DNA from: Leeuwenhoekiella aestuarii | Lineage (GTDB): Bacteria; Bacteroidota; Bacteroidia; Flavobacteriales; Flavobacteriaceae | Direction: 5' to 3' | Assembly (NCBI RefSeq): GCF_004104055.1 | Contig: NZ_QOVJ01000001.1 | Span: 1,054,001-1,118,000 of the forward strand | DNA: 64,000 nucleotides | Part shown: piece after piece, positions 1 through 64,000 of the stretch | Numbering within the stretch: the stretch's first letter is position 1 | Layout of the letters: every line of letters starts with the position of its first letter | Program-made: the position numbers and the translations under genes | Notes under the pieces: generated by a model | The model's database searches: none | The model's input: only the letters and a program-made list of their open reading frames with translations | What the model was told of the DNA's origin: nothing

Positions 1-618
1 GAAGTATTTAACGCGACCAACGATCGCTTTTCGGTAAAGCTCGGAGAATCGATACTGGTGTTTGAGCAACGGGAGACCGCCACACCATATCATTTTGCGA
101 TGACGATTCCTGCAAATAAAGAAAAAGAAGCGCTTACCTGGCTCAAACAACGGGTTGATATTCTTAATTATGAGGGTAATACCATACAGGAGTTTAAAAA
201 CTGGAACGCAAAGGCAATCTACTTTTACGATGCAGATCAAAATATTGTCGAGTTTATTGCCCGAAATACCCTGAATAACCAAACTTCAGATGGCTTTAGT
301 AAAGCACAATTGCTTGAAATTTCGGAAATAGGGCTTCCTACAGATGCTATTGATCAAAGCTTTATTATACTTAACAAAACGCTGGGACTTGAAGTCTACG
401 ACGGCAATTTTGAGCGTTTTTGTGCGGTGGGTGATGCAAACGGATTGATTATTCTTATCGATAAAAATTCCAGAAAATGGTTTCCTACCAATGACACGGC
501 TTATCCTTCAGATTTTAGCCTAATCGCAAAGGTTGATAGGTCGACATTTAGAATTGAATATAAAAATGAAATTTTAAAAGCAGAACCTATAACTACAACA
601 AGTAAACAAAACTTGTAA
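1..618 (+). CDS. VOC (glyoxalase/dioxygenase superfamily) protein, 5' end cut by window
   Basis: The reading frame is open from base 1, so the gene begins upstream; the GTG at 58 is internal. About 205 residues are visible. The part around residues 68-80 (YFYDADQNIVEFIAR) is the typical closing strand of a vicinal-oxygen-chelate module, where the last Glu is a common metal ligand. A second, more divergent half-module follows (from LEISEIGLPT). The stop codon is followed immediately by the ATG of another VOC gene, so the two are probably co-transcribed. The substrate cannot be told; the family includes glyoxalases, extradiol dioxygenases and drug-binding proteins. Confidence 0.8.
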   Translation, partial: EVFNATNDRFSVKLGESILVFEQRETATPYHFAMTIPANKEKEALTWLKQRVDILNYEGNTIQEFKNWNAKAIYFYDADQNIVEFIARNTLNNQTSDGFSKAQLLEISEIGLPTDAIDQSFIILNKTLGLEVYDGNFERFCAVGDANGLIILIDKNSRKWFPTNDTAYPSDFSLIAKVDRSTFRIEYKNEILKAEPITTTSKQNL

Positions 619-981
619 ATGCAACACAACCTTAAATCCATCCGTCCATTTATAGGATCTAAAGACTTTAAAACATCGCGCGCGTTTTACCGCGAAATGG
701 GTTTTGAAGAAGTCTTGATTTCTCCTAAAATGGCTTTGTTTAAAAATGGGGATTTATGCTTTTATCTTCAAGATGCCTATGTGAAAGATTGGGTAGACAA
801 TACCATGCTTTTTCTGGAAGTAGAGAATCTGAAAGCGCATTTGAAGCACCTTAAATCCTTAAATCTGCCTCAAAAGTTTGAGGCCGTACGTGTTTCAGAA
901 CTGGTACATAACGATTGGGGCTCAGAATATTTTGTACACGATCCTTCCGGAATTCTTTGGCATATAGGAAGTTTCAAATAG
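619..981 (+). CDS. VOC family protein (bleomycin-resistance/glyoxalase-like)
   Basis: A complete 120-residue single-module VOC protein. It shows the usual opening (FIGSKDFKTSRAFYREMGF), the central strand LCFYLQDAY and the closing strand FVHDPSGILWHIG. Its ATG directly abuts the TAA of the upstream VOC gene, which indicates translational coupling. Proteins of this size normally dimerise to form the metal or ligand site. Metal ligands are not obviously canonical, so it may be a binding protein (antibiotic-binding type) rather than an enzyme. Cytoplasmic: there is no signal peptide. Confidence 0.8.
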   Translation: MQHNLKSIRPFIGSKDFKTSRAFYREMGFEEVLISPKMALFKNGDLCFYLQDAYVKDWVDNTMLFLEVENLKAHLKHLKSLNLPQKFEAVRVSELVHNDWGSEYFVHDPSGILWHIGSFK

Positions 982-1117
982 ATCATTTCGGGTAATTTGA
1001 GTACGAGGTGGATGAAATTCTTTAATATTTAGCCAATACGATGTTAGGGCTATCCAAAAACACCGGTTCAACTCGATCTCATTAGTTAGCTTTAATAAAA
1101 TTTTAAAGTCAAATGCA

Positions 1118-1765
1118 ATGCGAATATTACTTCTTTTTTGTTCTGTACTTTTAATAAGTTCTTGTAAAGAGAATCCTAAAAATAAGGAAACACCTATTCC
1201 TCAAAGTCAGCATGCAGGTTCTGAAGTACCTGAACCTATATCCTCTCCTCAAAGGCTTACGAATATAGAAGACATAAAAAAAGAGTACAGCCGCCTTAGG
1301 CAGCTTTTAAAAACTAAAGATTTAGATTCTACTTCGTTTACCTACAATTGCAACGGTGAAAAATCAGGTACTGTAGTATTTTTTTCAGACACTACAGGAC
1401 TTAAAGTGATCAGACACGCGCATAATGAATACAGCCATTTTGAAGCAGCTGATTTTTATTACCTCCGCGATGAAGTTCCGTTTTTTGTATTTTCTACAAA
1501 TACAACGTGGAGCTTTAGTGGAGGTACAGCAGATGCGCCACAAACTACTGATAATGTAGTGGAAAAGCGTTTTTACCTATTAAATGGAGAACCGGTTGAC
1601 TGCCTGCAGAAGCAATACAGTGTCAAATCTGATGAAGCCAATCCGATTAACCCCAATACTATAGCCAATCAAAAGACAGATTGTAAGGCAATTGAAGACT
1701 ATTTAGAAACGTATAAGCTTCTTTTAAAACATCGGGAAACTACTTCAGAAATCACCTGTCTTTAA
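1118..1765 (+). CDS. Hypothetical lipoprotein, 215 aa
   Basis: The N-terminus (MRILLLFCSVLLISSCKEN) is a lipoprotein signal with the lipobox ISSC, so Cys16 is the probable lipidation site. A low-complexity Pro/Ser/Glu linker follows to about residue 50, then a globular region with aromatic strands (FTYNCNGEKSGTVVFF, FEAADFYYLRDEVPFFVF). I do not recognise the family. It is a single gene with 136 nt of non-coding sequence upstream and 87 nt before the next gene. It is probably an outer-membrane or periplasmic-facing lipoprotein. Confidence 0.7.
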   Translation: MRILLLFCSVLLISSCKENPKNKETPIPQSQHAGSEVPEPISSPQRLTNIEDIKKEYSRLRQLLKTKDLDSTSFTYNCNGEKSGTVVFFSDTTGLKVIRHAHNEYSHFEAADFYYLRDEVPFFVFSTNTTWSFSGGTADAPQTTDNVVEKRFYLLNGEPVDCLQKQYSVKSDEANPINPNTIANQKTDCKAIEDYLETYKLLLKHRETTSEITCL

Positions 1766-1824
1766 AATCTAAAAACGATTTAAAAATTAGCCTGAAAAAC
1801 TTCAGATTATTTTAAGGGGGTACT

Positions 1825-1832
1825 TAGCTTTG
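1825..1832 (+). promoter_or_regulatory. Candidate -7 promoter element (TAGCTTTG)
   Basis: TAGCTTTG matches the Bacteroidota -7 consensus TAnnTTTG and lies 20 nt before the ATG at 1853. No clear TTG -33 element is seen at the usual distance, so the call is tentative. Confidence 0.4.
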
Positions 1833-1852
1833 TTGCTTACAAGTACCACTTC

Positions 1853-2281
1853 ATGAAGCGCACCTTTATTAAATCAATTCTGCTGGCAGGTTTTACTATT
1901 GCTTTGGCATTGATTTATATAGTGGCTCCTGTGCAGCAAGCGGCATTACAATGGGCTCACGAATTGGATCACGAGTTCAATCATATAACTGCACAAGCAC
2001 ATAAGCACCATTTTATAACTGCAGAAGAATTACTTGCTGAAGCCGGTCATGATCACCGTACGTTAGAATACATCAAGCAGGTATTGGAGCCTTTTGAAGA
2101 CGATCTCAAAAACGAGAAAGAACGACCTAAGCCATTTAAAATTGATAAGCATCTTCAGGTTGAGCGCTTTTCAGAATGCGTCTTAACGCATCAGATAACT
2201 ACTAAAACTTCTTATGATTTAAGAATGCAAATCCACCGGCAGTTTGCCTTGAGAGACCCGGTGCCTCCTCCCGAAGTTTAA
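1853..2281 (+). CDS. Small His-rich membrane-anchored or secreted protein upstream of a TonB receptor
   Basis: A 142-residue protein. Residues about 8-28 form one hydrophobic segment (signal anchor or signal peptide). Residues 35-70 are unusually rich in histidine: AHELDHEFNH, AQAHKHHF and AGHDHR. Such clusters suggest binding of a divalent metal (zinc, copper, cobalt or nickel). The C-terminus is Pro-rich. It lies 150 nt before a TonB-dependent receptor on the same strand whose plug also carries His (SHAHGQGYADLHF), so the pair may handle the same metal. I do not recognise a named family; the metal role is an inference from composition and neighbourhood. Confidence 0.65.
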   Translation: MKRTFIKSILLAGFTIALALIYIVAPVQQAALQWAHELDHEFNHITAQAHKHHFITAEELLAEAGHDHRTLEYIKQVLEPFEDDLKNEKERPKPFKIDKHLQVERFSECVLTHQITTKTSYDLRMQIHRQFALRDPVPPPEV

Positions 2282-2306
2282 GAATATCCTCAGTTGATTT
2301 TATAAT

Positions 2307-2337
2307 AGGTCGCTTTTGCTGTTGTTAAAAGTGACCT
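2307..2337. other. Hairpin between the His-rich gene and the TonB receptor
   Basis: An 11-nt arm (2307-2317, AGGTCGCTTTT) pairs with AAAAGTGACCT (2327-2337), with one G-U. There is no strong T-run on either side, so it is a weak terminator or a structured leader. It lies 26 nt after the stop codon of the upstream gene. Confidence 0.4.
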
Positions 2338-2367
2338 GTTACGTGGTGTTGTTTTAGTCCGTTTTCA

Positions 2368-2387
2368 GCGTTAAACCTTTTTAACGC
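2368..2387. promoter_or_regulatory. Perfect inverted repeat upstream of the TonB receptor gene
   Basis: GCGTTAAA (2368-2375) and TTTAACGC (2380-2387) are perfect inverted copies with a 4-nt spacer, ending 45 nt before the ATG at 2432. This is the right size and place for a dimeric repressor operator, for example a metal-responsive regulator. It could instead be an mRNA hairpin; no U-run follows. Confidence 0.4.
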
Positions 2388-2431
2388 AAAGGGATGGACA
2401 GCGCCTTTATTTAATATTCTTATACACTTTT

Positions 2432-4654
2432 ATGAAATACATTTTTATACTTTTACTGGTGTGCTGTGCGTCTGTAAACGCTCAGGATTTAACAGGAACC
2501 ATTACAGATAGGGATAAGCATGCCCTGGAGAATGTCAATATTTATAACCTGTCAAAAGGAAGTCATACCCACACCGATGCTAATGGAACTTTTGTGCTTC
2601 CTGCGCCATGGCTTCAGGATTCACTGGTGATCTCCCGTTTAGGTTTTAAAACTCAACATTTAATAGTTGACCAGGCCTTGCTTTCAGAACCTCTAGTTGT
2701 AGAGCTGGAAGAAGCCAGCACTTCATTAGATCAGGTAGTGCTTACTGCTGAGGTAAATTCATTGAGTACAGTGGTTGCGGTAGATCTTAAACTGAATCCG
2801 GTTAAATCATCACAAGAGATCTTGCGTAAAGTACCGGGACTGTTCATCGGGCAACACGCTGGGGGTGGTAAAGCAGAACAGATCTTCTTACGCGGTTTTG
2901 ATATAGACCACGGTACGGATGTGGCGATTAGCGTAGATGGGATGCCGGTGAATATGGTGTCTCATGCGCATGGGCAGGGATACGCTGATCTGCATTTTGT
3001 AATCCCGGAAACCATAGAGAATATTGACTTCGGAAAAGGGGCGTATTACGCAGATAAGGGAAACTTTAATACAGCAGGTTATGTAGATTTAAGATTGAAA
3101 GAGCATTTGGATGCAAGCAGTATTTCGGTGGAAGCGGGTCAGTTCAATACTTCGCGTTTAACGGGCTTGTTCAATTTGGTTGATGAACAAAATCACACGG
3201 CGTACCTGGCTTCAGAAATGTACCTGACCGATGGGCCTTTTGACAGTCCGCAAAACTTCAACCGCTTCAATGTTTTGGGTAAATACACCTATACCAATCC
3301 TAATAAAGATAAACTCACATTGACGGCTTCTCATTTTCAAAGCAAGTGGGATGCTTCGGGACAGATTCCACAGCGCGCCGTAGATCAGGGATTGATCGGT
3401 AGGTTTGGTGCTATAGATGATACAGAGGGTGGACAAACAAGCCGGACCAACATCAACTTAAACCACTTGAAGAATCTGGAACATAATGCAGTTTTAAAAA
3501 CCAATGCTTTTGTGTCTAAGTACGATTTTGAACTGTACTCTAACTTTACGTTTTTCTTAGAAGATCCGGTAAATGGAGATCAGATCAAGCAGCAGGAAGA
3601 TCGTTTTATTGCAGGCTTGCAAAGTGTGTATGAACGTAAACATGTAACACTGGGGTCAGGCAGTTTAGAGTATCAGGCGGGTGTAGGATTTAGATATGAT
3701 AATGTAGATCATATGAGTTTGTCACACACGCTCAACCGCCAGACAACATTAGATCGTATTGCACTTGGAGATGTAGACGAACTCAACGCATTTGCTTTTC
3801 TGAATACCGAATTCAAAACCGGGAAGTTTACCTTCAATCCGGCAGTACGTCTGGATTATTTCAAATTTGATTACTACAACAAGCTTACGGAAACGTATGA
3901 CAATCAGAGCGAATCTAAAGTGGCCTTCAGTCCTAAATTCAATACGATTTTTTCACCCACCCAAAACTGGCAGCTTTCGTTGAAGACCGGTATCGGTTTT
4001 CATTCTAACGATACGCGTGTGGTGGTGGCTAACAGTGGCGAAGATATTTTGCCTGCAGCTTATAGTGTAGATTTGGGAACTATTGTAAAACCCATAGATC
4101 GTCTGGCTTTAAATGCAACCTTATGGACGCTTTTTCTGGATCAGGAATTTGTATATGTGGGTGATGCCGGTATCGTAGAGCCTAGCGGAAAGAGCCGAAG
4201 AATGGGTGTTGAAGTAGGCGCGCGGTATCAGCTGTTAGACTGGTTATACGTATATGGAGATGCCAATTATACCCATGCCAGAAGTACGGAAGAAGCTGAT
4301 GGAGAAGATTACATTCCACTGGCTCCAAAGTTTACTTCAGCAGGGGGTCTGAGTGTTGACAATCGGAATGGGTTTAGCGGAACTTTAGGATACCGCTGGT
4401 TGGGTGACCGTGCCGCCAATGAAGACAATTCCATCGTGGCAGCAGGTTATTTTGTAACTGACTTTAATGTGAATTACACAATTAAGAACTGGACGCTGGG
4501 CATTATCGTTGAAAACCTGTTTGACGTGGACTGGAATGAAACCCAGTTTGCTACAGAAAGCCGACTCTTTAATGAACCGGCACCGGTAGAAGAAATCCAT
4601 TTTACCCCGGGAACACCTTTTTACTTGAGAGGAAAGATCACATATAGATTTTAA
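2432..4654 (+). CDS. TonB-dependent outer-membrane receptor, probably metal or metallophore uptake
   Basis: A 740-residue protein. The signal peptide ends near residue 18 (VNAQ-D). A carboxypeptidase-like regulatory domain (about 19-95) follows, then the plug (about 115-225, with LRKVPGLFIGQHAGGGKAEQIF and a His-rich loop around SHAHGQGYADLHF), then the 22-strand barrel, which ends in YRF with a terminal Phe as expected for BAM insertion. It is too short for a SusC glycan transporter (about 1000 residues), and no SusD is nearby. The size, the His residues in the plug and the His-rich upstream partner point to an ion or metallophore. An inverted repeat precedes the gene and a strong terminator follows it. 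Confidence 0.88.
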   Translation: MKYIFILLLVCCASVNAQDLTGTITDRDKHALENVNIYNLSKGSHTHTDANGTFVLPAPWLQDSLVISRLGFKTQHLIVDQALLSEPLVVELEEASTSLDQVVLTAEVNSLSTVVAVDLKLNPVKSSQEILRKVPGLFIGQHAGGGKAEQIFLRGFDIDHGTDVAISVDGMPVNMVSHAHGQGYADLHFVIPETIENIDFGKGAYYADKGNFNTAGYVDLRLKEHLDASSISVEAGQFNTSRLTGLFNLVDEQNHTAYLASEMYLTDGPFDSPQNFNRFNVLGKYTYTNPNKDKLTLTASHFQSKWDASGQIPQRAVDQGLIGRFGAIDDTEGGQTSRTNINLNHLKNLEHNAVLKTNAFVSKYDFELYSNFTFFLEDPVNGDQIKQQEDRFIAGLQSVYERKHVTLGSGSLEYQAGVGFRYDNVDHMSLSHTLNRQTTLDRIALGDVDELNAFAFLNTEFKTGKFTFNPAVRLDYFKFDYYNKLTETYDNQSESKVAFSPKFNTIFSPTQNWQLSLKTGIGFHSNDTRVVVANSGEDILPAAYSVDLGTIVKPIDRLALNATLWTLFLDQEFVYVGDAGIVEPSGKSRRMGVEVGARYQLLDWLYVYGDANYTHARSTEEADGEDYIPLAPKFTSAGGLSVDNRNGFSGTLGYRWLGDRAANEDNSIVAAGYFVTDFNVNYTIKNWTLGIIVENLFDVDWNETQFATESRLFNEPAPVEEIHFTPGTPFYLRGKITYRF

Positions 4655-4681
4655 CTCCGGCTTAAAAAATAGCCAATCTAA

Positions 4682-4714
4682 AAGGCTGTTTGCGTTTTGC
4701 AAACAGCCTTTTTT
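4682..4714 (+). terminator. Rho-independent terminator of the TonB receptor gene
   Basis: A perfect 12-bp stem (AAGGCTGTTTGC at 4682-4693 with GCAAACAGCCTT at 4699-4710) and a run of T to 4714. It lies 28 nt after the stop codon. The A-run on the left arm lets it act on the minus strand too, serving the convergent cupin gene. Confidence 0.9.
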
Positions 4715-4757
4715 AGTTGATGATTAGGATTGAAATAGGCTCAGTTCTTCTGAAATA

Positions 4758-5177
4758 TTACTGTTCATACTTTTGCATAACCAGATATTTCAACGGGATG
4801 TCTCCGGAATTGCTGATGCCGTGCATACTGTTTGAAGGACAATACAGACTGGTATACGGGCCAACCTCTACGGTCTTACCATCCAGATAAAATTGAGCGG
4901 TTCCTTCTAAAACAAAAAAGAACTCGTCTTGTGGATGTTGATGCGGTGCATGGGTAGACTTGCCCGGGTCCACTACACTCATCTTGATCGACCTACCATC
5001 TGTAAAATCCTTGTCAGCAAACCAAAATTGATGTCCCACTTGCGTTTTTTGAACCTTTTCGGTATCGTAAGTGGTTACACAATCAGCAAAGGTATAGGTT
5101 TTGTCTTGTGGCATGTGTTGTGCAATTGTCGTTGTTGCAAAGAATATACAGGCCAAGAGGCTCAAAATTTTAAGCAT
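4758..5177 (-). CDS. Secreted cupin-domain protein
   Basis: A 139-residue protein. Residues 1-19 form a signal peptide (LACIFFATTTIAQ). The single cupin domain shows motif 1 around HAPHQHPQDEFFFVLEG (two His and a Glu as metal ligands) and motif 2 around YCPSNSMHGISN (third His). It is therefore likely a metal-binding periplasmic cupin. The substrate is unknown; similar small cupins act as isomerases, dioxygenases or sugar-binding proteins. It is convergent with the TonB receptor gene and divergent from the YgiD-type gene. Confidence 0.82.
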   Translation of the reverse strand: MLKILSLLACIFFATTTIAQHMPQDKTYTFADCVTTYDTEKVQKTQVGHQFWFADKDFTDGRSIKMSVVDPGKSTHAPHQHPQDEFFFVLEGTAQFYLDGKTVEVGPYTSLYCPSNSMHGISNSGDIPLKYLVMQKYEQ

Positions 5178-5297
5178 GCTACTTCGGTTTAAAGACTTTT
5201 AAATTACAAAAAAAAAAGTGGCTCTATTTAAGCATAGCGAATCCGACTGTATATATGATCGCTTTTTTACGACTATATACGGGTAACATAGAGAAGC

Positions 5298-6122
5298 ATG
5301 CAACTTAAAGATTTAAATAAGTGGAATCGTAGCTTACCCAATACCGCAAAAATGCCGGTGTTGTTTTTGGGTCACGGGAGTCCGATGAATGCGATAGAAG
5401 AAAATGAATTTGTAAGTGAATTCAAGAAACTTGGGAGAGCGTTAGCTACCCCTCGGGCAATTTTATGTATTTCGGCACATTGGGAAACGCGCGGAACTTT
5501 TATTACCGCGATGGAGCACCCACAAACCATTCACGATTTTGGGGGATTCCCACAATCTTTGTTTGATGTACAGTATCCTGCACCGGGAAGTCCGCAATTG
5601 GCATTGGAAACTCAAGAACTGGTTAAAAGCACCAACGTACATCTTGATGATAAATGGGGATTGGATCACGGGTCGTGGAGCGTGATCAAGCATATGTATC
5701 CTGAGGCAAATGTGCCCGTAGTGCAAATGAGTATCGATTATACAAAACCGGCTCAATATCATTATGATCTGGCAAAAGAACTCGCAGCTTTACGCAATAA
5801 AGGAGTACTGATCGTGGGTAGTGGTAATATGATTCACAACCTGCGCCGTGTGGCCTGGGATAAATTGAATACGCCGTTTGCATACGATTGGGCACTTGAG
5901 GCGCGGGAAAAAATGAACACCGCGATTTTAACCCACGACCATCAGACGTTAATTGACTTTAAAAAACAAGGAGCTGCTTTTGACCTTTCTATTCCTACGC
6001 CAGAGCATTATTTGCCATTGATTTATACACTTGCTTTGCAGGACGATCAAGATGAGGTGCAGTTGTTTAATGATGAACCGTTGGGCGGTTCCTTGTCTAT
6101 GACCTCCCTTAAGATCGCTTAG
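5298..6122 (+). CDS. ygiD: LigB-type extradiol dioxygenase (YgiD/4,5-DOPA dioxygenase family)
   Basis: A 274-residue protein of normal length for the class III (LigB) extradiol dioxygenase family whose E. coli member YgiD cleaves L-DOPA. Family motifs are present: the metal-binding HGSPMNAI near residue 28, ISAHWETRGT near 60, the GSGNMIHNL segment near 175 and EHYLPLIYTLAL near 235. The conserved histidines bind a single metal ion. Cytoplasmic, and transcribed alone, 62 nt before the esterase gene. The physiological aromatic substrate in this organism cannot be read from the sequence. Confidence 0.88.
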   Translation: MQLKDLNKWNRSLPNTAKMPVLFLGHGSPMNAIEENEFVSEFKKLGRALATPRAILCISAHWETRGTFITAMEHPQTIHDFGGFPQSLFDVQYPAPGSPQLALETQELVKSTNVHLDDKWGLDHGSWSVIKHMYPEANVPVVQMSIDYTKPAQYHYDLAKELAALRNKGVLIVGSGNMIHNLRRVAWDKLNTPFAYDWALEAREKMNTAILTHDHQTLIDFKKQGAAFDLSIPTPEHYLPLIYTLALQDDQDEVQLFNDEPLGGSLSMTSLKIA

Positions 6123-6153
6123 AAAAAGTAAGCGTAAAGTGCTTGTGTTTGGC

Positions 6154-6161
6154 TAAATTTG
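6154..6161 (+). promoter_or_regulatory. Candidate -7 promoter element (TAAATTTG)
   Basis: TAAATTTG matches TAnnTTTG and lies 23 nt before the ATG at 6185, suggesting the esterase gene has its own promoter. No good -33 TTG was found. Confidence 0.4.
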
Positions 6162-6184
6162 AGAGATAACCTTATTACGATACT

Positions 6185-7378
6185 ATGAGAAACTATATAT
6201 TTTTTGCATTGCTGTGCGTTACAGCGCTTACACAGGCTCAGGAAGCCTTATTTAACGGCCAGCAGGTAAGTTCACCAGAAATTTACCCCGATAAATCGGT
6301 TACCTTCCGCTTGAGTGCTCCGCAGGCAGATAGTGTGTTTGTGACCGGTGACTTCCTGCCCAGTGTTAAAGTAGACACGCCGATGGGAAAAATGGATGGC
6401 CCCGGCAAAGCTTTGCTTACCAAAAATGAAGAAGGAATTTGGTCATTTACTACAGAAGCTTTACCTCCTGAGTTGTACAATTACGCTTTTATTATTGACG
6501 GCTTTAAAACAACAGATCCTGCCAATCCTTTTTTGGTCCGCGATGTGGCTTCGGTGATGAATATATTCATCGTTCCGGGCAAGCAAGCCGATTTATACCG
6601 CGTGCAGGATGTGCCGCACGGTACCGTGGTAAGCCGCTGGTATGAGTCTGATGGCTTAGAAATGGATCGCAAAATAAGCATCTACACCCCGCCGGGTTAT
6701 GAAACTTCAGAAGCCAAATATCCCGTATTGTATTTACTCCACGGTGCTGGTGGGGATGAAGAAGCATGGCTCACGTTGGGGCGTACCGCTCAAATAATGG
6801 ATAATCTGATCGCTGAAGGAAAGGCAAATCCTATGCTTGTGGTGATGCCTAACGGAAACGTGATTCAGGATGCAGCTCCCGGAGCGGGAAGTGCTGGATA
6901 TTATACTCCGCAATTTATGGTGCCGCAAACCATGAATGGGGTGTATGAAGCCAATTTTGATGAAATCATCAACTTTGTAGAATCAAACTATCGTGTAAAA
7001 GCCGATAAAGCAAATCGAGCCATCGCCGGACTTTCGATGGGCGGGTATCACAGTTTACACATTTCGCGTTACTATCCTGATACTTTTGATTATGTCGGAC
7101 TCTTTTCTGCAGCGATTATGGCGCGGGAAGATCAAAGTGGGGAAGGTGTTTATGCCGATTTTGAAGAGACGCTTAAGAAACAGATGGATAATGGCTATGA
7201 ACTTTACTGGATTGGTATCGGGAAGAGCGATTTTCTTTATGAAGCCAATACGGAATACCGTGCTATGCTTGATAAGATGGGAATGCCTTATGAATATGTA
7301 GAAACCGATGGCGGTCATATCTGGCGTAACTGGAGGGTCTATCTTTCAGACTTTGTGCCGTTGTTGTTTCAGGATTAA
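6185..7378 (+). CDS. Secreted esterase (esterase D / XynZ-type, with N-terminal E-set domain)
   Basis: A 397-residue protein. The signal peptide ends near residue 18 (TALTQAQ). Residues about 25-130 resemble the immunoglobulin-like E-set/CBM48 domain found before many carbohydrate esterases (VTFRLSAPQADSVFVTGDF). The C-terminal alpha/beta hydrolase has YLLHGAGGDEEAWL (oxyanion region), the nucleophile elbow GLSMGGYHS (Ser near 284) and the catalytic His in DGGHIWRNW (near 377). This layout is that of feruloyl or acetyl esterases that strip acyl groups from xylan. It is followed by a GH39 gene, which fits hemicellulose degradation. Confidence 0.87.
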   Translation: MRNYIFFALLCVTALTQAQEALFNGQQVSSPEIYPDKSVTFRLSAPQADSVFVTGDFLPSVKVDTPMGKMDGPGKALLTKNEEGIWSFTTEALPPELYNYAFIIDGFKTTDPANPFLVRDVASVMNIFIVPGKQADLYRVQDVPHGTVVSRWYESDGLEMDRKISIYTPPGYETSEAKYPVLYLLHGAGGDEEAWLTLGRTAQIMDNLIAEGKANPMLVVMPNGNVIQDAAPGAGSAGYYTPQFMVPQTMNGVYEANFDEIINFVESNYRVKADKANRAIAGLSMGGYHSLHISRYYPDTFDYVGLFSAAIMAREDQSGEGVYADFEETLKKQMDNGYELYWIGIGKSDFLYEANTEYRAMLDKMGMPYEYVETDGGHIWRNWRVYLSDFVPLLFQD

Positions 7379-7401
7379 GCATTCGATTCTTACATAACTA
7401 T

Positions 7402-7432
7402 AAAAGCTCTTTCGTATAGAAAGGGCTTTTTG
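7402..7432 (+). terminator. Rho-independent terminator of the esterase gene
   Basis: The arms AAAGCTCTTTC and GAAAGGGCTTT (one G-U) enclose a 5-nt loop and run into TTTTTG. It lies about 24 nt after the stop codon. Confidence 0.75.
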
Positions 7433-7516
7433 TTTTATGCGCGATTTATAATAAGTGTAATTAAAACATTTTAAGTAACTTATCGAAGTTTTAGTTATGT
7501 ATTAAATATATCTTTT

Positions 7517-9211
7517 ATGAAAACCTTTTCTTTGTTGCTCCTCTTCGTCTGTAGTTTTTCCAGCGTATTTGCCCAGTATGATAATGTTCAACCTGTAGAA
7601 ATCGGGGTGGATTTTGATGCGAAATTGGGAGAGTTGAAACCCATTTGGGCGTTTTGGGGGTATGATGAGCCCAACTATACGTACATGAAGGACGGTAAAA
7701 AATTACTAACTGAAATTTCGGAGTTGAGTAAAGTTCCGGTATACGTGCGTGCTCATAGCTTGCTGGTTACGGGTGATGGAGAAGCCGCTTTAAAATGGGG
7801 TTCAACCAATGCGTATACCGAAGATGAAAACGGCAACCCCATTTACGACTGGACGATTATCGACAAGATTTTTGACACCTATATCGAACGTGGAATGAAG
7901 CCCCTGGCGCAAATAGGATTTATGCCCGAAGCCTTATCGACAAAGCCTCAGCCTTACCGACACCATTGGAAACCGGGAGCAGAATATGGTGATATTTATA
8001 CCGGATGGGCCTACCCGCCAAACGATTACAGCAAGTGGGCAGAACTCGTGTACCAGTGGGTATTGCATTCGGTAGCGCGCTACGGAAAAGAGGAAGTGGA
8101 AAGCTGGTACTGGGAATTGTGGAACGAACCCAATATCGGCTACTGGCGGGGTACGACCGAAGAATACATCAAACTTTACGATTATACGGCAGATGCGGTT
8201 AAAAGAGCCTTACCAACAGCGAAAATGGGCGGACCTGAAACAACAGGGCCGGGCTGGGATAAAGCCGAAGCATTTTTACGCACCTTTTTAGACCATATCA
8301 TTTCAGGTAAAAACTATGCAACCGGGGAAACAGGAGCTCCACTAGACTTTATTACCTACCACGCAAAAGGAAGCCCGAAGTTGGTTGACGGTCATATTCA
8401 GATGAACATGGGTTCGCAGCTTAACGATCTGGCTAAAGGTTTTGAGGTAGTGGCGTCGTATCCTACGTTGAAAGATTTACCCATCATTATTGGGGAGTCT
8501 GACCCCGAAGGCTGTGCGGCATGTTCGGAAGAGGATTATCCCGAAAATGCGTATAGAAACGGAACGATGTACAGCAGTTATACCGCTGCATCTTTTGCAC
8601 GTAAATATGATTTGGCACGAGCGTATGGGGTAAACCTGAAAGGAGCAGTGACCTGGGGCTTTGAGTTTGAAGACCAGGCCTGGTATGCCGGATTTAGAGA
8701 TATGGCGACAAACGGAGTAGATAAACCGGTACTTAATGTGTTTAGAATGTTTGGGATGATGCACGATACTCAGGTGGCCGTTACAGGAGATCTGGAATAT
8801 GATTATAAAAAAGTCCGATCAAAAAGTGTACGCGAAAATCCCGATGTAAACTCCTTGGCTTCGGTAGGTGAGGATGGCGCATCGGTTATGGTTTTCAATT
8901 ACCACGATCGCGACGATCTGGAGGTTGCTGCAAGTCCGGTGACTATTAATCTTAAAAACATTCCCGCTCAAAAAGTGCTGGTGAACCAATACCGCGTGGA
9001 TCAGGAATTCAGTAATTCATATTCGCTCTATAAAGAAATGGGGTCACCGGAAAATCCAACACCGGAACAGATCAAAGCTTTAGAACAGGCGGGGCAGCTC
9101 CAGTTGTTTACTTCTCCGGTTTGGATGCCCGTAACAGACGGAAATCTGGAGTTAAGCTTAGATCTACCCAGACAGGGGGTGGCGTTGTTTCAGCTGGAGT
9201 TTGAAAAGTAA
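7517..9211 (+). CDS. Secreted GH39 glycoside hydrolase (beta-xylosidase-type)
   Basis: A 564-residue protein. The signal peptide ends at about residue 20 (SSVFAQ). The (beta/alpha)8 barrel carries the clan GH-A signature WYWELWNEPN, with the acid/base Glu near 204, and the nucleophile Glu in PIIIGESDPEG near 326. A C-terminal beta-sandwich follows (NYHDRDDLEVAASPVTINL and after). Known GH39 members are beta-xylosidases and alpha-L-iduronidases. The preceding esterase and the several GH43 enzymes favour xylan or a related pentose-containing polysaccharide. It is transcribed alone, followed by a terminator and a repeat cluster. Confidence 0.88.
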   Translation: MKTFSLLLLFVCSFSSVFAQYDNVQPVEIGVDFDAKLGELKPIWAFWGYDEPNYTYMKDGKKLLTEISELSKVPVYVRAHSLLVTGDGEAALKWGSTNAYTEDENGNPIYDWTIIDKIFDTYIERGMKPLAQIGFMPEALSTKPQPYRHHWKPGAEYGDIYTGWAYPPNDYSKWAELVYQWVLHSVARYGKEEVESWYWELWNEPNIGYWRGTTEEYIKLYDYTADAVKRALPTAKMGGPETTGPGWDKAEAFLRTFLDHIISGKNYATGETGAPLDFITYHAKGSPKLVDGHIQMNMGSQLNDLAKGFEVVASYPTLKDLPIIIGESDPEGCAACSEEDYPENAYRNGTMYSSYTAASFARKYDLARAYGVNLKGAVTWGFEFEDQAWYAGFRDMATNGVDKPVLNVFRMFGMMHDTQVAVTGDLEYDYKKVRSKSVRENPDVNSLASVGEDGASVMVFNYHDRDDLEVAASPVTINLKNIPAQKVLVNQYRVDQEFSNSYSLYKEMGSPENPTPEQIKALEQAGQLQLFTSPVWMPVTDGNLELSLDLPRQGVALFQLEFEK

Positions 9212-9328
9212 AAACGTTAATTCTCTTTATGAATTCACGTCGCTATTCTCATTATTGTAAACGTAAAGAAGACCTTGCCAGATGAAATGATACGATCACA
9301 AAGCCTATGCGCGACCTGGCTCATTCGC

Positions 9329-9355
9329 TAAAAAGGTCTAGCAGACCTTTTTTTA
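9329..9355 (+). terminator. Rho-independent terminator after the GH39 gene
   Basis: AAAAAGGTCT and AGACCTTTTT form a 10-bp stem over an AGC loop, ending in seven T. It lies about 118 nt after the GH39 stop, just before the dispersed repeat cluster. Confidence 0.8.
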
Positions 9356-9485
9356 ACACTCTGCCCTTACGTCTATTCTGAACCGAGGGTATTCATAATT
9401 CGTTTACCCTTCGGGTATGAGTAGGTATACTCTTTATTCTTTTAGCTTTCTTATACCGTCTCAAGTCTAATAGAACACCAGTACC

Positions 9486-9657
9486 GGCCTATCAGGAGGT
9501 TCTCGTAAAATTTGAAGTGAACGCAGCGTAGCAGGCGGTTCTGTCTGAGGCCAGCGGCCGAGTTAAGCGCTTGCAGCGGAGTGAGCAATAAATTTAGAGA
9601 AGCTCCTGTAAGCCTAGATTTTTTTGGTTCGTTTTTTCATCAATGGAAAAAATGAAC
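9486..9657 (+). repeat. Giant-hairpin repeat unit, class I, with its second hairpin
   Basis: The unit runs from GGCCTATCAGGAGGTTCTCG to CTCCTGTAAGCCT (9486-9615), and its ends are inverted copies of each other. The inner part has GCAGGCGGTT opposite AAGCGCTTGC and a GGCC-AGC-GGCC tip, so almost the whole 130 nt folds back on itself. TAGATTTTTTT follows, then a second palindrome at 9627-9657 (GTTCGTTTTTTC ... GAAAAAATGAAC). There is no convincing coding content. Confidence 0.8.
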
Positions 9658-9813
9658 AGAATTTATAAAGTAACTGTATTATTAATTTTAATACTGACTG
9701 ATTCTTTGGCATCGAGGCAAAAGAACAGGAATACTGTTAGAAGTTATACCTTCTAATGAGGTGTTGATTGATTTCCTAACGGAGATTTGAGTAGTACTTC
9801 TAAATCATGTTTC

Positions 9814-9896
9814 GTTCATTTTCTTTGCTTCTCCAAAGAAAACGAACCAAAAGAAAAGAGCCCCTCGTTTAGGAATTTTTCGCCTTGGGGCGAAAA
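9814..9896 (+). repeat. Repeat-family hairpin pair
   Basis: The palindrome at 9814-9847 (GTTCATTTTCTTTG ... CAAAGAAAACGAAC) is the longer version of the second hairpin of the repeat family. A short stem TTTTCGCC-TTGG-GGCGAAAA follows at 9877-9896. A copy with the same layout is at 46946-47029, and a changed but still pairing version is at 39799-39880. Confidence 0.7.
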
Positions 9897-10061
9897 CCGC
9901 CTTGTCAGCTCCGCGTCGCTACCGCTCCTGTCCTTCGGAGCTTCCTGTGTCTATTCTGAACCGAGGGAAGGGCATTCGTTTAACCCTTCGGGTATGAATA
10001 TGTATAGTTTCATTCTTCTAACTATTTTATACTATCTAATTTCTAATAGAACGCCAGTACC

Positions 10062-10261
10062 GGCCTATCAGGAGGTTCTCGTCAAATTTGCGGTGAGCGT
10101 AGCGTAGCAGGCGGTTCTGTTTGAGGCCGTGGCCGAGTTAAGCGCATGCAGCGCAGGGAGCAATAAATTTAGAGAACCTCCTGTAAGCCTAGATTTTTTT
10201 GTTTCCAGCCGCATCAACTCGCTCAAAGACATGCTTTGCCGTATCAATGGAAAAAATGAAC
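10062..10261 (+). repeat. Giant-hairpin repeat unit, class I, carrying the 41-nt insert
   Basis: 10062-10190 is a class I unit (GGCCTATCAGGAGGTTCTCG to AACCTCCTGTAAGCCT) whose outer arms GAGGTTCTC/GAGAACCTC pair perfectly. After the T-run, the second hairpin has one arm replaced by a 41-nt block (10200-10240, reverse complement of the block at 24481-24521 and 39397-39437), then ends AATGGAAAAAATGAAC. Confidence 0.78.
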
Positions 10262-10351
10262 AGAAAGATGAATAGGAGTTATAGCTTCTAATGAGGTGTT
10301 GATTGATCTTCTATCGGAGATTTGAATAATTTCAACATCTATCGATGTTTT

Positions 10352-10380
10352 ATTCTTTTTTTGGGTGATGCAAAAAAGAT
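10352..10380. repeat. Repeat-family second hairpin, variant
   Basis: ATTCTTTTTTTGG and GCAAAAAAGAT form an imperfect palindrome. It follows the boundary motif (TTCTAATGAGGTGTTGAT ... GGAGATTTGA, 10289-10325) that ends most units. Between here and the DUF3037 gene there is only a 20-nt sequence (10403-10423) resembling the CTTCGACAAGCTCAG small repeat. Confidence 0.5.
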
Positions 10381-10474
10381 AGTACGATGAATATCCTGAC
10401 TGTACTTCGACCAGGCTCAGCACGCACGCTTGATGTAACAATTTTTAATATTGAAGTTTTTCAATGACGATTCC

Positions 10475-10858
10475 TCAAAGCACCAAATCTGCAAACAACT
10501 GCTCCAGTGTTTGTTCTAGATCTTCACTAAAACCCGGATGAGTCTTTGAAGTTTGAATCACCGAACTTCGGGTAGCCGTTAACCAGCGAAAACGTTCTGC
10601 AACTTCCAGTTTTGCTATGGGGCCGCCGTTTGTATCACCGGCACAAATGGCTTTAAAAGCATTGAGGTTTTTTTCAACCTGTTCCACATCCAGTTCGGGG
10701 CAAAAGGCAGCCAGTTTGTTGGAATCTAGCTGAAATTTCATCCCAATAAAACGCGGACGTTTGCAATAGACCACCACGCCTACGTTAAAAAACTCTTCGC
10801 GCTCCACCTGGGGAACGATGCGGATTACCGCATACTCATACAAGTGCTTGTCGTGCAT
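10475..10858 (-). CDS. DUF3037 family protein
   Basis: A 127-residue protein with the DUF3037 pattern: YAVIRIVPQVEREEFFNVGVVVYC at the N-terminus and FIGMKFQLDSNKLAAF next. The conserved Glu-Glu-Phe-x-Asn-Val-Gly segment is intact. No catalytic function is established for the family. It overlaps the 3' end of the HipA-like kinase gene by 23 nt, which is the arrangement in which this family is usually found. The pair is transcribed leftwards towards the 9.2-10.5 kb repeat cluster. Confidence 0.82.
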   Translation of the reverse strand: MHDKHLYEYAVIRIVPQVEREEFFNVGVVVYCKRPRFIGMKFQLDSNKLAAFCPELDVEQVEKNLNAFKAICAGDTNGGPIAKLEVAERFRWLTATRSSVIQTSKTHPGFSEDLEQTLEQLFADLVL

Positions 10859-11630
10859 CGGTTGCGGTTTTGGTGAATAATTCAGAATGCGTCAAACGTG
10901 TTTTTAAGAACTGAAAGTAGACCTCACGCAATTGCTGCGGACTTTCATCTGTACCTTCCCAATGCAGCCATTCATCGGGGATGAGGTTAACAATGTTGAG
11001 TAGGATATCATTGGTAAGTACTGCTTTCAATTTTATGTTAGCTTCTTCCAATTGCGATGCCTGCGGAAGCAACACGTGATCTTTAATAAGTGCAAAGGGT
11101 GTGGCTGCACTTTTCTCCCAGTTGGTAAAACTGTGGTGAAAATACAGAGTCGCGCCGTGATCAATCAGCCAGAGTTCACGATGCCACATCAACATATTGG
11201 TATTGCGAAAGGTCCGGTCAATATTGGTCATAAAGGCATCAAACCAAACAATTTCAGAAGCCTGTTGCGCATCAACTGTAGTAACTACCGGGTCAAAATT
11301 GATTGCACCCGATAAAAAGTGCAAACCAATATTCAATCCCTGCGAGAACTTCAGCAAATCCTGAATTTCCTCATCGGCTTCGGTACGGCCAAAAGCTTCA
11401 TCCAGATGGGCATAAACCACTTCCGGGACCTTAAATACCAGAACCCGACCGATCTCACAGCCCAGCAATTCGGCGATCAGGGCTTTGGGACCGTGGCCGG
11501 CACCTTTAAATTTGACGACATACTTAAAACCGTCATCGGCATCGGCAACAGCTGGTAACGATCCGCCTTCGCGCAAGGGCGTGATGTAGCGGATGACGTT
11601 TACGTGACGCAATTCGGGAGGTGTTTGCAT
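10836..11630 (-). CDS. HipA-like kinase-fold protein (HipA_2 type)
   Basis: 264 residues from the ATG at 11630; a TTG at 11651 is possible but less likely. The N-lobe contains FKYVVKFKGAGHGPKALIAE, with Lys as candidate ATP-binding residue. The C-lobe has DAFMTNIDRTFRNTNML (catalytic-loop Asn/Asp region) and LWLIDHGATLYFHH (metal-binding DHG in place of DFG). This matches the short HipA-like family that lacks the HipB DNA-binding partner and instead pairs with DUF3037. The function is unknown, possibly a Ser/Thr kinase; toxin activity should not be assumed. It overlaps the DUF3037 gene by 23 nt. Confidence 0.8.
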   Translation of the reverse strand: MQTPPELRHVNVIRYITPLREGGSLPAVADADDGFKYVVKFKGAGHGPKALIAELLGCEIGRVLVFKVPEVVYAHLDEAFGRTEADEEIQDLLKFSQGLNIGLHFLSGAINFDPVVTTVDAQQASEIVWFDAFMTNIDRTFRNTNMLMWHRELWLIDHGATLYFHHSFTNWEKSAATPFALIKDHVLLPQASQLEEANIKLKAVLTNDILLNIVNLIPDEWLHWEGTDESPQQLREVYFQFLKTRLTHSELFTKTATDARQALV

Positions 11631-11843
11631 AGCTTCAATTAAGTGTGGCAAAAGTACAGTTTTAGTGTGTTATTTTTTTAATTAAGCAAGCCATGAGTCA
11701 GATTCGAGGTTTACAGAAGTATAAAAAGCAGTTTATTGGACTTGTAAGATGGAATTTTATCTTACTGGACTATTTTTTAAACCTATGACACTAAAGGGAT
11801 AGAGCGGTATTTTAGTTTATTTTTTAATCTTTACACATAAAGC

Positions 11844-11892
11844 ATTGCATTGCTAGGTATATTTATATATGTTTACATTGTATTACTAGGTA
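11844..11892 (+). promoter_or_regulatory. Two 16-nt direct repeats, probable PadR operator
   Basis: ATTGCATTGCTAGGTA (11844-11859) and ATTGTATTACTAGGTA (11877-11892) are copies with 2 mismatches, spaced 33 nt start to start (three helical turns). They end 19 nt before the PadR start. ACAATGTAT at 11903 adds an inverted half-site. PadR regulators usually repress their own operon, so this is the likely autoregulatory operator. Confidence 0.6.
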
Positions 11893-11911
11893 CAAATTAA
11901 AACAATGTATT

Positions 11912-12256
11912 TTGAAAGAAGAGTTTGTAACAAAATGGAAGTCACAAGTTAAAAAGGGAACGCTCTCTTTTATTGTGTTAAATGCCATAAGCGCTAAGGA
12001 GTTGTATGGCTATGAATTGATAGAAATTATCAAGAGCGCTACAGCTATAGAAATAGCCGAAGGTACTTTATATCCTTTAATGAATCGCTTAACTAAAGAA
12101 GGGCTTACCACTTCTAAGTGGGTAGAACAAGAATCCGGAATACCCAGAAAGTACTATATACTTACAAGCGAGGGTAAAATGACCTTAAGAGCAATGAGAA
12201 AATACTGGTACGAATTGGAAACATCAATCAAATCAATTACGAAAAATGAAATTTAA
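11912..12256 (+). CDS. PadR family transcriptional regulator
   Basis: A 114-residue winged-helix regulator starting at TTG; there is no in-frame ATG near. It shows the family core: KGTLSFIVLNAISAKELYGYELIEII, then IAEGTLYPLMNRLTKEGL (recognition helix and wing) and PRKYYILTSEGKMTLRAM. It overlaps the next gene by 11 nt, so it forms an operon with the HAAS membrane protein and the serine hydrolase. Direct repeats just upstream fit autoregulation. PadR-HAAS pairs are common in Bacillota and Bacteroidota and respond to envelope or drug stress; the ligand here is unknown. Confidence 0.88.
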   Translation: MKEEFVTKWKSQVKKGTLSFIVLNAISAKELYGYELIEIIKSATAIEIAEGTLYPLMNRLTKEGLTTSKWVEQESGIPRKYYILTSEGKMTLRAMRKYWYELETSIKSITKNEI

Positions 12257-12836
12257 AGAAATCGTATTTACAGATGCGGAAGCACAACGCGTTTATGCTA
12301 GCTACATAAAACGCATTAGACACGTATTAAAAAACCTTTTGCCTGCTGACAGCGAAGAGATCCTTATGGAATTTAATAGCCATATTTATGAATCAATAGA
12401 AAGTAGAGGAGACGCTTCAGAACTAAAAAGCCTGCTGGATGCTACAGATAAATTGGGTGATCCCGAGCTTGTTTTAAAACCACTGGTTGCCGATAAAATG
12501 TTAGATAAGGCTACTCGCAGTTTTAATCCGTTAGATGTCTTAAAAGCATTAATGCTAAATATAACAAATGGAATCAGCTACATCATATTTGCAATTCTTT
12601 ACCTGTTTTTAGGAGCTTTTATCTTTATGATTCTAGCCAAATTAGCTAACGAAGAGGTAGGGTTGTATTTTAAAAACGATCAGTTTGTAGCTCTGGGTTT
12701 TGTGAAAAACACCTCAAACTATCAGGAAGTATTAGGATATTGGTTTATTCCGTTGATGCTGCTTGCTGCTTTTCTGTTTTATATCGCCATTACCTTGTTA
12801 CTACGTTTAAAAAAATCATTCCTTAAAAGAAACTAA
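12246..12836 (+). CDS. HAAS-domain (DUF1700-like) membrane protein
   Basis: A 196-residue protein. The N-terminal ~90 residues form the helical HAAS/DUF1700-like domain (YIKRIRHVLKNLLPADSEEILMEF, then LLDATDKLGDPELVL). Two transmembrane segments follow (about 112-135 and 164-186) with an exposed loop between them, and a basic tail. HAAS proteins are partners of PadR regulators and are thought to signal at the membrane. The 11-nt overlap with padR and the 1-nt gap to the serine hydrolase show tight coupling. Confidence 0.75.
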   Translation: MKFKEIVFTDAEAQRVYASYIKRIRHVLKNLLPADSEEILMEFNSHIYESIESRGDASELKSLLDATDKLGDPELVLKPLVADKMLDKATRSFNPLDVLKALMLNITNGISYIIFAILYLFLGAFIFMILAKLANEEVGLYFKNDQFVALGFVKNTSNYQEVLGYWFIPLMLLAAFLFYIAITLLLRLKKSFLKRN

Positions 12837-12837
12837 A

Positions 12838-14157
12838 ATGAAAACACTGTTATATATAGTACTCGTCCTTATTAGCTTTAGTGTAACCGCACAAAAACCT
12901 GTTGTTAACTCCGCTAAACTGGAGGAAATCAAATCCTATTTAAAACACTTTGAAGATAATGATGCCCTCTTAGGAAGTGTTTCTGTATTTGAAAACGATA
13001 AGGAACTACTAAACCAGTCGTTTGGTGCGATCCCAGCTTCAAGAACAACTAAGTATCAGGTAGGTTCAATCTCTAAAATGTTTACTGCTGTTCTTATAGG
13101 GCAATTAGTAGAAGAACATAAAATGGATCTCAACGAGCCTTTAGCAACCTATTTTCCGAAGATGCCTGGTGCATCCTCTATAAAATTGAGTAATCTGCTT
13201 AATCATACCAGCGGACTTCAGAATTTTGTGGTCAAACAGGATAGTTTAAAATATTGGTTAAAAAAGCCGGTGAGCCAGCAAGCTATTCTTGATGAAATCG
13301 CACGTCAGGGAGTAGCCTTTCAACCGGGAGACAGCATCAGCTATTCAAATTCCGGATATTATTTGCTGACTCGTATCCTTGAACAGAAGTATAAAAAACC
13401 CTATGAAACTATCCTTGAAGAAAGGATTACCAGGCCGTTTGGACTTGAAAATACCTTTAGTTTAAATGGTAAAACAGAATATGAAGACACAGCGATTTCT
13501 TATGAAAAGAAAGACAATAAGTGGGTGAAATTGGAGGAGTTTTATTTTCCGAATGTTCAGGGAGTAGGAGATATCATCAGTACATTGTCTGATCTCAATT
13601 CTTTTATGAGCGCTCTTTTTAACAACGAGATTCTTAAAGAAGAAACACTTAAAAGGATGTTGCCGAAGGATGACGACTGGTTTGGGCTTGGGATTATGAA
13701 GGCCCCATTTTACAACCATATCGCTTACGGTCATGGCGGTGATACCTACGGGACGCACACGGTTACCTCCTACCATCCGGAAAGCAAATTGGGAATTACC
13801 TATGTGATTAATGGAGAAGGATATCCTACAAATAACTTTGCAATAGGATTATTGAGTATTATTTATGATAAAGACTATAGCTTGCCGGAGCTTACAGAAT
13901 ATACGCCTGATAAATTGTATTACGACGCGTATACAGGAACGTATTCCAGTCCTGAATTGCCTATTGCAATTACTGTTTATCAAAAAGAAGGTGCTTTAAT
14001 GGCTCAGGGAGAAGGGCAGTCTCCATTTACATTAACTCCAAAATCTAAACATACCTTTGCGTATTTGAAGGCAGGAATACATATTACATTTGACCCCGAT
14101 GCCGAAACATTTCTTTTTAAGCAGGGTGGGCAGCAGTTCGAGTTGAAAAAGAAATAA
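12838..14157 (+). CDS. Secreted serine hydrolase, class C beta-lactamase/DD-peptidase family
   Basis: A 439-residue protein. The signal peptide ends near residue 19 (SVTAQ). The beta-lactamase-family catalytic residues are visible: SISK (Ser near 78, Lys near 81), YSNSGY (Tyr near 171) and the third motif as HGGD near 300. A C-terminal beta-rich domain of about 90 residues follows (YTGTYSSPELPIAITVY), as in Bacteroidota esterase-like members. It may be a D-aminopeptidase, esterase or cell-wall peptidase; resistance to beta-lactams should not be inferred. It is the third gene of the padR operon. Confidence 0.85.
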   Translation: MKTLLYIVLVLISFSVTAQKPVVNSAKLEEIKSYLKHFEDNDALLGSVSVFENDKELLNQSFGAIPASRTTKYQVGSISKMFTAVLIGQLVEEHKMDLNEPLATYFPKMPGASSIKLSNLLNHTSGLQNFVVKQDSLKYWLKKPVSQQAILDEIARQGVAFQPGDSISYSNSGYYLLTRILEQKYKKPYETILEERITRPFGLENTFSLNGKTEYEDTAISYEKKDNKWVKLEEFYFPNVQGVGDIISTLSDLNSFMSALFNNEILKEETLKRMLPKDDDWFGLGIMKAPFYNHIAYGHGGDTYGTHTVTSYHPESKLGITYVINGEGYPTNNFAIGLLSIIYDKDYSLPELTEYTPDKLYYDAYTGTYSSPELPIAITVYQKEGALMAQGEGQSPFTLTPKSKHTFAYLKAGIHITFDPDAETFLFKQGGQQFELKKK

Positions 14158-14215
14158 GAAATCACGTCTCTGATATAAAAATCGCTTAATTTGTAGCTGT
14201 CTAAGACTAGAATCT

Positions 14216-15616
14216 ATGAAAAAACAACTCCTGCTCTCCATTCTAATCCTCCTGGTGACCACCATCACATTTGCTCAAAACATCACCGGCGATTGGTATG
14301 GCGCTCTAAAAGTACAGGGTATCGAGTTGCCGTTGATTTTTCATATTACTGAAACCGATTCTGCCTACACTGCAACAATGGACAGTCCTGATCAGAAAGG
14401 TTTTGGGATTCCGGTTACGACCACACATTTTATTAGTGATACCTTAAAACTAGAACTAAAAAATTTAGGAGCAACTTATAAAGGCGTACTGGCTGACCAA
14501 CGCATCAGCGGTACGTTTATACAAATGGGAAACAGCTTTCCACTTGACTTGGGACGGGAAGCATTACAAAAAGAACCGCTTAAGCGACCTCAGGAGCCTC
14601 AAGCGCCTTTTCCGTATGCAACTGAAGAGGTCGTCTTTCACAATGAGACAGCAGCCATCGATCTGGGAGGAACACTTACCTTACCGGAGGGCGACGGGAA
14701 TTTCCCGGCTGTGATACTCATAAGTGGAAGCGGACCCCAGGACCGAAACGAAGAAATTCTGGGACACAAGCCGTTTCTGGTGATTGCAGATTACCTCACC
14801 CGCCATGGGATTGCGGTTCTGCGCTATGACGATCGGGGTGTTGGGAAGTCAAAAGGTTTCTTTTCTTTGGCAAACTCTGCAGACTTTGCGACCGATGTGG
14901 AGGCGGCAATGGCGTATTTAAAAACACGTCAAGAGATTGATTCAGCTAAAATAGGTTTGGTAGGGCACAGTGAGGGCGGACTCATTGCTCCAATGGTTGC
15001 AGCAGATTCTAAAGATGTGGGGTTTATTGTTTTGCTGGCAGGAACAGGAATACGTGGAGACCTATTGCTTTTAAAGCAGGAAGAATTGATCGCCCGTGCC
15101 TCTGGTTTATCGGAAGAACGCATCGCAAAATCAAAACTTAGAAATAAGGAACTTTTCTTTTTGGTTCGGCAATTTGAGAATCAGGATGCTTTGAAAGAAG
15201 TATTGGCAGATCAAATCAATGCATATATTGATGAAGGAGATAGGGAAGATTTTCCTGAAGGAATGAATCAGGAAGCTTACGTGAATCAACAGGTAAGTAA
15301 ACTTGCCAATCCCTGGATGATGTATTTCTTAAAACACAACCCAGCAGCAGATTTACAAAAGGTGACCTGCCCTGTGCTTGCGGTAAACGGGTCAACAGAT
15401 TTACAGGTGCCGGCAACCGAAAACCTTTCGGCAATTAAAGCCGCTCTGGAGCAGGGAGGCAATCAGGATGTATCCATTAAAGAATATACCGGTCTCAATC
15501 ATTTGTTTCAAGAAAGCGAAACGGGCGCTCCGGGTGAATACGGAGTAATCGAGCAAACTTTTTCGCCCTTGGTCTTAAAAGAAATAACCGACTGGATTTT
15601 ACAAAAAACAAATTAA
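14216..15616 (+). CDS. Secreted alpha/beta hydrolase with N-terminal beta domain
   Basis: A 466-residue protein. Signal peptide to about residue 20 (VTTITFAQ). Residues 21-115 form a lipocalin-like beta domain (ITGDWYGALKVQGIELPLIF). The hydrolase shows the oxyanion segment ILISGSGPQDRNE, the HGIAVLRYDDRGVGKSKG strand, the nucleophile elbow GLVGHSEGGLIAP (Ser near 251) and the distal His in GLNHLFQ. This architecture is common for Bacteroidota periplasmic peptidase- or esterase-like hydrolases of the S9/DLH type. It is 58 nt downstream of the padR operon and 27 nt before a lipoprotein gene, so it may share its transcript. Confidence 0.82.
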   Translation: MKKQLLLSILILLVTTITFAQNITGDWYGALKVQGIELPLIFHITETDSAYTATMDSPDQKGFGIPVTTTHFISDTLKLELKNLGATYKGVLADQRISGTFIQMGNSFPLDLGREALQKEPLKRPQEPQAPFPYATEEVVFHNETAAIDLGGTLTLPEGDGNFPAVILISGSGPQDRNEEILGHKPFLVIADYLTRHGIAVLRYDDRGVGKSKGFFSLANSADFATDVEAAMAYLKTRQEIDSAKIGLVGHSEGGLIAPMVAADSKDVGFIVLLAGTGIRGDLLLLKQEELIARASGLSEERIAKSKLRNKELFFLVRQFENQDALKEVLADQINAYIDEGDREDFPEGMNQEAYVNQQVSKLANPWMMYFLKHNPAADLQKVTCPVLAVNGSTDLQVPATENLSAIKAALEQGGNQDVSIKEYTGLNHLFQESETGAPGEYGVIEQTFSPLVLKEITDWILQKTN

Positions 15617-15643
15617 TTCTAAATTTTAAACAACAACCTACCT

Positions 15644-16108
15644 ATGCGTTATCTTATCGTACTGATGCTCCTTATCGTTTCCTGTAAACCTTCCACCGAG
15701 AAAAAGGCTGATGTAATGTCTGCCGAAGAAACGGAATCCGTATCAACTTCTGAACCCGATAGCCTAAGCCAGCAAAACGAACCCGTTTTGGAGTCTGCTG
15801 CAGACAAAAAACGAGCACTACTGCAAGGCACCTGGTACAGCACTGAAGATCCCAAGTCTTATCTGAAAGTGAAGGATGATCAATTAATTATGGGCTACGA
15901 AGGCATAGAAAGTGCTACAAAAAATTATGCACTGAACCTTGCAGATCAGTTGCCTGATGACCAACCGTCTAATCCCGATACGCAGTATCTGATTTTAAAA
16001 CAGGGTGAAGAAACGATGACGTATGCGATTGATAACCTCACTGAAGATAGCTTGAAGCTGTTATTCTTACCCCGGGGCAATTTCTTAAGCTTCAGCAAAA
16101 CAAAATAA
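15644..16108 (+). CDS. Hypothetical lipoprotein, 154 aa
   Basis: The N-terminal signal MRYLIVLMLLIVSCKPS has the lipobox IVSC. An acidic, Ser-rich linker follows to about residue 52, then a small beta domain typical of lipocalin-like 'does the compound fit' folds (LLQGTWYSTEDPKSYLKV, then LKLLFLPRGN). The family is not recognised. It is positioned 27 nt after the hydrolase and 12 nt before the rhodanese, probably in one operon. Confidence 0.72.
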   Translation: MRYLIVLMLLIVSCKPSTEKKADVMSAEETESVSTSEPDSLSQQNEPVLESAADKKRALLQGTWYSTEDPKSYLKVKDDQLIMGYEGIESATKNYALNLADQLPDDQPSNPDTQYLILKQGEETMTYAIDNLTEDSLKLLFLPRGNFLSFSKTK

Positions 16109-16120
16109 GACTGGTTTAAA

Positions 16121-16954
16121 ATGGAGGTAAAAGAGATCGTTTCCGCAACATGGCTTCACGCACATTTAGGAAATGAAAAGCTGATCATTTTAGACGCCAG
16201 TCTCGCTCAAACAGCAACCGGTAAAACCCCGGCCAGTTCAACGGAAACCATTCCAAACGCACGGTATTTTGACCTGAAGCATGTGTATTCAGATGCTTCG
16301 AGTGTTTTTCCCAATACGCTCCCTGCTCCTGCGGCTTTTGAAGAAGAAGTGCGAAAGCTGGGCATTGATACCGATTCCATACTGGTAGTTTTTGATAATC
16401 TGGGCGTGTATTCGAGTCCGCGGGTATTGTGGCTTTTTCAGAGTATGGGACACCAAAAGATCGCGGTGCTTGATGGCGGTTTACCGGAATGGAAGGCTCA
16501 GGGTTTTGAGGTGGAAGAGCGTAGGCCATCACCTCTTAAATCGGGTAATTTTAAAGCCCGGTTCAATCCAGAGCTGCTGGCGACCTACGAAGCGGTACTT
16601 GCAAATACCTTAAACAAAACCTTTACGCTTGTCGATGCCCGTTCAGCAGGTCGGTTTAACGGAACCGCCCCTGAACCGCGTAAGCAGCTCCAAAGCGGGA
16701 GTATTCCTAATTCGGTCAACATCCCCTACGAACGGGTTTTGACTGATGGAAAATTCAAAAGCAAAGAAGCGCTTCAGGAAGTTTTTAAACCTACCGCAGA
16801 TGCAGAGAATCTGGTATTCAGTTGTGGTTCGGGGTTGACTGCGTGTATCGTGATGCTGGCAGCAGTACGTGCCGGTAGATCAAGTAAACGCCTGTATGAC
16901 GGTTCGTGGACCGAGTGGGCCGAACTGCAAAACCTGACGCTTGATGCAGAGTAG
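16121..16954 (+). CDS. Two-domain sulfurtransferase (thiosulfate/3-mercaptopyruvate type)
   Basis: A 277-residue tandem rhodanese. The N-terminal domain is inactive-type and carries LIILDASL and PRVLWLFQSMGHQKIAVLDGG. The C-terminal domain carries the persulfide Cys in VFSCGSGLTACI (Cys near 235), followed by ARAGRSSKRLYDGSWTEW, the family signature end. The CGSGLTA loop is that of 3-mercaptopyruvate sulfurtransferases (SseA-like) rather than bovine rhodanese. Cytoplasmic. Its role would be sulfur transfer or cyanide/thiol detoxification. It is the last gene of the 14.2-16.95 kb group. Confidence 0.9.
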   Translation: MEVKEIVSATWLHAHLGNEKLIILDASLAQTATGKTPASSTETIPNARYFDLKHVYSDASSVFPNTLPAPAAFEEEVRKLGIDTDSILVVFDNLGVYSSPRVLWLFQSMGHQKIAVLDGGLPEWKAQGFEVEERRPSPLKSGNFKARFNPELLATYEAVLANTLNKTFTLVDARSAGRFNGTAPEPRKQLQSGSIPNSVNIPYERVLTDGKFKSKEALQEVFKPTADAENLVFSCGSGLTACIVMLAAVRAGRSSKRLYDGSWTEWAELQNLTLDAE

Positions 16955-17021
16955 CTAAAGCAGGGTAGAGCAGGATAAGTTTGTTGCGCTAATCTCCTAT
17001 TTTGTGCTATCAATACATCTT

Positions 17022-18623
17022 ATGAAAAAGCCGCTATACATCTGCTCTGTTATTTTGAGTTACTGGGTTATCTTCTTTTCAAGCACGATAAACGCAGCTT
17101 ACGCTCAGAACACCATTACAAACGATTCTTTTTGGAACACCGTTACTGGAAAACCCATCTATTCTCAAGGAGGTGGAATCTTTCAGTTTAAAGACCCGCA
17201 GAGCGGAAAGCTACACTATTACTGGTATGGGGTGCATTATAAAGAAGCCGAAGCCTACCGCCACGATCCGTCAGTGACCTATGAGCGCAATCACTTTGAA
17301 GGGGTCACCTGTTATACGTCTACAGATCTGGTCAATTGGAAATTTGAAAAACATGTACTCACCAAAGAAGCAGTAAACTACGATAAGCGACCTACCTGGC
17401 TGGGGCGTATGGGGGTCGCGTATGTTGCAGAATTGGAACAATACGCCTTGTTCATTCAGCACGGAAAGAACGTACTGATTGCCCTGGCAGATTCACCCCT
17501 GGGCGATTTTAAAGTGCATCGGCATATAGATATGACAGACCGAATTGGCACCCCCAATACCGGAGATCAAACGGTATTTACCGATCCCGATACGGGAAAA
17601 TCTTATTTGGTATATTCCTACGGGCAGGGACGTAACAAGATCTACCTTTCCGAAATTGGCGTACGCGATGGAAATGTTGATTTGCTGGATGTAAAAGAGA
17701 TCTTTAGAGGGGCCAGCCGCGAGGGGAATTGTATGTTTAAATACAACGGGAAGTACTACATGACTGCGTCCAATATTTACGGCTGGGACGGTTCGTTTGC
17801 CTATTACCTGGTAGCTGACGATATCTACGGACCGTATAAACCCATCAACGAAATGCAGATAATGCCCGGCAGCGAGCAGGATTATGCACATGTTTCCCAA
17901 ACTGGTTTTTTCTATACCATCCCGGGGAGCGAACAAGAGACGGTACTGTTTTGTGGAGACCGATGGGCGGAGTTTGCCGGTAACGGCCTGGGATACAACC
18001 AATGGGTGCCGCTTTCTTTTGAGGGCGAGATTCCGTATTTCAACTCGTTAAGCGCGTGGAATCTGGACGAAGAAACCGGAATCTGGAGCGTGGCTAAAAC
18101 CAATAATTTTATCAAAAACGGCAGTTTTGAAGCCGACCGCCGGTATATTCCCAGCAACAACAAACCGGTACAGGAACAGCTCCTGGGTTGGAACACAGAG
18201 ATCTTAAAAGGCAACTCCATTTCCACCACAGATCCCGATTCCCCGGTATTGAATTACTTCAATACCCGTGAAGATCGCAAACAGGTTGTAGGTGAAAAAA
18301 GTCTGTATCTCAGTGACACCGTACCGTTTGAACGCGTGGTCTCTCAGGAAATCACGGCATCACCTTACGTTGAACTCCCGGACGGGAATTACACCTTAAG
18401 CGCCAAAATCAGGAATACAGCGGGCTTTACGAAGCTAAACCTTTTTGCAACCAGTGGCGGCAATTCAAAAACCGCTGATCTTACTTTAGAAACTCCAGAG
18501 TGGACGCGCATCAGTATCACGAATATTCCCATTAAAAATGGAAAAGTAAAAGTGGGTATCGAAGCGCAGGCTGCCGCAGGTGCTTATGCAATCTTGGATG
18601 AGATCAGCTTAGTCAAGGAATAA
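17022..18623 (+). CDS. Secreted GH43-like five-bladed propeller protein with C-terminal CBM-like domain
   Basis: 533 residues from the ATG at 17022; an in-frame GTG at 17004 is less likely. Signal peptide to about residue 28. The propeller part (30-360) has the repeated motif of GH43/GH32-like enzymes: FQFKDPQSGKLHYYWYG, VTCYTSTDLVNWKFEKHV and NTGDQTVFTDPDTGKSYLVY. The C-terminus (from NGSFEADRRYIPS) resembles a carbohydrate-binding beta-sandwich. Subfamilies of this shape include exo-beta-1,3-galactosidases and uncharacterised enzymes, so the linkage is not assigned. It is followed by a repeat cluster. Confidence 0.75.
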   Translation: MKKPLYICSVILSYWVIFFSSTINAAYAQNTITNDSFWNTVTGKPIYSQGGGIFQFKDPQSGKLHYYWYGVHYKEAEAYRHDPSVTYERNHFEGVTCYTSTDLVNWKFEKHVLTKEAVNYDKRPTWLGRMGVAYVAELEQYALFIQHGKNVLIALADSPLGDFKVHRHIDMTDRIGTPNTGDQTVFTDPDTGKSYLVYSYGQGRNKIYLSEIGVRDGNVDLLDVKEIFRGASREGNCMFKYNGKYYMTASNIYGWDGSFAYYLVADDIYGPYKPINEMQIMPGSEQDYAHVSQTGFFYTIPGSEQETVLFCGDRWAEFAGNGLGYNQWVPLSFEGEIPYFNSLSAWNLDEETGIWSVAKTNNFIKNGSFEADRRYIPSNNKPVQEQLLGWNTEILKGNSISTTDPDSPVLNYFNTREDRKQVVGEKSLYLSDTVPFERVVSQEITASPYVELPDGNYTLSAKIRNTAGFTKLNLFATSGGNSKTADLTLETPEWTRISITNIPIKNGKVKVGIEAQAAAGAYAILDEISLVKE

Positions 18624-18811
18624 TCTTTTTTCTTATCGAACGCAGTCGAGATACAGCCTTTGTTCATTTTTTCATTGATTCATCAAAGCTTACATGAGCT
18701 TCTCTAAATTTTTTGCTCCCTGCACTGCATGCGCTTAACTGAGCCGGCGCAGCGACCACAATTAAAACTATTTGTATGCGAGCGAGCTATTAATTTCTAT
18801 TCTTCTTCTCT

Positions 18812-18984
18812 TTCTTTTTTGCATCGCCCAAAAAAGAAACAAAAAACGCTAGGCTCACAAGACGGTATCTAAATTTATCGTTCGCTGCACTGCATGCGCT
18901 TAACTCGGCCGCTCTGGCAGCCTCAAACAGAACCGCCTGCGACGTTCCGCTCACATCAAATTTCACGATACCTTCTTGTAGGCC
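18812..18984 (-). repeat. Giant-hairpin repeat unit, class IV
   Basis: The unit occupies 18851-18984: AGGCTCACAAGACGGTATCT at one end and ACGATACCTTCTTGTAGGCC at the other. These are inverted copies, with a stem sequence unlike class I (CAAGAAGGTATC in place of CAGGAGGTTCTC). The interior is nearly the same as class I (GCATGCGCTTAACTCGGCC). The second hairpin is TTCTTTTTTGCATCGCCCAAAAAAGAA split as two 9-nt arms at 18812-18838. A truncated class I remnant lies just to the left, at about 18690-18760. Its translation gives only a short open frame shared with 24531-24664, which I take as spurious. Confidence 0.75.
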
Positions 18985-19018
18985 GTTCTTCAAGTAATAA
19001 TAAACACTTAGATGATAT

Positions 19019-19333
19019 TCATACCGAAGGGTTTAGTTTCCTTTTGGTCAGTATACCGACAGCACCCCCTTAAGAATTCCTGAAGTTATGCTGAACCGAG
19101 GGAATTTCGATTTTGTTTAAACCTTTAGGTAGGAGAATTTTCAATAGAATGGTAAAACGGCCTACTTTTTAGATCTGTAGTAAAACAAGCGGGCGCCGCA
19201 GCGGTGGGCAGTGGAGGATAGCCTAGCGCAGCGGTTTGCTATCCGCAGGCAAAGGCGTTTGCGTAGTTTTCAAAGATGTAAAAATAAGCCTAGATTTTTT
19301 TGGTTCGTTTTTTCATCGATGGAAAAAATGAAC
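19019..19333 (+). repeat. Giant-hairpin repeat unit, class II, with 5' module
   Basis: Nearly the same ~310-nt sequence occurs at 24060-24372 and 40201-40515. The hairpin itself (19159-19291) starts GGCCTACTTTTTAGATCTG and ends GATGTAAAAATAAGCCT, again inverted relative to each other. It has an inner perfect stem GGATAGC/GCTATCC. The T-run TAGATTTTTTTGG follows, then the second hairpin at 19303-19333. The 5' part includes the ACCGAGGGAATTTCGAT segment. Boundary motif ATCTCCGATAGGAGAT follows near 19365. Confidence 0.78.
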
Positions 19334-19519
19334 AAGCATGATTAGAAGTAAATCTTACTCAAATCTCCGATAGGAGATCGATCTCTAACTGCAGAAACCT
19401 GATGTTTACAGTGCATCAGTACGGAGTAGAAAAGAATTGAGAGCTTCCTAAAAATCGATGTAGTAAAAATGACTATATTTAAGAACCAAACGATATCGAG
19501 AAATATTAATACAACTATA

Positions 19520-20854
19520 ATGAGCGACAATCCAAGACGTAAATTTTTAAAACAAACCACTTTAGCCACTGCTGGACTGGGACTTTCCGGGTCCCTGTTA
19601 GCCAATCCGGTATCTTTTTTTGGTGCCAATGACCGTATGAATTTTGGCCTGATTGGCTGTAACGGCATGGGTTGGTCTAATATGCAGGCGCATTTAAAAC
19701 TGCCTAACGTAAACTGTGTCGCCCTGGCCGATATCGATCAGCGGGTGCTCGACCGCCGGGCGGGCGAACTCCAAAAAATGACGGGTAAAGCCCCCAAATT
19801 ATATACCGATTACCGTAAACTTTTAGAAAACAAAGATATTGATGCGGTGATCATCGGTACGCCCGATCACTGGCACTGTTTGAATATGGTAGATGCCGTA
19901 CAGGCAGGCAAACACGTGTATGTAGAAAAACCCCTGGCAAACAGTATCGAAGAGTGTAACGTGATGCTCAAAGCCGCCAATGCTTCAGACCGCATGATCC
20001 AGGTGGGCCAGTGGCAGCGTAGCGGTCAGCAGTATGCCGATGCGATTGACTATGTGCAATCGGGTAAATTGGGACAAATACGTCTGGTAAAGTGCTGGGC
20101 GTACCAGGGGTGGATGAACCCGGTACCCGAAAAGCCAAACACGCCTCCTCCTCCCGGAGTGGATTATGCCATGTGGTTGGGCCCCGCGCCCGAGCGCCCG
20201 TTTAATGAAAACCGCTTTCATTTCAACTTCAGATGGTTTTGGGATTATGCAGGCGGACTGATGACCGACTGGGGAGTGCACGAACTCGACATCGCTCTGT
20301 TTGCGATGGGTGCCAAAGCTCCTAAGTCTATTTTGGCTTCTGGTGGAAAGTTGGCGTATCCTGATGATGCTTCTGAAACGCCGGATACCTTACAAACCGT
20401 ATATGAGTTTGACGGCTTCAACCTGTTGTGGGAACATGCTACCGGTATTGATGGCGGTCCTTACGGCCGTACTGAAGGCATCGCTTTTATCGGAAATAAC
20501 GGTACGCTGGTAGTAAACCGGGGCGGTTGGGAAGTGATTCCGGAAGGAGAACGCAAAGACAACGAGTGGGTGACTAAGTTAGATCGTGTAGAACTGAGAA
20601 AACCGGAAGGCAATGCCCTGGATAATCACGCGAAAAGCTTTGTAACCGCTATACGTGACAACGATGCGTCTAAACTGGCGTGTGGCGTAGAAACCGGAAG
20701 TATTGCAGCGATCACTGCACATATGGGTAACATCGCCTACAAAACCGGAAACAAGATCTATTGGGATGCAGCAAGCGGTTCGTTTAACAATACCGAGGCC
20801 GATGCTTTGGTACAGGCACAGTACCACAACGGCTGGAAGTTACCAACAGTCTAA
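19520..20854 (+). CDS. Tat-exported Gfo/Idh/MocA family oxidoreductase
   Basis: 444 residues from the ATG at 19520 (MSDNPRRKFLKQTT); an upstream in-frame ATG at 19469 would add 17 residues and spoil the signal. The RRKFLK motif plus TLATAGLGLSGSLLA is a Tat signal, so the protein is exported folded with its NAD(P) cofactor. The Rossmann domain has FGLIGCNGMGWSN and the YVEKPLAN catalytic-Lys motif near 140. The C-terminal domain carries RWFWDYAGGLMTDWGVHELD. Bacteroidota members act on modified sugars or glycosides; some are GH109-like. It converges with the gluconolactonase-like gene (15-nt gap). Confidence 0.87.
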   Translation: MSDNPRRKFLKQTTLATAGLGLSGSLLANPVSFFGANDRMNFGLIGCNGMGWSNMQAHLKLPNVNCVALADIDQRVLDRRAGELQKMTGKAPKLYTDYRKLLENKDIDAVIIGTPDHWHCLNMVDAVQAGKHVYVEKPLANSIEECNVMLKAANASDRMIQVGQWQRSGQQYADAIDYVQSGKLGQIRLVKCWAYQGWMNPVPEKPNTPPPPGVDYAMWLGPAPERPFNENRFHFNFRWFWDYAGGLMTDWGVHELDIALFAMGAKAPKSILASGGKLAYPDDASETPDTLQTVYEFDGFNLLWEHATGIDGGPYGRTEGIAFIGNNGTLVVNRGGWEVIPEGERKDNEWVTKLDRVELRKPEGNALDNHAKSFVTAIRDNDASKLACGVETGSIAAITAHMGNIAYKTGNKIYWDAASGSFNNTEADALVQAQYHNGWKLPTV

Positions 20855-20869
20855 ACAGGTTTAAAACAG

Positions 20870-21757
20870 CTAACGGCGAGCGCCTTTTACATCCATATCC
20901 AGCAGGTAAACCCCTTGCTGGGCAGTGATAAAAAGCGTTCGCCTTTTCGTACCCCCAAAGGTTACATTGGCCGTCCAGTCTCTAGGAATAGCGATGTGTT
21001 CAAGTTGCGTTCCGGCTTTGTCGTAAACGGTCACCCCTTTACCGGTAAGGTATACATTGCCGCGACTGTCTAGCGTCATCCCGTCTGAACCCTGATCTGT
21101 AAACAGTTTTTTATTGATCAAACCCCCGTTGTCAGCAATCTCAAAAACATAGGTTTTATCGGCACCAATATCAGCTACGTACAGGGTTTTGCCATCAGGA
21201 GTGCCTATGATACCGTTGGGTTTTACCAGATCGTCAGCAACGATACGCAGTTCCCCCTCAGGTGTTAGCGCATAGACCCGTTCCGCTTCAAGTTCTTTTT
21301 CCGTGCGGTCCCAGTAGTCACGCTGGTAATACGGATCGGTAAAATACAGGATACCGTTGGGTGCGATCCAGATATCGTTAGGGCCGTTAAGACGTTTGTC
21401 TTCAAAAGAGGCTACCAACACCTTCACGTCTTTATCGGGTGAAATGCTCCAGATTTCAGATTGATTATCGGCAGCTGCCAAAAGATTTCCGTTGGTATCA
21501 AAATAGAGTCCGTTGGCACGACCTGCAGGTTCCATAAATACCGAAAGAGTACCGTCTTGCGCATCCCATTTGTATATGCGGTCGTTGGGTTGGTCTGTAA
21601 AATACACATTGCCTGCAGCGTCCGCAGCAGGTCCTTCGGTAAAACTGAAGGTATCGGCCAGCAACTGCGGTTCCCTACCCGGTTTTACGAGTTGGTTCTG
21701 CGAAGCGCACGAACTCAGCAGCACAGCAAGTACTGCAACTAAGGAAATTTTAACCAT
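20870..21757 (-). CDS. SMP-30/gluconolactonase-like lipoprotein
   Basis: A 295-residue protein. A lipoprotein signal with lipobox LSSC (Cys17) is followed by a six-bladed propeller of the SMP-30/gluconolactonase/LRE family. Repeating motifs are visible: EGPAADAAGNVYFTDQPNDR, GPNDIWIAPNGILYFTDP, KPNGIIGTPDGKTLYVAD and DGMTLDSRGNVYLTG. The Glu and Asn/Asp metal ligands of the family are in place. The likely role is hydrolysis of a sugar lactone at the cell surface. It converges with the Gfo/Idh oxidoreductase, which could supply a lactone; that link is an inference. Confidence 0.85.
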   Translation of the reverse strand: MVKISLVAVLAVLLSSCASQNQLVKPGREPQLLADTFSFTEGPAADAAGNVYFTDQPNDRIYKWDAQDGTLSVFMEPAGRANGLYFDTNGNLLAAADNQSEIWSISPDKDVKVLVASFEDKRLNGPNDIWIAPNGILYFTDPYYQRDYWDRTEKELEAERVYALTPEGELRIVADDLVKPNGIIGTPDGKTLYVADIGADKTYVFEIADNGGLINKKLFTDQGSDGMTLDSRGNVYLTGKGVTVYDKAGTQLEHIAIPRDWTANVTFGGTKRRTLFITAQQGVYLLDMDVKGARR

Positions 21758-22020
21758 CGAAAACGAATTTGTTTAAAGATAGTATAAACGGACTGTTTTC
21801 TGGGAGGCGGGTCCATTTTCACCCGTTACCCATGGGTGTTTATTACGGTGGTTTATTAAGACAGGTGCTTTATGAATGTTTTTTATTTATACGTTTATCG
21901 ATTGATAAACAAGGATATATAGCAGGCTGATTTTGAGTGTTTCTTTCAAATAAGAAAAAAAAATACAGGTTTATTTTATAGGTTTTAGTTACATTTAAAA
22001 GAACCTATTTATTTAGTCCA

Positions 22021-22362
22021 ATGACTTACGAAACTAAAAGATGCCCATTTTGTGCTGAAGGTATAAATAGAGATGCCATTAAGTGTAAGCATTGTGGAGA
22101 GATGTTGTATGCAAATACGCAAGCAACACATACCGCTCAAAATCATACGGTTGTAATGCGGTACAGAAGATGGAGTCCGGGTGTTGCGGCTCTTCTTAGT
22201 TTTTTTATACCCGGAGTCGGTCAAATGTACAAAGGAGACGTGGGTACTGGTATAGCCTGGCTAATAGTTACGTATATAGGTTACTTTTTGTTTATAATAC
22301 CTGGACTGATTTTGCATCTGATATGCATTATTACCGCGGCTTCCGGAGACCCTTATAAATAG
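22021..22362 (+). CDS. Zinc-ribbon TM2-domain membrane protein
   Basis: A 113-residue protein. The N-terminal zinc ribbon is CPFCAEGINRDAIKCKHCG (CxxC ... CxxC, residues 9-27). After a linker, the TM2 domain follows: VAALLSFFIPGVGQMYKGDV and then two membrane segments (about 59-80 and 84-108). TM2 proteins are small bacterial membrane proteins of unsettled function. It is flanked by gaps of 263 and 224 nt without other genes, so it is monocistronic. Confidence 0.85.
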   Translation: MTYETKRCPFCAEGINRDAIKCKHCGEMLYANTQATHTAQNHTVVMRYRRWSPGVAALLSFFIPGVGQMYKGDVGTGIAWLIVTYIGYFLFIIPGLILHLICIITAASGDPYK

Positions 22363-22586
22363 CAGGGCCTGCTTCCAGATTTATACAATTCTACTTGAGT
22401 TATACACTGGCGACCTGGCAAACCCACTAAAAGAACGCATATTTAAAATAACAGATGCTGTGTACTTGTTGACTTCAATAGGTAAAGCTCAGTTTCAGAT
22501 CTTGATGGGAACACGCCCTTTTTCTAAAAAAAGAATCCTATTTTTAAGCCGCGAGAGACCAACCGCGATTTTTAAAATACGCTTTT

Positions 22587-23975
22587 ATGAAACGTTTACT
22601 GTTGTCCGTACTTACGGGCCTTGGTCTCTTTAGTTCGTGTTCTCAACCCGAACCGGTATCAAAACCCAACATTATTTTAGTATTTATAGACGATATGGGT
22701 TGGGGGGATTTTTCGTCCTTTGGCAATACCGATGCAGCCACTCCCAATATCGACCGGCTCGCTTCTGAAGGAATCAGTTTTGAGCAGTTCTATGTGAATT
22801 CGCCCATTTGTTCTCCATCTCGGGTAGCCATTAGCACCGGGACGTATCCGCAACGGTGGAATATCGATTCGTATTTAGATAACAGACGCGTAAATGAACA
22901 ACGGGGTATGGCCAACTGGCTAAACCCGGAAGCACCGATGCTTGCACGCAGCCTGAAGAATGCCGGGTACACTACCGGTCATTTTGGTAAGTGGCATATG
23001 GGCGGACAAAGGGATGTAAAGGAAGCGCCACCAATTACCGATTACGGTTTTGATGAATCGCTAACCAATTTTGAAGGGATGGGAGCTAAACTGCTTCCGC
23101 TTACCAAAGACGAGACCGGGAAAGTAGGCCGCATTTGGGAAGATGCTGTTAATCTGGGATCTCCGATTACCTGGATGCAACGCTCGGAGATCACCACCGG
23201 CTTTGTAGATGCAGCGATACAGTTTATAGGAGAGAAAAGTAAAGCAGATAAACCCTTCTATGTAAATGTCTGGCCAGACGATGTGCACAGTCCGTACTGG
23301 CCTCCATTTGAAGCATATGGAGTGGCTAAAGAGCAAGGTAAACGCGGACTCTACCTTGCGGTGTTGGAAGCGATGGATAAGCAATTGGGTAAACTCTTTG
23401 AGTATATTGAGGCAGACGAGAAGTTACGCGATAATACGCTGATCCTGATCTGCTCAGACAACGGTCCTGAATTGGGTGCCGGGAGCGCGGCGCATTTAAA
23501 AGGGTATAAAACCCATTTGTTCGAAGGCGGTATCCGTTCGTCGCTTGTCGTTTGGGGACCTGGCTTTATCAAAAAAGAAGCACAGGGAACCCGCAATGCC
23601 GCATCGGTGTTTTCTGCAATAGACCTAACGCCTTCCTTGCTAGCATTTACGGGAGCCGAAGCACCTGAAAATGCGAATTATGACGGTGAAAATGTAATAG
23701 AAACCCTCCTGGGAGAAGCCCGGAAATCCCGGCAAGCTCCTATTTTTTACAGCAGACCTCCGGATCGAAAAAACTATTACGGCTTTAAAAACCTACCGGA
23801 TTTGGCCGTACGCGTGGGGGACTGGAAACTGCTTTGTGATTATGACGGCAGCCGCCCGCAGTTGTATAACCTCATCAAAGACCCTTCTGAAACCACAAAT
23901 CGTGCTGCCGAACAACCCGAACGCACCGCAGCGCTAACGCAACAAGTATTGGCGTGGTATAAGAAAATGCCTTAA
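22587..23975 (+). CDS. Arylsulfatase-type sulfatase (S1 family), lipoprotein
   Basis: A 462-residue protein. The lipoprotein signal ends in FSSC. The sulfatase fold starts at NIILVFIDDMGWGDFSSFG (two Asp for calcium). The active-site motif is ICSPSR with Cys near 75, which would be turned to formylglycine by an anaerobic or aerobic maturase not seen in this window. HFGKWHMGG and SDNGPELG complete the metal and substrate site. S1 sulfatases of marine Bacteroidota desulfate algal polysaccharides; the sugar and position cannot be read here. No SusC/SusD pair is nearby. Confidence 0.9.
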   Translation: MKRLLLSVLTGLGLFSSCSQPEPVSKPNIILVFIDDMGWGDFSSFGNTDAATPNIDRLASEGISFEQFYVNSPICSPSRVAISTGTYPQRWNIDSYLDNRRVNEQRGMANWLNPEAPMLARSLKNAGYTTGHFGKWHMGGQRDVKEAPPITDYGFDESLTNFEGMGAKLLPLTKDETGKVGRIWEDAVNLGSPITWMQRSEITTGFVDAAIQFIGEKSKADKPFYVNVWPDDVHSPYWPPFEAYGVAKEQGKRGLYLAVLEAMDKQLGKLFEYIEADEKLRDNTLILICSDNGPELGAGSAAHLKGYKTHLFEGGIRSSLVVWGPGFIKKEAQGTRNAASVFSAIDLTPSLLAFTGAEAPENANYDGENVIETLLGEARKSRQAPIFYSRPPDRKNYYGFKNLPDLAVRVGDWKLLCDYDGSRPQLYNLIKDPSETTNRAAEQPERTAALTQQVLAWYKKMP

Positions 23976-24059
23976 CCGAATCCTCCTGATAGGCCATTAC
24001 TAACGTTTTATCAGACTTGAGGCGGTAGACTATAGCTACGAATAAAACTCTACGTATCC

Positions 24060-24372
24060 ATACCCGAAGGGTTTAGTTTCCTTTTGGTCAGTATAACGAC
24101 AGCATCTCGTTAAAATTCCTGAAGCTATTCTGGAGCGAGTGAATTTCGATTTCGTTTAAACCTTTGGCTATGAGAATTTTCAATAGAATGATAAAACGGC
24201 CTACTTTTTAGATCTGTAGTAAAACAAGCGGGCGCCGCAGCGTTGGGCAGTGGAGGATAGCCTAGCGCAGCGTTTTGCTATCCGCAGGCAAAGGCGTTTG
24301 CGTAGTTTTCAAAGATGTAAAAATAAGCCTAGATTTTTTTGGTTCGTTTTTTCATCGATGGAAAAAATGAAC
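24060..24372 (+). repeat. Giant-hairpin repeat unit, class II, with 5' module
   Basis: Near copy of 19019-19333. The hairpin is 24198-24330 (GGCCTACTTTTTAGATCTG to GTAAAAATAAGCCT), and the second hairpin is 24342-24372. Between the sulfatase stop and this unit, 23984-24050 is a remnant of the GGCC end of a class I unit (CTCCTGATAGGCC) with its flank. The boundary motif ATCTCCGTTAGGAGAT is at about 24403-24418. Confidence 0.78.
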
Positions 24373-24472
24373 AGAACATGATTAGAAGTAAGCACTACTC
24401 AAATCTCCGTTAGGAGATCAAACAACACCTCATTAGAAGATATAATTGCTATTCATCTTCCTGTTCTTTTGT

Positions 24473-24664
24473 CTTGATACGGCAAAGCATGTCTTTGAGC
24501 GAGTTGGTGCGGCTGGAAACCAAAAAATCAAGGCTCACAAGACGGTATCTAAATTTTTCGTTTGCTGCACTGCATGCGCTTAACTCGGCCGCTCTGGCGG
24601 CCTCAAACAGAACCGCCTGCGACGTTCCGCTCACATCAAATTTCACGCTACCTTCTTGTAGGCC
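24473..24664 (-). repeat. Giant-hairpin repeat unit, class IV, carrying the 41-nt insert
   Basis: The unit is 24531-24664 (AGGCTCACAAGACGGTATCT to CTACCTTCTTGTAGGCC), a near copy of 18851-18984. The second hairpin is disrupted: after CTTGATAC the pairing arm is replaced by a 41-nt block (24481-24521, GGCAAAGCATGTCTTTGAGC and on) identical to that at 39397-39437. The block itself contains the small stem CAAAG-CATGT-CTTTG. Confidence 0.75.
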
Positions 24665-24797
24665 GTTCTTCAAGTAATAACAAACACTTAGATGATATTT
24701 ATACCGAGGGGTAAACGAATGCCCTACCCTCGGTTCAGAATAGGCGTAGGACGTTCCGAAAGTATATTAGTTTGTTCTTAGTAAAAATTTTAAAAGC

Positions 24798-24963
24798 GGC
24801 ATATAGAAAAGATCTCGTAAAATTTGAAGTGAGGCTTCGTAAAATTTACTGCTGTTTGACCCGCAGGGGAGTTCAGTAAATTTAGAAGCTGAACGATAAA
24901 TTTAGAGATCGTTTCTTAAGCCTAGACTTTTTTGATTCTTTTTTGGGCGATGCAAAAAAGAAT
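24798..24963 (+). repeat. Giant-hairpin repeat unit, class III
   Basis: 24798-24923 starts GGCATATAGAAAAGATCTCG and ends GAGATCGTTTCTTAAGCCT, so the arms pair through GATCTC/GAGATC and AAATTT/AAATTT with sequences not shared with the other classes. The T-run is TAGACTTTTTT and the second hairpin is ATTCTTTTTTGGGCGATGC... with partner AAAAAAGAAT (24934-24963). Confidence 0.72.
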
Positions 24964-25148
24964 GAAACATGATCAGAAATAAATCTTACTCAAATCTCCT
25001 TTAACAACTTCAAAAGCTCCCGCAACATAAAAATCACGCGAGCTAAACCAAGCCCAAATAGTTCACAACCCATATTACCAATACCAATACACCCCCTCGA
25101 AAATCCTGTGATGTAGCAAATAAAAACAAGTAAAAAACCGATGTTTTT

Positions 25149-25273
25149 GGGCTGAGAAACAGCCCTGTTTTACGGAGTTTGTTCGGGTGTCCTTCGGGTA
25201 TCCTTCGAGAGTGGTTCGGAAAAAGGGGGTGTTTTCCGAACAATCCCCGAACAAAACCGGGAGAACACCCGAA
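25149..25273. other. Nested hairpin region upstream of the accessory block
   Basis: Three stems are visible. GGGCTG-AGAAA-CAGCCC at 25149-25165 is followed by TGTTTT. An outer pair TTCGGGTGT (25182-25190)/ACACCCGAA (25265-25273) encloses a perfect inner stem GTTCGGAAAA (25214-25223)/TTTTCCGAAC (25232-25241). The rest of 25280-25684 shows no gene; it holds a G-run and GTCCCCTTTTTTT near 25500-25520 that could terminate transcription. I do not recognise the element. Confidence 0.55.
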
Positions 25274-25684
25274 TAAAGGGAGTTTTAGGCCGGATTATGA
25301 TTGTAAATAATATCGTTAAAGATTTTAGCGTAATAAAGCCTACAGAATGAGTGTGGTGTAGCTGGTGAACCCAAGCGGTAAACACCCTGCCCAACCTAAA
25401 AAAGCCTATTTAAAAGAGAAAACCGGATGCATGGTTTCGCTGTTGCTTTAGGATGGCGCTTTGGGATCGGGTTTTTAACCAGGATGAGTTGGTAATGCAG
25501 GGGGGGGTCCCCTTTTTTTAGTTTTAAATCAGAGGATTATGGAATTCCTTATTTTTTAGTGGAGGGGTTTCGGTAGATTTATATCTTGGATCGAATTGAT
25601 TGTTAACTGAAGTTGTTATGAGATAACATATAATTTTTTTAACTGATATAACAATTTATGTATGAATAAAAAAACGAACATCAA

Positions 25685-26818
25685 ATGATAGATTTTGAAA
25701 TCAGTGAAGTAAGAAAGTTTACAAAAATGATGGCACCAACAGCTGACTTCGACTCTACATTCACTTTTTACTATGACGAGACTAATAACATTAAAAAGTT
25801 CTACGTCAGAGAAAACGACTTCAATTACACATTTACAGCAAATTTTATCCTAGGCGGTTTAGCTCACGAAGGAAACGCTCCGGACGTACAATCTTTAATT
25901 GATAGCTTTAAGCTGCAAAAAACAGCAACAGAAGTTAAGTTCAAGCATATAGCTAAAGGGACTTTTCTTGACTGTTTGAAATCCAATAAACTTACTCTGT
26001 TTTTTGATTTTACTCTAAACAGCAACTTATTTGTTCACTACTCAAGTCTAAACATTTTGTATTGGGCTATTGTGGATATTGTTGATTCAGCAGTTGCAAA
26101 TTCAGAAGCAGCAATGAAAGCAGGACCGCAATTCATTAATCAGCTAAAAAACGATTTATACAAGTTATCAAGACTTGAAATTGATTCAGTGATAGCCTTG
26201 TTTTTTAATTTTGAGTATCCTAACATTAAAAAAGAAAAAGTAATTCCATTTATAGAAGCTTTGACCTCTTTATTTGAACCATATCTTGAAACACAGGAAT
26301 TTCACTTTGGCTTAGAATCGTTGAGACAAATTCTTAAAAAAGCAAAGAAAAAAGGTTCATTGCCGTTTGTGATGGACGAAGAAGATTACATTTTGCTAAA
26401 GGATTTATCTCAGTTTTACCTTAGACCAATATATCTATTCAAAAACTCAACACACATTTTTGATAATGAAGATTCAATTTCCGAGACACTTCAGGAATTT
26501 AAAATACTTGACGGAGAACAAGAAATAAATAATTACTCATTTGTTGATTCCAAGACAAGTCAGTTGATTCAACTTTCAGACGTATTTGTCGGAATAATGG
26601 GTAAACTTTCTAACTACCTGAACACTCATTCAAGAGAAGAAATTGAAACTGACTTCAACTCGTTAACTGAAACCCAAATGCAAAATGTTGATTTACTTAT
26701 TGATCTTATAGATAAATCACATAACAAGAATGTTGCTTTCTTGCACTCCACTGACAGTAATGAAGCAATGAGTAAAATGAATAAGATTAGAAAGAAAAGA
26801 AATAAAAATCGCACATAA
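25685..26818 (+). CDS. DUF3800-like protein (RNase H-like fold), possible defence component
   Basis: A 377-residue protein. The N-terminal strand TFTFYYDETNNIKKFYV with Asp-Glu resembles the DUF3800 start (YxDES). The C-terminal part FVDSKTSQLIQLSDVFVGIMG matches the family's closing motif (Asp-Ser-Lys ... Gln-x-x-Asp), giving the acidic residues of an RNase H-like site. DUF3800 proteins usually occur next to mobile or defence genes; their activity is not settled. The gene is AT-rich compared with the 7-24 kb region, as are the two following genes. It ends 146 nt before the OLD-family gene, with a long inverted repeat between them. Confidence 0.65.
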   Translation: MIDFEISEVRKFTKMMAPTADFDSTFTFYYDETNNIKKFYVRENDFNYTFTANFILGGLAHEGNAPDVQSLIDSFKLQKTATEVKFKHIAKGTFLDCLKSNKLTLFFDFTLNSNLFVHYSSLNILYWAIVDIVDSAVANSEAAMKAGPQFINQLKNDLYKLSRLEIDSVIALFFNFEYPNIKKEKVIPFIEALTSLFEPYLETQEFHFGLESLRQILKKAKKKGSLPFVMDEEDYILLKDLSQFYLRPIYLFKNSTHIFDNEDSISETLQEFKILDGEQEINNYSFVDSKTSQLIQLSDVFVGIMGKLSNYLNTHSREEIETDFNSLTETQMQNVDLLIDLIDKSHNKNVAFLHSTDSNEAMSKMNKIRKKRNKNRT

Positions 26819-26822
26819 TAAA

Positions 26823-26928
26823 GCATATAGCTTATGGTGGGTGAACGATTACCAGCAAGGTTTTACCTCGTAGCCAGTTTTTGTTATGGTGGACAGGAAA
26901 TTCTTTGAAAGCGCCACAAGCTATATGC
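26823..26928. repeat. Imperfect palindrome between the DUF3800-like and OLD-family genes
   Basis: GCATATAGCTTATGGTGG (26823-26840) and GCGCCACAAGCTATATGC (26911-26928) are inverted copies with 14 of 18 positions matching, the outer 11 perfectly. The ~70-nt interior holds a second TATGGTGG at 26885. The right flank CTATATGCAAACCGTTGCTTG resembles GGCTATATGTAATTGCTTG (29541-29559) just after the helicase gene. It looks like a folded recombination or cassette-boundary site, but canonical integron attC core sites (GTTRRRY) are absent. Confidence 0.5.
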
Positions 26929-26964
26929 AAACCGTTGCTTGTAAGTTCCAACTTAATACTAATA

Positions 26965-28530
26965 ATGAAAATAATTAAAAAAATAAGGCTTCTAAACTTT
27001 AAGAAGTTCAAAACATTTGAAGTTAGTTTTGATGATGAAATAAATCTTCTTATTGGAGATAATGAGTCAGGTAAAAGTACTATTCTGACTGCTTTAGACT
27101 TAGTAATGAGGGGAAGTAGAACTAAAGTAGAAACAATTGGGTTAGACTCTCTATTCAACACCAATGTCATTGCTGGTTTTCTGAATTCTGATAGAAACCT
27201 TAACAAGTTGCCTGAATTAAGAGTTGAATTATATCTAAATGAACAAAACAATGAAATAACTAACGGAAACAATAATCTAGATAAAAAGCCTAATGATGGC
27301 ATTAGGCTAGTTTGTAAACCGAACGATGATTACAGTGAATCCATAAAGGATGTACTTAAAAAAACAGAGTGTCTTTTCCCTTTCGAGTATTATTCAATAT
27401 CATTTACAACATTTAATGACATTCCATATAATGGTTACAATAAGCATTTGAAACATATTCTAATAGACAACTCGTTAACTAGTAATGAGTATGCTATGAA
27501 AGAATATGTCAAGGATATTTATAATAGTAAAATATTAAATACTAAAGAGAAGTTTCAACACCAACACGAGTATAGAAATCATAAGGAGGAGTTTAAAAAT
27601 AAAGCTTTTAAGGCAATCAACGAACGTTTGGATAATGACTATAAATTTGCTATAAAATCTAACTCCAAATCAAATGTCGAGAGTGATTTAACCATCTACG
27701 AAGGAGATATTTCTATTGATAATAAGGGAAAAGGAAAACAATCCATCATAAAAACTTCACTTGCATTAAGTAAATCTGGAGAAGATTTTGATGTTGTTTT
27801 GCTAGAAGAACCAGAAAATCATTTGAGCCATAGCAATATGAAAAAGCTCATTGAAGAAGTCATAAAATCGACAGGGAAACAAATTTTTGTAGCAACTCAT
27901 AGTGATTTAATAAGTACTAGGCTAGATTTAAGAAAATCAATATTACTTAACAGTAGTTCGAAGAATAGAATCAAATTAGCAGATTTACCAGAAGACACCT
28001 CAAAATTTTTTATAAAAGCACCAGACAATAATATCTTAGAGTTCATCCTATCTGATAAAGTAATTCTTGTAGAAGGAGATGCCGAGTTTATTTTACTAGA
28101 AGCACTCTATATAAAAAAGATGAAGAAAAGTCTTGTGGAAAATAATATACACGTTATTTCCGTTGGAGGAACAAGTTTTCCTAGATATCTAGATTTGGCG
28201 GTTCTTTTGGATATAAAAACAGCTGTAATAACTGATAACGATAAAAATTATGAAGAAAATATTGCAAGCAGATATTCTAAATATAGCAAGAGTAACATAG
28301 GAATTTTTGCAGATAAAAATGATAACAGATATACGTTTGAAGTATGCATCTATCAAGATAATATCGACATATGCGAGGACTTATTTTCGGCTAAAAGAAG
28401 AAAATTAACTGTACAAGAATATATGCTTAAAGACAAAGCTGAAGTAGCATATCAATTGTTAGAGAATAAATCTAGCGAATTGAATATTCCACAATACATA
28501 GATAGAGCATTTGAATGGATAAACGACTAA
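26965..28530 (+). CDS. OLD-family ATPase/TOPRIM nuclease, GajA-like
   Basis: 521 residues from the ATG at 26965 (MKIIKKIRLLNFKKFKTFEV); an upstream TTG frame to 26881 runs into the palindrome and is not favoured. The ABC-type ATPase has Walker A GDNESGKS (31-38), a region with KSGEDFDVVLLEEPENHLSH (signature plus Walker B, near 270-288) and ATHSD. The C-terminal TOPRIM domain has VILVEGDAEFILLEAL (Glu near 369) and AVITDNDKN (DxD near 423). The order ATPase-TOPRIM and the following helicase match Gabija GajA, a phage-defence nuclease. It overlaps the helicase gene by 16 nt. Confidence 0.85.
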   Translation: MKIIKKIRLLNFKKFKTFEVSFDDEINLLIGDNESGKSTILTALDLVMRGSRTKVETIGLDSLFNTNVIAGFLNSDRNLNKLPELRVELYLNEQNNEITNGNNNLDKKPNDGIRLVCKPNDDYSESIKDVLKKTECLFPFEYYSISFTTFNDIPYNGYNKHLKHILIDNSLTSNEYAMKEYVKDIYNSKILNTKEKFQHQHEYRNHKEEFKNKAFKAINERLDNDYKFAIKSNSKSNVESDLTIYEGDISIDNKGKGKQSIIKTSLALSKSGEDFDVVLLEEPENHLSHSNMKKLIEEVIKSTGKQIFVATHSDLISTRLDLRKSILLNSSSKNRIKLADLPEDTSKFFIKAPDNNILEFILSDKVILVEGDAEFILLEALYIKKMKKSLVENNIHVISVGGTSFPRYLDLAVLLDIKTAVITDNDKNYEENIASRYSKYSKSNIGIFADKNDNRYTFEVCIYQDNIDICEDLFSAKRRKLTVQEYMLKDKAEVAYQLLENKSSELNIPQYIDRAFEWIND

Positions 28531-29522
28531 TTTTAGCAGTAGCAGGTTCAGGAAAGACTTATCATGTCGTAAAAGAACTTGATTTAAAAAAAAGGTATCT
28601 TTTAGTCACTTACACAATTAATGGTATAGAAAGTATCAAGAATGAGGTTGTAAATCAGTTTGGCTATATACCTAAAAACATTAAAATAAAAAACTATTTT
28701 TCTTTCCTATATTCATTTTGTTATAAACCTTTCTTTGCTGATGAACATAATGTTAAAGGAATAACTTGGAATTACCCTAAGAGCTTTTTTGATAATTCCT
28801 ATTTTACAAAAAATAATTACTTATATCACAATAGAATTTCAAAACTTTTATTAGATAAGCAACATATTCAAGATGTTAAAGCAAGAGTTGAAAAATACTA
28901 TGATTATGTTTTATTCGATGAGATACAAGATTTTGGAGGTAATGATTTTAATTTTTTGTTAGCACTAGCAAAATCAAACGTAAAATTTTTATTAGTCGGT
29001 GACTTTTTTCAACACACTTTTGACACAAGTAGAGACAAAAAAACGAATCAATCTTTACACAGTAGTCTTGACAAATTTAAAGAACGATTTATATCATCAG
29101 GCTTTGATTTCGATAATTCAACTTTAATTAAAAGTCGCAGATGTAGTAAGACTACTTGTGATTTCATCAAGACTAGAATAGGGATAGAAATAGAATCTAT
29201 TTCTGAGAGAGCTACAGAATGTGAGTTAATAGAAGATAAAGATAAAGCAAGAAAAATTTTTGATAATGACAACATTGTTAAATTGTTTTTAACAAGACAC
29301 TATAATTATAAATGTTATTCTGATAATTGGGGAGCTTGTAAAGGTCTCGGCTATGAAAATGTTTGTGTTGTTATAAATGACGACCTTTTAAAGAAAATTA
29401 AGTTAGGAGGTATAATATGTTTTAAATCAAATATCACTCGGAATAAATTTTATGTTGCTTGTTCAAGGACAAAGAATAATCTATATTTTGTTCCCAATAA
29501 ATTGATAAAGAATTACAAATAA
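28515..29522 (+). CDS. Short UvrD/Rep-like SF1 helicase, GajB-like
   Basis: A 335-residue protein with the SF1A motifs in order: motif I LAVAGSGKTY (Lys14), motif II YVLFDEIQDF (near 133), motif III LLVGDFFQH (near 160), the motif IV-like LIKSRRCS (near 205) and motif VI FYVACSRTKNNLYF (near 315). The insertions that form the 1B/2B domains are much reduced: GajB proteins are typically near 500 residues. The 16-nt overlap with the GajA-like gene makes a two-gene unit. It may be a minimal GajB variant, or a different OLD-helicase system. Confidence 0.8.
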   Translation: MDKRLILAVAGSGKTYHVVKELDLKKRYLLVTYTINGIESIKNEVVNQFGYIPKNIKIKNYFSFLYSFCYKPFFADEHNVKGITWNYPKSFFDNSYFTKNNYLYHNRISKLLLDKQHIQDVKARVEKYYDYVLFDEIQDFGGNDFNFLLALAKSNVKFLLVGDFFQHTFDTSRDKKTNQSLHSSLDKFKERFISSGFDFDNSTLIKSRRCSKTTCDFIKTRIGIEIESISERATECELIEDKDKARKIFDNDNIVKLFLTRHYNYKCYSDNWGACKGLGYENVCVVINDDLLKKIKLGGIICFKSNITRNKFYVACSRTKNNLYFVPNKLIKNYK

Positions 29523-29710
29523 AAAACTATTCCTAATCTTGGCTATATGTAATTGCTTGTTCTCGTAAACTTGTGATGATTAATATATAAAAAAAAGTCC
29601 TTTCCAAACAGATAGGGCTTTGTATTTTTAACAAAATTGAACAAGAACATTCTTCCGGTTTATTACTAGTCTTTCAGTAGTTTTAAGTGCATCAATCATC
29701 CCATCAATCT

Positions 29711-29815
29711 ATGAAGCGTTTAAGCCTTTGTCTTTCCGTAAGTCTGGCAGTGCTGTGCAGCAGTTGGGTAAAGTGTAAGACCGAGACTGAGGTTACCGAT
29801 CCCGCGCGTCTGTAG
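29711..29815 (+). pseudogene. Remnant of a lipoprotein gene (34-codon signal peptide fragment)
   Basis: ATG at 29711 opens a 34-codon frame whose N-terminus (MKRLSLCLSVSLAVLC) looks like a signal sequence but stops soon after. Its leader (29660-29710) resembles the leader of the repeat lipoprotein at 32070: both have TTTATT/TTGATT, AGTCTTT(C/T)AGTA and CATCAATCA in the same order. It is probably the broken 5' end of a related gene. The rest of 29523-29848 holds a weak terminator-like stem (about 29590-29620) and nothing else. Confidence 0.4.
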
Positions 29816-29848
29816 CTAGCAATAATCAAGATTTTTTATTCAATTCAA

Positions 29849-30589
29849 ATGAAAAGCTTCTTACTATCCATTTTTCTAATTACTGCATTGAGATGTTCTT
29901 CTGTAAAAGAGCAAAATAAATTACTTGGAAATTGGTATTCCAATAGTGATGACAACTACGGTTTATTAGAATTTCAATTTTATAAAGATTCACTTGTTGT
30001 TTATGAGATACTCGGAAAATCTTCCGCTGATTGGAAAATTAAAAATGATAAAATTCACCTAACTCGCATAAACGGATTTAGTGATAATAACCAATTAACC
30101 TATTCTTATCATTTAGAAGAATCAAACCAATTATTGAGTCTAGACCTTGTAGGGGATAGCATAATTAAACTGCCTAAATTAAGAAAAGCAAAGAATGCAT
30201 TTGATTTTTTCAAGAAAACAATCAATCTAGAAATTGAACTGCCTCAAAGTACTGGTGAACTGAAAATGATAAGTCAGCAAAATCGCTTAAACTTTAATAT
30301 TTATGCCGGTTATAAAAGTGATACGTTAATTGTCAAAACAGACCAATCTTCCGGACTGCACGATTTGGAAAAAGAGTTCAAAAGTTATGTGAATACTTTG
30401 AGAGATGAGTTGAAGCCCTGGATAAAATTTAACCTTGTAGCCGATAAAAATATCACTCAAACTCAGATGGATTCTATAAAGAGCCGCATTAGAGAATCAT
30501 TTGTTACTCCAATCTATAGAACTTATAAAAATGAGGAAATTGATTACAAGAGTACTATTAACTGGTTTGGTAAAATTGAAGACGACTAA
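29849..30589 (+). CDS. Hypothetical lipoprotein, 246 aa
   Basis: The N-terminus MKSFLLSIFLITALRCSS has a lipobox-like ALRC, so lipidation at Cys16 is likely though Arg at -1 is unusual. The region KLLGNWYSNSDDNYGLLEF resembles the lipocalin-like strand pattern of small Bacteroidota lipoproteins. The second half contains TQTQMDSIKSRIRESF, a helix. The family is not recognised. AT-rich, like its upstream neighbours, and monocistronic. Confidence 0.65.
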   Translation: MKSFLLSIFLITALRCSSVKEQNKLLGNWYSNSDDNYGLLEFQFYKDSLVVYEILGKSSADWKIKNDKIHLTRINGFSDNNQLTYSYHLEESNQLLSLDLVGDSIIKLPKLRKAKNAFDFFKKTINLEIELPQSTGELKMISQQNRLNFNIYAGYKSDTLIVKTDQSSGLHDLEKEFKSYVNTLRDELKPWIKFNLVADKNITQTQMDSIKSRIRESFVTPIYRTYKNEEIDYKSTINWFGKIEDD

Positions 30590-30752
30590 TAATAATAGGA
30601 GCCTTGTCAGCACAAACTATAATCTGGAACTTCGTAATTTGTATTTGGTTTGGGGTTTGCACAAGGCATTTTTTCAATCTGAAGCGATCTGCAATCAGTT
30701 CAGCTTGACATAACCTCGTATTTTGTAGTTTCTGTTTTGAATTTTAATACGC

Positions 30753-30775
30753 ACTTCGACAAGCTCAGTGTGACA
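30753..30775. repeat. Small CTTCGACAAGCTCAG repeat
   Basis: ACTTCGACAAGCTCAGTGTG here; the reverse form TGAGCCTGTCGAAG occurs at 48653-48678, and a diverged copy at 10403-10423. Short sequences of this type are scattered in many Bacteroidota genomes, always between genes. No function is known to me. Confidence 0.5.
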
Positions 30776-30902
30776 GGCTTGCTTTGGCAAAACTCAGCAC
30801 AGGTGATTTGACCGATAAGCGGTTCTCAACTTTGCTCGCCCAACCTTGAATTTTAAATAAAGAATTTCTGATATAAGGATGCAATACTAAAACACCCCCC
30901 TC

Positions 30903-30940
30903 TCCCGCTAGTCTGTGACTGGTGTCACGAGCCACAACAC
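30903..30940 (+). repeat. REP-like short palindromic repeat, copy 1
   Basis: TCCCGCTAGTCTGTGACTGG and on, matching the copy at 31842-31880 with few changes. The core CCGC(C/T)AGTC-TG(C/T)-GACTGGTG is a hairpin; the C/T loop change keeps it intact. Confidence 0.55.
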
Positions 30941-30961
30941 AGGACTCTATTTGGTCTTTAG

Positions 30962-31168
30962 GGATTAATTTTAGCAATTTATTCAACAGAGTCAAGATTA
31001 GTAATTTGGATGCTCTTAGTTCTCTATGCTGGATTAATTTTGCTCTTGGAATTCTTTTCGGCCGGTATTGATAACGCAGCACATTTGGGCGGACTCATTG
31101 GCGGCTTTATCCTAGGAGTTTTATTGATCGCTTTTGATAAAGAAAACCTGATAAAAAATGCAGGTTAG
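30962..31168 (+). pseudogene. C-terminal remnant of a rhomboid intramembrane protease
   Basis: A frame opens after the stop at 30959 and ends at the TAG 31166-31168 (68 codons) with no start codon or upstream domain. Its translation has the rhomboid C-terminal signature GIDNAAHLGGLIGGFILG, in which the His is the catalytic-dyad partner of the missing Ser, and the following membrane helix VLLIAF. The N-terminal half including the GxSG motif is absent, so the protein cannot be active. It lies inside the 30590-31201 gap, showing past deletion or insertion in this region. Confidence 0.75.
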
Positions 31169-31201
31169 CCGGTCAATTCTTTGGTAATTTATGTAAAGCA
31201 A

Positions 31202-31774
31202 ATGAGTAAAAATCAAATCTTTCAAATCTTCACGATCATTGCCGTAATAGGAATGATATGCTGGTATATCACGGACTATTTTGGAGGGATGATAATACAT
31301 TTATTTCAGTATGCGTATATAATTATTCCGATAGTACTATTGTATTTCATAACGGTAATAACAACTCTGATAAAGCTTTCAAAAAGTGGGATCAGGGAAA
31401 ACAAGGTGGTTTTTGGCGCTCATTTATTTTTTATCATTTTCATTCTTTCCACAAGTTTTATAGAATCAGATATGTTTAAATCTAAAGTTGTGCTGAGGGG
31501 TGTTTTAAAAGATGACCTGTTTCATTACACCTTAACCCTTCGTGAAGATGGATCCTGCGAAAATGAGATACAAGGATTTCTTGGTTTTAAAAAAATATAT
31601 TATGGTAATTATAAAATGAACGTCAATAGAATTATTTTCAGTAAGAAACCTTACGATAACGACTTTTTACCGGACACTTTATATTTGGATAAGGCAGAAA
31701 ATGCTATTTTTCTATATAAAAATGCTGAAGAAAAGCAATTGCTCAACCACTTTGAGTTGATTGAAAACAACTAA
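31202..31774 (+). CDS. Hypothetical membrane protein, 190 aa
   Basis: Started at the ATG 31202 (MSKNQIFQIFTIIAVIG); an in-frame TTG at 31181 is possible. Three hydrophobic segments (about 8-24, 34-56 and 73-93) are followed by a soluble domain of about 95 residues with beta pattern (YTLTLREDGSCENEIQGF, YYGNYKMNVNRIIFS). The family is not recognised. It follows the rhomboid remnant by 33 nt and is low in GC. Confidence 0.65.
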   Translation: MSKNQIFQIFTIIAVIGMICWYITDYFGGMIIHLFQYAYIIIPIVLLYFITVITTLIKLSKSGIRENKVVFGAHLFFIIFILSTSFIESDMFKSKVVLRGVLKDDLFHYTLTLREDGSCENEIQGFLGFKKIYYGNYKMNVNRIIFSKKPYDNDFLPDTLYLDKAENAIFLYKNAEEKQLLNHFELIENN

Positions 31775-31841
31775 CGTGGCTTCGAAAAATATCAATGCGA
31801 CGCAAATTAAAACAAAGCATATTAGCATCATATTCCCCGGA

Positions 31842-31880
31842 TCCCGCCAGTCTGCGACTGGTGGCACGAGCTATAACACC
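31842..31880 (+). repeat. REP-like short palindromic repeat, copy 2
   Basis: TCCCGCCAGTCTGCGACTGG and on. It pairs as CCGCCAGTC-TGC-GACTGGTGG with one mismatch. A diverged third copy starts TCCCGCTAGTTTGG at about 31960. The 31775-32069 gap holds only these. Confidence 0.55.
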
Positions 31881-32069
31881 GGAGGCTCAGCTAAAACCGG
31901 TTTAAGTGCTTAACGCTAACCCCTAAATCTTAATAAAACGTCACTACCTAAACAGCTTTCCCGCTAGTTTGGTCGTTAGGCTGGCATTATAAACGTATTT
32001 AATACATTTTTTTCTGGTTTGATTGTCAGTCTTTTAGTATTTTTAATAGTTCATCAATCAAAAATCATA

Positions 32070-32726
32070 ATGAAATCTTTAAAAGCCTTCCTGTTACTTA
32101 TAGCTGCCGCCCTGCTCAGTACCAGTTGCGGTTTTGATGTAAGCTATCAATCTTCCGCAAAAACCTCCACAAACTCCAGTAAAGCGCTCGAAGAGGTTGG
32201 TGACCCGGACCCCGAAGTCCGTATGCGCTCGGTAAGCAAAATGAGCTCCAGCCCGGCATTAACTGAAATCGCCAAAACGGACAAAAATCCTGAAGTACGA
32301 AAACTTGCCGTGAGTAAGATCAGTTTCAGTCCGGCACTTACGGATATTGCGAAAACCGATAAAGACCCCGAGGTGCGTAAACTGGCGGTGAGTAAACTGG
32401 ATTTTGGGCCTGCATTGACCGACATTGCCAAAACGGATAAGGATCCTGAAGTGCGCAAACTGGCGGTGAGTAAGATCAGCTTCAGTCCGGCACTTACGGA
32501 TATTGCAAAAACGGACAAGAATCCCGAGGTGCGTAAGCTGGCGGTAAGTAAACTGAATTTTGGTCCTGCATTGACCGACATCGCCAAAACGGATAAGGAT
32601 CCTGAGATACGTAAGTTCGCAGTAAGTAAGATCAGTTTCAGTCCGGCGCTCCTTGATATTGCTAAAACCGATAAAGACCCCGGAGTACGCATTGCAGCAC
32701 TAGAACGCTTAAGCGACTTAAACTAA
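32070..32726 (+). CDS. Lipoprotein with six 26-residue HEAT/LRV-like tandem repeats
   Basis: 218 residues from the ATG at 32070; an upstream frame to 32019 is not needed. The lipobox is LSTSC (Cys20). From residue 48 the unit PEVRKLAVSK-(I/L)-(S/D/N)F-(S/G)P-AL-TDIAKTDK-(D/N) repeats: five more full copies follow the first, plus a half copy at the end. The pattern resembles leucine-rich-variant or HEAT repeats, which build a superhelical binding surface. Copies alternate between ISFSP and L(D/N)FGP forms, so a 52-residue (156-nt) block has been duplicated. The partner is unknown. Confidence 0.8.
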   Translation: MKSLKAFLLLIAAALLSTSCGFDVSYQSSAKTSTNSSKALEEVGDPDPEVRMRSVSKMSSSPALTEIAKTDKNPEVRKLAVSKISFSPALTDIAKTDKDPEVRKLAVSKLDFGPALTDIAKTDKDPEVRKLAVSKISFSPALTDIAKTDKNPEVRKLAVSKLNFGPALTDIAKTDKDPEIRKFAVSKISFSPALLDIAKTDKDPGVRIAALERLSDLN

Positions 32727-32732
32727 GCAGTT

Positions 32733-33143
32733 ATGAACGTTACATGGTTTAAAACGCTTCTTGGCGTAAGCCTGCTGGCACTTATGATGCATTCTTGCAA
32801 AATAGAAACCAGTAACGATGCGGCACAAGACTACGCTACCGCAGACTTGTTAGGCACGTGGAATGTTAAAACGACAGCGCATAAGCATCCGGATATCCAA
32901 TCGGTAAAACTGGTAAACGATTCTGTAGCAGAAGTGGTTATTAAAGACCTTTGGGGGAAGCAGCAGCAGGTTTCCGGAACATGGGAACGCAACGTGAAAC
33001 AAGCAGTAGGTCCGATGGAGTTCTCGTTCGATTTTAAACTTTCGTATCATTACGATCATCAGTATACCTTAATGGGCAAGATCGAGGAAGCAGACGATAC
33101 CATGACGATCTCGGTAGGAGATCTGGTACTGGAAAAAAGCTAG
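32733..33143 (+). CDS. Hypothetical lipocalin-like lipoprotein, 136 aa
   Basis: The signal (LGVSLLALMMHSCK) has a lipobox ending in Cys22. The mature part has the opening of small lipocalin-like domains (TADLLGTWNVKTTAHKHPD) and beta strands to the end. It starts 6 nt after the repeat lipoprotein and is surely co-transcribed; the pair has a higher GC than the genes on both sides. The function is unknown; the two lipoproteins may interact. Confidence 0.72.
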   Translation: MNVTWFKTLLGVSLLALMMHSCKIETSNDAAQDYATADLLGTWNVKTTAHKHPDIQSVKLVNDSVAEVVIKDLWGKQQQVSGTWERNVKQAVGPMEFSFDFKLSYHYDHQYTLMGKIEEADDTMTISVGDLVLEKS

Positions 33144-33439
33144 AATAAACTTCATCCAACAAGACCGTTACCGGGAACGTGTTTCAGAGTATCACAGGTA
33201 ACTCCTATCAAACAGCATGACCTATTTTAAATCTTCAGCTTTGAAGTTTTTTGCCCTTCCGGTTATCAACTCTATTTTTTTTAAGCTTATTTACTACTAC
33301 GATCAATGTCAGCTTTTTACATTGGTGACAATTCCTTAATAAATCTGACCTCCCTGCAGCCATATTGTGCTTAAACACTACTTTCTATAAGCAATAACTT
33401 ATCCAACTATACAATTCATTAATTTTTCGAACTATCAGA

Positions 33440-33469
33440 ATGGCGTATAATGGCATAAAATGACGTATT
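33440..33469 (+). promoter_or_regulatory. Three contiguous 10-nt direct repeats upstream of the XRE regulator
   Basis: ATGGCGTATA, ATGGCATAAA and ATGACGTATT follow each other without a gap, so they sit on one face of the helix. They end about 70 nt before the ATG at 33540. This fits a cooperative operator for a regulator, most simply the XRE protein itself. The rest of 33144-33539 shows no gene. Confidence 0.5.
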
Positions 33470-33539
33470 CAATTTCTGGCATTGACGTCTTAATAATTCG
33501 ACTTAAATGATAGATTTGAAAAAAAAACAGATTAAACAT

Positions 33540-33968
33540 ATGGAACTTTCTGATCGTCTAAAAAAATTAAGAATAGATAATGGTTTTTCTCAAGAGGAAT
33601 TGAGCGAAAAATCAGGTTTAGGTTTACGTACAATACAAAGAATAGAAAATGGGGAAAGTAGTCCCAGAGATGACACGTTACGTTTATTAACTAAAACCCT
33701 AAACGTACCGAATGACTATTTTAAAGAAGATGAAAATACATATAAAGATGAAAAAATAAGACGTGGTTTTCGAGTTCCTTGGTATATAATAAGTCTCACA
33801 ATTATTAGTAGTTCATTAGGTGTTATTTTAGGACTTACAATAGTATTATCTATCAAACATTTGTTAAACGATGCAGTCTCTTCAATTTTATTAGTAACAA
33901 TCGCAGTACTGTTTACTGGAATTGGTCTACTAATTGGAAGTTTACTTGAAAAAAAATACAATAAATAG
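33540..33968 (+). CDS. XRE-family HTH regulator with C-terminal transmembrane hairpin
   Basis: 142 residues from the ATG at 33540. The HTH_3 domain (4-60) contains RLKKLRIDNGFSQEELSEKS and the recognition helix GLRTIQRIENGESSP. Two membrane segments follow (about 82-106 and 114-136), so the regulator is membrane-anchored, as in several Bacteroidota small regulators. It is followed after 19 nt by a TlpA-type lipoprotein gene. AT-rich relative to the 35-57 kb region. Confidence 0.82.
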   Translation: MELSDRLKKLRIDNGFSQEELSEKSGLGLRTIQRIENGESSPRDDTLRLLTKTLNVPNDYFKEDENTYKDEKIRRGFRVPWYIISLTIISSSLGVILGLTIVLSIKHLLNDAVSSILLVTIAVLFTGIGLLIGSLLEKKYNK

Positions 33969-33987
33969 TAATCCCAAATCATATAAA

Positions 33988-35166
33988 ATGAAGCTATTAA
34001 AAATAGTATTTACAACTGTAATTTTTCCTTTACTATTAACCTCATGCGAACAAAAACACAATTTAACTGCCGAGTTGGATGGTCTGAAAAATGATACCAT
34101 TTTTGTTGAATATGCCACTGTACCCAATTACTTTATAGGTAATAGTCCAAACCGGGATACAATCTATGCTCAAAATGGAAAATTCGTTTATGACATTCCA
34201 AGTAAAGAATCCTATTTTGTTGGCTTTTATCCGAAACAAAGTCAATTTACAAGGCTCAGTGGAGAGCCTTTTAGGGCAAATCAAAATTATATAGTAACCT
34301 TGATAGAGCCCAATGATAATATACAAGTAAGTGGCAAATTGAATGAATATTATGCCTCATATGATGCTAGAGGTTCGGCTTTTAATGAAGAATATAGTGA
34401 GTTGAGAAAAAGCTACATTGAGAAATCATCAAAAGGAGCAGAATTAGAATTAAAAATTGATTCCTTATCTGCAAATAATTCAAGTTCAGAAAAAATAAAC
34501 AAACTTTTCCAAGAAAGAAATAGTTTTAATAGACTTTCAACTAAAGCAGAACTTAACTATATAGAAAATAATCCAAGGAAAAACATTTCAGCATTCTTTC
34601 TAACTAAACAAAATCCAGAAACTTTTGAAAAGTATTATTCAAACTTACCAATAGAAGTGAAAAGTGGAATTTTTAGGGTTGGATTAGATGCTAAAATGGA
34701 AAGAATTAAAAAATCCAAAAAAATTGATGAGGCCAGATCAGAAATAGTCGAAGGAGTATCTGCACCAAACTTTAAACTTTTATCTGTAACAGGCGAAAAG
34801 GTTGAGCTATTTTCTATAAGGGATAAATATATTGTTCTTGATTTTTGGGGTAGTTGGTGTCCACCTTGTATTAAAGGATTTCCTAAAATGAAAGAATACT
34901 ATTCAAGATATAAAAATGATGTTGAATTTATTGGAATAGCCTGTAACGATACCGAGAAGAAATGGAAAGAAACAGTTAATAACTTTGATTTAAAGTGGGT
35001 TCAATTAATTAATAGCGACGCAGTAGTAGAAAAGGACATCTCTGTTAAATATGGTATTAAAAATTATCCAACTAAAATAATATTGAACAAAAAGAAAATA
35101 ATAGTTGGAATCTTTATGGGAGAGAGTGAAGAATTTTATGCCGCATTAAATGACCTGTTACAATGA
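33988..35166 (+). CDS. TlpA/ResA-type thioredoxin lipoprotein with DUF4369
   Basis: 392 residues from the ATG at 33988. The lipobox is LLTSC (Cys17). The N-terminal DUF4369-like domain (20-120) opens HNLTAELDGLKNDTIFVEY. After a helical linker comes the thioredoxin domain, from FKLLSVTGEKVELF, with the redox motif WCPPC near 291 and YGIKNYPTKIIL as the cis-Pro region. Such lipoproteins reduce disulfides in the periplasm or at the cell surface. It is 19 nt after the XRE gene. Confidence 0.87.
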   Translation: MKLLKIVFTTVIFPLLLTSCEQKHNLTAELDGLKNDTIFVEYATVPNYFIGNSPNRDTIYAQNGKFVYDIPSKESYFVGFYPKQSQFTRLSGEPFRANQNYIVTLIEPNDNIQVSGKLNEYYASYDARGSAFNEEYSELRKSYIEKSSKGAELELKIDSLSANNSSSEKINKLFQERNSFNRLSTKAELNYIENNPRKNISAFFLTKQNPETFEKYYSNLPIEVKSGIFRVGLDAKMERIKKSKKIDEARSEIVEGVSAPNFKLLSVTGEKVELFSIRDKYIVLDFWGSWCPPCIKGFPKMKEYYSRYKNDVEFIGIACNDTEKKWKETVNNFDLKWVQLINSDAVVEKDISVKYGIKNYPTKIILNKKKIIVGIFMGESEEFYAALNDLLQ

Positions 35167-35206
35167 AAAAATACAGCTCTGGCTTCTACTATCTAAAGGT
35201 TGCTAA

Positions 35207-36427
35207 TTAACCGATAACCCGTTTCCGTAGTTCTCGCTTTTTTAAATAGCGTAAGGAGAAAAAGACGATAACCGCCAGAGGTAAGGCGATCATCATATAG
35301 CGCAACGCCATATCCAGCGTGGTATTGATGGCTCCGGAGGCTGAGATCGCATAACTCCCCATCGAGGTGATGATGTAGAGCAAACCGCCCATGAGTCCGC
35401 CTGCGATGCCGGCATTCCCCGGAAAGAAGATCATATTCTGCGTAAAATAGTTGGTAAACAAAAAACCCGAGCAGATGTGAATGAGAAAGGCAAACCCAAC
35501 GAGCACCATCAGATGGTCCAGATTAAAACCCAACGTGATAAAAATAGCGATGATCACCAACTGAATAAGGGACACCCGCCCGATCTTTTTATGGAAATCC
35601 ACAGGAGTAAAGCGTTTGCTGAGAATGCCGCCTATCATCCAGGCAAAGCCCAAGATCAAGGTGCAATACCCGATCACGACCGGACTGTATTCAAAATGCT
35701 GTTCTACCACAAAAGGCCCGGCGATGTTGAACACCATCACGACCGAATATGCAAAGCCCAAAATAAGAATCCCTAAGATAAAACCGGGGTTTTTAAGCAT
35801 CGCCAGATACAGCAACGAGGTTTTTCTCAGATTGAATTTCTTGTAGTTGCGTATGGTTTCCCCGCTAAAGATAAACTCACCCACGAGCAAGACGGCTGCA
35901 TAGAGCGCCAGAAAGTAAAAATTAGACTGCCAGCCCAGACTTTCTTCTAAGAAACCGCCCAGAAAAGGCGCGATGATGGGGCCGCACGACCAGACAATAG
36001 TAAAGAAACTCAGGTAGTGTTTACGCGCTTTGTCATCATAGAGATCTACAAAATAGGCGCGTTTAGCCACCACAATAAAGGCTGTAGCGATTCCCTGTAC
36101 GATACGCAGCAAACTGATCACCAAAACTTCTGAAGTAAACGTTACCGCCAGACTGCTGAGCAGCAAGACCACCAAAGAGATTAACATGGGTTTACGCCGC
36201 CCTACGCTATCGGCAACAGGACCTACAAAGAGTTGAGAAAATCCGTAACTGAGAAAAAAACAGGTAAGCGTAAGCTGTATGCTTTGTTCAGAAACGTTGA
36301 GGTTGCGCGCCATCGACGGAAAGGACGGCAGGTAAATATCAGTCATAAACCCTGACAGGGGAATGGACATAAAGGTGAGTATCGTCGCTATTTTTTTGCG
36401 CTGGAGTGAAGCGTCGCGTAAATGCAT
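35207..36427 (-). CDS. MFS multidrug transporter (Bcr/CflA-like)
   Basis: 406 residues from the ATG at 36427; a TTG at 36445 is less likely. Twelve membrane segments are predicted. The DHA1 signature is seen in TM1 (SGFMTDIYLPSFPSMARNL) and in loop 2-3 (LFVGPVADSVGRRKPML, the GxxxDRxGRRxx-type motif A). TM5 contains the antiporter motif C-like stretch WSCGPIIAPFLGGFL. It would export drugs or small molecules by proton antiport. It is monocistronic and transcribed leftwards. Confidence 0.9.
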   Translation of the reverse strand: MHLRDASLQRKKIATILTFMSIPLSGFMTDIYLPSFPSMARNLNVSEQSIQLTLTCFFLSYGFSQLFVGPVADSVGRRKPMLISLVVLLLSSLAVTFTSEVLVISLLRIVQGIATAFIVVAKRAYFVDLYDDKARKHYLSFFTIVWSCGPIIAPFLGGFLEESLGWQSNFYFLALYAAVLLVGEFIFSGETIRNYKKFNLRKTSLLYLAMLKNPGFILGILILGFAYSVVMVFNIAGPFVVEQHFEYSPVVIGYCTLILGFAWMIGGILSKRFTPVDFHKKIGRVSLIQLVIIAIFITLGFNLDHLMVLVGFAFLIHICSGFLFTNYFTQNMIFFPGNAGIAGGLMGGLLYIITSMGSYAISASGAINTTLDMALRYMMIALPLAVIVFFSLRYLKKRELRKRVIG

Positions 36428-36580
36428 AGGGGAGGGTATTGACAATTAGGGGTGCAAAACTACTACATAAAAAAAGAAGAATAGGTGGATGGCTCCGCAA
36501 GCTTTGTATTCTTTAGTCCAAGCGGCTTGCATAGTGTTGGCGCTCAGCGCCCGGCTTGCTTGTGGATTTTACCACGAGCC

Positions 36581-36613
36581 AAAAAGCCCTTTCATTGCTG
36601 AAAGGGCTTTTTT
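36581..36613 (-). terminator. Bidirectional-type terminator after msrA
   Basis: AAAGCCCTTTCA and TGAAAGGGCTTT form a 12-bp stem over a TTGC loop, with A/T runs on both sides. It lies about 20 nt beyond the msrA stop, so it ends the leftward msrA transcript. A close relative is at 41309-41338. Confidence 0.85.
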
Positions 36614-36632
36614 CCTTCTTCATAGTTCAGCC

Positions 36633-37373
36633 TTAATGGCTGTTTGTTTTTAAAAGTTCCGGGAACTTTTCTTTAAATCGGTTGATTCTCGGTATCGAAA
36701 CCTTTTGGATGTATGGGTTTTCGGGGTGTTGTACCTCGTAGTTCTGGTGATAGCCTTCTGCTTCCCAGAATTTTTCAAAAGGTTTTACCTCCGCAGCAAC
36801 CGGTTCGCTCAGTTTTTGAGCTAAAGCTGCTTTCTTTTCTTCTATAATGTTCTTTTCAGCATCATTCTGATAAAAGATAATAGAGCGGTATTGCGATCCG
36901 TGATCAGGCCCCTGACCGTTCACTTGTGTGGGGTTTTGCGAACCAAAGTACACATCCACCAGCTGACTGAAGCTGATGACTTCAGGATCGTAAATTACTT
37001 TTACCGCTTCGGCGTGACCCGTTTTACCGGTGTTGCTGTCTTCGTAAGTCGGGTTTTTGGTATGACCCCCGGCATATCCTGAGATCGCTTCATCAACCCC
37101 TTTTACGCTTTCATAAACCGCTTCTACACACCAGAAACATCCGCTGGCAAAATAAGCCGTAGCCCGATCCTGATTTTGGGTAGCTTCAGCATCGCGTTGC
37201 TCAGGCTCCGCCATGGCTTCTGATGCAGTGCCGTCTGTATTCAAGGCCAGTTCAGGGGTGGTTGCTACCGCTGCGCTGTCTGTATGTTTAGGAGCATTAT
37301 CACAGCTCGTAAAGAATAAGCTCAAGGCTATCATTCCCGCTAGTAATGCTGATAAGATGATTCTATTTTTCAT
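36633..37373 (-). CDS. msrA: Peptide methionine sulfoxide reductase MsrA, lipoprotein form
   Basis: A 246-residue protein. A lipoprotein signal ending FFTSC and an acidic linker (to about 70) precede the MsrA domain. The active site is ASGCFWCVEAVYE, with the catalytic Cys in GCFW. YAGGHTKNPTYEDSNTGKTG, GHAEAVKVIYDP and DHGSQYRSIIFY are conserved. It reduces Met-S-sulfoxide in periplasmic or surface proteins. Lone gene with a terminator. The 130 nt upstream show no clear regulator site, then the repeat cluster starts. Confidence 0.93.
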   Translation of the reverse strand: MKNRIILSALLAGMIALSLFFTSCDNAPKHTDSAAVATTPELALNTDGTASEAMAEPEQRDAEATQNQDRATAYFASGCFWCVEAVYESVKGVDEAISGYAGGHTKNPTYEDSNTGKTGHAEAVKVIYDPEVISFSQLVDVYFGSQNPTQVNGQGPDHGSQYRSIIFYQNDAEKNIIEEKKAALAQKLSEPVAAEVKPFEKFWEAEGYHQNYEVQHPENPYIQKVSIPRINRFKEKFPELLKTNSH

Positions 37374-37556
37374 AGCACGTTTTACCTATAAACGCAATTC
37401 CTCTTGCGTTGGTTTTATAGACGCAAAGTTGCAGCTAAACTTTCTTAAGACCATGCTAATTTTTTCTGCTTTTTGATAAACTATTGATAAAGTACATGAA
37501 GAGGCTTTTTCTTTTTTGAATCCGAAGGATTTAGTTTCCTTTTGGTCCGTATAACG

Positions 37557-37609
37557 ACAGCATCCCGTTAAGAATTCCTGAAGCCTTGGAAGGAATTTAG
37601 GAATGCTGT
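37557..37609. repeat. Double-hairpin module of the repeat family
   Basis: The outer stem ACAGCAT (37557-37563)/ATGCTGT (37603-37609) encloses the inner AATTCCT (37573-37579)/AGGAATT (37591-37597). The copy at 39744-39790 has different arms that still pair. Confidence 0.65.
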
Positions 37610-37644
37610 TGAGGTTCTTACTAAAGATTCAAAAATCAGTTTGG

Positions 37645-37872
37645 TACTGGTGTTCTATTAGACTTGAGACGGTAGAAGATAGCTACAAGAATAAAAATAT
37701 ACCTATCCAGAAGGCGTCATTTCTTTTCTGCATCCGACGACCGCAGGGAGAGGAATGCATTACTTGAGGTTAAGTATAAAAGCTCAAACGACGAAGGAGT
37801 TTCTCAAGCAAATCGACGACAGGAGATTCACGAGCTCCCGTAAACTAACAATCACGCGAGTAAAGAAAATGA
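37645..37872 (+). repeat. 228-nt direct repeat, copy 1
   Basis: TACTGGTGTTCTATTAGACT through ACGCGAGTAAAGAAAATGA. It is almost identical to 38133-38360, with an exact offset of 488 nt. It includes the CTCCCGTAA ... ACGCGAG segment, a form of which is also at about 25018-25045. No gene is seen. Confidence 0.8.
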
Positions 37873-37964
37873 ATGAAACATGGTAAAGAAGTAAGCACTA
37901 CTCAAATCTCTGATAGGAGATCAAACAACACCTCATTAGAAATCTAACTTCTAAGCGTGTTTCT

Positions 37965-38130
37965 GTTCTTTTGTCTTGATACAAAAGAACCAAAAGATCA
38001 AGGCTTACATGAGGTTCTCTAAATTTTATGTTCCCTCCGCTGCATGCGCTTAACTCGGCCGTTGGCCTCAAACAGAAGCGCCTGCTACGCTACACTCCCT
38101 GCAAATTTGACGAGAACCTCCTGATAGGCC
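37965..38130 (-). repeat. Giant-hairpin repeat unit, class I
   Basis: The unit is 38001-38130: AGGCTTACATGAGGTTCTCT to GAGAACCTCCTGATAGGCC, with GAGGTTCTC/GAGAACCTC pairing perfectly and an inner GCGCTT/AAGCGC stem under a GGCC-GTT-GGCC tip. The second hairpin at 37965-37990 is GTTCTTTTG-TCTTGATA-CAAAAGAAC. The unit sits between the two 228-nt direct repeats. Confidence 0.8.
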
Positions 38131-38132
38131 GT

Positions 38133-38360
38133 TACTGGCGTTCTATTAGACTTGAGACGGTAGAAGATAGCTACAAGAATAAAAATATACCTATCCAAAA
38201 GGCGTCATTTCTTTTCTGCATCCGACGACCGCAGGGAGAGGAATGCATTACTTGAGGTTAAGTATAAAAGCTCAAACGACGAAGGAGTTTCTCAAGCAAA
38301 TCGACGACAGGAGATTCACGAGCTCCCGTAAACTAACAATCACGCGAGTAAAGAAAATGA
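38133..38360 (+). repeat. 228-nt direct repeat, copy 2
   Basis: Second copy of 37645-37872. The near identity shows a recent duplication of a 488-nt period that includes a class I hairpin unit. The boundary motif (ATCTCTGATAGGAGAT ... CACCTCATTAGAA) follows both copies. Confidence 0.8.
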
Positions 38361-38450
38361 ACAGAACATGATTAGAACTAGGCATTACTCAAATCTCTGA
38401 TAGGAGATCAAACAACACCTCATTAGAAGTAAATAATATGAAAACCAAAA

Positions 38451-39209
38451 CTACTTTGCATAAAACCCATCAGGTTTGGCATCTTTGCTCAGAGTCGCAT
38501 GCTCAAATAAAACGGTGTTCCGCGGTTGGGTAACAGCGCCGTTTTCGGTAGCATACCAACTGATGCTTTTGGGCAATAGCATGCCGTTAACCGGGGTCCA
38601 TGCTGCATAAGAAATATAACTGATGCGGTCTGATTTTTTGGCAGCGCCAAAAGTAGCCGTATAGCCCAACCAACGCATCTGGTAGGTTTTGGAGTCGTAG
38701 TATAAATAATACTCGTCATTAGCAGAAGAACCAATGTTGGCTTCAAAACTTATTTTAATACCGGGATAGCTGGTGTCTGCTACCTGAAGGGCTTCAGTCT
38801 CTTCATAAATAATGCCCGGATCTGCCAGTACAAAAGGCATCGCATAAAAGTAGAACATCAGGTTGTGGTAAAACTCCGGATTGCCGGTATACGTAGAATC
38901 CGGATCGGAAAGCCAGACTTCCTGACCGTCATAACCCAACGTTGCCGTGCCGATCTCCAACCGGTCTTTTCGGGTATGCAGGTCGATGGTGTGTGTTTCT
39001 TTTTGGTCCTCTCCTTTAACAAGCGTATAGCTCAAGGTTTGAAAACTATTCCAGTTTTTCAAGGAGCCGTGGGCATCCAGCACTTGAGCAAAGTTATCGG
39101 GATAAACGGTTGCGGTTTCTGTTTCCTCAGGAACAGCGGCTGTCTTCTTCGTTTTAGAATTGCAGGAAACGATACCGATAAACAGCGCTAGAAGAATAAT
39201 TTTTTTCAT
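38451..39209 (-). CDS. DUF6503-like lipoprotein, 252 aa
   Basis: Started at the ATG at 39209 (MKKIILLALFIGIVSC); a longer frame to 39254 adds residues before the signal. The lipobox is GIVSC. The body has VLDAHGSLKNWNSFQTLSY, then beta strands including FEANIGSSANDEYYLYYD and WYATENGAVTQPRNTVLF, a LolA/LppX-like half-barrel pattern seen in DUF6503 proteins. The function is unknown; a lipid or cofactor carrier role is possible by fold. It is surrounded by repeat clusters on both sides. Confidence 0.68.
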   Translation of the reverse strand: MKKIILLALFIGIVSCNSKTKKTAAVPEETETATVYPDNFAQVLDAHGSLKNWNSFQTLSYTLVKGEDQKETHTIDLHTRKDRLEIGTATLGYDGQEVWLSDPDSTYTGNPEFYHNLMFYFYAMPFVLADPGIIYEETEALQVADTSYPGIKISFEANIGSSANDEYYLYYDSKTYQMRWLGYTATFGAAKKSDRISYISYAAWTPVNGMLLPKSISWYATENGAVTQPRNTVLFEHATLSKDAKPDGFYAK

Positions 39210-39383
39210 AAGAAACGATGGGTTGTAAGTGGTTTTAGTCTGTAGGAGCAGCAAATGCTTACAGGAGGAGGTAGTATTGAGATATTAGACTTGAGATGAT
39301 AGAACTAGGCATTACTCAAATCTCTGATAGGAGATCAATCAACACCTCATTAGAAATCTAACTTCTAAGCGTGTTTCTGTTCT

Positions 39384-39575
39384 TTTGTCTTGATACGGCA
39401 AAGCATGTCTTTGAGCGAGTTGGTGCGGCTGGAAACCAAAAGATCAAGGCTTACATGAGGTTCTCTAAATTTTATGTTCCTCCGCTGCATGCGCTTAACT
39501 CGGCCGTTGGCCTCAAACAGAACCGCCTGCTACGCTACGCTTCCTGCAAATTTGACGAGAACCTCCTGATAGGCC
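39384..39575 (-). repeat. Giant-hairpin repeat unit, class I, carrying the 41-nt insert
   Basis: Unit 39447-39575 (AGGCTTACATGAGGTTCTCT to ACCTCCTGATAGGCC). One arm of the second hairpin is replaced by the 41-nt block at 39397-39437, identical to that at 24481-24521. Confidence 0.77.
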
Positions 39576-39743
39576 AGTACTGACGTTCTATTAGACTTGA
39601 GACGGTAGAAGATAGCTACAAGAATAAAACCATACCTATTCATACCCGAAGAGTTAAACGAATGATTATTTTCAATTAAAGAAAACTACGTTAATGGACT
39701 ATAAATACTATTCTTTAGCCCTCTTTTCTTCAGTATAGCAAGA

Positions 39744-39818
39744 AGTCCCCGTTAAGAATTTTCGAAGCCTTGGAGAAAATTTAGGGGACTACTTGTGGTT
39801 TTGCCCCTTAGGGCAAAA
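39744..39818. repeat. Double-hairpin module plus short stem
   Basis: The outer stem AGTCCCC (39744-39750)/GGGGACT (39784-39790) encloses AATTTT (39757-39762)/AAAATT (39776-39781). Then TTTTGCCC (39799-39806)/GGGCAAAA (39811-39818) follows. All three differ in sequence from their counterparts at 37557-37609 and 9877-9896, yet still pair. Confidence 0.65.
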
Positions 39819-39846
39819 ATACCTAAGAAAAGGCTCTTTTCTTTTG

Positions 39847-39880
39847 GTTCGTTTTCTTTGGAGAAGCAAAGAAAATGAAC
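39847..39880. repeat. Repeat-family second hairpin
   Basis: GTTCGTTTTCTTTG ... CAAAGAAAATGAAC, the reverse-oriented counterpart of 9814-9847 and 46946-46979. Confidence 0.65.
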
Positions 39881-39969
39881 AGAACATGATTAGAAGTAAG
39901 TCTTACTCAAGTCTCCGTTAGGAGAACAATCAACACCTCATTAGAAATCTAACTTCTAAGCGTGTTTCT

Positions 39970-40135
39970 GTTCTTTTGCCTTGATGCCAAAGAACCAAAA
40001 GATCAAGGCTTACATGAGCTTCTCTAAATTTATTGCTCACTCCGCTGCATGCGCTTAACTCGGCCACGGGCCTCAAACAGAACCGCCTGCTACGCTACGC
40101 TTCCTGCAAATTTGACGAGAACCTCCTGATAGGCC
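39970..40135 (-). repeat. Giant-hairpin repeat unit, class I
   Basis: Unit 40006-40135 (AGGCTTACATGAGCTTCTCT to GAGAACCTCCTGATAGGCC). The second hairpin at 39970-39995 reads GTTCTTTTGCC-TTGAT-GCCAAAGAAC: compared with 37965-37990 both arms have gained a G-C pair. Confidence 0.77.
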
Positions 40136-40200
40136 GGTACTGGCGTTCTGTTAAACTTGAGATGATAGAAGAAAGCTAAAAGAATAAAGAGAATACCTGT

Positions 40201-40515
40201 TCATACCGAAGGGTTCAATTTCCTTTTGGTCTGTATAGCAAGAGTATACCGTTAAGAATTCCTGAAGCTATTCTGGACCGAGGGAATTTCGATCTTGTAT
40301 AAACCTTTGGCTATGAGAATTTTCAATAGAATGATAGAACGGCCTACTTTTTAGATCTGTAGTAAAACAAGCGGGCGCCGCAGCGATGGGCAGTGGAGGA
40401 TAGCCTAGCGCAGCGGTTTGTTATCCGCAGGCAAAGGCGTTTGCGTAGTTTTCAAAGATGTAAAAATAAGCCTAGATTTTTTTGGTTCGTTTTTTCATCG
40501 ATGGAAAAAATGAAC
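40201..40515 (+). repeat. Giant-hairpin repeat unit, class II, with 5' module
   Basis: Third near copy of the 19019-19333 element. The hairpin is 40341-40473 and the second hairpin 40485-40515. It points against the flanking minus-strand genes. Boundary motifs follow to about 40600; the remaining 40 nt to the TlpA gene show nothing. Confidence 0.78.
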
Positions 40516-40639
40516 AAACATAATTAGAACTAGGAATTACTCAAATCTCTGATAGGAGATCAATCAACACCTCATTAGAACTAGGCATTCCTCAATTCGA
40601 AAGAACATCAACGTAAATCACACCAAAACATCAAACCCC

Positions 40640-41260
40640 TTACTGCAACTCCTCTAAATAGTCCCTAAACTCCTTGGTATCATAATCGGCCATACCCAGA
40701 TGGGTGAGGGCGAGTTTTCCTTCAGCATTGATCACAAGAGTTGTGGGCAGGCTGCCGGTGTTGTACATCTCGGGCAGGTCGTAGGCAATGCGGTAAATGG
40801 GAAAGTCAAAGCCTTTTTTAGCTTTAAAAGCCTTAGCTTTTTCAAAATCGGTATCAAAAGAGACCAGTACAAAGTTCACCTCGTCCTTTTTATCGGCATA
40901 CAGATTCGCAATACCTGGCATTTCAGCGATACAAGGCGGACACCACGTTGCCCAGAAGTTGATGAAATACGGCTTATGCGGCATTGCATCCAGAGAAACC
41001 AGTTGGCCCTCTTCATCAAAAAACTGCACATCCAGATCAGCGGGATCTCCCGGTTCAACGGCGGTACTGTTTGCACCTTTTACCCGGGTTTTTCCTTCGG
41101 TATCAGGTACTTCCTTAAGTTTAGGGTTCATAATCCCTGTTTTAAGAATGCCGCGTTGCACGGTTGCCATGATAGGTTTGTGTAAGCCTGTGGAATAAAC
41201 CACAACCAGAACAGCGAAGAGGATTCCGTATTTGAGTAAGCGTTTTTGACGGGTATGCAT
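40640..41260 (-). CDS. TlpA family membrane-anchored thioredoxin
   Basis: 206 residues from the ATG at 41260; the frame extends to 41323 but the added sequence is not signal-like. One N-terminal membrane segment (about 9-26) anchors a periplasmic thioredoxin domain. The redox motif is FWATWCPPCIAEMPG, and SLPTTLVIN holds the cis-Pro. It is a disulfide reductase probably serving cytochrome c or copper-site assembly, by analogy to ResA/TlpA. Monocistronic, preceded by the terminator of the epimerase operon. Confidence 0.88.
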   Translation of the reverse strand: MHTRQKRLLKYGILFAVLVVVYSTGLHKPIMATVQRGILKTGIMNPKLKEVPDTEGKTRVKGANSTAVEPGDPADLDVQFFDEEGQLVSLDAMPHKPYFINFWATWCPPCIAEMPGIANLYADKKDEVNFVLVSFDTDFEKAKAFKAKKGFDFPIYRIAYDLPEMYNTGSLPTTLVINAEGKLALTHLGMADYDTKEFRDYLEELQ

Positions 41261-41308
41261 AGCGCAAAAGTAGCGACTTTGAAGCGCTTTAAAGGTAACA
41301 TAAGTAAC

Positions 41309-41338
41309 AAAAAACCCTTTCATTGCTGAAAGGGCTCT
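41309..41338 (-). terminator. Terminator of the GH43/GH-A/epimerase operon
   Basis: CCCTTTCA (41315-41322) and TGAAAGGG (41327-41334) with a TTGC loop; on the minus strand the stem runs into TTTTTTG. It lies about 117 nt past the epimerase stop. Confidence 0.8.
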
Positions 41339-41454
41339 TGATTGTAGATAAGCTGTTTCTGGTGAATTTTTGAAACTTAGTGAAGGATTAAAATTTCAAA
41401 AAAGACTTATCTACCTCAACACACACGAATAATTACGGTCACACCACAGGGTGT

Positions 41455-42636
41455 TTAGTTTGTTACCGAGAATTTATAGATCGAAACGGTCTCGTATTTT
41501 TCATCAGGATTCAGCACAATGCTGGGAAAATCAGGTTGGTTAGGTGCATCAGGAAAATGCTGGGTTTCCAGAGCAAATGCGGTTCTAAAATCATCAGTAG
41601 CACCAGACTTAAAGGTATTCTTACCTTCCATAAAGTTCCCGCTATAAAACTGTAAACCGGGTTCTTTGGTGCGGACTTCCATTGTGATTCCACTTGCATC
41701 TCCGGTGATCACAGCCGCTTTATGCAGGTCTTCAGAATCGGTTTCATTCAATACATAATTGTGATCATAACCTTTACCAAAAGTCAGTTGCTCATTAGGC
41801 GTTTCAATACGCTCGCCAATAGTATGCGGAGTCGTAAAATCAAACGGTGTGCCTGCTACCGAATCCAGTTTTCCAGTAGGGATCAATCCGGCATCAACAG
41901 GGGTATACTGTCCGGCATCAATCATCAGGTTATGATCAAGAATGCTTCCGCTGCCCTCCCCATTGAGGTTAAAAAAAGCATGATTCGTAAGATTTACCAG
42001 TGTTTTTTGATCGGTTGTAGCCTCATATTCCATCAGGAGTTCGCGGTCTGTGGTCACGCTATAGGTGACCGTTACCGCTACATTACCGGGAAATCCCATT
42101 TCCATATCGGGAGAGCGGTAGTTGAGGATCAAGGTTTGCGCGTCTGGCTGGCGTGCATCCCATACTTTGTATTGAAATCCCTGATCTCCCCCGTGTAGTG
42201 CGTTATCGCCATTATTGGTAGGTACCTGGTAGTCTTTTCCGTCAAGACGGAATGCTCCATTAGCGATGCGGTTACCCACACGCCCGATGGTAGCTCCAAA
42301 GTAGGGTTCGGTGGCATTTGCAAAGTCCTGTACACTGCCCATACCCACGACTACATCGGTCATCTTTCCATTTTTATCAGGAACCCAAAGACCCACGATG
42401 CGTCCGCCATAATTGGTAAACGCCACCTCAATATGCTCATTCTTGATCCAGTAAAGAGCTGTCTTTTTACCGGCTATACTGCTCTTAAAAGCCTGCTCGT
42501 TAAGGGTCATTTCTTGTGGGGGTTGGTGTTCGTTTTGCTGTGCTGTAGTTTCTTTACAAGAAGAAAAGCTTATGCCTAAAACAAGAAATAGGCATAAGCG
42601 GGTGCACAAATTAGCGGTTAGGTTAATGTGCATCAT
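41455..42636 (-). CDS. Aldose 1-epimerase (galactose mutarotase), lipoprotein
   Basis: A 393-residue protein. The lipoprotein signal ends GISFSSC (Cys27). Mutarotase motifs: FTNYGGRIVGLWVPDKNG, then HGGDQGFQYKVWDAR (catalytic-side His), VNLTNHAFFNLNGEGSGSIL (second His) and FALETQHFPDAPNQPDFPS (catalytic Glu). The secreted form interconverts sugar anomers released by outer enzymes. It overlaps the GH-A gene by 14 nt, so it ends a three-gene operon with GH43 and GH-A enzymes, which fits arabinose, xylose or galactose release. Confidence 0.92.
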   Translation of the reverse strand: MMHINLTANLCTRLCLFLVLGISFSSCKETTAQQNEHQPPQEMTLNEQAFKSSIAGKKTALYWIKNEHIEVAFTNYGGRIVGLWVPDKNGKMTDVVVGMGSVQDFANATEPYFGATIGRVGNRIANGAFRLDGKDYQVPTNNGDNALHGGDQGFQYKVWDARQPDAQTLILNYRSPDMEMGFPGNVAVTVTYSVTTDRELLMEYEATTDQKTLVNLTNHAFFNLNGEGSGSILDHNLMIDAGQYTPVDAGLIPTGKLDSVAGTPFDFTTPHTIGERIETPNEQLTFGKGYDHNYVLNETDSEDLHKAAVITGDASGITMEVRTKEPGLQFYSGNFMEGKNTFKSGATDDFRTAFALETQHFPDAPNQPDFPSIVLNPDEKYETVSIYKFSVTN

Positions 42637-43690
42637 TTAATTTTTTAATGAGATCTACTTCGTCCTGACGATACGGAGTACCATCTTTTCTAAATACATC
42701 GTGAAACCATTCTACCGGCTCATCCCCATTAGCTATAGGCGTATTCCAGGCATAGATGGTGTTGGTTTTGCCATTTACGAGTCCCCAATTGATCGCTCCG
42801 ATCTTGTTTTCAGCAAGCATCGGCAAAGTGTTCGAAAAACGGCTGTCATTGGTGCGCGCCATATATTCGGTACAGATCATCGGGCGGTCGTGTGTTTTTA
42901 AAAGTTCGATCACGCGGCGGTGCATAGCTTCATTTTCATAATCGTGATAGGTGATGATATCAGAATGTTGCGCCTGAAAGGTGTTGAGTTCTTTATACCC
43001 CCAACTCCATAAACCTACAGAAAGCGGCTGACTCGGGTTGACCTCACGCGCCCATTTAAAAACGTTGGTCAGCAAAGGAAGACTCTCGGTGTTCTTATCG
43101 TTATTTCCGGGTTCATTGTATAAATCCCAGAACAAGACGCGCTCATCGTCTTTAAAGGTTTTGATAATATCCTGCACATAGGTTTTAAGTTCCGGGGAGT
43201 TTGCCAGCTCCTTAGAAGCCGGGTAGCCGGGATCTTGCATCCATCCACTGTTGTGCGTTCCTGTTTTAGGTTCGCGTTGTTTCCCGATCTTAGGATTGGC
43301 ATCCCAGACGTCATCAAAGATCACAAAGATGGTTTTGATGTGATGTTTGTCGGCGATGCTCAGGTAATCATCCACCCGATCTTTAAACCCTTCTGTATCG
43401 GCCTTATACGCCAGACTGTGTAAATACACCCGCATCGTATTGAACCCAATACCTTCAGCATAACCCAGTTCGCGGTCTATAGTTTCCGGGTCATAGGTGT
43501 CTTTTTGCCACATTTCCAGTTGGTTGATTGCAGTACTGGGTATAAAATTGGCGCCGGTGATCCAGTCGTGCTCAGCATACCATGCTTTTGCCTTTTCTTT
43601 AGACCATTTGTTAGCGTCTAGATTTGCACCGCTCTGGCTAAAGCCAAAAAAGCCAAGAGCGAGCGCAAAAATTAAGATGGTTTTTTTCAT
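42623..43690 (-). CDS. Secreted clan GH-A glycoside hydrolase (cellulase/GH5-like)
   Basis: A 355-residue protein. The signal peptide ends at FGFSQ (about 19). The TIM barrel carries VLFWDLYNEPGNND with the acid/base Glu in NEP, and PMICTEYMARTNDS with the nucleophile Glu near 275. Barrel strands IGFNTMRVYLHSL and IKTIFVIFDD are clear. Close relatives are annotated as 1,4-beta-xylanase or cellulase-family enzymes; the exact GH family (GH5 or a GH2-related barrel) is not settled from sequence alone. Operon between GH43 (26-nt gap) and mutarotase. Confidence 0.82.
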   Translation of the reverse strand: MKKTILIFALALGFFGFSQSGANLDANKWSKEKAKAWYAEHDWITGANFIPSTAINQLEMWQKDTYDPETIDRELGYAEGIGFNTMRVYLHSLAYKADTEGFKDRVDDYLSIADKHHIKTIFVIFDDVWDANPKIGKQREPKTGTHNSGWMQDPGYPASKELANSPELKTYVQDIIKTFKDDERVLFWDLYNEPGNNDKNTESLPLLTNVFKWAREVNPSQPLSVGLWSWGYKELNTFQAQHSDIITYHDYENEAMHRRVIELLKTHDRPMICTEYMARTNDSRFSNTLPMLAENKIGAINWGLVNGKTNTIYAWNTPIANGDEPVEWFHDVFRKDGTPYRQDEVDLIKKLNDAH

Positions 43691-43716
43691 AATAAATAGC
43701 GTTAGTGTCCTTTAAA

Positions 43717-44748
43717 TTATTTTGAGGGTATGGGTTGTATCACTGAAGTAGGAAAGGGGGTACCTATATACGGGGTGCCATCCTCCTGCCAGTACAGGCG
43801 TTGCATGCGCGGGGAGCGTTTGTTGCCACAGCCTTCTCCGGGATTGGAATTGGCGTGGTATAAGATCCAGTCTTCTTTTCCGTCAGGAGATTTAAAAAAT
43901 GAATTGTGCCCGGGGGCGTACACGCTGTTTTCTGGAGTTTGTTTAAATAGGGGAGCTTCTTTTTTGCTCCAGGCAGTGGCATCCATAGGATCGTTTCCTG
44001 TAAGGCTCAGCAGACCCAGCGCATAGTGATCGGTCCAGCAGCCACTCGCCGAAAACACAATAAACAGGTTCCCGTCGTGCTCTAGAAACTGCGGCCCTTC
44101 ATTTACGCTTACGTGCGCGGGATTACCGGCAGTACCCAGATCTCCGTTCAATTCCCAGGGGTAGGTAGGCGAACTGATCTTAACCCGTTTTCCTGAAATA
44201 GTGAGGGGATCGCTCATCTTTGCGATAAAAATATCCTGCTGCCCGTTCGTATCTCCTTCCCAACCTGACCAAGCCATATAGAGTTGGTCCTTATACATAT
44301 ACACGTTGCCGTCTATAGCCCATTTGTCTGAAGGTGCTGCGAGTTTACCTTTAAATTCCCAGTGATCATTTAAAGGGTCTGCAGTAGTATTCTCCAATAC
44401 ATACATGCGGTGGTTTTCATTAGTGCCGTTATCTGCAGCTACATATACATACCATTTATGGTCTATATAATGAATCTCAGGCGCCCATATATCCTTGCTA
44501 TACATCGTATTTGCAGGAGGGGTCCAGATGGTTTTAGATACTGCATCCCTAAGGTTTGCAAGATTTTTGGTTTTCCAAAGCACCACACCGTTGCCCGTCG
44601 TATGGGTGTAGTAGTAATAGCCATCTACATAAACGCTAAACGGGTCTGCCCCTGAATCTAATAAGGGATTCTGAAAAGTTTGCGCCTGATTGCCCCACGA
44701 AAAGAAGAGGGACAGGATCACAATGGTGTGACTGATATAGTGTTTCAT
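43717..44748 (-). CDS. Secreted GH43 family enzyme (arabinofuranosidase/xylosidase-type)
   Basis: 343 residues from the ATG at 44748; a frame to 44859 adds a non-signal leader. Signal peptide to about residue 22 (WGNQAQ). The five-bladed propeller shows the three catalytic carboxylates: Asp in GADPFSVYVDGYYY (base), Asp in WAIDGNVYMYKDQLY (pKa modulator) and Glu in NEGPQFLEHDGNLF (acid). SKDIWAPEIHYIDHKWYVYV is typical of the family. It is the first gene of the operon with the GH-A enzyme and mutarotase. The linkage specificity is undetermined. Confidence 0.88.
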   Translation of the reverse strand: MKHYISHTIVILSLFFSWGNQAQTFQNPLLDSGADPFSVYVDGYYYYTHTTGNGVVLWKTKNLANLRDAVSKTIWTPPANTMYSKDIWAPEIHYIDHKWYVYVAADNGTNENHRMYVLENTTADPLNDHWEFKGKLAAPSDKWAIDGNVYMYKDQLYMAWSGWEGDTNGQQDIFIAKMSDPLTISGKRVKISSPTYPWELNGDLGTAGNPAHVSVNEGPQFLEHDGNLFIVFSASGCWTDHYALGLLSLTGNDPMDATAWSKKEAPLFKQTPENSVYAPGHNSFFKSPDGKEDWILYHANSNPGEGCGNKRSPRMQRLYWQEDGTPYIGTPFPTSVIQPIPSK

Positions 44749-44944
44749 AAGTATTAAGTGCAACCGGCAATTAGCCGAAAACGTTATAGTGACGAAATTC
44801 AGAAAATACAGATTATTGGGGGGCTTGGCTTGGCTCATTCTTGCAATAGATTGTTTCAAAATGCCTGATTTTTCTAGTAAACGGGCATAATGAGACGATT
44901 TGATGAGCTTTGAGATGAAATTTTCTGAAGAAAAAATGGTGAAC

Positions 44945-44956
44945 TGACAAAAGTCA
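44945..44956. promoter_or_regulatory. Crp/Fnr-type box upstream of the 94-aa membrane protein/hemN genes
   Basis: TGACAAAAGTCA is a palindrome of TGAC-N4-GTCA. Exactly 23 nt downstream is TACTTTTA (44980-44987), close to the TAnnTTTG -7 element, putting the box centre near -42. The same box, reverse complemented, is at 56528-56539. Confidence 0.65.
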
Positions 44957-45021
44957 TAAAATAGGCTGAAGCGGTCTGGTACTTTTACCGGGTAATTTGA
45001 TAACCATTAAATTTTTCAGGT

Positions 45022-45306
45022 ATGACCACTTTTTCAAAACTTCAAAACGATTTTACCCATAACATCATTGGGTATTCTGCAATAGGAATTATTCTAAGCA
45101 CCTGTTTAGGTTCGGTAGCTGTGATGACTACATTGATGCACGGGCATCATATAGTACCCATGTTTTTTGTGATGCTTAGCGTCGTTTTTTGCAGTTTACA
45201 CAATGCTTCGATCCTTACGGTTCAAAAACCCGGATTGATCTTTAAACTATTAGTCACAAGTACTGTAGTTAATGTGTTGATAATTATTGGAGGATTGATT
45301 CTTTGA
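45022..45306 (+). CDS. Small membrane protein, 94 aa, upstream of hemN
   Basis: Three membrane segments are likely (about 16-37, 44-62 and 70-93), and the loop between the first two includes MHGHH. The family is not recognised. It has a Crp/Fnr-type box in front and lies 113 nt before hemN, so it may be part of the microaerobic response. The His residues could bind heme or copper; that is a guess from composition. Confidence 0.65.
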   Translation: MTTFSKLQNDFTHNIIGYSAIGIILSTCLGSVAVMTTLMHGHHIVPMFFVMLSVVFCSLHNASILTVQKPGLIFKLLVTSTVVNVLIIIGGLIL

Positions 45307-45365
45307 CAGGGGTGAGAGCAACGAAGCTCTTTTAAGGATCAGTTGATTCAATTTTTTTTAACCAG

Positions 45366-45408
45366 GCTTCCGGAAATCTGAAAACAGATCTCCGGAAGCT
45401 ATTTTTGA
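45366..45408 (+). terminator. Terminator-like hairpin just before hemN
   Basis: GCTTCCGGA (45366-45374) and TCCGGAAGC (45391-45399) pair perfectly, and ATCTG/CAGAT extend the stem inside. TATTTTTGATTTTT follows. It ends only 12-20 nt before the hemN ATG (45420), so it is both the terminator of the 94-aa gene and part of, or an attenuator in, the hemN leader. Confidence 0.7.
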
Positions 45409-45419
45409 TTTTTCGAGTT

Positions 45420-46784
45420 ATGCATATTCCCTTAATAACCAAATACAATGTTCCCGGTCCCCGATACACCAGCTACCCAACGGTACCGTATTGGGACAAT
45501 GAGAACTTCAGTCTCAAAGACTGGAAAGACACCTTTAAAAAAAGCTTTTCAGCAAGTAATAAAAAAGAAGGGATCAGTCTGTATATACACTTACCCTTTT
45601 GTGAATCCATGTGCACCTTTTGCGGATGTACCAAGCGCATTACCAAAAACCACAGCCTCGAAGCCCCGTATATTAAAGCCGTATTGAAAGAACTCACCTT
45701 GTACCGGGATTTAGTAGGAGAACGCCCGGTGATACAACAAATACATTTAGGTGGAGGTACTCCTACCTTTTTTTCAGAAGCAAATCTGGCTACGCTCATG
45801 ACGGGTATTTTTAAAGTAGCGGATAAAGCTGCAGCTTGTGAGATGAGTTTTGAAGGCCATCCCAATAATACCACGCTGGAGCATTTAGAAACGCTGGCTT
45901 CGTTTGGTTTTACACGGGTGTGTTATGGGGTACAGGATTATAACGAAACCGTTCAAAAAGCCATCAACCGTATTCAGCCCTTTGCCCACGTGCAGCGCGC
46001 AACCGATCAGGCGCGACAAGCGGGCTATACCTCAGTGGGGCATGATATTATTTATGGACTCCCTTTTCAAACCCTGGACTGTGTAAAAAATACTATAGAA
46101 AAAACCATACAGTTATTCCCAGATCGCATCGCCTTTTACAGCTATGCACACGTGCCGTGGATTAAAGGCAACGGGCAGCGCGGTTATGATGCCGCCAATT
46201 TGCCTACGGCGGAAGAAAAGCGGGAGCAGTATGAGACTGGTAAGCAATTGCTGCTCGAAGCCGGTTATGTGGAGATCGGAATGGATCATTTTGCATTGCC
46301 TACTGATGATCTGTATCACGCCCAACAAGAAGAACGCATTCACCGTAATTTTATGGGCTATAATGCTTCTAAAACCCAGGTGATGCTGGGGTTGGGTGTT
46401 TCTGCTATCAGTGACAGCTGGTACAGTTTTGCACAAAATGTAAAAGGACTCTCTGAATACTATCACCTGCTTGAAAATAACATACTGCCCATTTTTAGAG
46501 GACATATGCTAACCGATGAAGATTTGAAAATCCGTAAGCATATCCTGAATCTGATGTGTCACTTTAAGACAAGCTGGAACGGACCTGCACTGTACTTTGA
46601 GGAGTTACCAGAAGTGTTGATCAAGCTGAAAGAACTGGAAGCAGACGGATTGCTGGTTTTTGAAACTAAAGCACTTCGCGTAACTGAAAAAGGAAAGCCT
46701 TTTGTACGCAATATCTGTTTGCCTTTTGATTTGCGTTTGCAGCGTAACAAACCGGAAACTAAACTGTTTTCCATGACGGTTTAG
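45420..46784 (+). CDS. hemN: Oxygen-independent coproporphyrinogen III oxidase HemN
   Basis: 454 residues from the ATG at 45420, the usual length. The start VPGPRYTSYPTVPYWD is typical of HemN. The radical SAM motif is CESMCTFCGC (CxxxCxxC plus a fourth Cys), binding the 4Fe-4S cluster. LGGGTPTFF and the HemN-specific C-terminal domain (IRKHILNLMCHF) follow. It decarboxylates coproporphyrinogen III without oxygen in heme synthesis. It lies near the cbb3 oxidase cluster, and its transcript may be started from the Fnr box at 44945. Confidence 0.94.
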   Translation: MHIPLITKYNVPGPRYTSYPTVPYWDNENFSLKDWKDTFKKSFSASNKKEGISLYIHLPFCESMCTFCGCTKRITKNHSLEAPYIKAVLKELTLYRDLVGERPVIQQIHLGGGTPTFFSEANLATLMTGIFKVADKAAACEMSFEGHPNNTTLEHLETLASFGFTRVCYGVQDYNETVQKAINRIQPFAHVQRATDQARQAGYTSVGHDIIYGLPFQTLDCVKNTIEKTIQLFPDRIAFYSYAHVPWIKGNGQRGYDAANLPTAEEKREQYETGKQLLLEAGYVEIGMDHFALPTDDLYHAQQEERIHRNFMGYNASKTQVMLGLGVSAISDSWYSFAQNVKGLSEYYHLLENNILPIFRGHMLTDEDLKIRKHILNLMCHFKTSWNGPALYFEELPEVLIKLKELEADGLLVFETKALRVTEKGKPFVRNICLPFDLRLQRNKPETKLFSMTV

Positions 46785-46945
46785 AAGATTACCTTTCATT
46801 TAATTTTAGTTGGTAAAACCTGTCTTGAATGCTGATTATTTAGTGTTTGAGACAGGTTTTTTTTAACTCGCTGTCGCTTATTGGTTTTGGAGCTCATGAA
46901 TCTCCTGCCGGAGATTCGCACATTCGAGTTTCTTTAGGATATTCT

Positions 46946-47029
46946 GTTCATTTTCTTTGCTTCTCCAAAGAAAACGAACCAAAAGAAAAGAGCCCCTCGC
47001 TTAGGAATTTTTCGCCTTATGGGCGAAAA
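46946..47029 (+). repeat. Repeat-family hairpin pair
   Basis: Palindrome 46946-46979 (GTTCATTTTCTTTG ... CAAAGAAAACGAAC), then TTTTCGCC (47009-47016)/GGCGAAAA (47022-47029). Same order as 9814-9896. Before it, 46785-46945 shows only an ATTCGAGTTT-type boundary remnant. Confidence 0.68.
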
Positions 47030-47188
47030 CCGCCTTGTCAGCTCCGCGTCGCTATCGCTCCTGTCCTTCGGAGCTTCCTGTAGCTATTCTGAACCGAGGT
47101 AATTTACAATTCGTTTACCCTTCGGGTATGAATACGTATAATTTTATTCTTGTATCTATAATCTCAAGTCTAATGGAATGCTAGTACC

Positions 47189-47360
47189 GGCCTATCAGGA
47201 GGTTCTCGTTAAATTTGCGGTGAGCGCAGCGTAGCAGGCGGTTCTGTTTGAGGCCAGCGGCCGAGTTAAGCGCATGCAGCGGAGCGAACAAAAAATTTAG
47301 AGAAGCTCCTGTCAGCCTAGATTTTTTTGGTTCGTTTTTTCATCGATGGAAAAAATGAAC
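47189..47360 (+). repeat. Giant-hairpin repeat unit, class I, with second hairpin
   Basis: Unit 47189-47318 (GGCCTATCAGGAGGTTCTCG to AGAAGCTCCTGTCAGCCT); T-run; second hairpin 47330-47360 (GTTCGTTTTTTC ... GAAAAAATGAAC). It lies 3' of hemN in the sense direction. The last 80 nt before the TauE/SafE gene show nothing. Confidence 0.8.
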
Positions 47361-47442
47361 AGAAAGATGAATAGAAGTTAACAGTTCACTCGCATACAAA
47401 CTGTGGTAAAAAAGAAAATACGACATGTAAACCTCATAGCCT

Positions 47443-48150
47443 TCAATGACAACTATGCCTCGCCTCCACCTGGGCAACCGTTACTTTTTCGGAGGGGGAA
47501 ACATAGGGAATACCCAATCCGAGGCCGCGAAGTATAAACAAGCAACCCATTAGGATCACCAGTGCCGGAATGAGTTTGACGATACGTCTTTTGGCTTTGC
47601 CTTTTAGAAAATTACCCAGATAAATCGCGGAGGTCATCAGGGGGATGGTGCCTAAACCAAAGAGCAGCATATACAGACTCCCGTTAAATGCGCCGCCGGT
47701 ACCCAGAGCACCAAACACCGCCATATATACCAGCCCACAGGGAAGCAAACCGTTTAGTAAGCCCAGCGTAAAAAAAGTGCTTTTGCGTTTGTTCTTGAGC
47801 TGTTGTCCCAAAGCCGATTTGATTTGGCCCACCAGTTTGTAAGCCGGTTTTGACAGGTTATAGCGGTTAAAGATGCGGGTAGGGATTACCACTGCGCTAA
47901 TCATCAATACCCCTACGGCAATAGAGAGTTGTTGTTGCAGCCCAAACAGATTGAGGCGTTCACCCACGGCTCCAAACAGAAAACCGATGAGCGCATAGGT
48001 GAGTAGCCTCCCGCTGTGGTAGCTGAGTATCTGCAGAAACTTTTTAAACGGATTGCGGTGATCTACCGGCATTAAAAATGCGATAGGCCCACACATCCCC
48101 ACGCAGTGCAAACTGCCTAAAAGCCCAAAAAGTAATGCCGTTGCGATCAT
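47443..48150 (-). CDS. TauE/SafE-type (CcoH-cluster) membrane protein, likely oxidase copper assembly
   Basis: 235 residues from the ATG at 48150; a TTG at 48156 overlapping the fixH stop is possible. Six membrane segments. The N-terminus LLGSLHCVGMCGPIAF is the classic start of the 'sulfite exporter TauE/SafE' family members found in cbb3 clusters, with Cys and His that could carry copper. NGLLPCGLVYMAVFGALGTG is the second-half signature. In cbb3 oxidase clusters such proteins are linked to copper loading. Last gene of the leftward cco operon, with 2 nt between it and fixH. Confidence 0.85.
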   Translation of the reverse strand: MIATALLFGLLGSLHCVGMCGPIAFLMPVDHRNPFKKFLQILSYHSGRLLTYALIGFLFGAVGERLNLFGLQQQLSIAVGVLMISAVVIPTRIFNRYNLSKPAYKLVGQIKSALGQQLKNKRKSTFFTLGLLNGLLPCGLVYMAVFGALGTGGAFNGSLYMLLFGLGTIPLMTSAIYLGNFLKGKAKRRIVKLIPALVILMGCLFILRGLGLGIPYVSPSEKVTVAQVEARHSCH

Positions 48151-48152
48151 AA

Positions 48153-48599
48153 TCAATAGGTTATTTCATCCTCAAAGCGGTATTTTTTACCAGCGTATTC
48201 CCAGGTGATGGTAATGTTCCAGCGACCGCCTACCAGGCGTTTGTCAGGTATGAGCAAATTAGAAGATGACAGGCGTATGGGCATGTCAAAATCAAGTTGC
48301 CGGGCAGACGGTCTATACAGGAACACTGTGCCGGTAATGGCTTTAGGATCTAGATTTTGAGGAAATGCAATGAGGTAACCTGCTTCGGTTTTGGTGCCGG
48401 TTACCGGTATTTCAAGCTTACTGCTGTTTGCTGAGGCGTCAATGGCCGCCTGCAGATTCATCTCATGCTTGTAATAATCTTCGATGACCAGGTCGTAGCT
48501 GTACTTCTGGTCTGTTGACATGGTAATCACAAAGTACATGATAAAGCTCATAAAGCCTACCATCCCAATGACGAGTCCGGTTCCCCAATTGAATTTCAT
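48153..48599 (-). CDS. fixH: FixH family cbb3 oxidase assembly protein
   Basis: A 148-residue protein. One N-terminal membrane segment (about 5-27, NWGTGLVIGMVGFMSFIMYF) then a periplasmic beta domain with LVIEDYYKHEMNLQAAID, the FixH/CcoH signature, and GGRWNITITWEYAGKKYRFE at the end. FixH (CcoH) is needed for cbb3 assembly and stability. It is in the expected place after ccoG. Confidence 0.88.
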   Translation of the reverse strand: MKFNWGTGLVIGMVGFMSFIMYFVITMSTDQKYSYDLVIEDYYKHEMNLQAAIDASANSSKLEIPVTGTKTEAGYLIAFPQNLDPKAITGTVFLYRPSARQLDFDMPIRLSSSNLLIPDKRLVGGRWNITITWEYAGKKYRFEDEITY

Positions 48600-48652
48600 A
48601 GTTTCAGTATTTTAAATAATTAATGCTTTCGCCAAAACATATTACATTAGAT

Positions 48653-48678
48653 TGTCAGTCTGAGCCTGTCGAAGACTA
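48653..48678. repeat. Small CTGAGCCTGTCGAAG repeat
   Basis: TGTCAGTCTGAGCCTGTCGA and on; the reverse-oriented form is at 30753-30775. The 190 nt between fixH and the small Cys-rich frame hold nothing else. Confidence 0.5.
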
Positions 48679-48790
48679 TTTGGCTCTCAGTGTATTGAGA
48701 ACTTCGACTCCCGGAATATCGGGGCAGTTAGACACCTTAAGGTTACTTTTGCGACCTCTTCTATTTCGTTAAAAATCGTCCCCGCCAGGA

Positions 48791-48940
48791 TCAGTCATAC
48801 TTTTTAGCCAGTTCCTCCTGACTCAGGGCTTTTTTCTTTTTTTGCTCCTCCTTGATTAAACGCACTTTGCAGTGTTGATTTTGACCGGGGTTTCCGTTTT
48901 TGCAGCCCATGCAGCAATTGTGTTTTTTTGTAGTTTCCAT
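48791..48940 (-). CDS. Small Cys-rich protein in the cco operon, 49 aa
   Basis: ATG at 48940, TGA at 48791. The N-terminal third is KKHNCCMGCKNGNPGQNQHC (residues 5-24: four Cys, two His), and the rest is a Lys/Glu-rich helix ending AKKYD. It starts only 7 nt after the ccoG stop (48948) and is on the same strand, so it is co-transcribed. CCxxC-type clusters bind copper or zinc. I do not know a named family. A role in copper delivery to the oxidase is an inference from composition and place. Confidence 0.6.
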   Translation of the reverse strand: METTKKHNCCMGCKNGNPGQNQHCKVRLIKEEQKKKKALSQEELAKKYD

Positions 48941-48947
48941 AATCGTA

Positions 48948-50369
48948 TTATTTATAGCTTCTGGGGCCCAAAAAGATGGTGCTGGTGGTCTCTATAAGAC
49001 GCGCACCACTGTAGACTCCTATTTTTAGTTTTTCCTTTTCGCCTTCAAGCGTGTAGGGATTGATCTCGATAAAAAGCGTGCCTTCAGCAAGTCCCTGGGC
49101 CGGTACGTTGAGCATCTCCTGAGAGACCACTCGAATGCTTCCGCTGTGCGAAATCAATTCAAAGTGCACGTCTTCAATCTCCTTTGTGGTTTTATTGATG
49201 AGCTTAAAAGTGTACACATTGCTGATGAGGTCATCGGCCTTATGCTCATACAATTGCCCCGGTAAGCGCAGCACATTGGCTTCTACATCATTTCGTAAAA
49301 ACAGCATTCCGCTCAGCACCCCAATGAGAATAACCAATACGGCGGTATAACCTTTAAGCCGGGGGGTGAATTGAAACTTCGTCTTCTTTTCAATGTGTTC
49401 TTCACTGGCATAGCGGATAAGATCTTTAGGCAGATTTACGGCCTCCATCATCTGGTTACAGGCATCGATACAGGCGGTACAGTTCACACATTCCAGCTGG
49501 GTGCCGTTGCGGATGTCTATCCCCGTAGGACATACGTGCACACACTGAAAACAGTCAATACAATCGCCTTTTCCGGTAGCTTCACGGTCTTCGTTCTTTT
49601 TAAATTTAGCCCTGCCGGCTTCTTTCTCTCCGCGTTTGTAATCGTAGGCTACCACGATAGACTTGGTGTCGAGCAGCACACCCTGCAGCCTGCCGTAGGG
49701 ACAAACGATGATGCATACCTGCTCGCGAAACCAGGCAAATACAAAATAGAATACCGCCGTAAAAATCAACAGGGAGACCAGGGTGCTGCTGTGATTTGCA
49801 GGTCCGTCTACGATATACTGCAGCAAGCGGTCGCTGCCGATGAGATAGGCCAGAAACACGTTGGCAATGAGAAACGAGATCACAAAGAATACCGACCATT
49901 TAAGCAGGCGTTTACGGATTTTCTCGGCATTCCACGACATATTGTTGAGGCGAATTTGTTTCCCGCGATCGCCGTCAATCCAGTACTCAATTCTGCGGAA
50001 GACCATTTCCATAAAAATGGTCTGGGGGCACACCCACCCGCAAAAGAGGCGACCAAAGGCCACTGTAAACAGTACGATAAATACAACTCCGGTTATCATA
50101 ATGATGACAAAGAGGTGAAAATCCTGCGGCCAGAATGGAAATCCTAAAATGTTGAAGCGTCGCTCCAGCACGTTGAACATCAGAAACTGATTGCCGTTGA
50201 TGTGAACAAACGGAGCGGCAATTAAAAAGATCAGCAGGACATAGCTCACCAGTTTGCGGTACTCGTAGAGTTTACCCACCGGTTTTTTGGGATACACCCA
50301 CGCGCGTTTACCCGACTCGTTGATGGTACCTATACTGTCTCTAAAATGTTCCTGATCCTGAGAAGCCAT
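48948..50369 (-). CDS. ccoG: Cytochrome c oxidase accessory protein CcoG (FixG/RdxA)
   Basis: A 473-residue protein. Several membrane segments; the 4Fe-4S domain is CIDCFQCVHVCPTGIDI and CVNCTACIDAC (two clusters). CGWVCPQTIFMEMVFRRIEYWI and CIIVCPYGRLQG are the other conserved Cys stretches of the family. A C-terminal Ig-like domain follows (residues about 360-470). CcoG reduces copper for insertion into cbb3 oxidase. It is 11 nt after ccoP, in one operon. Confidence 0.94.
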   Translation of the reverse strand: MASQDQEHFRDSIGTINESGKRAWVYPKKPVGKLYEYRKLVSYVLLIFLIAAPFVHINGNQFLMFNVLERRFNILGFPFWPQDFHLFVIIMITGVVFIVLFTVAFGRLFCGWVCPQTIFMEMVFRRIEYWIDGDRGKQIRLNNMSWNAEKIRKRLLKWSVFFVISFLIANVFLAYLIGSDRLLQYIVDGPANHSSTLVSLLIFTAVFYFVFAWFREQVCIIVCPYGRLQGVLLDTKSIVVAYDYKRGEKEAGRAKFKKNEDREATGKGDCIDCFQCVHVCPTGIDIRNGTQLECVNCTACIDACNQMMEAVNLPKDLIRYASEEHIEKKTKFQFTPRLKGYTAVLVILIGVLSGMLFLRNDVEANVLRLPGQLYEHKADDLISNVYTFKLINKTTKEIEDVHFELISHSGSIRVVSQEMLNVPAQGLAEGTLFIEINPYTLEGEKEKLKIGVYSGARLIETTSTIFLGPRSYK

Positions 50370-50380
50370 GGCTTTGTTTT

Positions 50381-51364
50381 TTAGTTTTCGTCTGTTAGGA
50401 TGTCGCCGGTTACCGGTTCCGTTTCCAGAATGACTTCAACACCCGTAGAATCTTGTTGTACCTGAGCATCTTCTACCGGGGCATTTTCATCGATATAGAT
50501 TTCCCCTTCCGGTTCTTTGGCATCTGCAGGGTTGGTACCGTGCAGGCTCAATACATAACTGGCTACCTGCGCAATCTCGCTCGGTTTCAAATCGGTTTTC
50601 CAGGAAATCATCCCTTTACCGGCGCGGCCCCCTTCAGAAATGGTGTGAAACACGTTTTTAATACCACCACCCAGAATCCAATAGTCATCGGTCAGGTTTG
50701 GGCCTATTCCGCCAGCCCCACCTGCTTTATGACAGGCGATGCAATTGCCGGTGAAAATGGCTTCCCCTGCTTTAATATCTGATGCATCGGTAAGCAGTTC
50801 TACCGTATTGGCGTCAACCAAATCCTTGGCGGTTTTCTTATATTCTTCAAGATCGATTTTAGCCTGTGCTACCGCCTGCTCATACTCGTCTATCTGGTTG
50901 TAATCTTCAAAGACTTCAAAGCGCAGCAAATAGATCGCAGCAAACAGGATGGTAGCATAAAAGCCGTATACCCACCATGGTGGCAGGCGGTTGTCAAGCT
51001 CTTTAATGCCATCATAATTGTGATCGAGCAGGATTTCCCCTTCCTCTTCAACGGGTTTGGCTTTCCAAAGTTTGCCATAAAGGCCTTTGATCCAAACCTT
51101 GCGTTGTTCTTTTTTTACAGCGACCTCAGCCTGATACTGTGCCTGTGCTTCAGGTTTCAGGGTTTTAAAAAGAACTGCGCGTAAGCTTTCGATACAAATC
51201 TCAAAAGCGATGTACATAAAGACGAGCACCGCATAAATGGCCCAAAGCCAGTTTTGGGTGGTAAATACCGAAGCTTCATCTTCAGGGGTGCCTACGTAAT
51301 TGAGAAAGAGATAGGCAAACCCTGCAAATAGTAGAATACGTAATAAGGATGCGATACTTCTCAT
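50381..51364 (-). CDS. ccoP: cbb3-type oxidase subunit III CcoP, single-heme
   Basis: A 327-residue protein. Two N-terminal membrane segments and a charged stretch are followed by LPPWWVYGFYATILFAAIYL, the CcoP N-terminal signature, and one cytochrome c domain: CIACHKAGGAGGIGPNLTD (CxxCH near 207) with Met in KGMISWKTDL as sixth ligand. Most proteobacterial CcoP proteins have two heme c sites; here only one CxxCH is present. A Glu/Asp-rich tail closes the protein. It overlaps ccoQ by 4 nt. Confidence 0.93.
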   Translation of the reverse strand: MRSIASLLRILLFAGFAYLFLNYVGTPEDEASVFTTQNWLWAIYAVLVFMYIAFEICIESLRAVLFKTLKPEAQAQYQAEVAVKKEQRKVWIKGLYGKLWKAKPVEEEGEILLDHNYDGIKELDNRLPPWWVYGFYATILFAAIYLLRFEVFEDYNQIDEYEQAVAQAKIDLEEYKKTAKDLVDANTVELLTDASDIKAGEAIFTGNCIACHKAGGAGGIGPNLTDDYWILGGGIKNVFHTISEGGRAGKGMISWKTDLKPSEIAQVASYVLSLHGTNPADAKEPEGEIYIDENAPVEDAQVQQDSTGVEVILETEPVTGDILTDEN

Positions 51365-51549
51365 GGCTGGTTTGGTGTTTGAGGATCTTCAAGCGGAAGC
51401 GCACTCACTTCCTGTAAATACTTTTTCTTTGCTGTGATTACCCAGGCAAACAGGGCGACAAAAAAGACAAAGAAAATGAGCAGGGAGATGATGGGATAGA
51501 TGGCTACCCCGTCTATGTTCTCCAGATTTTGTTTGACAAATTTGAGCAT
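51361..51549 (-). CDS. ccoQ: CcoQ-like small cbb3 oxidase subunit
   Basis: A 62-residue protein with one membrane segment (about 19-40) and the CcoQ-type ending ITAKKKYLQEVSALPLEDP. It lies between ccoNO (2-nt gap) and ccoP (4-nt overlap). CcoQ stabilises the oxidase complex. Confidence 0.85.
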   Translation of the reverse strand: MLKFVKQNLENIDGVAIYPIISLLIFFVFFVALFAWVITAKKKYLQEVSALPLEDPQTPNQP

Positions 51550-51551
51550 GG

Positions 51552-53756
51552 TTATTCGGTTTTTGCGGTTGCGTTTTCGGCTCCGGTTTTAATTTTGATG
51601 TCGGTTCCCAGACGTTGCAGGTAGGCGATTAGCGCTACGATCTCGCGGTTGCGCATTTCGACAAAATCGGCTCCGTTTTGAGCAGCGGCCTTTTTATCGG
51701 CTTCGTATGTTTTAGCGAAATCAGGATCTGCATACAGGTTTTTTTCGATCTGTTCTCCCTGTTCGCTCATCCATTGCTGCGCGCGCTCGATGTCTGCCAC
51801 AGTATACGGCACGCCCAAGTTTTGCATAGCCTTCATTTTGTCTTCGGTTTTAGACTTGTCGAGTTCGTTGCGTATCAACCAACTGTAAGACGGCATAATG
51901 GAGCCTGCAGAAGTACTCTGCGGGTCATACATATGGTTGAGGTGCCAGTTGTCTGAATACTTTCCGCCTACGCGAAATAAATCAGGCCCGGTACGTTTAC
52001 TACCCCATAAGAAGGGATGATCGTAGACATACTCGCCAGACTTGGAGTACTCACCATAGCGTTCTACTTCACTACGGAACGGTCTGATCATCTGCGAGTG
52101 ACAGCCCACACAGCCTTCGCGGATGTAGAGGTCACGACCTTCAAGCTCCAGCGGAGTGTAGGGTTTTACCGTAGAAATCACGGGTACATAATCATCTACA
52201 ATCAAAGACGGAATGATCTGAACCATACCTCCAATAAGGATGGCGATGGTAGCGAAAATGGTAAGCTTTACCGGGCGACGCTCCAGCCAGGTGTGATACC
52301 CTTCTTTTGACGTACGCTTGCTGGTTACGGGTGTAAGCGGAGCAGCTTCGGCCAGTTCGTCGGTCACTTGGCTTCCGCTTCTTACGGTTTTGATGATGTT
52401 ATACAGCATCACAAAAGCACCGGCGATATACAACGAACCACCTATAGCCCGCATCCAGTACATCGGGATGATTTCGGTCAAGGTCTCCAGGAAGTTCCCG
52501 TAAGTAAGCGTTCCGTCAGGATTGAATTGTTTCCACATAGAAGCCTGAACAAAACCGGCTACATACATGGGCAGGGCGTACATGATGATTCCCAGAGTGC
52601 CTACCCAGAAGTGTACGTTTGCCAATTTGGTAGACCAGAGTTGTGTTTTAAACAGGCGCGGTACCAGCCAGTATACCATTCCAAAAGTGAGGAAGCCGTT
52701 CCAGGCTAAAGCACCTACGTGCACATGTGCAATGATCCAGTCGCTGAAGTGGGCAATGGCATTTACATTTTTAAGCGAAAGCATGGGGCCTTCAAAAGTG
52801 GCCATCCCGTAACCGGTAATGGCAACTACCATAAATTTTAAAACCGGATCGGTACGTACCTTATCCCAGGCGCCACGCAGGGTGAGCAAACCGTTGATCA
52901 TACCCCCCCAGGAGGGTGCGATAAGCATAACCGAAAAGGCAACCCCCAGGTTTTGTGCCCATCCGGGTAGTGCGGTATACAACAGGTGGTGTGGCCCGGC
53001 CCAGATGTAGATAAAAATGAGCGACCAGAAGTGCACGATAGACAAACGATAGGAATACACCGGTCTGTTTGCTGCTTTAGGTACAAAATAATACATCAGC
53101 CCCAGAAACGGAGTCGTGAGGAAAAAGGCAACGGCGTTATGCCCGTACCACCATTGTACCAGCGCATCCTGTACCCCGGCGTAAGCCGAATAACTTTTAA
53201 GTGCGCTAATGGGAATCTCAATACTGTTTACGATATGCAGCACGGCTACGGTTACAAAAGTGCCCAGGTAAAACCAGATGGCTACATACAGATGGCGTTG
53301 TCTGCGTTTAAGGATGGTACCGATGAGGTTGGCCCCAAAAGCCACCCATACCAGAGCGATCATAATATCTATAGGCCACTCCAGCTCAGCATATTCTTTG
53401 GAGGTGGTGTAGCCCAGCGGCAGGGTGATAGCTGCAGCGACAATAATCGCCTGCCAGCCCCAGAAATTGAAGCTGCTCAGCCAGTCTTTCCACATACGGG
53501 CTTTAAGCAGGCGCTGAGAAGAGTAGTATACCCCTGCAAAAATAGCGTTACCCACGAAGGCAAAGATCACGGCATTGGTGTGTAACGGACGCAGGCGGCC
53601 AAAACTCAGCCAGGAGATCCCGTCTGTGACGTTGGGGAATAAAAACATAAAGGCCAGCAGTAAGCCTACGCTCATCCCGATGAGCCCCCAAAACAGGGTG
53701 GCGATGATAAACTTTCTTACGATTTTGTTGTCGTAATAAAACTGTTCTGTTTGCAT
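51552..53756 (-). CDS. ccoN: Fused cbb3 oxidase subunits I and II (CcoN-CcoO)
   Basis: A 734-residue protein. Residues 1-~480 are CcoN, the twelve-helix heme-copper subunit with conserved His ligands ([37 protein letters not shown]). From about 505 it continues as CcoO: a membrane segment, [18 protein letters not shown] (one CxxCH, near 549) and [18 protein letters not shown]. Separate genes encode these in most Proteobacteria; the fusion is known in Bacteroidota. Terminal oxidase with high oxygen affinity. Confidence 0.95.
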
Positions 53757-53758
53757 AA

Positions 53759-53974
53759 TTACTTCGATTTGCGATCTGAATGATTGGTACTGGATTGTTG
53801 AGGTGTTTTTGCCGAAGACTTTTTGGTTTTTACCAGTTCGTCTTCAAAAAGCATGCGCACCGAAGGGGTATAGGTGTCATCGTACTGCCCTTTGCGTACC
53901 GAAAAAATAAAGGCTGCAAAAAAGACTAACGCCACAACCACGCTTATCGCGAGAAGCATATAAATGATACTCAT
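53759..53974 (-). CDS. ccoS: CcoS, cbb3 oxidase assembly protein
   Basis: A 71-residue protein with one membrane segment ([19 protein letters not shown]) and [12 protein letters not shown] right after it, the CcoS signature. It is first in the cco operon, 2 nt before ccoNO. CcoS helps insert copper and heme into CcoN. A Crp/Fnr-type box lies 51 nt upstream. Confidence 0.9.
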
Positions 53975-54024
53975 ACCTACCTGAATTATGGTGTAAAATT
54001 ACCGGTGCAGTTTTCCTTAAAAGA

Positions 54025-54036
54025 TGACATAAATCA
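54025..54036. promoter_or_regulatory. Crp/Fnr-type box upstream of the cco operon
   Basis: On the minus strand it reads TGATTTATGTCA, matching TGAC-N4-GTCA with one change. Exactly 23 nt downstream is TAATTTTA, near TAnnTTTG. Box centre near -42, 51 nt before the ccoS ATG. Confidence 0.6.
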
Positions 54037-54052
54037 GCTTTTGAAATTCTTA

Positions 54053-56467
54053 TCATTTTTTTTCTACAGCCTGCAGTTTGCTTCCGTAATAGTGGGTGCA
54101 AAGTGTGGTAAAGGCTACGATACTTATGGAGCTCAAGGGCATCAAAATGGCGGCATAAACGGGTTTTAGGTTGCCGCTTACAGCCAGCGCGATGCCTACC
54201 ACATTGTAAAGCAGGGAAAAAGCAAAGCTCCATTTGATGATCTGCCGTCCCTTTTTGGCTAACCGGATAAAAGCCGGTAATTGCTCAAAACGGGAAGCAT
54301 CGAGAATACCGTCACAGGCCGGTGAAAAGACATTGACATTTTCAGAAATGGCGATACCCACATCGCTTTGTGCCAAAGCCCCACTGTCGTTTAGTCCGTC
54401 GCCCAGCATCATCACTTTTTTACCCTCTTGCTGCAGTTTTTTGATAAACTCGAGTTTGTCTTTGGGTTTTTGATCAAAATGCATGGCTACGGGCATCCCA
54501 AGCAATTGGTTCAATGGGTTTGCTTCGCGGTTATTATCTCCCGAAAGGATAATGAGTTCGGCATCGGGATTTAGGGCTTCAAAAACAGGTTTTAAAGCTT
54601 TACGATAGAGGCTTCGAAAGCTGTAATAGCCTTTATAGCCGTTTTCTGTGGCGATATGTACGCTGGTGTGAAGGTCAGCCGGTGGTTCTGCATCTGGTGA
54701 AAGTTGATTGACAAAAGCATACGAACCCACGCGTATCTGTTGCTTCTGCTTCGTACTGGTGATGCCCTGGCCGGGTTGCTCTTCAAAATGGTCTAAAGTC
54801 TGAATGTCATAGTCCTGCAACAAAGCATAAAGGCTTCTGCTTAACGGATGGTTTGATGCCCGAAGGGTACTGGTGAGCAGCGATTCTTCCCGTTCGGTAA
54901 GGCTCTGACCCGTATAGCGAATATGTTCTTTAGAAGCGGTGGTCAGGGTGCCGGTCTTATCAAAAACCAGGGTGTCGACCTCGGCAAGCTGCTCGAGAAC
55001 CCCCGCATCTTTTAAGTAGAATTTGTTTTTGCCGGTGATGCGTAAGAGGTTACCCAGCGTAAAGGGAGCAGACAGTGCCAGTGCGCAGGGACAGGCCACA
55101 ATAAGTACGGCCGTAAATACATTCAGTATTTTTGAAGGGTCTATAAACCACCAGCAAAGGGCGGCTGTTAGGGAAATGCTTAATATACCCAAAGTAAATT
55201 GTTTGCTTATTTTGGAAGTCAGTGATTGGAGCTCGTTTTGACGTTTTTTCTGGAACACTTCATTGCTCCACAGCTGGGTAAGATAGCTTTGTTCTACGGC
55301 TTTGGTCACGCGCAACTCGATGAGGCCTCCCTGTTGCATACCTCCCGCATACAGCATACTCCCGGCTTTTTTAGCAACAGGTTCTGCTTCCCCGGTTACA
55401 AAACTGTAATCGATAAGTCCGTGCCCGTTGATCAGGACTCCATCAACCGGAATGAGTTCGCCATTGCGTATAAGAATGTGGTCTTTGGGTTTGATCTGAT
55501 AAACAGGAATTTGCACTTCACGGCTGTTGTCATCCGGAGAAGCCGAAGCTTCAAGTTTAGTAATTGCTATGGGAAAATACGATTTGTAATCGCGTTCAAA
55601 GGAGAGGTAGGCGTAGGTTTTTTGCTGAAAGAATTTCCCCAGCAATAAGAAAAAAACCAGTCCCGCCAGACTGTCAAAAAAGCCGGTTCCTGTATTGGAA
55701 ATCACTTCATAGCAGGAGCGTATAAAAAGCACCAGAATACCCAGGGCGATGGGCACATCGATGTTGAGCATTCGTGCGCGTAGAGACCTCCAGGCAGACA
55801 ATAGATAATCATGGGCCGAGTAAAACACGACTGGAAGTGAAAACAGCAACATCAGGGCTCTAAAAACCGACTTATACTGATCCAGCCAAAATTCTTCTAC
55901 TTCAAAATATTCGGGGAAGGAGAGAAACATAATATTCCCAAAGGCAAAGCCGGCAACCCCCAGTTTGTAGAGGAGCGAGCGGTCTGTTTTGCGCTCTTTT
56001 TTATCAAAATCATCAAGTGAAATCACCGGTTCGTAACCCAGCATACACAAAAGTTCCACTACCTGTCTGAGACTTAAGGCATCGGCGTTGAAGGTGATCC
56101 TTACCGTTTTTTCGGGAAAATTGACCTGCGTATTGGTGATTTCGGGTCGCAGTTTGTTGAGGTTTTCAAGAACCCAGATGCACGAACTGCAATGAATAGC
56201 CGGAATGGTAAACGAGACGATTTGCGTAGCCTGTTCGTCAAAATCAAGCAGTTTGCTCTTGATTTCGGGGTTGTCGAGAAAATCAAATCTTCCCTTAATC
56301 TCCTTTGGAGAGGTGCCGGGATTAGCATCTAGATCATAGTAATACGACAGCTCATTATCTTGTAAAATATCATAAACTGTTTTGCAGCCGTTGCAACAAA
56401 ACGCCTTGCCTCGGTGTGGGAATATGCCGTTCGTACACGGGTCACCACAATGATAACACTTGCTCAT
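54053..56467 (-). CDS. ccoI: Copper-exporting/oxidase-assembly P1B-type ATPase (CcoI-like)
   Basis: An 804-residue protein. The N-terminal metal-binding region has CYHCGDPC and CNGCKTVYDIL, then a heavy-metal domain with HCSSCIWVLENL. Eight membrane segments follow, with the ion-site motif VACPCALALSAP (near 457), phosphorylation motif FDKTGTLT (near 500) and MLGDGLNDSGALAQSDVG. The HCSSC metal domain and the place beside ccoS/ccoNO match CcoI/FixI, which supplies copper for the oxidase. Divergent from the Crp/Fnr gene. Confidence 0.92.
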   Translation of the reverse strand: MSKCYHCGDPCTNGIFPHRGKAFCCNGCKTVYDILQDNELSYYYDLDANPGTSPKEIKGRFDFLDNPEIKSKLLDFDEQATQIVSFTIPAIHCSSCIWVLENLNKLRPEITNTQVNFPEKTVRITFNADALSLRQVVELLCMLGYEPVISLDDFDKKERKTDRSLLYKLGVAGFAFGNIMFLSFPEYFEVEEFWLDQYKSVFRALMLLFSLPVVFYSAHDYLLSAWRSLRARMLNIDVPIALGILVLFIRSCYEVISNTGTGFFDSLAGLVFFLLLGKFFQQKTYAYLSFERDYKSYFPIAITKLEASASPDDNSREVQIPVYQIKPKDHILIRNGELIPVDGVLINGHGLIDYSFVTGEAEPVAKKAGSMLYAGGMQQGGLIELRVTKAVEQSYLTQLWSNEVFQKKRQNELQSLTSKISKQFTLGILSISLTAALCWWFIDPSKILNVFTAVLIVACPCALALSAPFTLGNLLRITGKNKFYLKDAGVLEQLAEVDTLVFDKTGTLTTASKEHIRYTGQSLTEREESLLTSTLRASNHPLSRSLYALLQDYDIQTLDHFEEQPGQGITSTKQKQQIRVGSYAFVNQLSPDAEPPADLHTSVHIATENGYKGYYSFRSLYRKALKPVFEALNPDAELIILSGDNNREANPLNQLLGMPVAMHFDQKPKDKLEFIKKLQQEGKKVMMLGDGLNDSGALAQSDVGIAISENVNVFSPACDGILDASRFEQLPAFIRLAKKGRQIIKWSFAFSLLYNVVGIALAVSGNLKPVYAAILMPLSSISIVAFTTLCTHYYGSKLQAVEKK

Positions 56468-56527
56468 CTTACTCTAATTTGCTTAAATACCTGATGCAAA
56501 GGACTGAAAGCGGTATTGGATAAAAGA

Positions 56528-56539
56528 TGACTTTTGTCA
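56528..56539. promoter_or_regulatory. Crp/Fnr-type box between ccoI and its regulator
   Basis: TGACTTTTGTCA, the exact reverse complement of the box at 44945. On the ccoI side, 23 nt downstream is GTCCTTTG, keeping the TTTG of the -7 element. On the regulator side, TAATTTTG (56559-56566) lies only 19 nt away. Confidence 0.65.
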
Positions 56540-56570
56540 GTTGGCCAAAAAATTATGCTAATTTTGAAGT

Positions 56571-57275
56571 ATGGCAGAACACGAAGAATCCCGGTGTGAA
56601 AATTGTATTATCAGAGAGCTCAATTCACTTAAAGCACTTAAGAAAGAAGAGCTTAAGGCGATTTCTGATAGTAAGGTTTCGCGTAGCATAAAAAAAGGAG
56701 AAGCACTTTTTAAGGAAGGAGAGAAGCTTGGGGGTGTCTATTGTGTGCGGAATGGTGTTTCTAAACTGTCAAAAATAAGTGATAACGGTAAAGACCAGAT
56801 CGTAAAGATCGCTTCTAAAGGTGAAGTACTGGGACAACGTTCGATGATTTCTGAAGAAGGCACAAATTTAAGTGCTGTTGCGCTTAACGATATGGAGGTG
56901 TGTTTTATTCCTAAAGATCAAATTACAGGTCGTATTCAAGATAACCCCGCATTTACACAAGCTATTTTAAAGCATATGGCTCATGAGCTTAAAATCGCCG
57001 ATGACTTTATCGTGAATATGGCTCAGAAAACAGTCAATCAGCGTCTTGCTGAGGTACTCCTTTATCTGAGTACGACCTTTGGTACTGATGAGGAAGGTTA
57101 TTTAGTACTCATACTCTCCCGAGCAGATATCGCTGATGTAGTAGGTACTGCAACCGAATTGTGCATACGCACGCTGGCTAAATTTAAAAAGCAAGGTCTT
57201 ATAGAGACTAAAGGCAAACGAATCAAAATTTTAGATCAGTCTGGTCTGGAGAAGCTTAAAGATGGCTTTCAGTAA
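56571..57275 (+). CDS. Crp/Fnr family transcriptional regulator
   Basis: A 234-residue protein. A cyclic-nucleotide-like effector domain (20-130; IKKGEALFKEGEKLGGVYCV) is joined by a helix (TQAILKHMAHELKIADDFIVNMA) to a winged HTH (NQRLAEVLLYLSTTFG and then LSRADIADVVGTATELCIRTLAKF). The N-terminus has ESRCENCIIRELNSL, a CxxC like the Fe-S Cys of FNR, though only two Cys are there. It is divergent from ccoI with a TGAC-N4-GTCA box in the gap. The probable role is microaerobic control of cco, ccoI and hemN. Confidence 0.9.
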   Translation: MAEHEESRCENCIIRELNSLKALKKEELKAISDSKVSRSIKKGEALFKEGEKLGGVYCVRNGVSKLSKISDNGKDQIVKIASKGEVLGQRSMISEEGTNLSAVALNDMEVCFIPKDQITGRIQDNPAFTQAILKHMAHELKIADDFIVNMAQKTVNQRLAEVLLYLSTTFGTDEEGYLVLILSRADIADVVGTATELCIRTLAKFKKQGLIETKGKRIKILDQSGLEKLKDGFQ

Positions 57276-57277
57276 AG

Positions 57278-59209
57278 CTATTCGTTAACAGGAGCTATGC
57301 CTTCGGAGGTCATTTGCACACGTTTTAAACTTCCGTCTTCATTGTAAATCAACTTGTCAATACATACCGATCTGCTGTAGCTCCCACCATCTGTCTGAAT
57401 ACCACCGTTGTGGTAGATAAAATACCAGTCGTCTTCAAATTCAACAATGCTTTGATGGTTGGTATTGCTGTTTCCTGCTATTTCGTTTAGAATTCCACCG
57501 TAAGTATAAGGTCCATCTACCGCATCTGCCGTAGCGTAGGCAATTTTTTCGGGAAAACCGGTGGCGTAGGTTAAATAGTAGGTGCCGTCTTTTTCGTGAA
57601 CCCAGGGAGCTTCGGTAAAGTCAAGACCTTCAAAATCTATTTTTTTGATTTCGCCATCAATCTCGATCATGTTGTCTTTCAGCTTGGCGTAATAGCAAAC
57701 CCCGTTACCCCAAAAAATCCATGGCTGATCGTCTTTGTCTATAAAAATCGCAGGATCAATACAGGTCCACGCGTGGCTGGAAGCAAAACAATCTTCATTG
57801 GTCAAAAGCGGTTTCCCCAAAGCATCTTTATAAGGACCCTGTGGCTGATCGGCCACTGCAACGCCTATCCCGTTCCAGTTGGTGCTGATGTACCAGTAGT
57901 ATTTGCCGTTTCTTTTGGCTACGTGACCGGCATACGCATCACCACTGGTTGCCCAGGTGAAGTCGGTAATTTTTAAGGGAACCGGATGCTCGGTCCAGTT
58001 TTGCATATCGGTGGTTGAAAACACCAGCCAGTCTTTCATGTTATAACCCTTTTGTCCGCCCTCATAATCGTGACCGGTAAACAACCATAAGGTGTCATTT
58101 TCTACCAATGCCGCCGGGTCTGCAGTGTATTTGTGCGTAATTATAGGATTCCCTGTTGATTGGAAAGGAAAGGTTCCGTCGGCTTCGGTTAATAGCGCTT
58201 GAGGTACGCCGCCCCATGTTGCATTTAGGCGTTTGGCTTCTTCTTTGGTGATGCTGATAATACTGCCATGACGCGGGAAAAAGTCTTTGGTAAAGGATTC
58301 GGTTTCCGTAGTGAAATTGTACAAATCGGTACTGCGTTGAAACTCATAACGCCCGCTGGAATACAGGTCATACATCAAAATGTATTCATCGCTGTCGTTG
58401 AGTTTAAAGACCGAACTTCCTTCAACTGTGGTATTTTGATCGGCATACGCATCCAGATATTCAAAGCGTTCTTCATAGGGTCCTAAAAGCTTTTTACTCG
58501 TAGCCTGCTTGATTCCGTTTTTGATTTCTTTGCCGTTTTCATCTTTAGTATTTCCCTTATAAAACAAATGGTACAGACCGTCTTTATAGATAATATCGCC
58601 ATCTATAGCCCCGTCTTTTGCACTATAAAGCAGTTTTGGAGTAGACTCAAAAGCTGTAAAGTCTTTGTTGGCATAGGCTGCATAAAAGTCAAGCTTGAGA
58701 TTGTCGTAGGAGCGCACGGTAAAATAGACGAGGTATTTTTTCTTTTTGGTATCGTAAAAAGTCTGTGGAGCCCAAACCCATTTGTTATTTTTAAATTTTT
58801 CGGGGTAGGTTTCTTCGAGATTAATTGCGGAAGATTTCCAATTGATCAAATCATCAGAGTGCATTAAAACGATTCCCGGATTATAATCCCAGCCATTTTT
58901 ACGCGTGTACATATCGGTTGCTACCATATAGAAACCATCCTTTTTACCACCACGTAAAATATGCGGATCGCGAACCCCGCCGGTACTGGAAATTTCAGCA
59001 GAAGATACGATGGGTTTATTTCCGTTTAAGGCTTTCCAGTGTATGGCGTCATCACTTACGGCAAAGCGTATTTGCTCTTGTTTGTCTCCGTCACCCTTAC
59101 CCTCAAAATAGGCGAAAAGATAGCCGTCCATCTTTGGGTTTTGGCCAAACATAAGATTTAAGGAAAGGCTTAAAAAAAGTAATGCTGTGGTTGTTCTAAA
59201 GGTTTTCAT
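57278..59209 (-). CDS. Secreted protein with two GH43-type propellers
   Basis: A 643-residue protein. Signal peptide to about residue 22 (SLNLMFGQ). The first half (25-340) is a propeller with VRDPHILRGGKKDGFYMVAT and PGIVLMHSDDLINWKSS. The second half (350-640) is a full GH43 catalytic propeller: YTADPAALVENDTLWLFTGH (base Asp), CIDPAIFIDKDDQPWIFWGN and FTEAPWVHEKDGTYYLTYA (acid Glu). The first half is a paralogue of the 358-residue neighbour. Double-GH43 proteins act on arabinan or arabinoxylan, but the linkage is open. Converges with the Crp/Fnr gene. Confidence 0.87.
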   Translation of the reverse strand: MKTFRTTTALLFLSLSLNLMFGQNPKMDGYLFAYFEGKGDGDKQEQIRFAVSDDAIHWKALNGNKPIVSSAEISSTGGVRDPHILRGGKKDGFYMVATDMYTRKNGWDYNPGIVLMHSDDLINWKSSAINLEETYPEKFKNNKWVWAPQTFYDTKKKKYLVYFTVRSYDNLKLDFYAAYANKDFTAFESTPKLLYSAKDGAIDGDIIYKDGLYHLFYKGNTKDENGKEIKNGIKQATSKKLLGPYEERFEYLDAYADQNTTVEGSSVFKLNDSDEYILMYDLYSSGRYEFQRSTDLYNFTTETESFTKDFFPRHGSIISITKEEAKRLNATWGGVPQALLTEADGTFPFQSTGNPIITHKYTADPAALVENDTLWLFTGHDYEGGQKGYNMKDWLVFSTTDMQNWTEHPVPLKITDFTWATSGDAYAGHVAKRNGKYYWYISTNWNGIGVAVADQPQGPYKDALGKPLLTNEDCFASSHAWTCIDPAIFIDKDDQPWIFWGNGVCYYAKLKDNMIEIDGEIKKIDFEGLDFTEAPWVHEKDGTYYLTYATGFPEKIAYATADAVDGPYTYGGILNEIAGNSNTNHQSIVEFEDDWYFIYHNGGIQTDGGSYSRSVCIDKLIYNEDGSLKRVQMTSEGIAPVNE

Positions 59210-59220
59210 ATCTAATTCAG

Positions 59221-60297
59221 TTAGAATTTTAAATCCATTGAGTAGTGTGCGGCCAGTGCCTTGGCTTCTGTCTGGCTTAGTTGTATAACTGCGCCGTGTT
59301 TAGGCGAAGTGAAATTGGTTGTTTTCATCACGCCTTCGTTAAAATGTCCCAGATTTTTAAAGGTTTTAAAATCGGTAGTTTCTAAAAATCCAAAATTGTG
59401 CGGATTGATGCTGAAAATATCATACATCAAGACCCATTTATCTTCGCCGATGCGCTTCCACACATTGGGAGCTTCGCACGAACCCGGTTCCTGATCGATC
59501 CATTCTGCATCGTAGGCATAACCGCCATTGGCGCGATCTGAAAATGCCAGCTTAATCCCGCCGGGATTTTCCTGAGCGACGTAGGTCATCACATATCGAC
59601 CGTCTTCCAGTGGGGCGATGTCTGCATCCAAAACCTGCACTTCAGGATTGGGATAGGTAAATAGCAATTCGGGTTTGGTGATGATTTCCGTAAAGTCATC
59701 ATTGGTATAAGCGTAATACATTTTGGTAAGACCGTGGCCCAATCTCATCGTAAAATAAACCATCATTTTATCTGCTTTGGGATCGTAAATGGTCTGCGGA
59801 GCCCAGGCACAACCAATGTTTTTCAGTTCGGGGAAATGCTCGTCAAAAAGAAAATTGCTGTTCGTCCAGTTGATTAAATCATAGGATTTCATCAATACAA
59901 AGCCGCGGTTGTTGCCCCAGTCGTATTCGTCCTGTGGTCGCTCCCAGGTGGTCTCACGATAACCTTTTTGTTTAGCAAAAATATGCAGATCGGTCATCGC
60001 GACATAAAAAGCACCATCGGGACCGCGGGTGATGTGTGGGTCGCGTATTCCTTTTTGACTCGCAATGGTATCTCCGGCAACAACGGGTTTACCCGCATTT
60101 ACATCAGTAAACGTATAACCATCTGTACTTAAAGCCAGATGCAGACTGTGATCATCGTCTTTAAAGTAAGTCATCAGATAGGCACTCCTGCTCGACTCTG
60201 AGTCTTTAACGGCTTGGTTTTTAATGCTGTTGCAATTGGCTAAAAGAAGTGCTAAAACCGTTAGAGCAAAGAAATTATTTCTAAAAAGGAATACCAT
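59221..60297 (-). CDS. GH43-like propeller lipoprotein
   Basis: A 358-residue protein. Signal LALLLANC gives a lipobox with Cys22. The propeller has the same pattern as the N-terminal half of the 643-residue neighbour: IRDPHITRGPDGAFYVAMTD and NNRGFVLMKSYDLINWTNS, then APNVWKRIGEDKWVLMYD. Acidic residues of GH43 are partly kept (Asp in RDPH, Glu in CEAPNVW). The two genes are 11 nt apart and arose by duplication. Surface display suggests debranching of glycans at the outer membrane. Confidence 0.82.
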   Translation of the reverse strand: MVFLFRNNFFALTVLALLLANCNSIKNQAVKDSESSRSAYLMTYFKDDDHSLHLALSTDGYTFTDVNAGKPVVAGDTIASQKGIRDPHITRGPDGAFYVAMTDLHIFAKQKGYRETTWERPQDEYDWGNNRGFVLMKSYDLINWTNSNFLFDEHFPELKNIGCAWAPQTIYDPKADKMMVYFTMRLGHGLTKMYYAYTNDDFTEIITKPELLFTYPNPEVQVLDADIAPLEDGRYVMTYVAQENPGGIKLAFSDRANGGYAYDAEWIDQEPGSCEAPNVWKRIGEDKWVLMYDIFSINPHNFGFLETTDFKTFKNLGHFNEGVMKTTNFTSPKHGAVIQLSQTEAKALAAHYSMDLKF

Positions 60298-60457
60298 AAA
60301 TACGAAAGGTTAATAGGATTATTCAAAGCCTTATACTTTAAATAAATAATAAATGTAAATAAAACATTTATAACTAAAAAACCTATTTTATAAAGCAGCT
60401 GAAATATTTCAGATCAACGGTATGTATTTTATTGGAAAGGAAACCTGTTTGAGTTAA

Positions 60458-61513
60458 TCAAAGTACCCCGAGGCCGGGAGCTTCACTCGGATATAATACA
60501 CCTTTTTTAAGCGAGAAAATTCCGGAAAAAGGATCATCTAAAATATCCAGATGTCCATCGAGATCAGCATATTTGATATTTGCTCGTGAAAGTGCAAAAT
60601 GCAAACCTGCTGAGATACCCAGGGCACACTCATCGATACAGCCCACCATGGCTTCAAATCCAGCTGATTTGGCTACTGAATTGATGTGCATGGCTTCGCG
60701 GATGCCGCCCACTTTCATGAGTTTGATGTTTACCATATTGATCCTGCTGTTTTGCGCAAGGCGAAAGGCATCTTCCAGATTTTTCAGGCTTTCGTCTGCC
60801 ATCACTGGCGTCGCGGTACGGTGTGTGATTTGCCCCATATTGTGATCTTTTCCCACTGCGGTGGGTTGTTCAAATATTTCGATTTTTGCAGTTTCAACCT
60901 GTTTTAAAAAGAGAAGCGCTTCGGCCACCGAATAGCCCTGATTGCCATCAAAGCGCAAAACCATGTCGGGATACAATTCGCGTATGCGGATCATTTTCTC
61001 AACATCCTCATCAACAGACAGCCCCCCTTTGACTTTCAATATAAAAAATCCTTGTTTGTGATATGTTGCAGCTGCTTTGAGTGTGTCTTCTACGGTGAGA
61101 ATACCAATGGTCATGCTTGTGGGAATGCTGTGCCGGTAACCGCCTAAAAACTGATAGAGCGGCACGTCCATTTTTCGGGACTTGAGATCCAGAAGTGCCA
61201 TATCGGTCATTGCTAATACCGAAGACGAAGTAGGAAGCAAGGTTTTTAGCTCTTCCAGAATTTGAACAGACATCATCGCATTTTTACCCAGCAAAAAAGG
61301 GATAAGGATATTTTCAATACTTTCTTTAGCCTGCGCCGGACTTTCAAGGGTTACTACTACATCAGGAGCAGCACAGCCAAAGCCGGTAAGTCCACTACTG
61401 GTGACTATTTTGAGTATAAAATTCGTGGTATGCGCTATTGTCTCATACGCGATGGTATACGGCTCCGAAAGCTTAAGGTCCAGTTGTTCAAAAGTGACTT
61501 GTTTTATCTTCAT
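60458..61513 (-). CDS. Enolase-superfamily enzyme (dipeptide epimerase/DgcA-like)
   Basis: 351 residues from the ATG at 61513; a TTG just upstream is possible. The muconate-lactonising/mandelate-racemase fold is clear: capping domain (MKIKQVTFEQLDLKLSEPYTI), barrel Lys in FFILKVKGGLS (KxK), metal ligands in VLRFDGNQGYSV (Asp), EIFEQPTA (Glu) and VMADESLKN (Asp), and the second acid-base Lys in NMVNIKLMKVGG. Members are L-Ala-D/L-Glu epimerases. The DUF1611 neighbour raises a second option: DgcA, which completes D-glutamate breakdown. Operon with 8 nt to the next gene. Confidence 0.87.
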   Translation of the reverse strand: MKIKQVTFEQLDLKLSEPYTIAYETIAHTTNFILKIVTSSGLTGFGCAAPDVVVTLESPAQAKESIENILIPFLLGKNAMMSVQILEELKTLLPTSSSVLAMTDMALLDLKSRKMDVPLYQFLGGYRHSIPTSMTIGILTVEDTLKAAATYHKQGFFILKVKGGLSVDEDVEKMIRIRELYPDMVLRFDGNQGYSVAEALLFLKQVETAKIEIFEQPTAVGKDHNMGQITHRTATPVMADESLKNLEDAFRLAQNSRINMVNIKLMKVGGIREAMHINSVAKSAGFEAMVGCIDECALGISAGLHFALSRANIKYADLDGHLDILDDPFSGIFSLKKGVLYPSEAPGLGVL

Positions 61514-61521
61514 CAAGTCGC

Positions 61522-62601
61522 TTAGTGTTTTTTAAGGTGTTGTTGCAATACACGGATCAATTTTTCTGATCCGTGGGCCAAAACATCAAAAGCCGGCAAA
61601 CCGGTTTCTTGTGTAATCGCTTCACAGGCGGGAATGATTTCGTCAGGTGTCATCCCCTCGTGATTTACGGTAACGGCAATTACTTTTCTCCCTGAGATCA
61701 CCTCAATGGCATTGATTTGTTCTTTCAAAGAATGCAGACGATACCCCGGGAACCCATCATATTCCACCCGTTTTGGAGCGTGCTGAAGCACTACGTAATC
61801 GGGTCTTCCTGCAGCCAGAATTTCAAAACCGCCGGGATAAGCAGGATTCATCAAGCTACCCTGACCTTCAATCACGATCACGTCTGGCTTTTCGTTTTTA
61901 TAAGCACTCACGACAGCATGCTCGATCTCACCCGAAACAAAATCGTTGATGCAACTGTCCATCACCATACTGTATTTGGCTCCCTGCATCCATGCAGTCT
62001 GTCCGGTACCTATCATCTCAGCCTTTAATCCCGCATGACGAAAACCGTGCACAATGATCCACGCGGTGGTGCGTTTCCCTATAGCCGAATCGGTACCTAA
62101 TACCGCCAATTTTAAGCAGTCAACCTGCTCGATGTCCCCTGTAAAAAAATGCAGTTTATCGCGATCGGGTGTTTTGCGTATATCGCGGATTTGCGAACCG
62201 TTCTCAGCTGCAAGTTCGACCAGGTTTTTATCATGGGTTAGAAAATCATGAAGTCCGCTGTCTACATACCAGCCTCGCTTCAATGCTTTTTGGATAGTTT
62301 CTTTAGCGATGGCTGGAAGTCTTCCGCCGTCAGGCGCAAGGCCTATCACCAGAGATTTGGGTAAGTTGTTTTGAGATTCCAGGGCACTGATCGCTGCATC
62401 AAAGTTTTCAAAAACAGGAATGCCGTTTGGTTTTTGGTCTAAAACTTCACCGGCATCTTTACCTGCGTATCTGTGATCGATCACGCCTACTACATCGTAG
62501 CGTTCGGTAAACCGTACGAGACCGTGTGCTGTTTTTCCGTTAGGGGTGTTGAAGGCGCCGTCACAATATACCAGGGCTTTGCCATCTATAGTTTGTTTCA
62601 T
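61522..62601 (-). CDS. DUF1611/DgcN-like protein, putative D-glutamate N-acetyltransferase
   Basis: A 359-residue protein of the DUF1611 family. The N-terminal Rossmann-like part has VGVIDHRYAGKDAGEVLDQK, and the C-terminal P-loop part has LAVLGTDSAIGKRTTAWII and PDVIVIEGQGSLMNPAYPGG. One member, DgcN of marine bacteria, acetylates D-glutamate, and its partner DgcA is an enolase-superfamily protein. Here the DUF1611 gene lies directly before such a gene, so the same pair is plausible. The family name does not prove the reaction. Four nt separate it from the PLP-enzyme gene. Confidence 0.82.
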   Translation of the reverse strand: MKQTIDGKALVYCDGAFNTPNGKTAHGLVRFTERYDVVGVIDHRYAGKDAGEVLDQKPNGIPVFENFDAAISALESQNNLPKSLVIGLAPDGGRLPAIAKETIQKALKRGWYVDSGLHDFLTHDKNLVELAAENGSQIRDIRKTPDRDKLHFFTGDIEQVDCLKLAVLGTDSAIGKRTTAWIIVHGFRHAGLKAEMIGTGQTAWMQGAKYSMVMDSCINDFVSGEIEHAVVSAYKNEKPDVIVIEGQGSLMNPAYPGGFEILAAGRPDYVVLQHAPKRVEYDGFPGYRLHSLKEQINAIEVISGRKVIAVTVNHEGMTPDEIIPACEAITQETGLPAFDVLAHGSEKLIRVLQQHLKKH

Positions 62602-62605
62602 AAGA

Positions 62606-63667
62606 TCAATATTTTGCAGTTAGTACCGCTACAAAGCGGTCTGGTTCTAAATTTAGTTTTTCGTCCAGTTCGAGTAAGCCAATAAGCCCGGCAGTAGATG
62701 CCGGCAATACGCGCATACTTTCTTTTTGAAGCAAAAGTGAGGTCATTTTTTTCAGTTTTGCATCGCTTATATTGAAAGCTTCCCCACCAGATTCTCGTAA
62801 GGCATAGAGGGCTTCTTCACCGTCAAAGCTGTGCCAGTTGATAAGCGGTTCGTTGTATTTGGTTTCTTTAATCGCCTCGGGTTTGAGGTCTTTGCATGCC
62901 TCAAGACCCAGTTTAAAAGACTGAATGATCGGATTTTTATGCGTGGAAGAAGCTGCGATCATTTTAGGGATTCGTGAGGTTTTCCCTCGTTTATAAAGAC
63001 TCACAAAACCACGGTAAATACCGGCGAAAAGAGTTCCATTAGAAACCGGTGCCGCGCAATATTTGGGTGCATCGCCCAATTCTTCTACAATCTCATTTGC
63101 AATCTGCGCATAAGCTGTAATTTGTAACGGCGTATTGGATCCGCCGGGATTGGCGTCGTACCAGTCGTTTTGCTGTGCCAGCAGGCTGCTGGCTTTTACG
63201 ACGTCTTCATAGCTGCCCGGAAGTCGTACGATATGGGCATTGAGCTTTTGCATTTCGGTAATGCGCTCAGTATGATACGTTTCCGGTATGTAGATCTGGC
63301 ACTGTATTCCTGCCAGGTTAGCGGCCAGGGCCACTGCTACTCCATAATTACCACAGGTAGCCAGGGAGACCATTTCGTATTCCCGCCGCAGCGCATCGTA
63401 AACCTGAGCAAATGCAATGCGGTCTTTTTGTGTACCCGTGGGATTGTCACCTTCATATTTGATGTACAATTGTCTGATATCAAACTCACGCTCTAATGAT
63501 TTTGCACGATTGAGTCCGGTATCACCCACTTCAAGATTTATAATGTCTTCAAAACTTTCCAGGCGGTCCACCAACGATTTGCTCTTATCTTTGACAAAAT
63601 CACTGAGTTTTTGCGTTTCTGAAGATACTTTTAAAGCTGCAGATTTTACACCATCACGTAGTAGCAC
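62606..63667 (-). CDS. Threonine-synthase-like PLP-dependent enzyme (fold type II)
   Basis: 353 residues from a GTG start (the first possible start; an in-frame stop precedes it). The fold type II features are YEGDNPTGTQKDRIAF with the PLP Lys near 84, TCGNYGVAVALAANLAG (phosphate/substrate Asn loop) and PASTAGLIGLL near the end. Homologues include threonine synthase, threonine dehydratase and D-amino acid lyases; the true substrate is not clear. It heads the operon with DUF1611 and the epimerase, so an amino-acid or dipeptide substrate is likely. Confidence 0.83.
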   Translation of the reverse strand: MLLRDGVKSAALKVSSETQKLSDFVKDKSKSLVDRLESFEDIINLEVGDTGLNRAKSLEREFDIRQLYIKYEGDNPTGTQKDRIAFAQVYDALRREYEMVSLATCGNYGVAVALAANLAGIQCQIYIPETYHTERITEMQKLNAHIVRLPGSYEDVVKASSLLAQQNDWYDANPGGSNTPLQITAYAQIANEIVEELGDAPKYCAAPVSNGTLFAGIYRGFVSLYKRGKTSRIPKMIAASSTHKNPIIQSFKLGLEACKDLKPEAIKETKYNEPLINWHSFDGEEALYALRESGGEAFNISDAKLKKMTSLLLQKESMRVLPASTAGLIGLLELDEKLNLEPDRFVAVLTAKY

Positions 63668-63697
63668 AGGTTATTTTAAATTTAAGGTAACGACTAG

Positions 63698-63721
63698 TTA
63701 GTTCTATAATATAAGAACTAA
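63698..63721. promoter_or_regulatory. Inverted repeat upstream of the PLP/DUF1611/epimerase operon
   Basis: TTAGTTCT (63698-63705) and AGAACTAA (63714-63721) are perfect inverted copies with an 8-nt AT-rich spacer, 31 nt before the GTG start. This is a likely operator for a dimeric repressor or activator. The remaining 63722-64000 has no clear gene apart from a candidate start near the end. Confidence 0.55.
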
Positions 63722-63943
63722 TGTAATATAATTTTGCAGTTGAGCTCGAAAGTATTTTGCTAAGGTTTTGTTAGCTTTTAGGAGGTAAATACATTATTTA
63801 CAGAGTGGTTTCCGTGTCTAAGATAAATTGCCAGAAGTGTGAAATTACGCAGCAAGTAAGATTAAGAATTGATTTTACGATAACTACTTTTTCTATGAGT
63901 GCAATGGTTAGTGAAGCAGCACTTGTGTAAATTTCATTTTTCT

Positions 63944-64000
63944 ATGGCGATGGCAAGAATAAAATCACCCCTATATATAAAGATGTATTTAGGACCTTAT
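63944..64000 (+). CDS. Possible start of a gene leaving the window
   Basis: ATG at 63944 (and again at 63950) opens a frame that is still open at the window end; the 19 visible residues (MAMARIKSPLYIKMYLGPY) begin basic and then turn hydrophobic. Too little is present to name it. Confidence 0.25.
   Translation, partial: MAMARIKSPLYIKMYLGPY

Follow-up and report, generated by a model that had tools for sequence, protein, structure and literature searches.

The 64,000-nt stretch of the Leeuwenhoekiella aestuarii genome analyzed here, referred to as the window, holds long hairpin repeats between its genes, and arms of quite different sequence remain paired in them. What kind of element are these repeats, and is it a folded strand that selection maintains?

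Architecture of the repeats

A preliminary description of the window had listed 12 hairpin units. All 12 were recovered at their places, and their inverted arms fall into four sequence classes (Table 1). Their ends proved less uniform than described: GGCCTA starts 11 of the 12 units, GGCATA being found in the unit at 24798, and 6 of 12 units end exactly in TAAGCCTAGA, the others having TGAGCCTAGC, TGAGCCTTGA, TCAGCCTAGA, or TAAGCCTTGA. Moreover, the units had been taken for whole elements, whereas they are only the heads of a two-part non-coding intergenic element, in which a T-rich linker and then a tail hairpin of 25 to 45 nt follow downstream.

The head (~125 to 190 nt) runs from GGC-CT through a variable arm, inner stems, and the paired arm to (C/T)AGCC or a similar sequence, and its internal loop has GTNA on the left versus a single A on the right. 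The units end in GGCCT and AGCC, with only a GGC/GCC pairing at the very ends. The inside of the head is common to classes A, C, and D, whereas class B shares only the ends and the layout. The alignments also contain conserved unpaired motifs (GTNA/A and TTTGA/GAGTT). TCAA is kept in the loop of 15 of 16 tails, which were found without requiring the loop, and tail types I and III have no loop complementarity to the end of the head. The 16th tail, at locus L155, lacks TCAA and looks like coding sequence. There is also a second family of heads (head2), which has a tail of its own. Read by eye, head2 resembles the heads of Algibacter-type loci.

Table 1. Heads, tails, and related features in the window (window positions)
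Feature	Position	Strand	Remark
Head hairpin, class A	9486..9614	+	model match 145.8 bits
Tail hairpin type I of 9486 head	9626..9657	+	
Second element family	9814..9930	-	head2 core 9893-9930 with tail IV 9814-9847
Head hairpin, class A	10062..10189	+	tail interrupted by ~40-base module
Truncated class A head	18688..18746	-	right part only; genome 1072688-1072746
Tail hairpin type III of 18852 head	18812..18838	-	
Head hairpin, class C	18852..18984	-	
Head hairpin, class B	19159..19290	+	
Tail hairpin type I	19302..19333	+	
Head hairpin, class B	24198..24329	+	
Tail hairpin type I	24341..24372	+	
Head hairpin, class C	24532..24664	-	tail with inserted module
Head hairpin, class D	24798..24922	+	nested, second GTNAAATTT..AAATTTA stem inside
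Tail hairpin type III	24936..24962	+	
Tail hairpin type II	37966..37991	-	loop ATCAAG complementary to CTTGAT at head's end
Head hairpin, class A	38002..38130	-	flanked by 238-base direct copies
Head hairpin, class A	39448..39575	-	tail with inserted module
Tail hairpin type IV	39847..39880	+	belongs to different head family
Tail hairpin type II	39971..39996	-	
Head hairpin, class A	40007..40135	-	
Head hairpin, class B	40341..40472	+	
Tail hairpin type I	40484..40515	+	
Second element family	46946..47063	-	head2 core 47026-47063 with tail IV 46946-46979
Head hairpin, class A	47189..47317	+	HemN-like/DsbD-like spacer, compared in 10 species
Tail hairpin type I	47329..47360	+	

The units had been said to lie only between genes. 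This holds for plausible genes; a 106-aa TTG ORF (9787 to 10107) shares 46 bases with the unit at 10062 and is probably not a gene. A pattern built on the two ends found 23 copies in the own genome and none with the reversed control (27 copies with a looser left end), and this control, together with the covariation described below, rules out chance palindromes. The units occur as many dispersed copies, some of them in tandem at spacings of 306 and about 335 bp, and the direct copies around the class A head at 38002 span 37645 to 37882 and 38133 to 38370. A triplex formed by the pyrimidine linker with the tail's purine strand seemed suggestive in places; direct duplication explains the pattern equally well, and no triplex is claimed.

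Paired change and strand asymmetry

Units of ~130 nt have 35 to 41 predicted or counted pairs in several helices. Compared with 200 dinucleotide shuffles, the folding energy gave z values of -2.5 to -5.9 for 9 of the 12 units. Three class A units (38002, z = -1.50; 39448, z = -1.85; 40007, z = -0.09) did not go beyond their shuffles in energy, and the evidence for their predicted fold is comparative, not energetic.

For the comparison, a first list of units that required paired ends was replaced by a list obtained from sequence alone (127 raw matches, 4 of them rejected, including one true class B copy with a deletion, and 112 after removal of duplicates), and shuffled and slid alignments served as controls. 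Among 64 distinct class A and C copies of the genus (alignment A1), change on both sides of a pair occurred in 146 cells versus 53.6 after shuffling, and among 36 class B copies (A2) in 40 cells versus 12.2 (0 of 500 in both cases). In alignment A3, which combines 6 genus copies of class D with 17 rows from 17 other genomes, and in which 17 of the 23 rows were found by a model that itself scores pairing, 25 of the 39 pairs of the four-helix structure changed on both sides across genera (0 of 500 shuffles; 127 cells versus 39.4).

The pairs are also asymmetric between strands. G-T outnumbers A-C by 79:16, 73:15, and 27:8, an excess of about five-fold in the two large alignments, which argues that one strand is selected. 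Correspondingly, untruncated class A and C heads score 130 to 155 bits with the head model on the + strand versus 25 to 32 bits on the - strand, where just three cases were reported at all. Imperfections (GTNA versus A and a C/A mismatch) keep fixed positions in unrelated arms.

The proposal that paired change reflects selection on a folded single strand is thus supported by compensatory changes far above the shuffled and slid controls and by the strand asymmetry; as judged from these alignments, selection on a fold is well supported. Compensatory change with a one-strand G-U asymmetry is what a structured RNA should display, and both are also expected of folded single-stranded DNA. The further claim that both arms had changed together in every class holds in the window. 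In the genus, 4 of the 64 class A and C copies (L084:655, L086:611, L087:2104, and L119:674) are chimeras with the left arm of one class and the right arm of another.

Spread, turnover, and orientation

Matches to the head model were present in 27 of 249 genomes of the family, 25 of them outside the genus (L337 was left out of the follow-up), and the unit counts obtained outside the genus with a looser pattern are lower bounds. A phylum-wide tail pattern matched 10 of 395 genomes, mostly by chance, and two of the ten (G375 and G571) are read as real. GGCCT occurred 85 to 190 bases upstream in 21 of the 26 AGCC-preceded tails with enough upstream sequence, one of which is a window unit, versus 1 of 44 other tails. 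Paired arms were kept in 20 loci elsewhere in Bacteroidota and one window unit, which make up 14 arm sequence groups; own-arm scores, for which the GGCCT with the better arm match was taken when several lay upstream, averaged 26.5 (range, 12 to 38) versus 10.9 between groups. Eight loci (seven outside Bacteroidota and one coding match in a Microscilla record) were dropped from the wide arm and strand comparisons, L155 was also dropped from the arm comparison, and one wide strand-asymmetry count left out matches with fewer than 140 bases upstream. Judging by these predicted structures, related hairpins without a known name occur in many Bacteroidota.

The copies turn over fast. In 10 species, the HemN-like/DsbD-like spacer contains 0, 1, 2, or 4 heads of differing class and orientation, and the heads differ even between the own genome (G000) and G009, whose HemN-like genes share 95.4% identity. 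The spacer showed no empty site bearing a target duplication, and homologous recombination between repeated modules could account for much of the turnover.

Units are oriented with GC skew in 38 of the 54 spacers without a tie (P = 0.004); for convergent or divergent spacers alone, again without ties, the figure is 22 of 25 (P = 0.00016). The strand that folds therefore tends to serve as the template for the lagging strand. In one single-contig genome of the genus, 8 of the 9 listed units match the skew, but these are few and clustered, and the claim is therefore carried by the wider test. According to a crude ORF caller (minimum, 100 or 120 aa), spacers of the genus with units are convergent in 19 cases and divergent in 7, versus 28 and 37 for spacers without units (P = 0.011). 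In the wide set, where 13 of 71 matches fell inside called ORFs and 16 at contig edges, avoidance of divergent spacers is not seen (9 divergent and 6 convergent). In tandem spacers, 35 units run in the direction of the genes and 10 against it, and of the 18 units at places where gene direction and skew disagree, 13 run with the genes, as a transcribed RNA would. A structured 3' RNA as the sole role, one of the options suggested earlier, is weakened because units occur in spacers of all three kinds (tandem, convergent, and divergent) and in either orientation, and because species differ at the same spacer; a 3' untranslated region or terminator as the sole role is rejected on account of the mixed orientations and spacers.

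Mobile repeats, structured RNA, and known families

In our view, the repeats are best read, albeit tentatively, as non-autonomous mobile elements recognized through a folded single strand. The copies would spread as non-autonomous mobile repeats; the + strand, usually the lagging-strand template, would fold during replication, and a putative structure-specific recombinase or transposase, provided in trans, would recognize the fold and not the sequence. Under such recognition the arms could drift while still pairing, and the arrays could expand, contract, and recombine. We infer transposition or site-specific recombination as the mover of the units and DNA rather than RNA as their working form, although the conserved unpaired bases and the tail loop complementarity also suit RNA. 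Indeed, a multicopy structured RNA is nearly as likely: transcribed head-tail copies may form a stable RNA that regulates or binds protein, the repeats being its gene copies. The one-strand selection tolerating G-U, the compensatory change, the conserved unpaired motifs, the TCAA loops, an ATCAAG loop able to pair with the upstream CTTGAT, and the 35 of 45 tandem-spacer units running with their neighboring genes all fit such an RNA, whereas the lack of a matching Rfam family, the differences in copy number, class, and orientation between close species at one spacer, and the tail types without loop complementarity do not. If the units are RNA genes, Rfam lacks a structured RNA that is present in many copies in a major phylum. 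It is improbable that the units are functionless palindromes in which template switching during replication, or hairpin-templated repair, copies one arm onto the other. Such copying could yield co-varying arms, and the chimeras and duplications attest to active recombination; however, copying would perfect the arms, yet their imperfections stay in place, and it is strand symmetric, so that the G-T excess disfavors it.

That the units are REP/BIME-like repeats processed by a Bacteroidetes-group RAYT (TnpA-REP) is very unlikely and, for the genus, largely refuted. RAYT-like genes are present in G003, G008, G009, and G010, with broken pieces in G000 (one of them 3.4 kb from two units) and G005 (6.8 kb from a unit). 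Within the 7-kb stretch around the G003 gene there is a type IV tail, and REPs, too, use one folded strand. Against this, the 7-kb stretch surrounding each of the four intact genes contained no head, and the genes are flanked by short GCGCGAT..ATCGCG palindromes in G008, G009, and G010 and by another short palindrome in G003. The flanks of two of the three broken copies were read and carry a third short repeat, and the remaining copy had no class A, C, or D model match in a 5.5-kb stretch. By pattern, G008 contains no unit despite its RAYT, whereas units occur in G001, G002, G004, and G011, none of which gave a match with the RAYT query. The suggested REP-like membership thus fails, the REP transposase genes of the genus having other, short palindromes. 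Less likely still are integron-like attC sites of a putative system: the arms vary freely under a conserved fold, the ends are defined, and one array has a single orientation, but the attC core motif was not seen at the unit ends. The searches with PF01797, RAYT, and RVT_1 revealed no enzyme for the mobile reading. PF01797 (Y1 transposase) had no match in the own genome or in the unit-bearing G001, G002, G005, and G011, so that an autonomous Y1-transposase relative with the same ends, which an IS200/IS605-type MITE should have, was not found; the broken RAYT pieces of G000 and G005 were the only Y1 remnants in these genomes. A retroelement was rejected, RVT_1 being present in 4 of 13 genomes of the genus and absent from 9, including the own genome.

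A wider view, which we consider rather doubtful, is that these are phylum-wide, structure-addressed mobile single-stranded elements whose loops and mismatches are read by a putative enzyme, the head-tail pair being a new kind of element distinct from REP, MITE, and attC. Each lineage, or even each copy, may then have its own arm sequence, and one tail type could close a pseudoknot. If true, much of the intergenic DNA in some Flavobacteriaceae would belong to one unnamed element class, joined by related loci in Chitinophagaceae and Bacteroidales, and as class identity would lie in the fold, sequence-based repeat searches would see only small species-specific families. Identifying such an enzyme would reveal the way in which shape directs a cell to a DNA (or RNA) target. 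In either case, the question can already be tested with the covariance model and the arm table.

We know of no report of phylum-wide, differing yet compensating arms for the RU-1 enterobacterial intergenic repeat units. In the available excerpt on RU-1 (PMC2759123), these units (127 bp) are of similar length, intergenic, and MITE-like, a comparison by description only; the BrickBuilt MITEs of Porphyromonas gingivalis, MITE-like intergenic repeats of Bacteroidota, are likewise comparable by description in the excerpt of PMC5771137. As far as the excerpts of PMC3733652, PMC6006769, and PMC3116915 go, REP/REPINs and their RAYTs resemble the units in being intergenic, multicopy, palindromic, and tolerant of G-T, probably with one folded strand and a lagging-strand logic. 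However, REP stems measure 5 to 13 bp with a GTAG or CGTC tag (PMC3733652 and PMC6006769, in part), whereas the units span 125 to 190 nt with several stems and a separate tail and lack such a terminal tag, and the RAYT genes of the genus are accompanied by other repeats. According to a section of PMC6006769, Bacteroidetes RAYT subclass 2.6 has "atypical secondary structures" on its flanks, and copies of these occur elsewhere in the genome.

Rfam covariance models at the gathering score matched neither the window nor the elements of 35 further loci, and an E-value run on 37300 to 40700 gave only three weak hits, taken as chance. The literature search found no description of these hairpin repeats. 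Both results support calling the units undescribed, and the Rfam search proposed as a check returned no matching family. Plasmid or phage carriage was rejected, one class A query having no blastn match in either collection. Flavo-1 RNA (RF01705; PMC2864571, in part) is likewise a structured non-coding motif of Bacteroidetes, but it does not match the units. In L183, one Flavo-1 lies ~220 bases from the tail of a related element, not on the tail itself.

Distribution and anatomy of the elements

The twelve giant hairpins reported for the window in the preliminary description are real units, and all 12 were found where it had placed them. Across the 4.43-Mb genome of the same strain (G000), an end-to-end pattern gave 23 matches versus none for the reversed control, and the copies are grouped near the window and along a second region of ~20 kb, on contig C2, where tandem units are spaced at 306 and about 335 bp; the remainder lie at a handful of sites elsewhere. 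Among the matches listed for a looser pattern in 99 genomes, convincing units were present in 9 of the 13 genus genomes and in one other genus (G050), and the remaining listed matches resemble chance; in G007, a tenth genus genome with a unit, one was found by a covariance model. From the stretches retrieved, 112 distinct copies were retained (37, 36, 31, and 8 of arm classes A, B, C, and D, respectively). A covariance model of the heads, R1, matched 27 of 249 genomes of the family, corresponding to 25 of 235 genera and including two genomes of the window's genus, with part of the matches in tandem clusters; since at most 13 candidates were scored in each genome, the true number of matches in any one of them may be higher. 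The 17 R1 loci inspected had the layout of the window units and different arms. Phage and plasmid collections contained no match to a class A query. The family had been proposed to be undescribed, and in agreement, no Rfam family fell on the elements and no description was found in the open-licence literature searched. A Flavo-1 RNA (RF01705) lies about 220 bases from the tail of a related element in one stretch and was not found in 16 further loci scanned.

Beyond the heads, on the 3' side, come a T-rich linker and then another hairpin, the tail, so that the element consists of a head plus a tail. The tail is of one of several types and is sometimes split by an inserted module. Classes A, C, and D have in common an internal loop that recurs among them (left side, GTN(A); right side, a single A) and is bordered by AAATTT stems, as well as an apical TTTGA/GAGTT motif; class B has a different inside, with ends and layout as in the other classes. 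The loop of tail type II, ATCAAG, has its complement in CTTGAT at the head's end, a relation absent from types I and III. Further modules are interspersed, including a second head family (head2) with tail IV, and the unit-bearing spacers are mosaics of modules. A 238-base sequence occurs on both sides of the unit at 38002 as direct repeats that are 98% identical. In one class C head, different hairpins take the place of the inside; insides thus appear to be exchanged in modular fashion. For tails in L193, L228, L181, L190, L206, and L212, the pyrimidine linker matches the purine strand of the tail in parallel register (for example, TTTCTTTTG in the linker and AAAGAAAAG in the tail), as a triplex would give; direct duplication would be another explanation.

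Selection on the fold and the folding strand

Selection on a folded structure, suggested in the preliminary description, was borne out by alignment counts that exceeded those of shuffled (500) and slid controls. For 64 A and C heads (A1), 94.6% of cells pair (shuffled, 89.2%; slid, no more than 39.8%), and both sides changed in 146 cells versus 53.6 (0/500 shuffles). The corresponding values for 36 class B heads (A2) were 98.6% versus 96.3% shuffled and 40 versus 12.2 cells (0/500). Among 23 nested D-type heads (A3; the genus contributed 6, and 17 genomes belonging to 16 other genera contributed one each), both sides changed at 25 of 39 pairs and in 127 cells versus 39.4 shuffled, with a covariation score of 0.402 versus 0.124 shuffled (0/500) and at most 0.090 slid; this set leans towards structure because it was largely collected with a model that rewards pairing.

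A wide set free of that bias was obtained by locating tails by the tail alone. Its records include Bacteroides salyersiae, Bacteroides nordii, Segetibacter, one titled Rhodothermia bacterium, and several other Bacteroidota. GGCCT occurred 85 to 190 bases upstream in 21 of 26 AGCC-preceded tails with enough upstream sequence, versus 1 of 44 other tails. The arms of these 21 heads, which include one unit of the window (38002), fall into 14 sequence groups. Scores between a head's own arms ranged from 12 to 38 (mean, 26.5; median, 28), the three weakest (12 to 14) belonging to arms that pair only in part, while scores between groups averaged 10.9 with a maximum of 27.0, below the own-arm median. 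In 13 of 21 heads, the best match of the left arm overall was its own right arm.

When helices were set by Watson-Crick pairs only, so that both strands were treated alike, G-T outnumbered A-C by 79:16 in A1 and 73:15 in A2; the ratio was 27:8 in A3, for which the structure was given beforehand. The + strand (the head's own 5'-3' direction) folded better in 32/35 A, 35/36 B, 29/29 C, and 7/7 D heads. This preference was weaker among 61 upstream stretches of the wide set (41/61), which includes many short or unrelated heads and in which just 27 of 61 folds had z below -2. On the + strand, the covariance model gave untruncated A and C heads 130 to 155 bits, a truncated head 95, and D and E-like heads 47 to 85; the - strand scored 25 to 32 bits in the three cases reported.

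Turnover and orientation in gene spacers

The spacer between HemN-like and DsbD-like genes is syntenic in 10 genus genomes, and its contents differ even between G000 and G009, whose HemN-like genes are 95.4% identical. Two-class chimeras account for 4 of 64 A and C copies. These chimeras and the differing spacer contents indicate that units are gained and lost fast. The comparison of orthologous loci proposed earlier yielded head-free spacers and no clean single insertion with target duplication. By eye, two small adjacent ORFs (97 and 80 aa) between directly repeated E-like heads in the G003 spacer resemble a ParE/ParD-type pair.

Features of the window, other loci (L) and the HemN-DsbD spacers of genus genomes (G)
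Feature	Location	Details
PDC-S51 candidate protein	window 25685-26818	E 6.5e-141
GajA	window 26881-28530	E 7.9e-114
GajB	window 28515-29522	E 2.1e-45
78-bp repeat	window 32249-32682	5.6 copies, inside ORF 32019-32726 (+)
Class C head, inside exchanged	L120 365-512	
Flavo-1 RNA	L183 6774-6860	
Small adjacent ORFs	L168 6285-6807	
Broken RAYT copies	L309 about 13855-14173; L280 about 16894-17518; L350	G000 and G005
Intact RAYT genes	L342, L343, L345	flanks, GCGCGAT..ATCGCG palindromes
HemN-DsbD spacer	G000	one A (+)
HemN-DsbD spacer	G009	one C-like (-)
HemN-DsbD spacer	G005	four C (-), one truncated
HemN-DsbD spacer	G011	one B (-)
HemN-DsbD spacer	G010	one B (+)
HemN-DsbD spacer	G003	two E-like (+)
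HemN-DsbD spacer	G004	one E-like (+)
HemN-DsbD spacer	G001	no head (220 bp)
HemN-DsbD spacer	G006	no head (464 bp)
HemN-DsbD spacer	G002	no head; type III tail alone seen

Gene context was counted for spacers of at least 250 bp in 44 genus regions (40 stretches collected for this count, the window, L032, L163, and L165). Spacers with units were tandem, convergent, and divergent in 30, 19, and 7 cases, respectively, and those without in 83, 28, and 37 (convergent versus divergent, Fisher p 0.011). With crudely called genes, the wide set gave 27, 6, and 9, and the avoidance of divergent spacers is therefore a result for the genus only. With units and their surroundings masked and ties excluded, 38 of 54 spacers had units oriented in agreement with the local GC skew (p 0.004); for convergent and divergent spacers alone, the figure was 22 of 25 (p 0.00016). 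This agreement suggests that the folded + strand tends to be the lagging-strand template. In tandem spacers, units ran with the genes in 35 cases versus 10 against, and where genes oppose the skew, units sided with the genes in 13 versus 5. Units track genes as well as skew, so replication and transcription are not cleanly separable.

Folded DNA, RNA, and the relation to REP repeats

A fold on one strand that tolerates many paired arms fits two readings, a DNA substrate and an active RNA. We tentatively consider, at a little under even likelihood, that a structure-specific enzyme acts on the lagging-strand template in its folded form, as set out for IS608 and REP systems in the relevant passages of one account (PMC6006769). 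An enzyme acting on this fold would account for the dispersal, arrays, turnover, free arms, skew bias, and absence of a gene. Against it counts that no enzyme was found; PF01797 (Y1 transposase) matches were absent from the window's own genome and four other unit-bearing genus genomes. That RNA is the active form of the elements, the other reading that fits the fold, is only a little less likely.

The natural candidate for such an enzyme, the REP-associated Y1 transposase (RAYT), does not fit unless it acts at a distance; flanks and genus distribution are against it. Intact RAYT genes of the Bacteroidetes kind occur in four genomes, and broken copies occur in G000 (two) and G005 (one). Other short palindromes flank the four intact genes and two broken copies, the 7 kb surrounding each intact gene contain no head, and the presence of units does not track that of RAYT across the genus. 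Leaning towards RAYT, one broken G000 copy lies 3.4 kb and the G005 copy 6.8 kb from units, and the RAYT gene of G003 has a type IV tail nearby. The GCGCGAT..ATCGCG palindromes (7 to 13 pattern matches per stretch, both strands added) are a REP family of the genus, distinct from the giant hairpins, and the CGCCAGTCTGTGACTGG-type palindrome flanking the broken copies in L309 and L280 is a separate short repeat family.

The suggested REP- or MITE-like nature holds for behaviour, in which REP/REPIN and MITE repeats come closest to the giant hairpins, and fails, by the tests made, in that these are not the REP of the RAYT genes found; they may be MITEs. Intergenic hairpin repeats are already known as a kind; the head-tail design, size, conserved loop pattern, and phylum-wide freely changing arms are new to the sources searched.

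In the window, a defence cluster (25685-29522) that includes a Gabija-like pair, GajA and GajB, begins 0.8 kb after the units at 24198-24923, and the ORF carrying the 78-bp repeat probably encodes a repeat protein.
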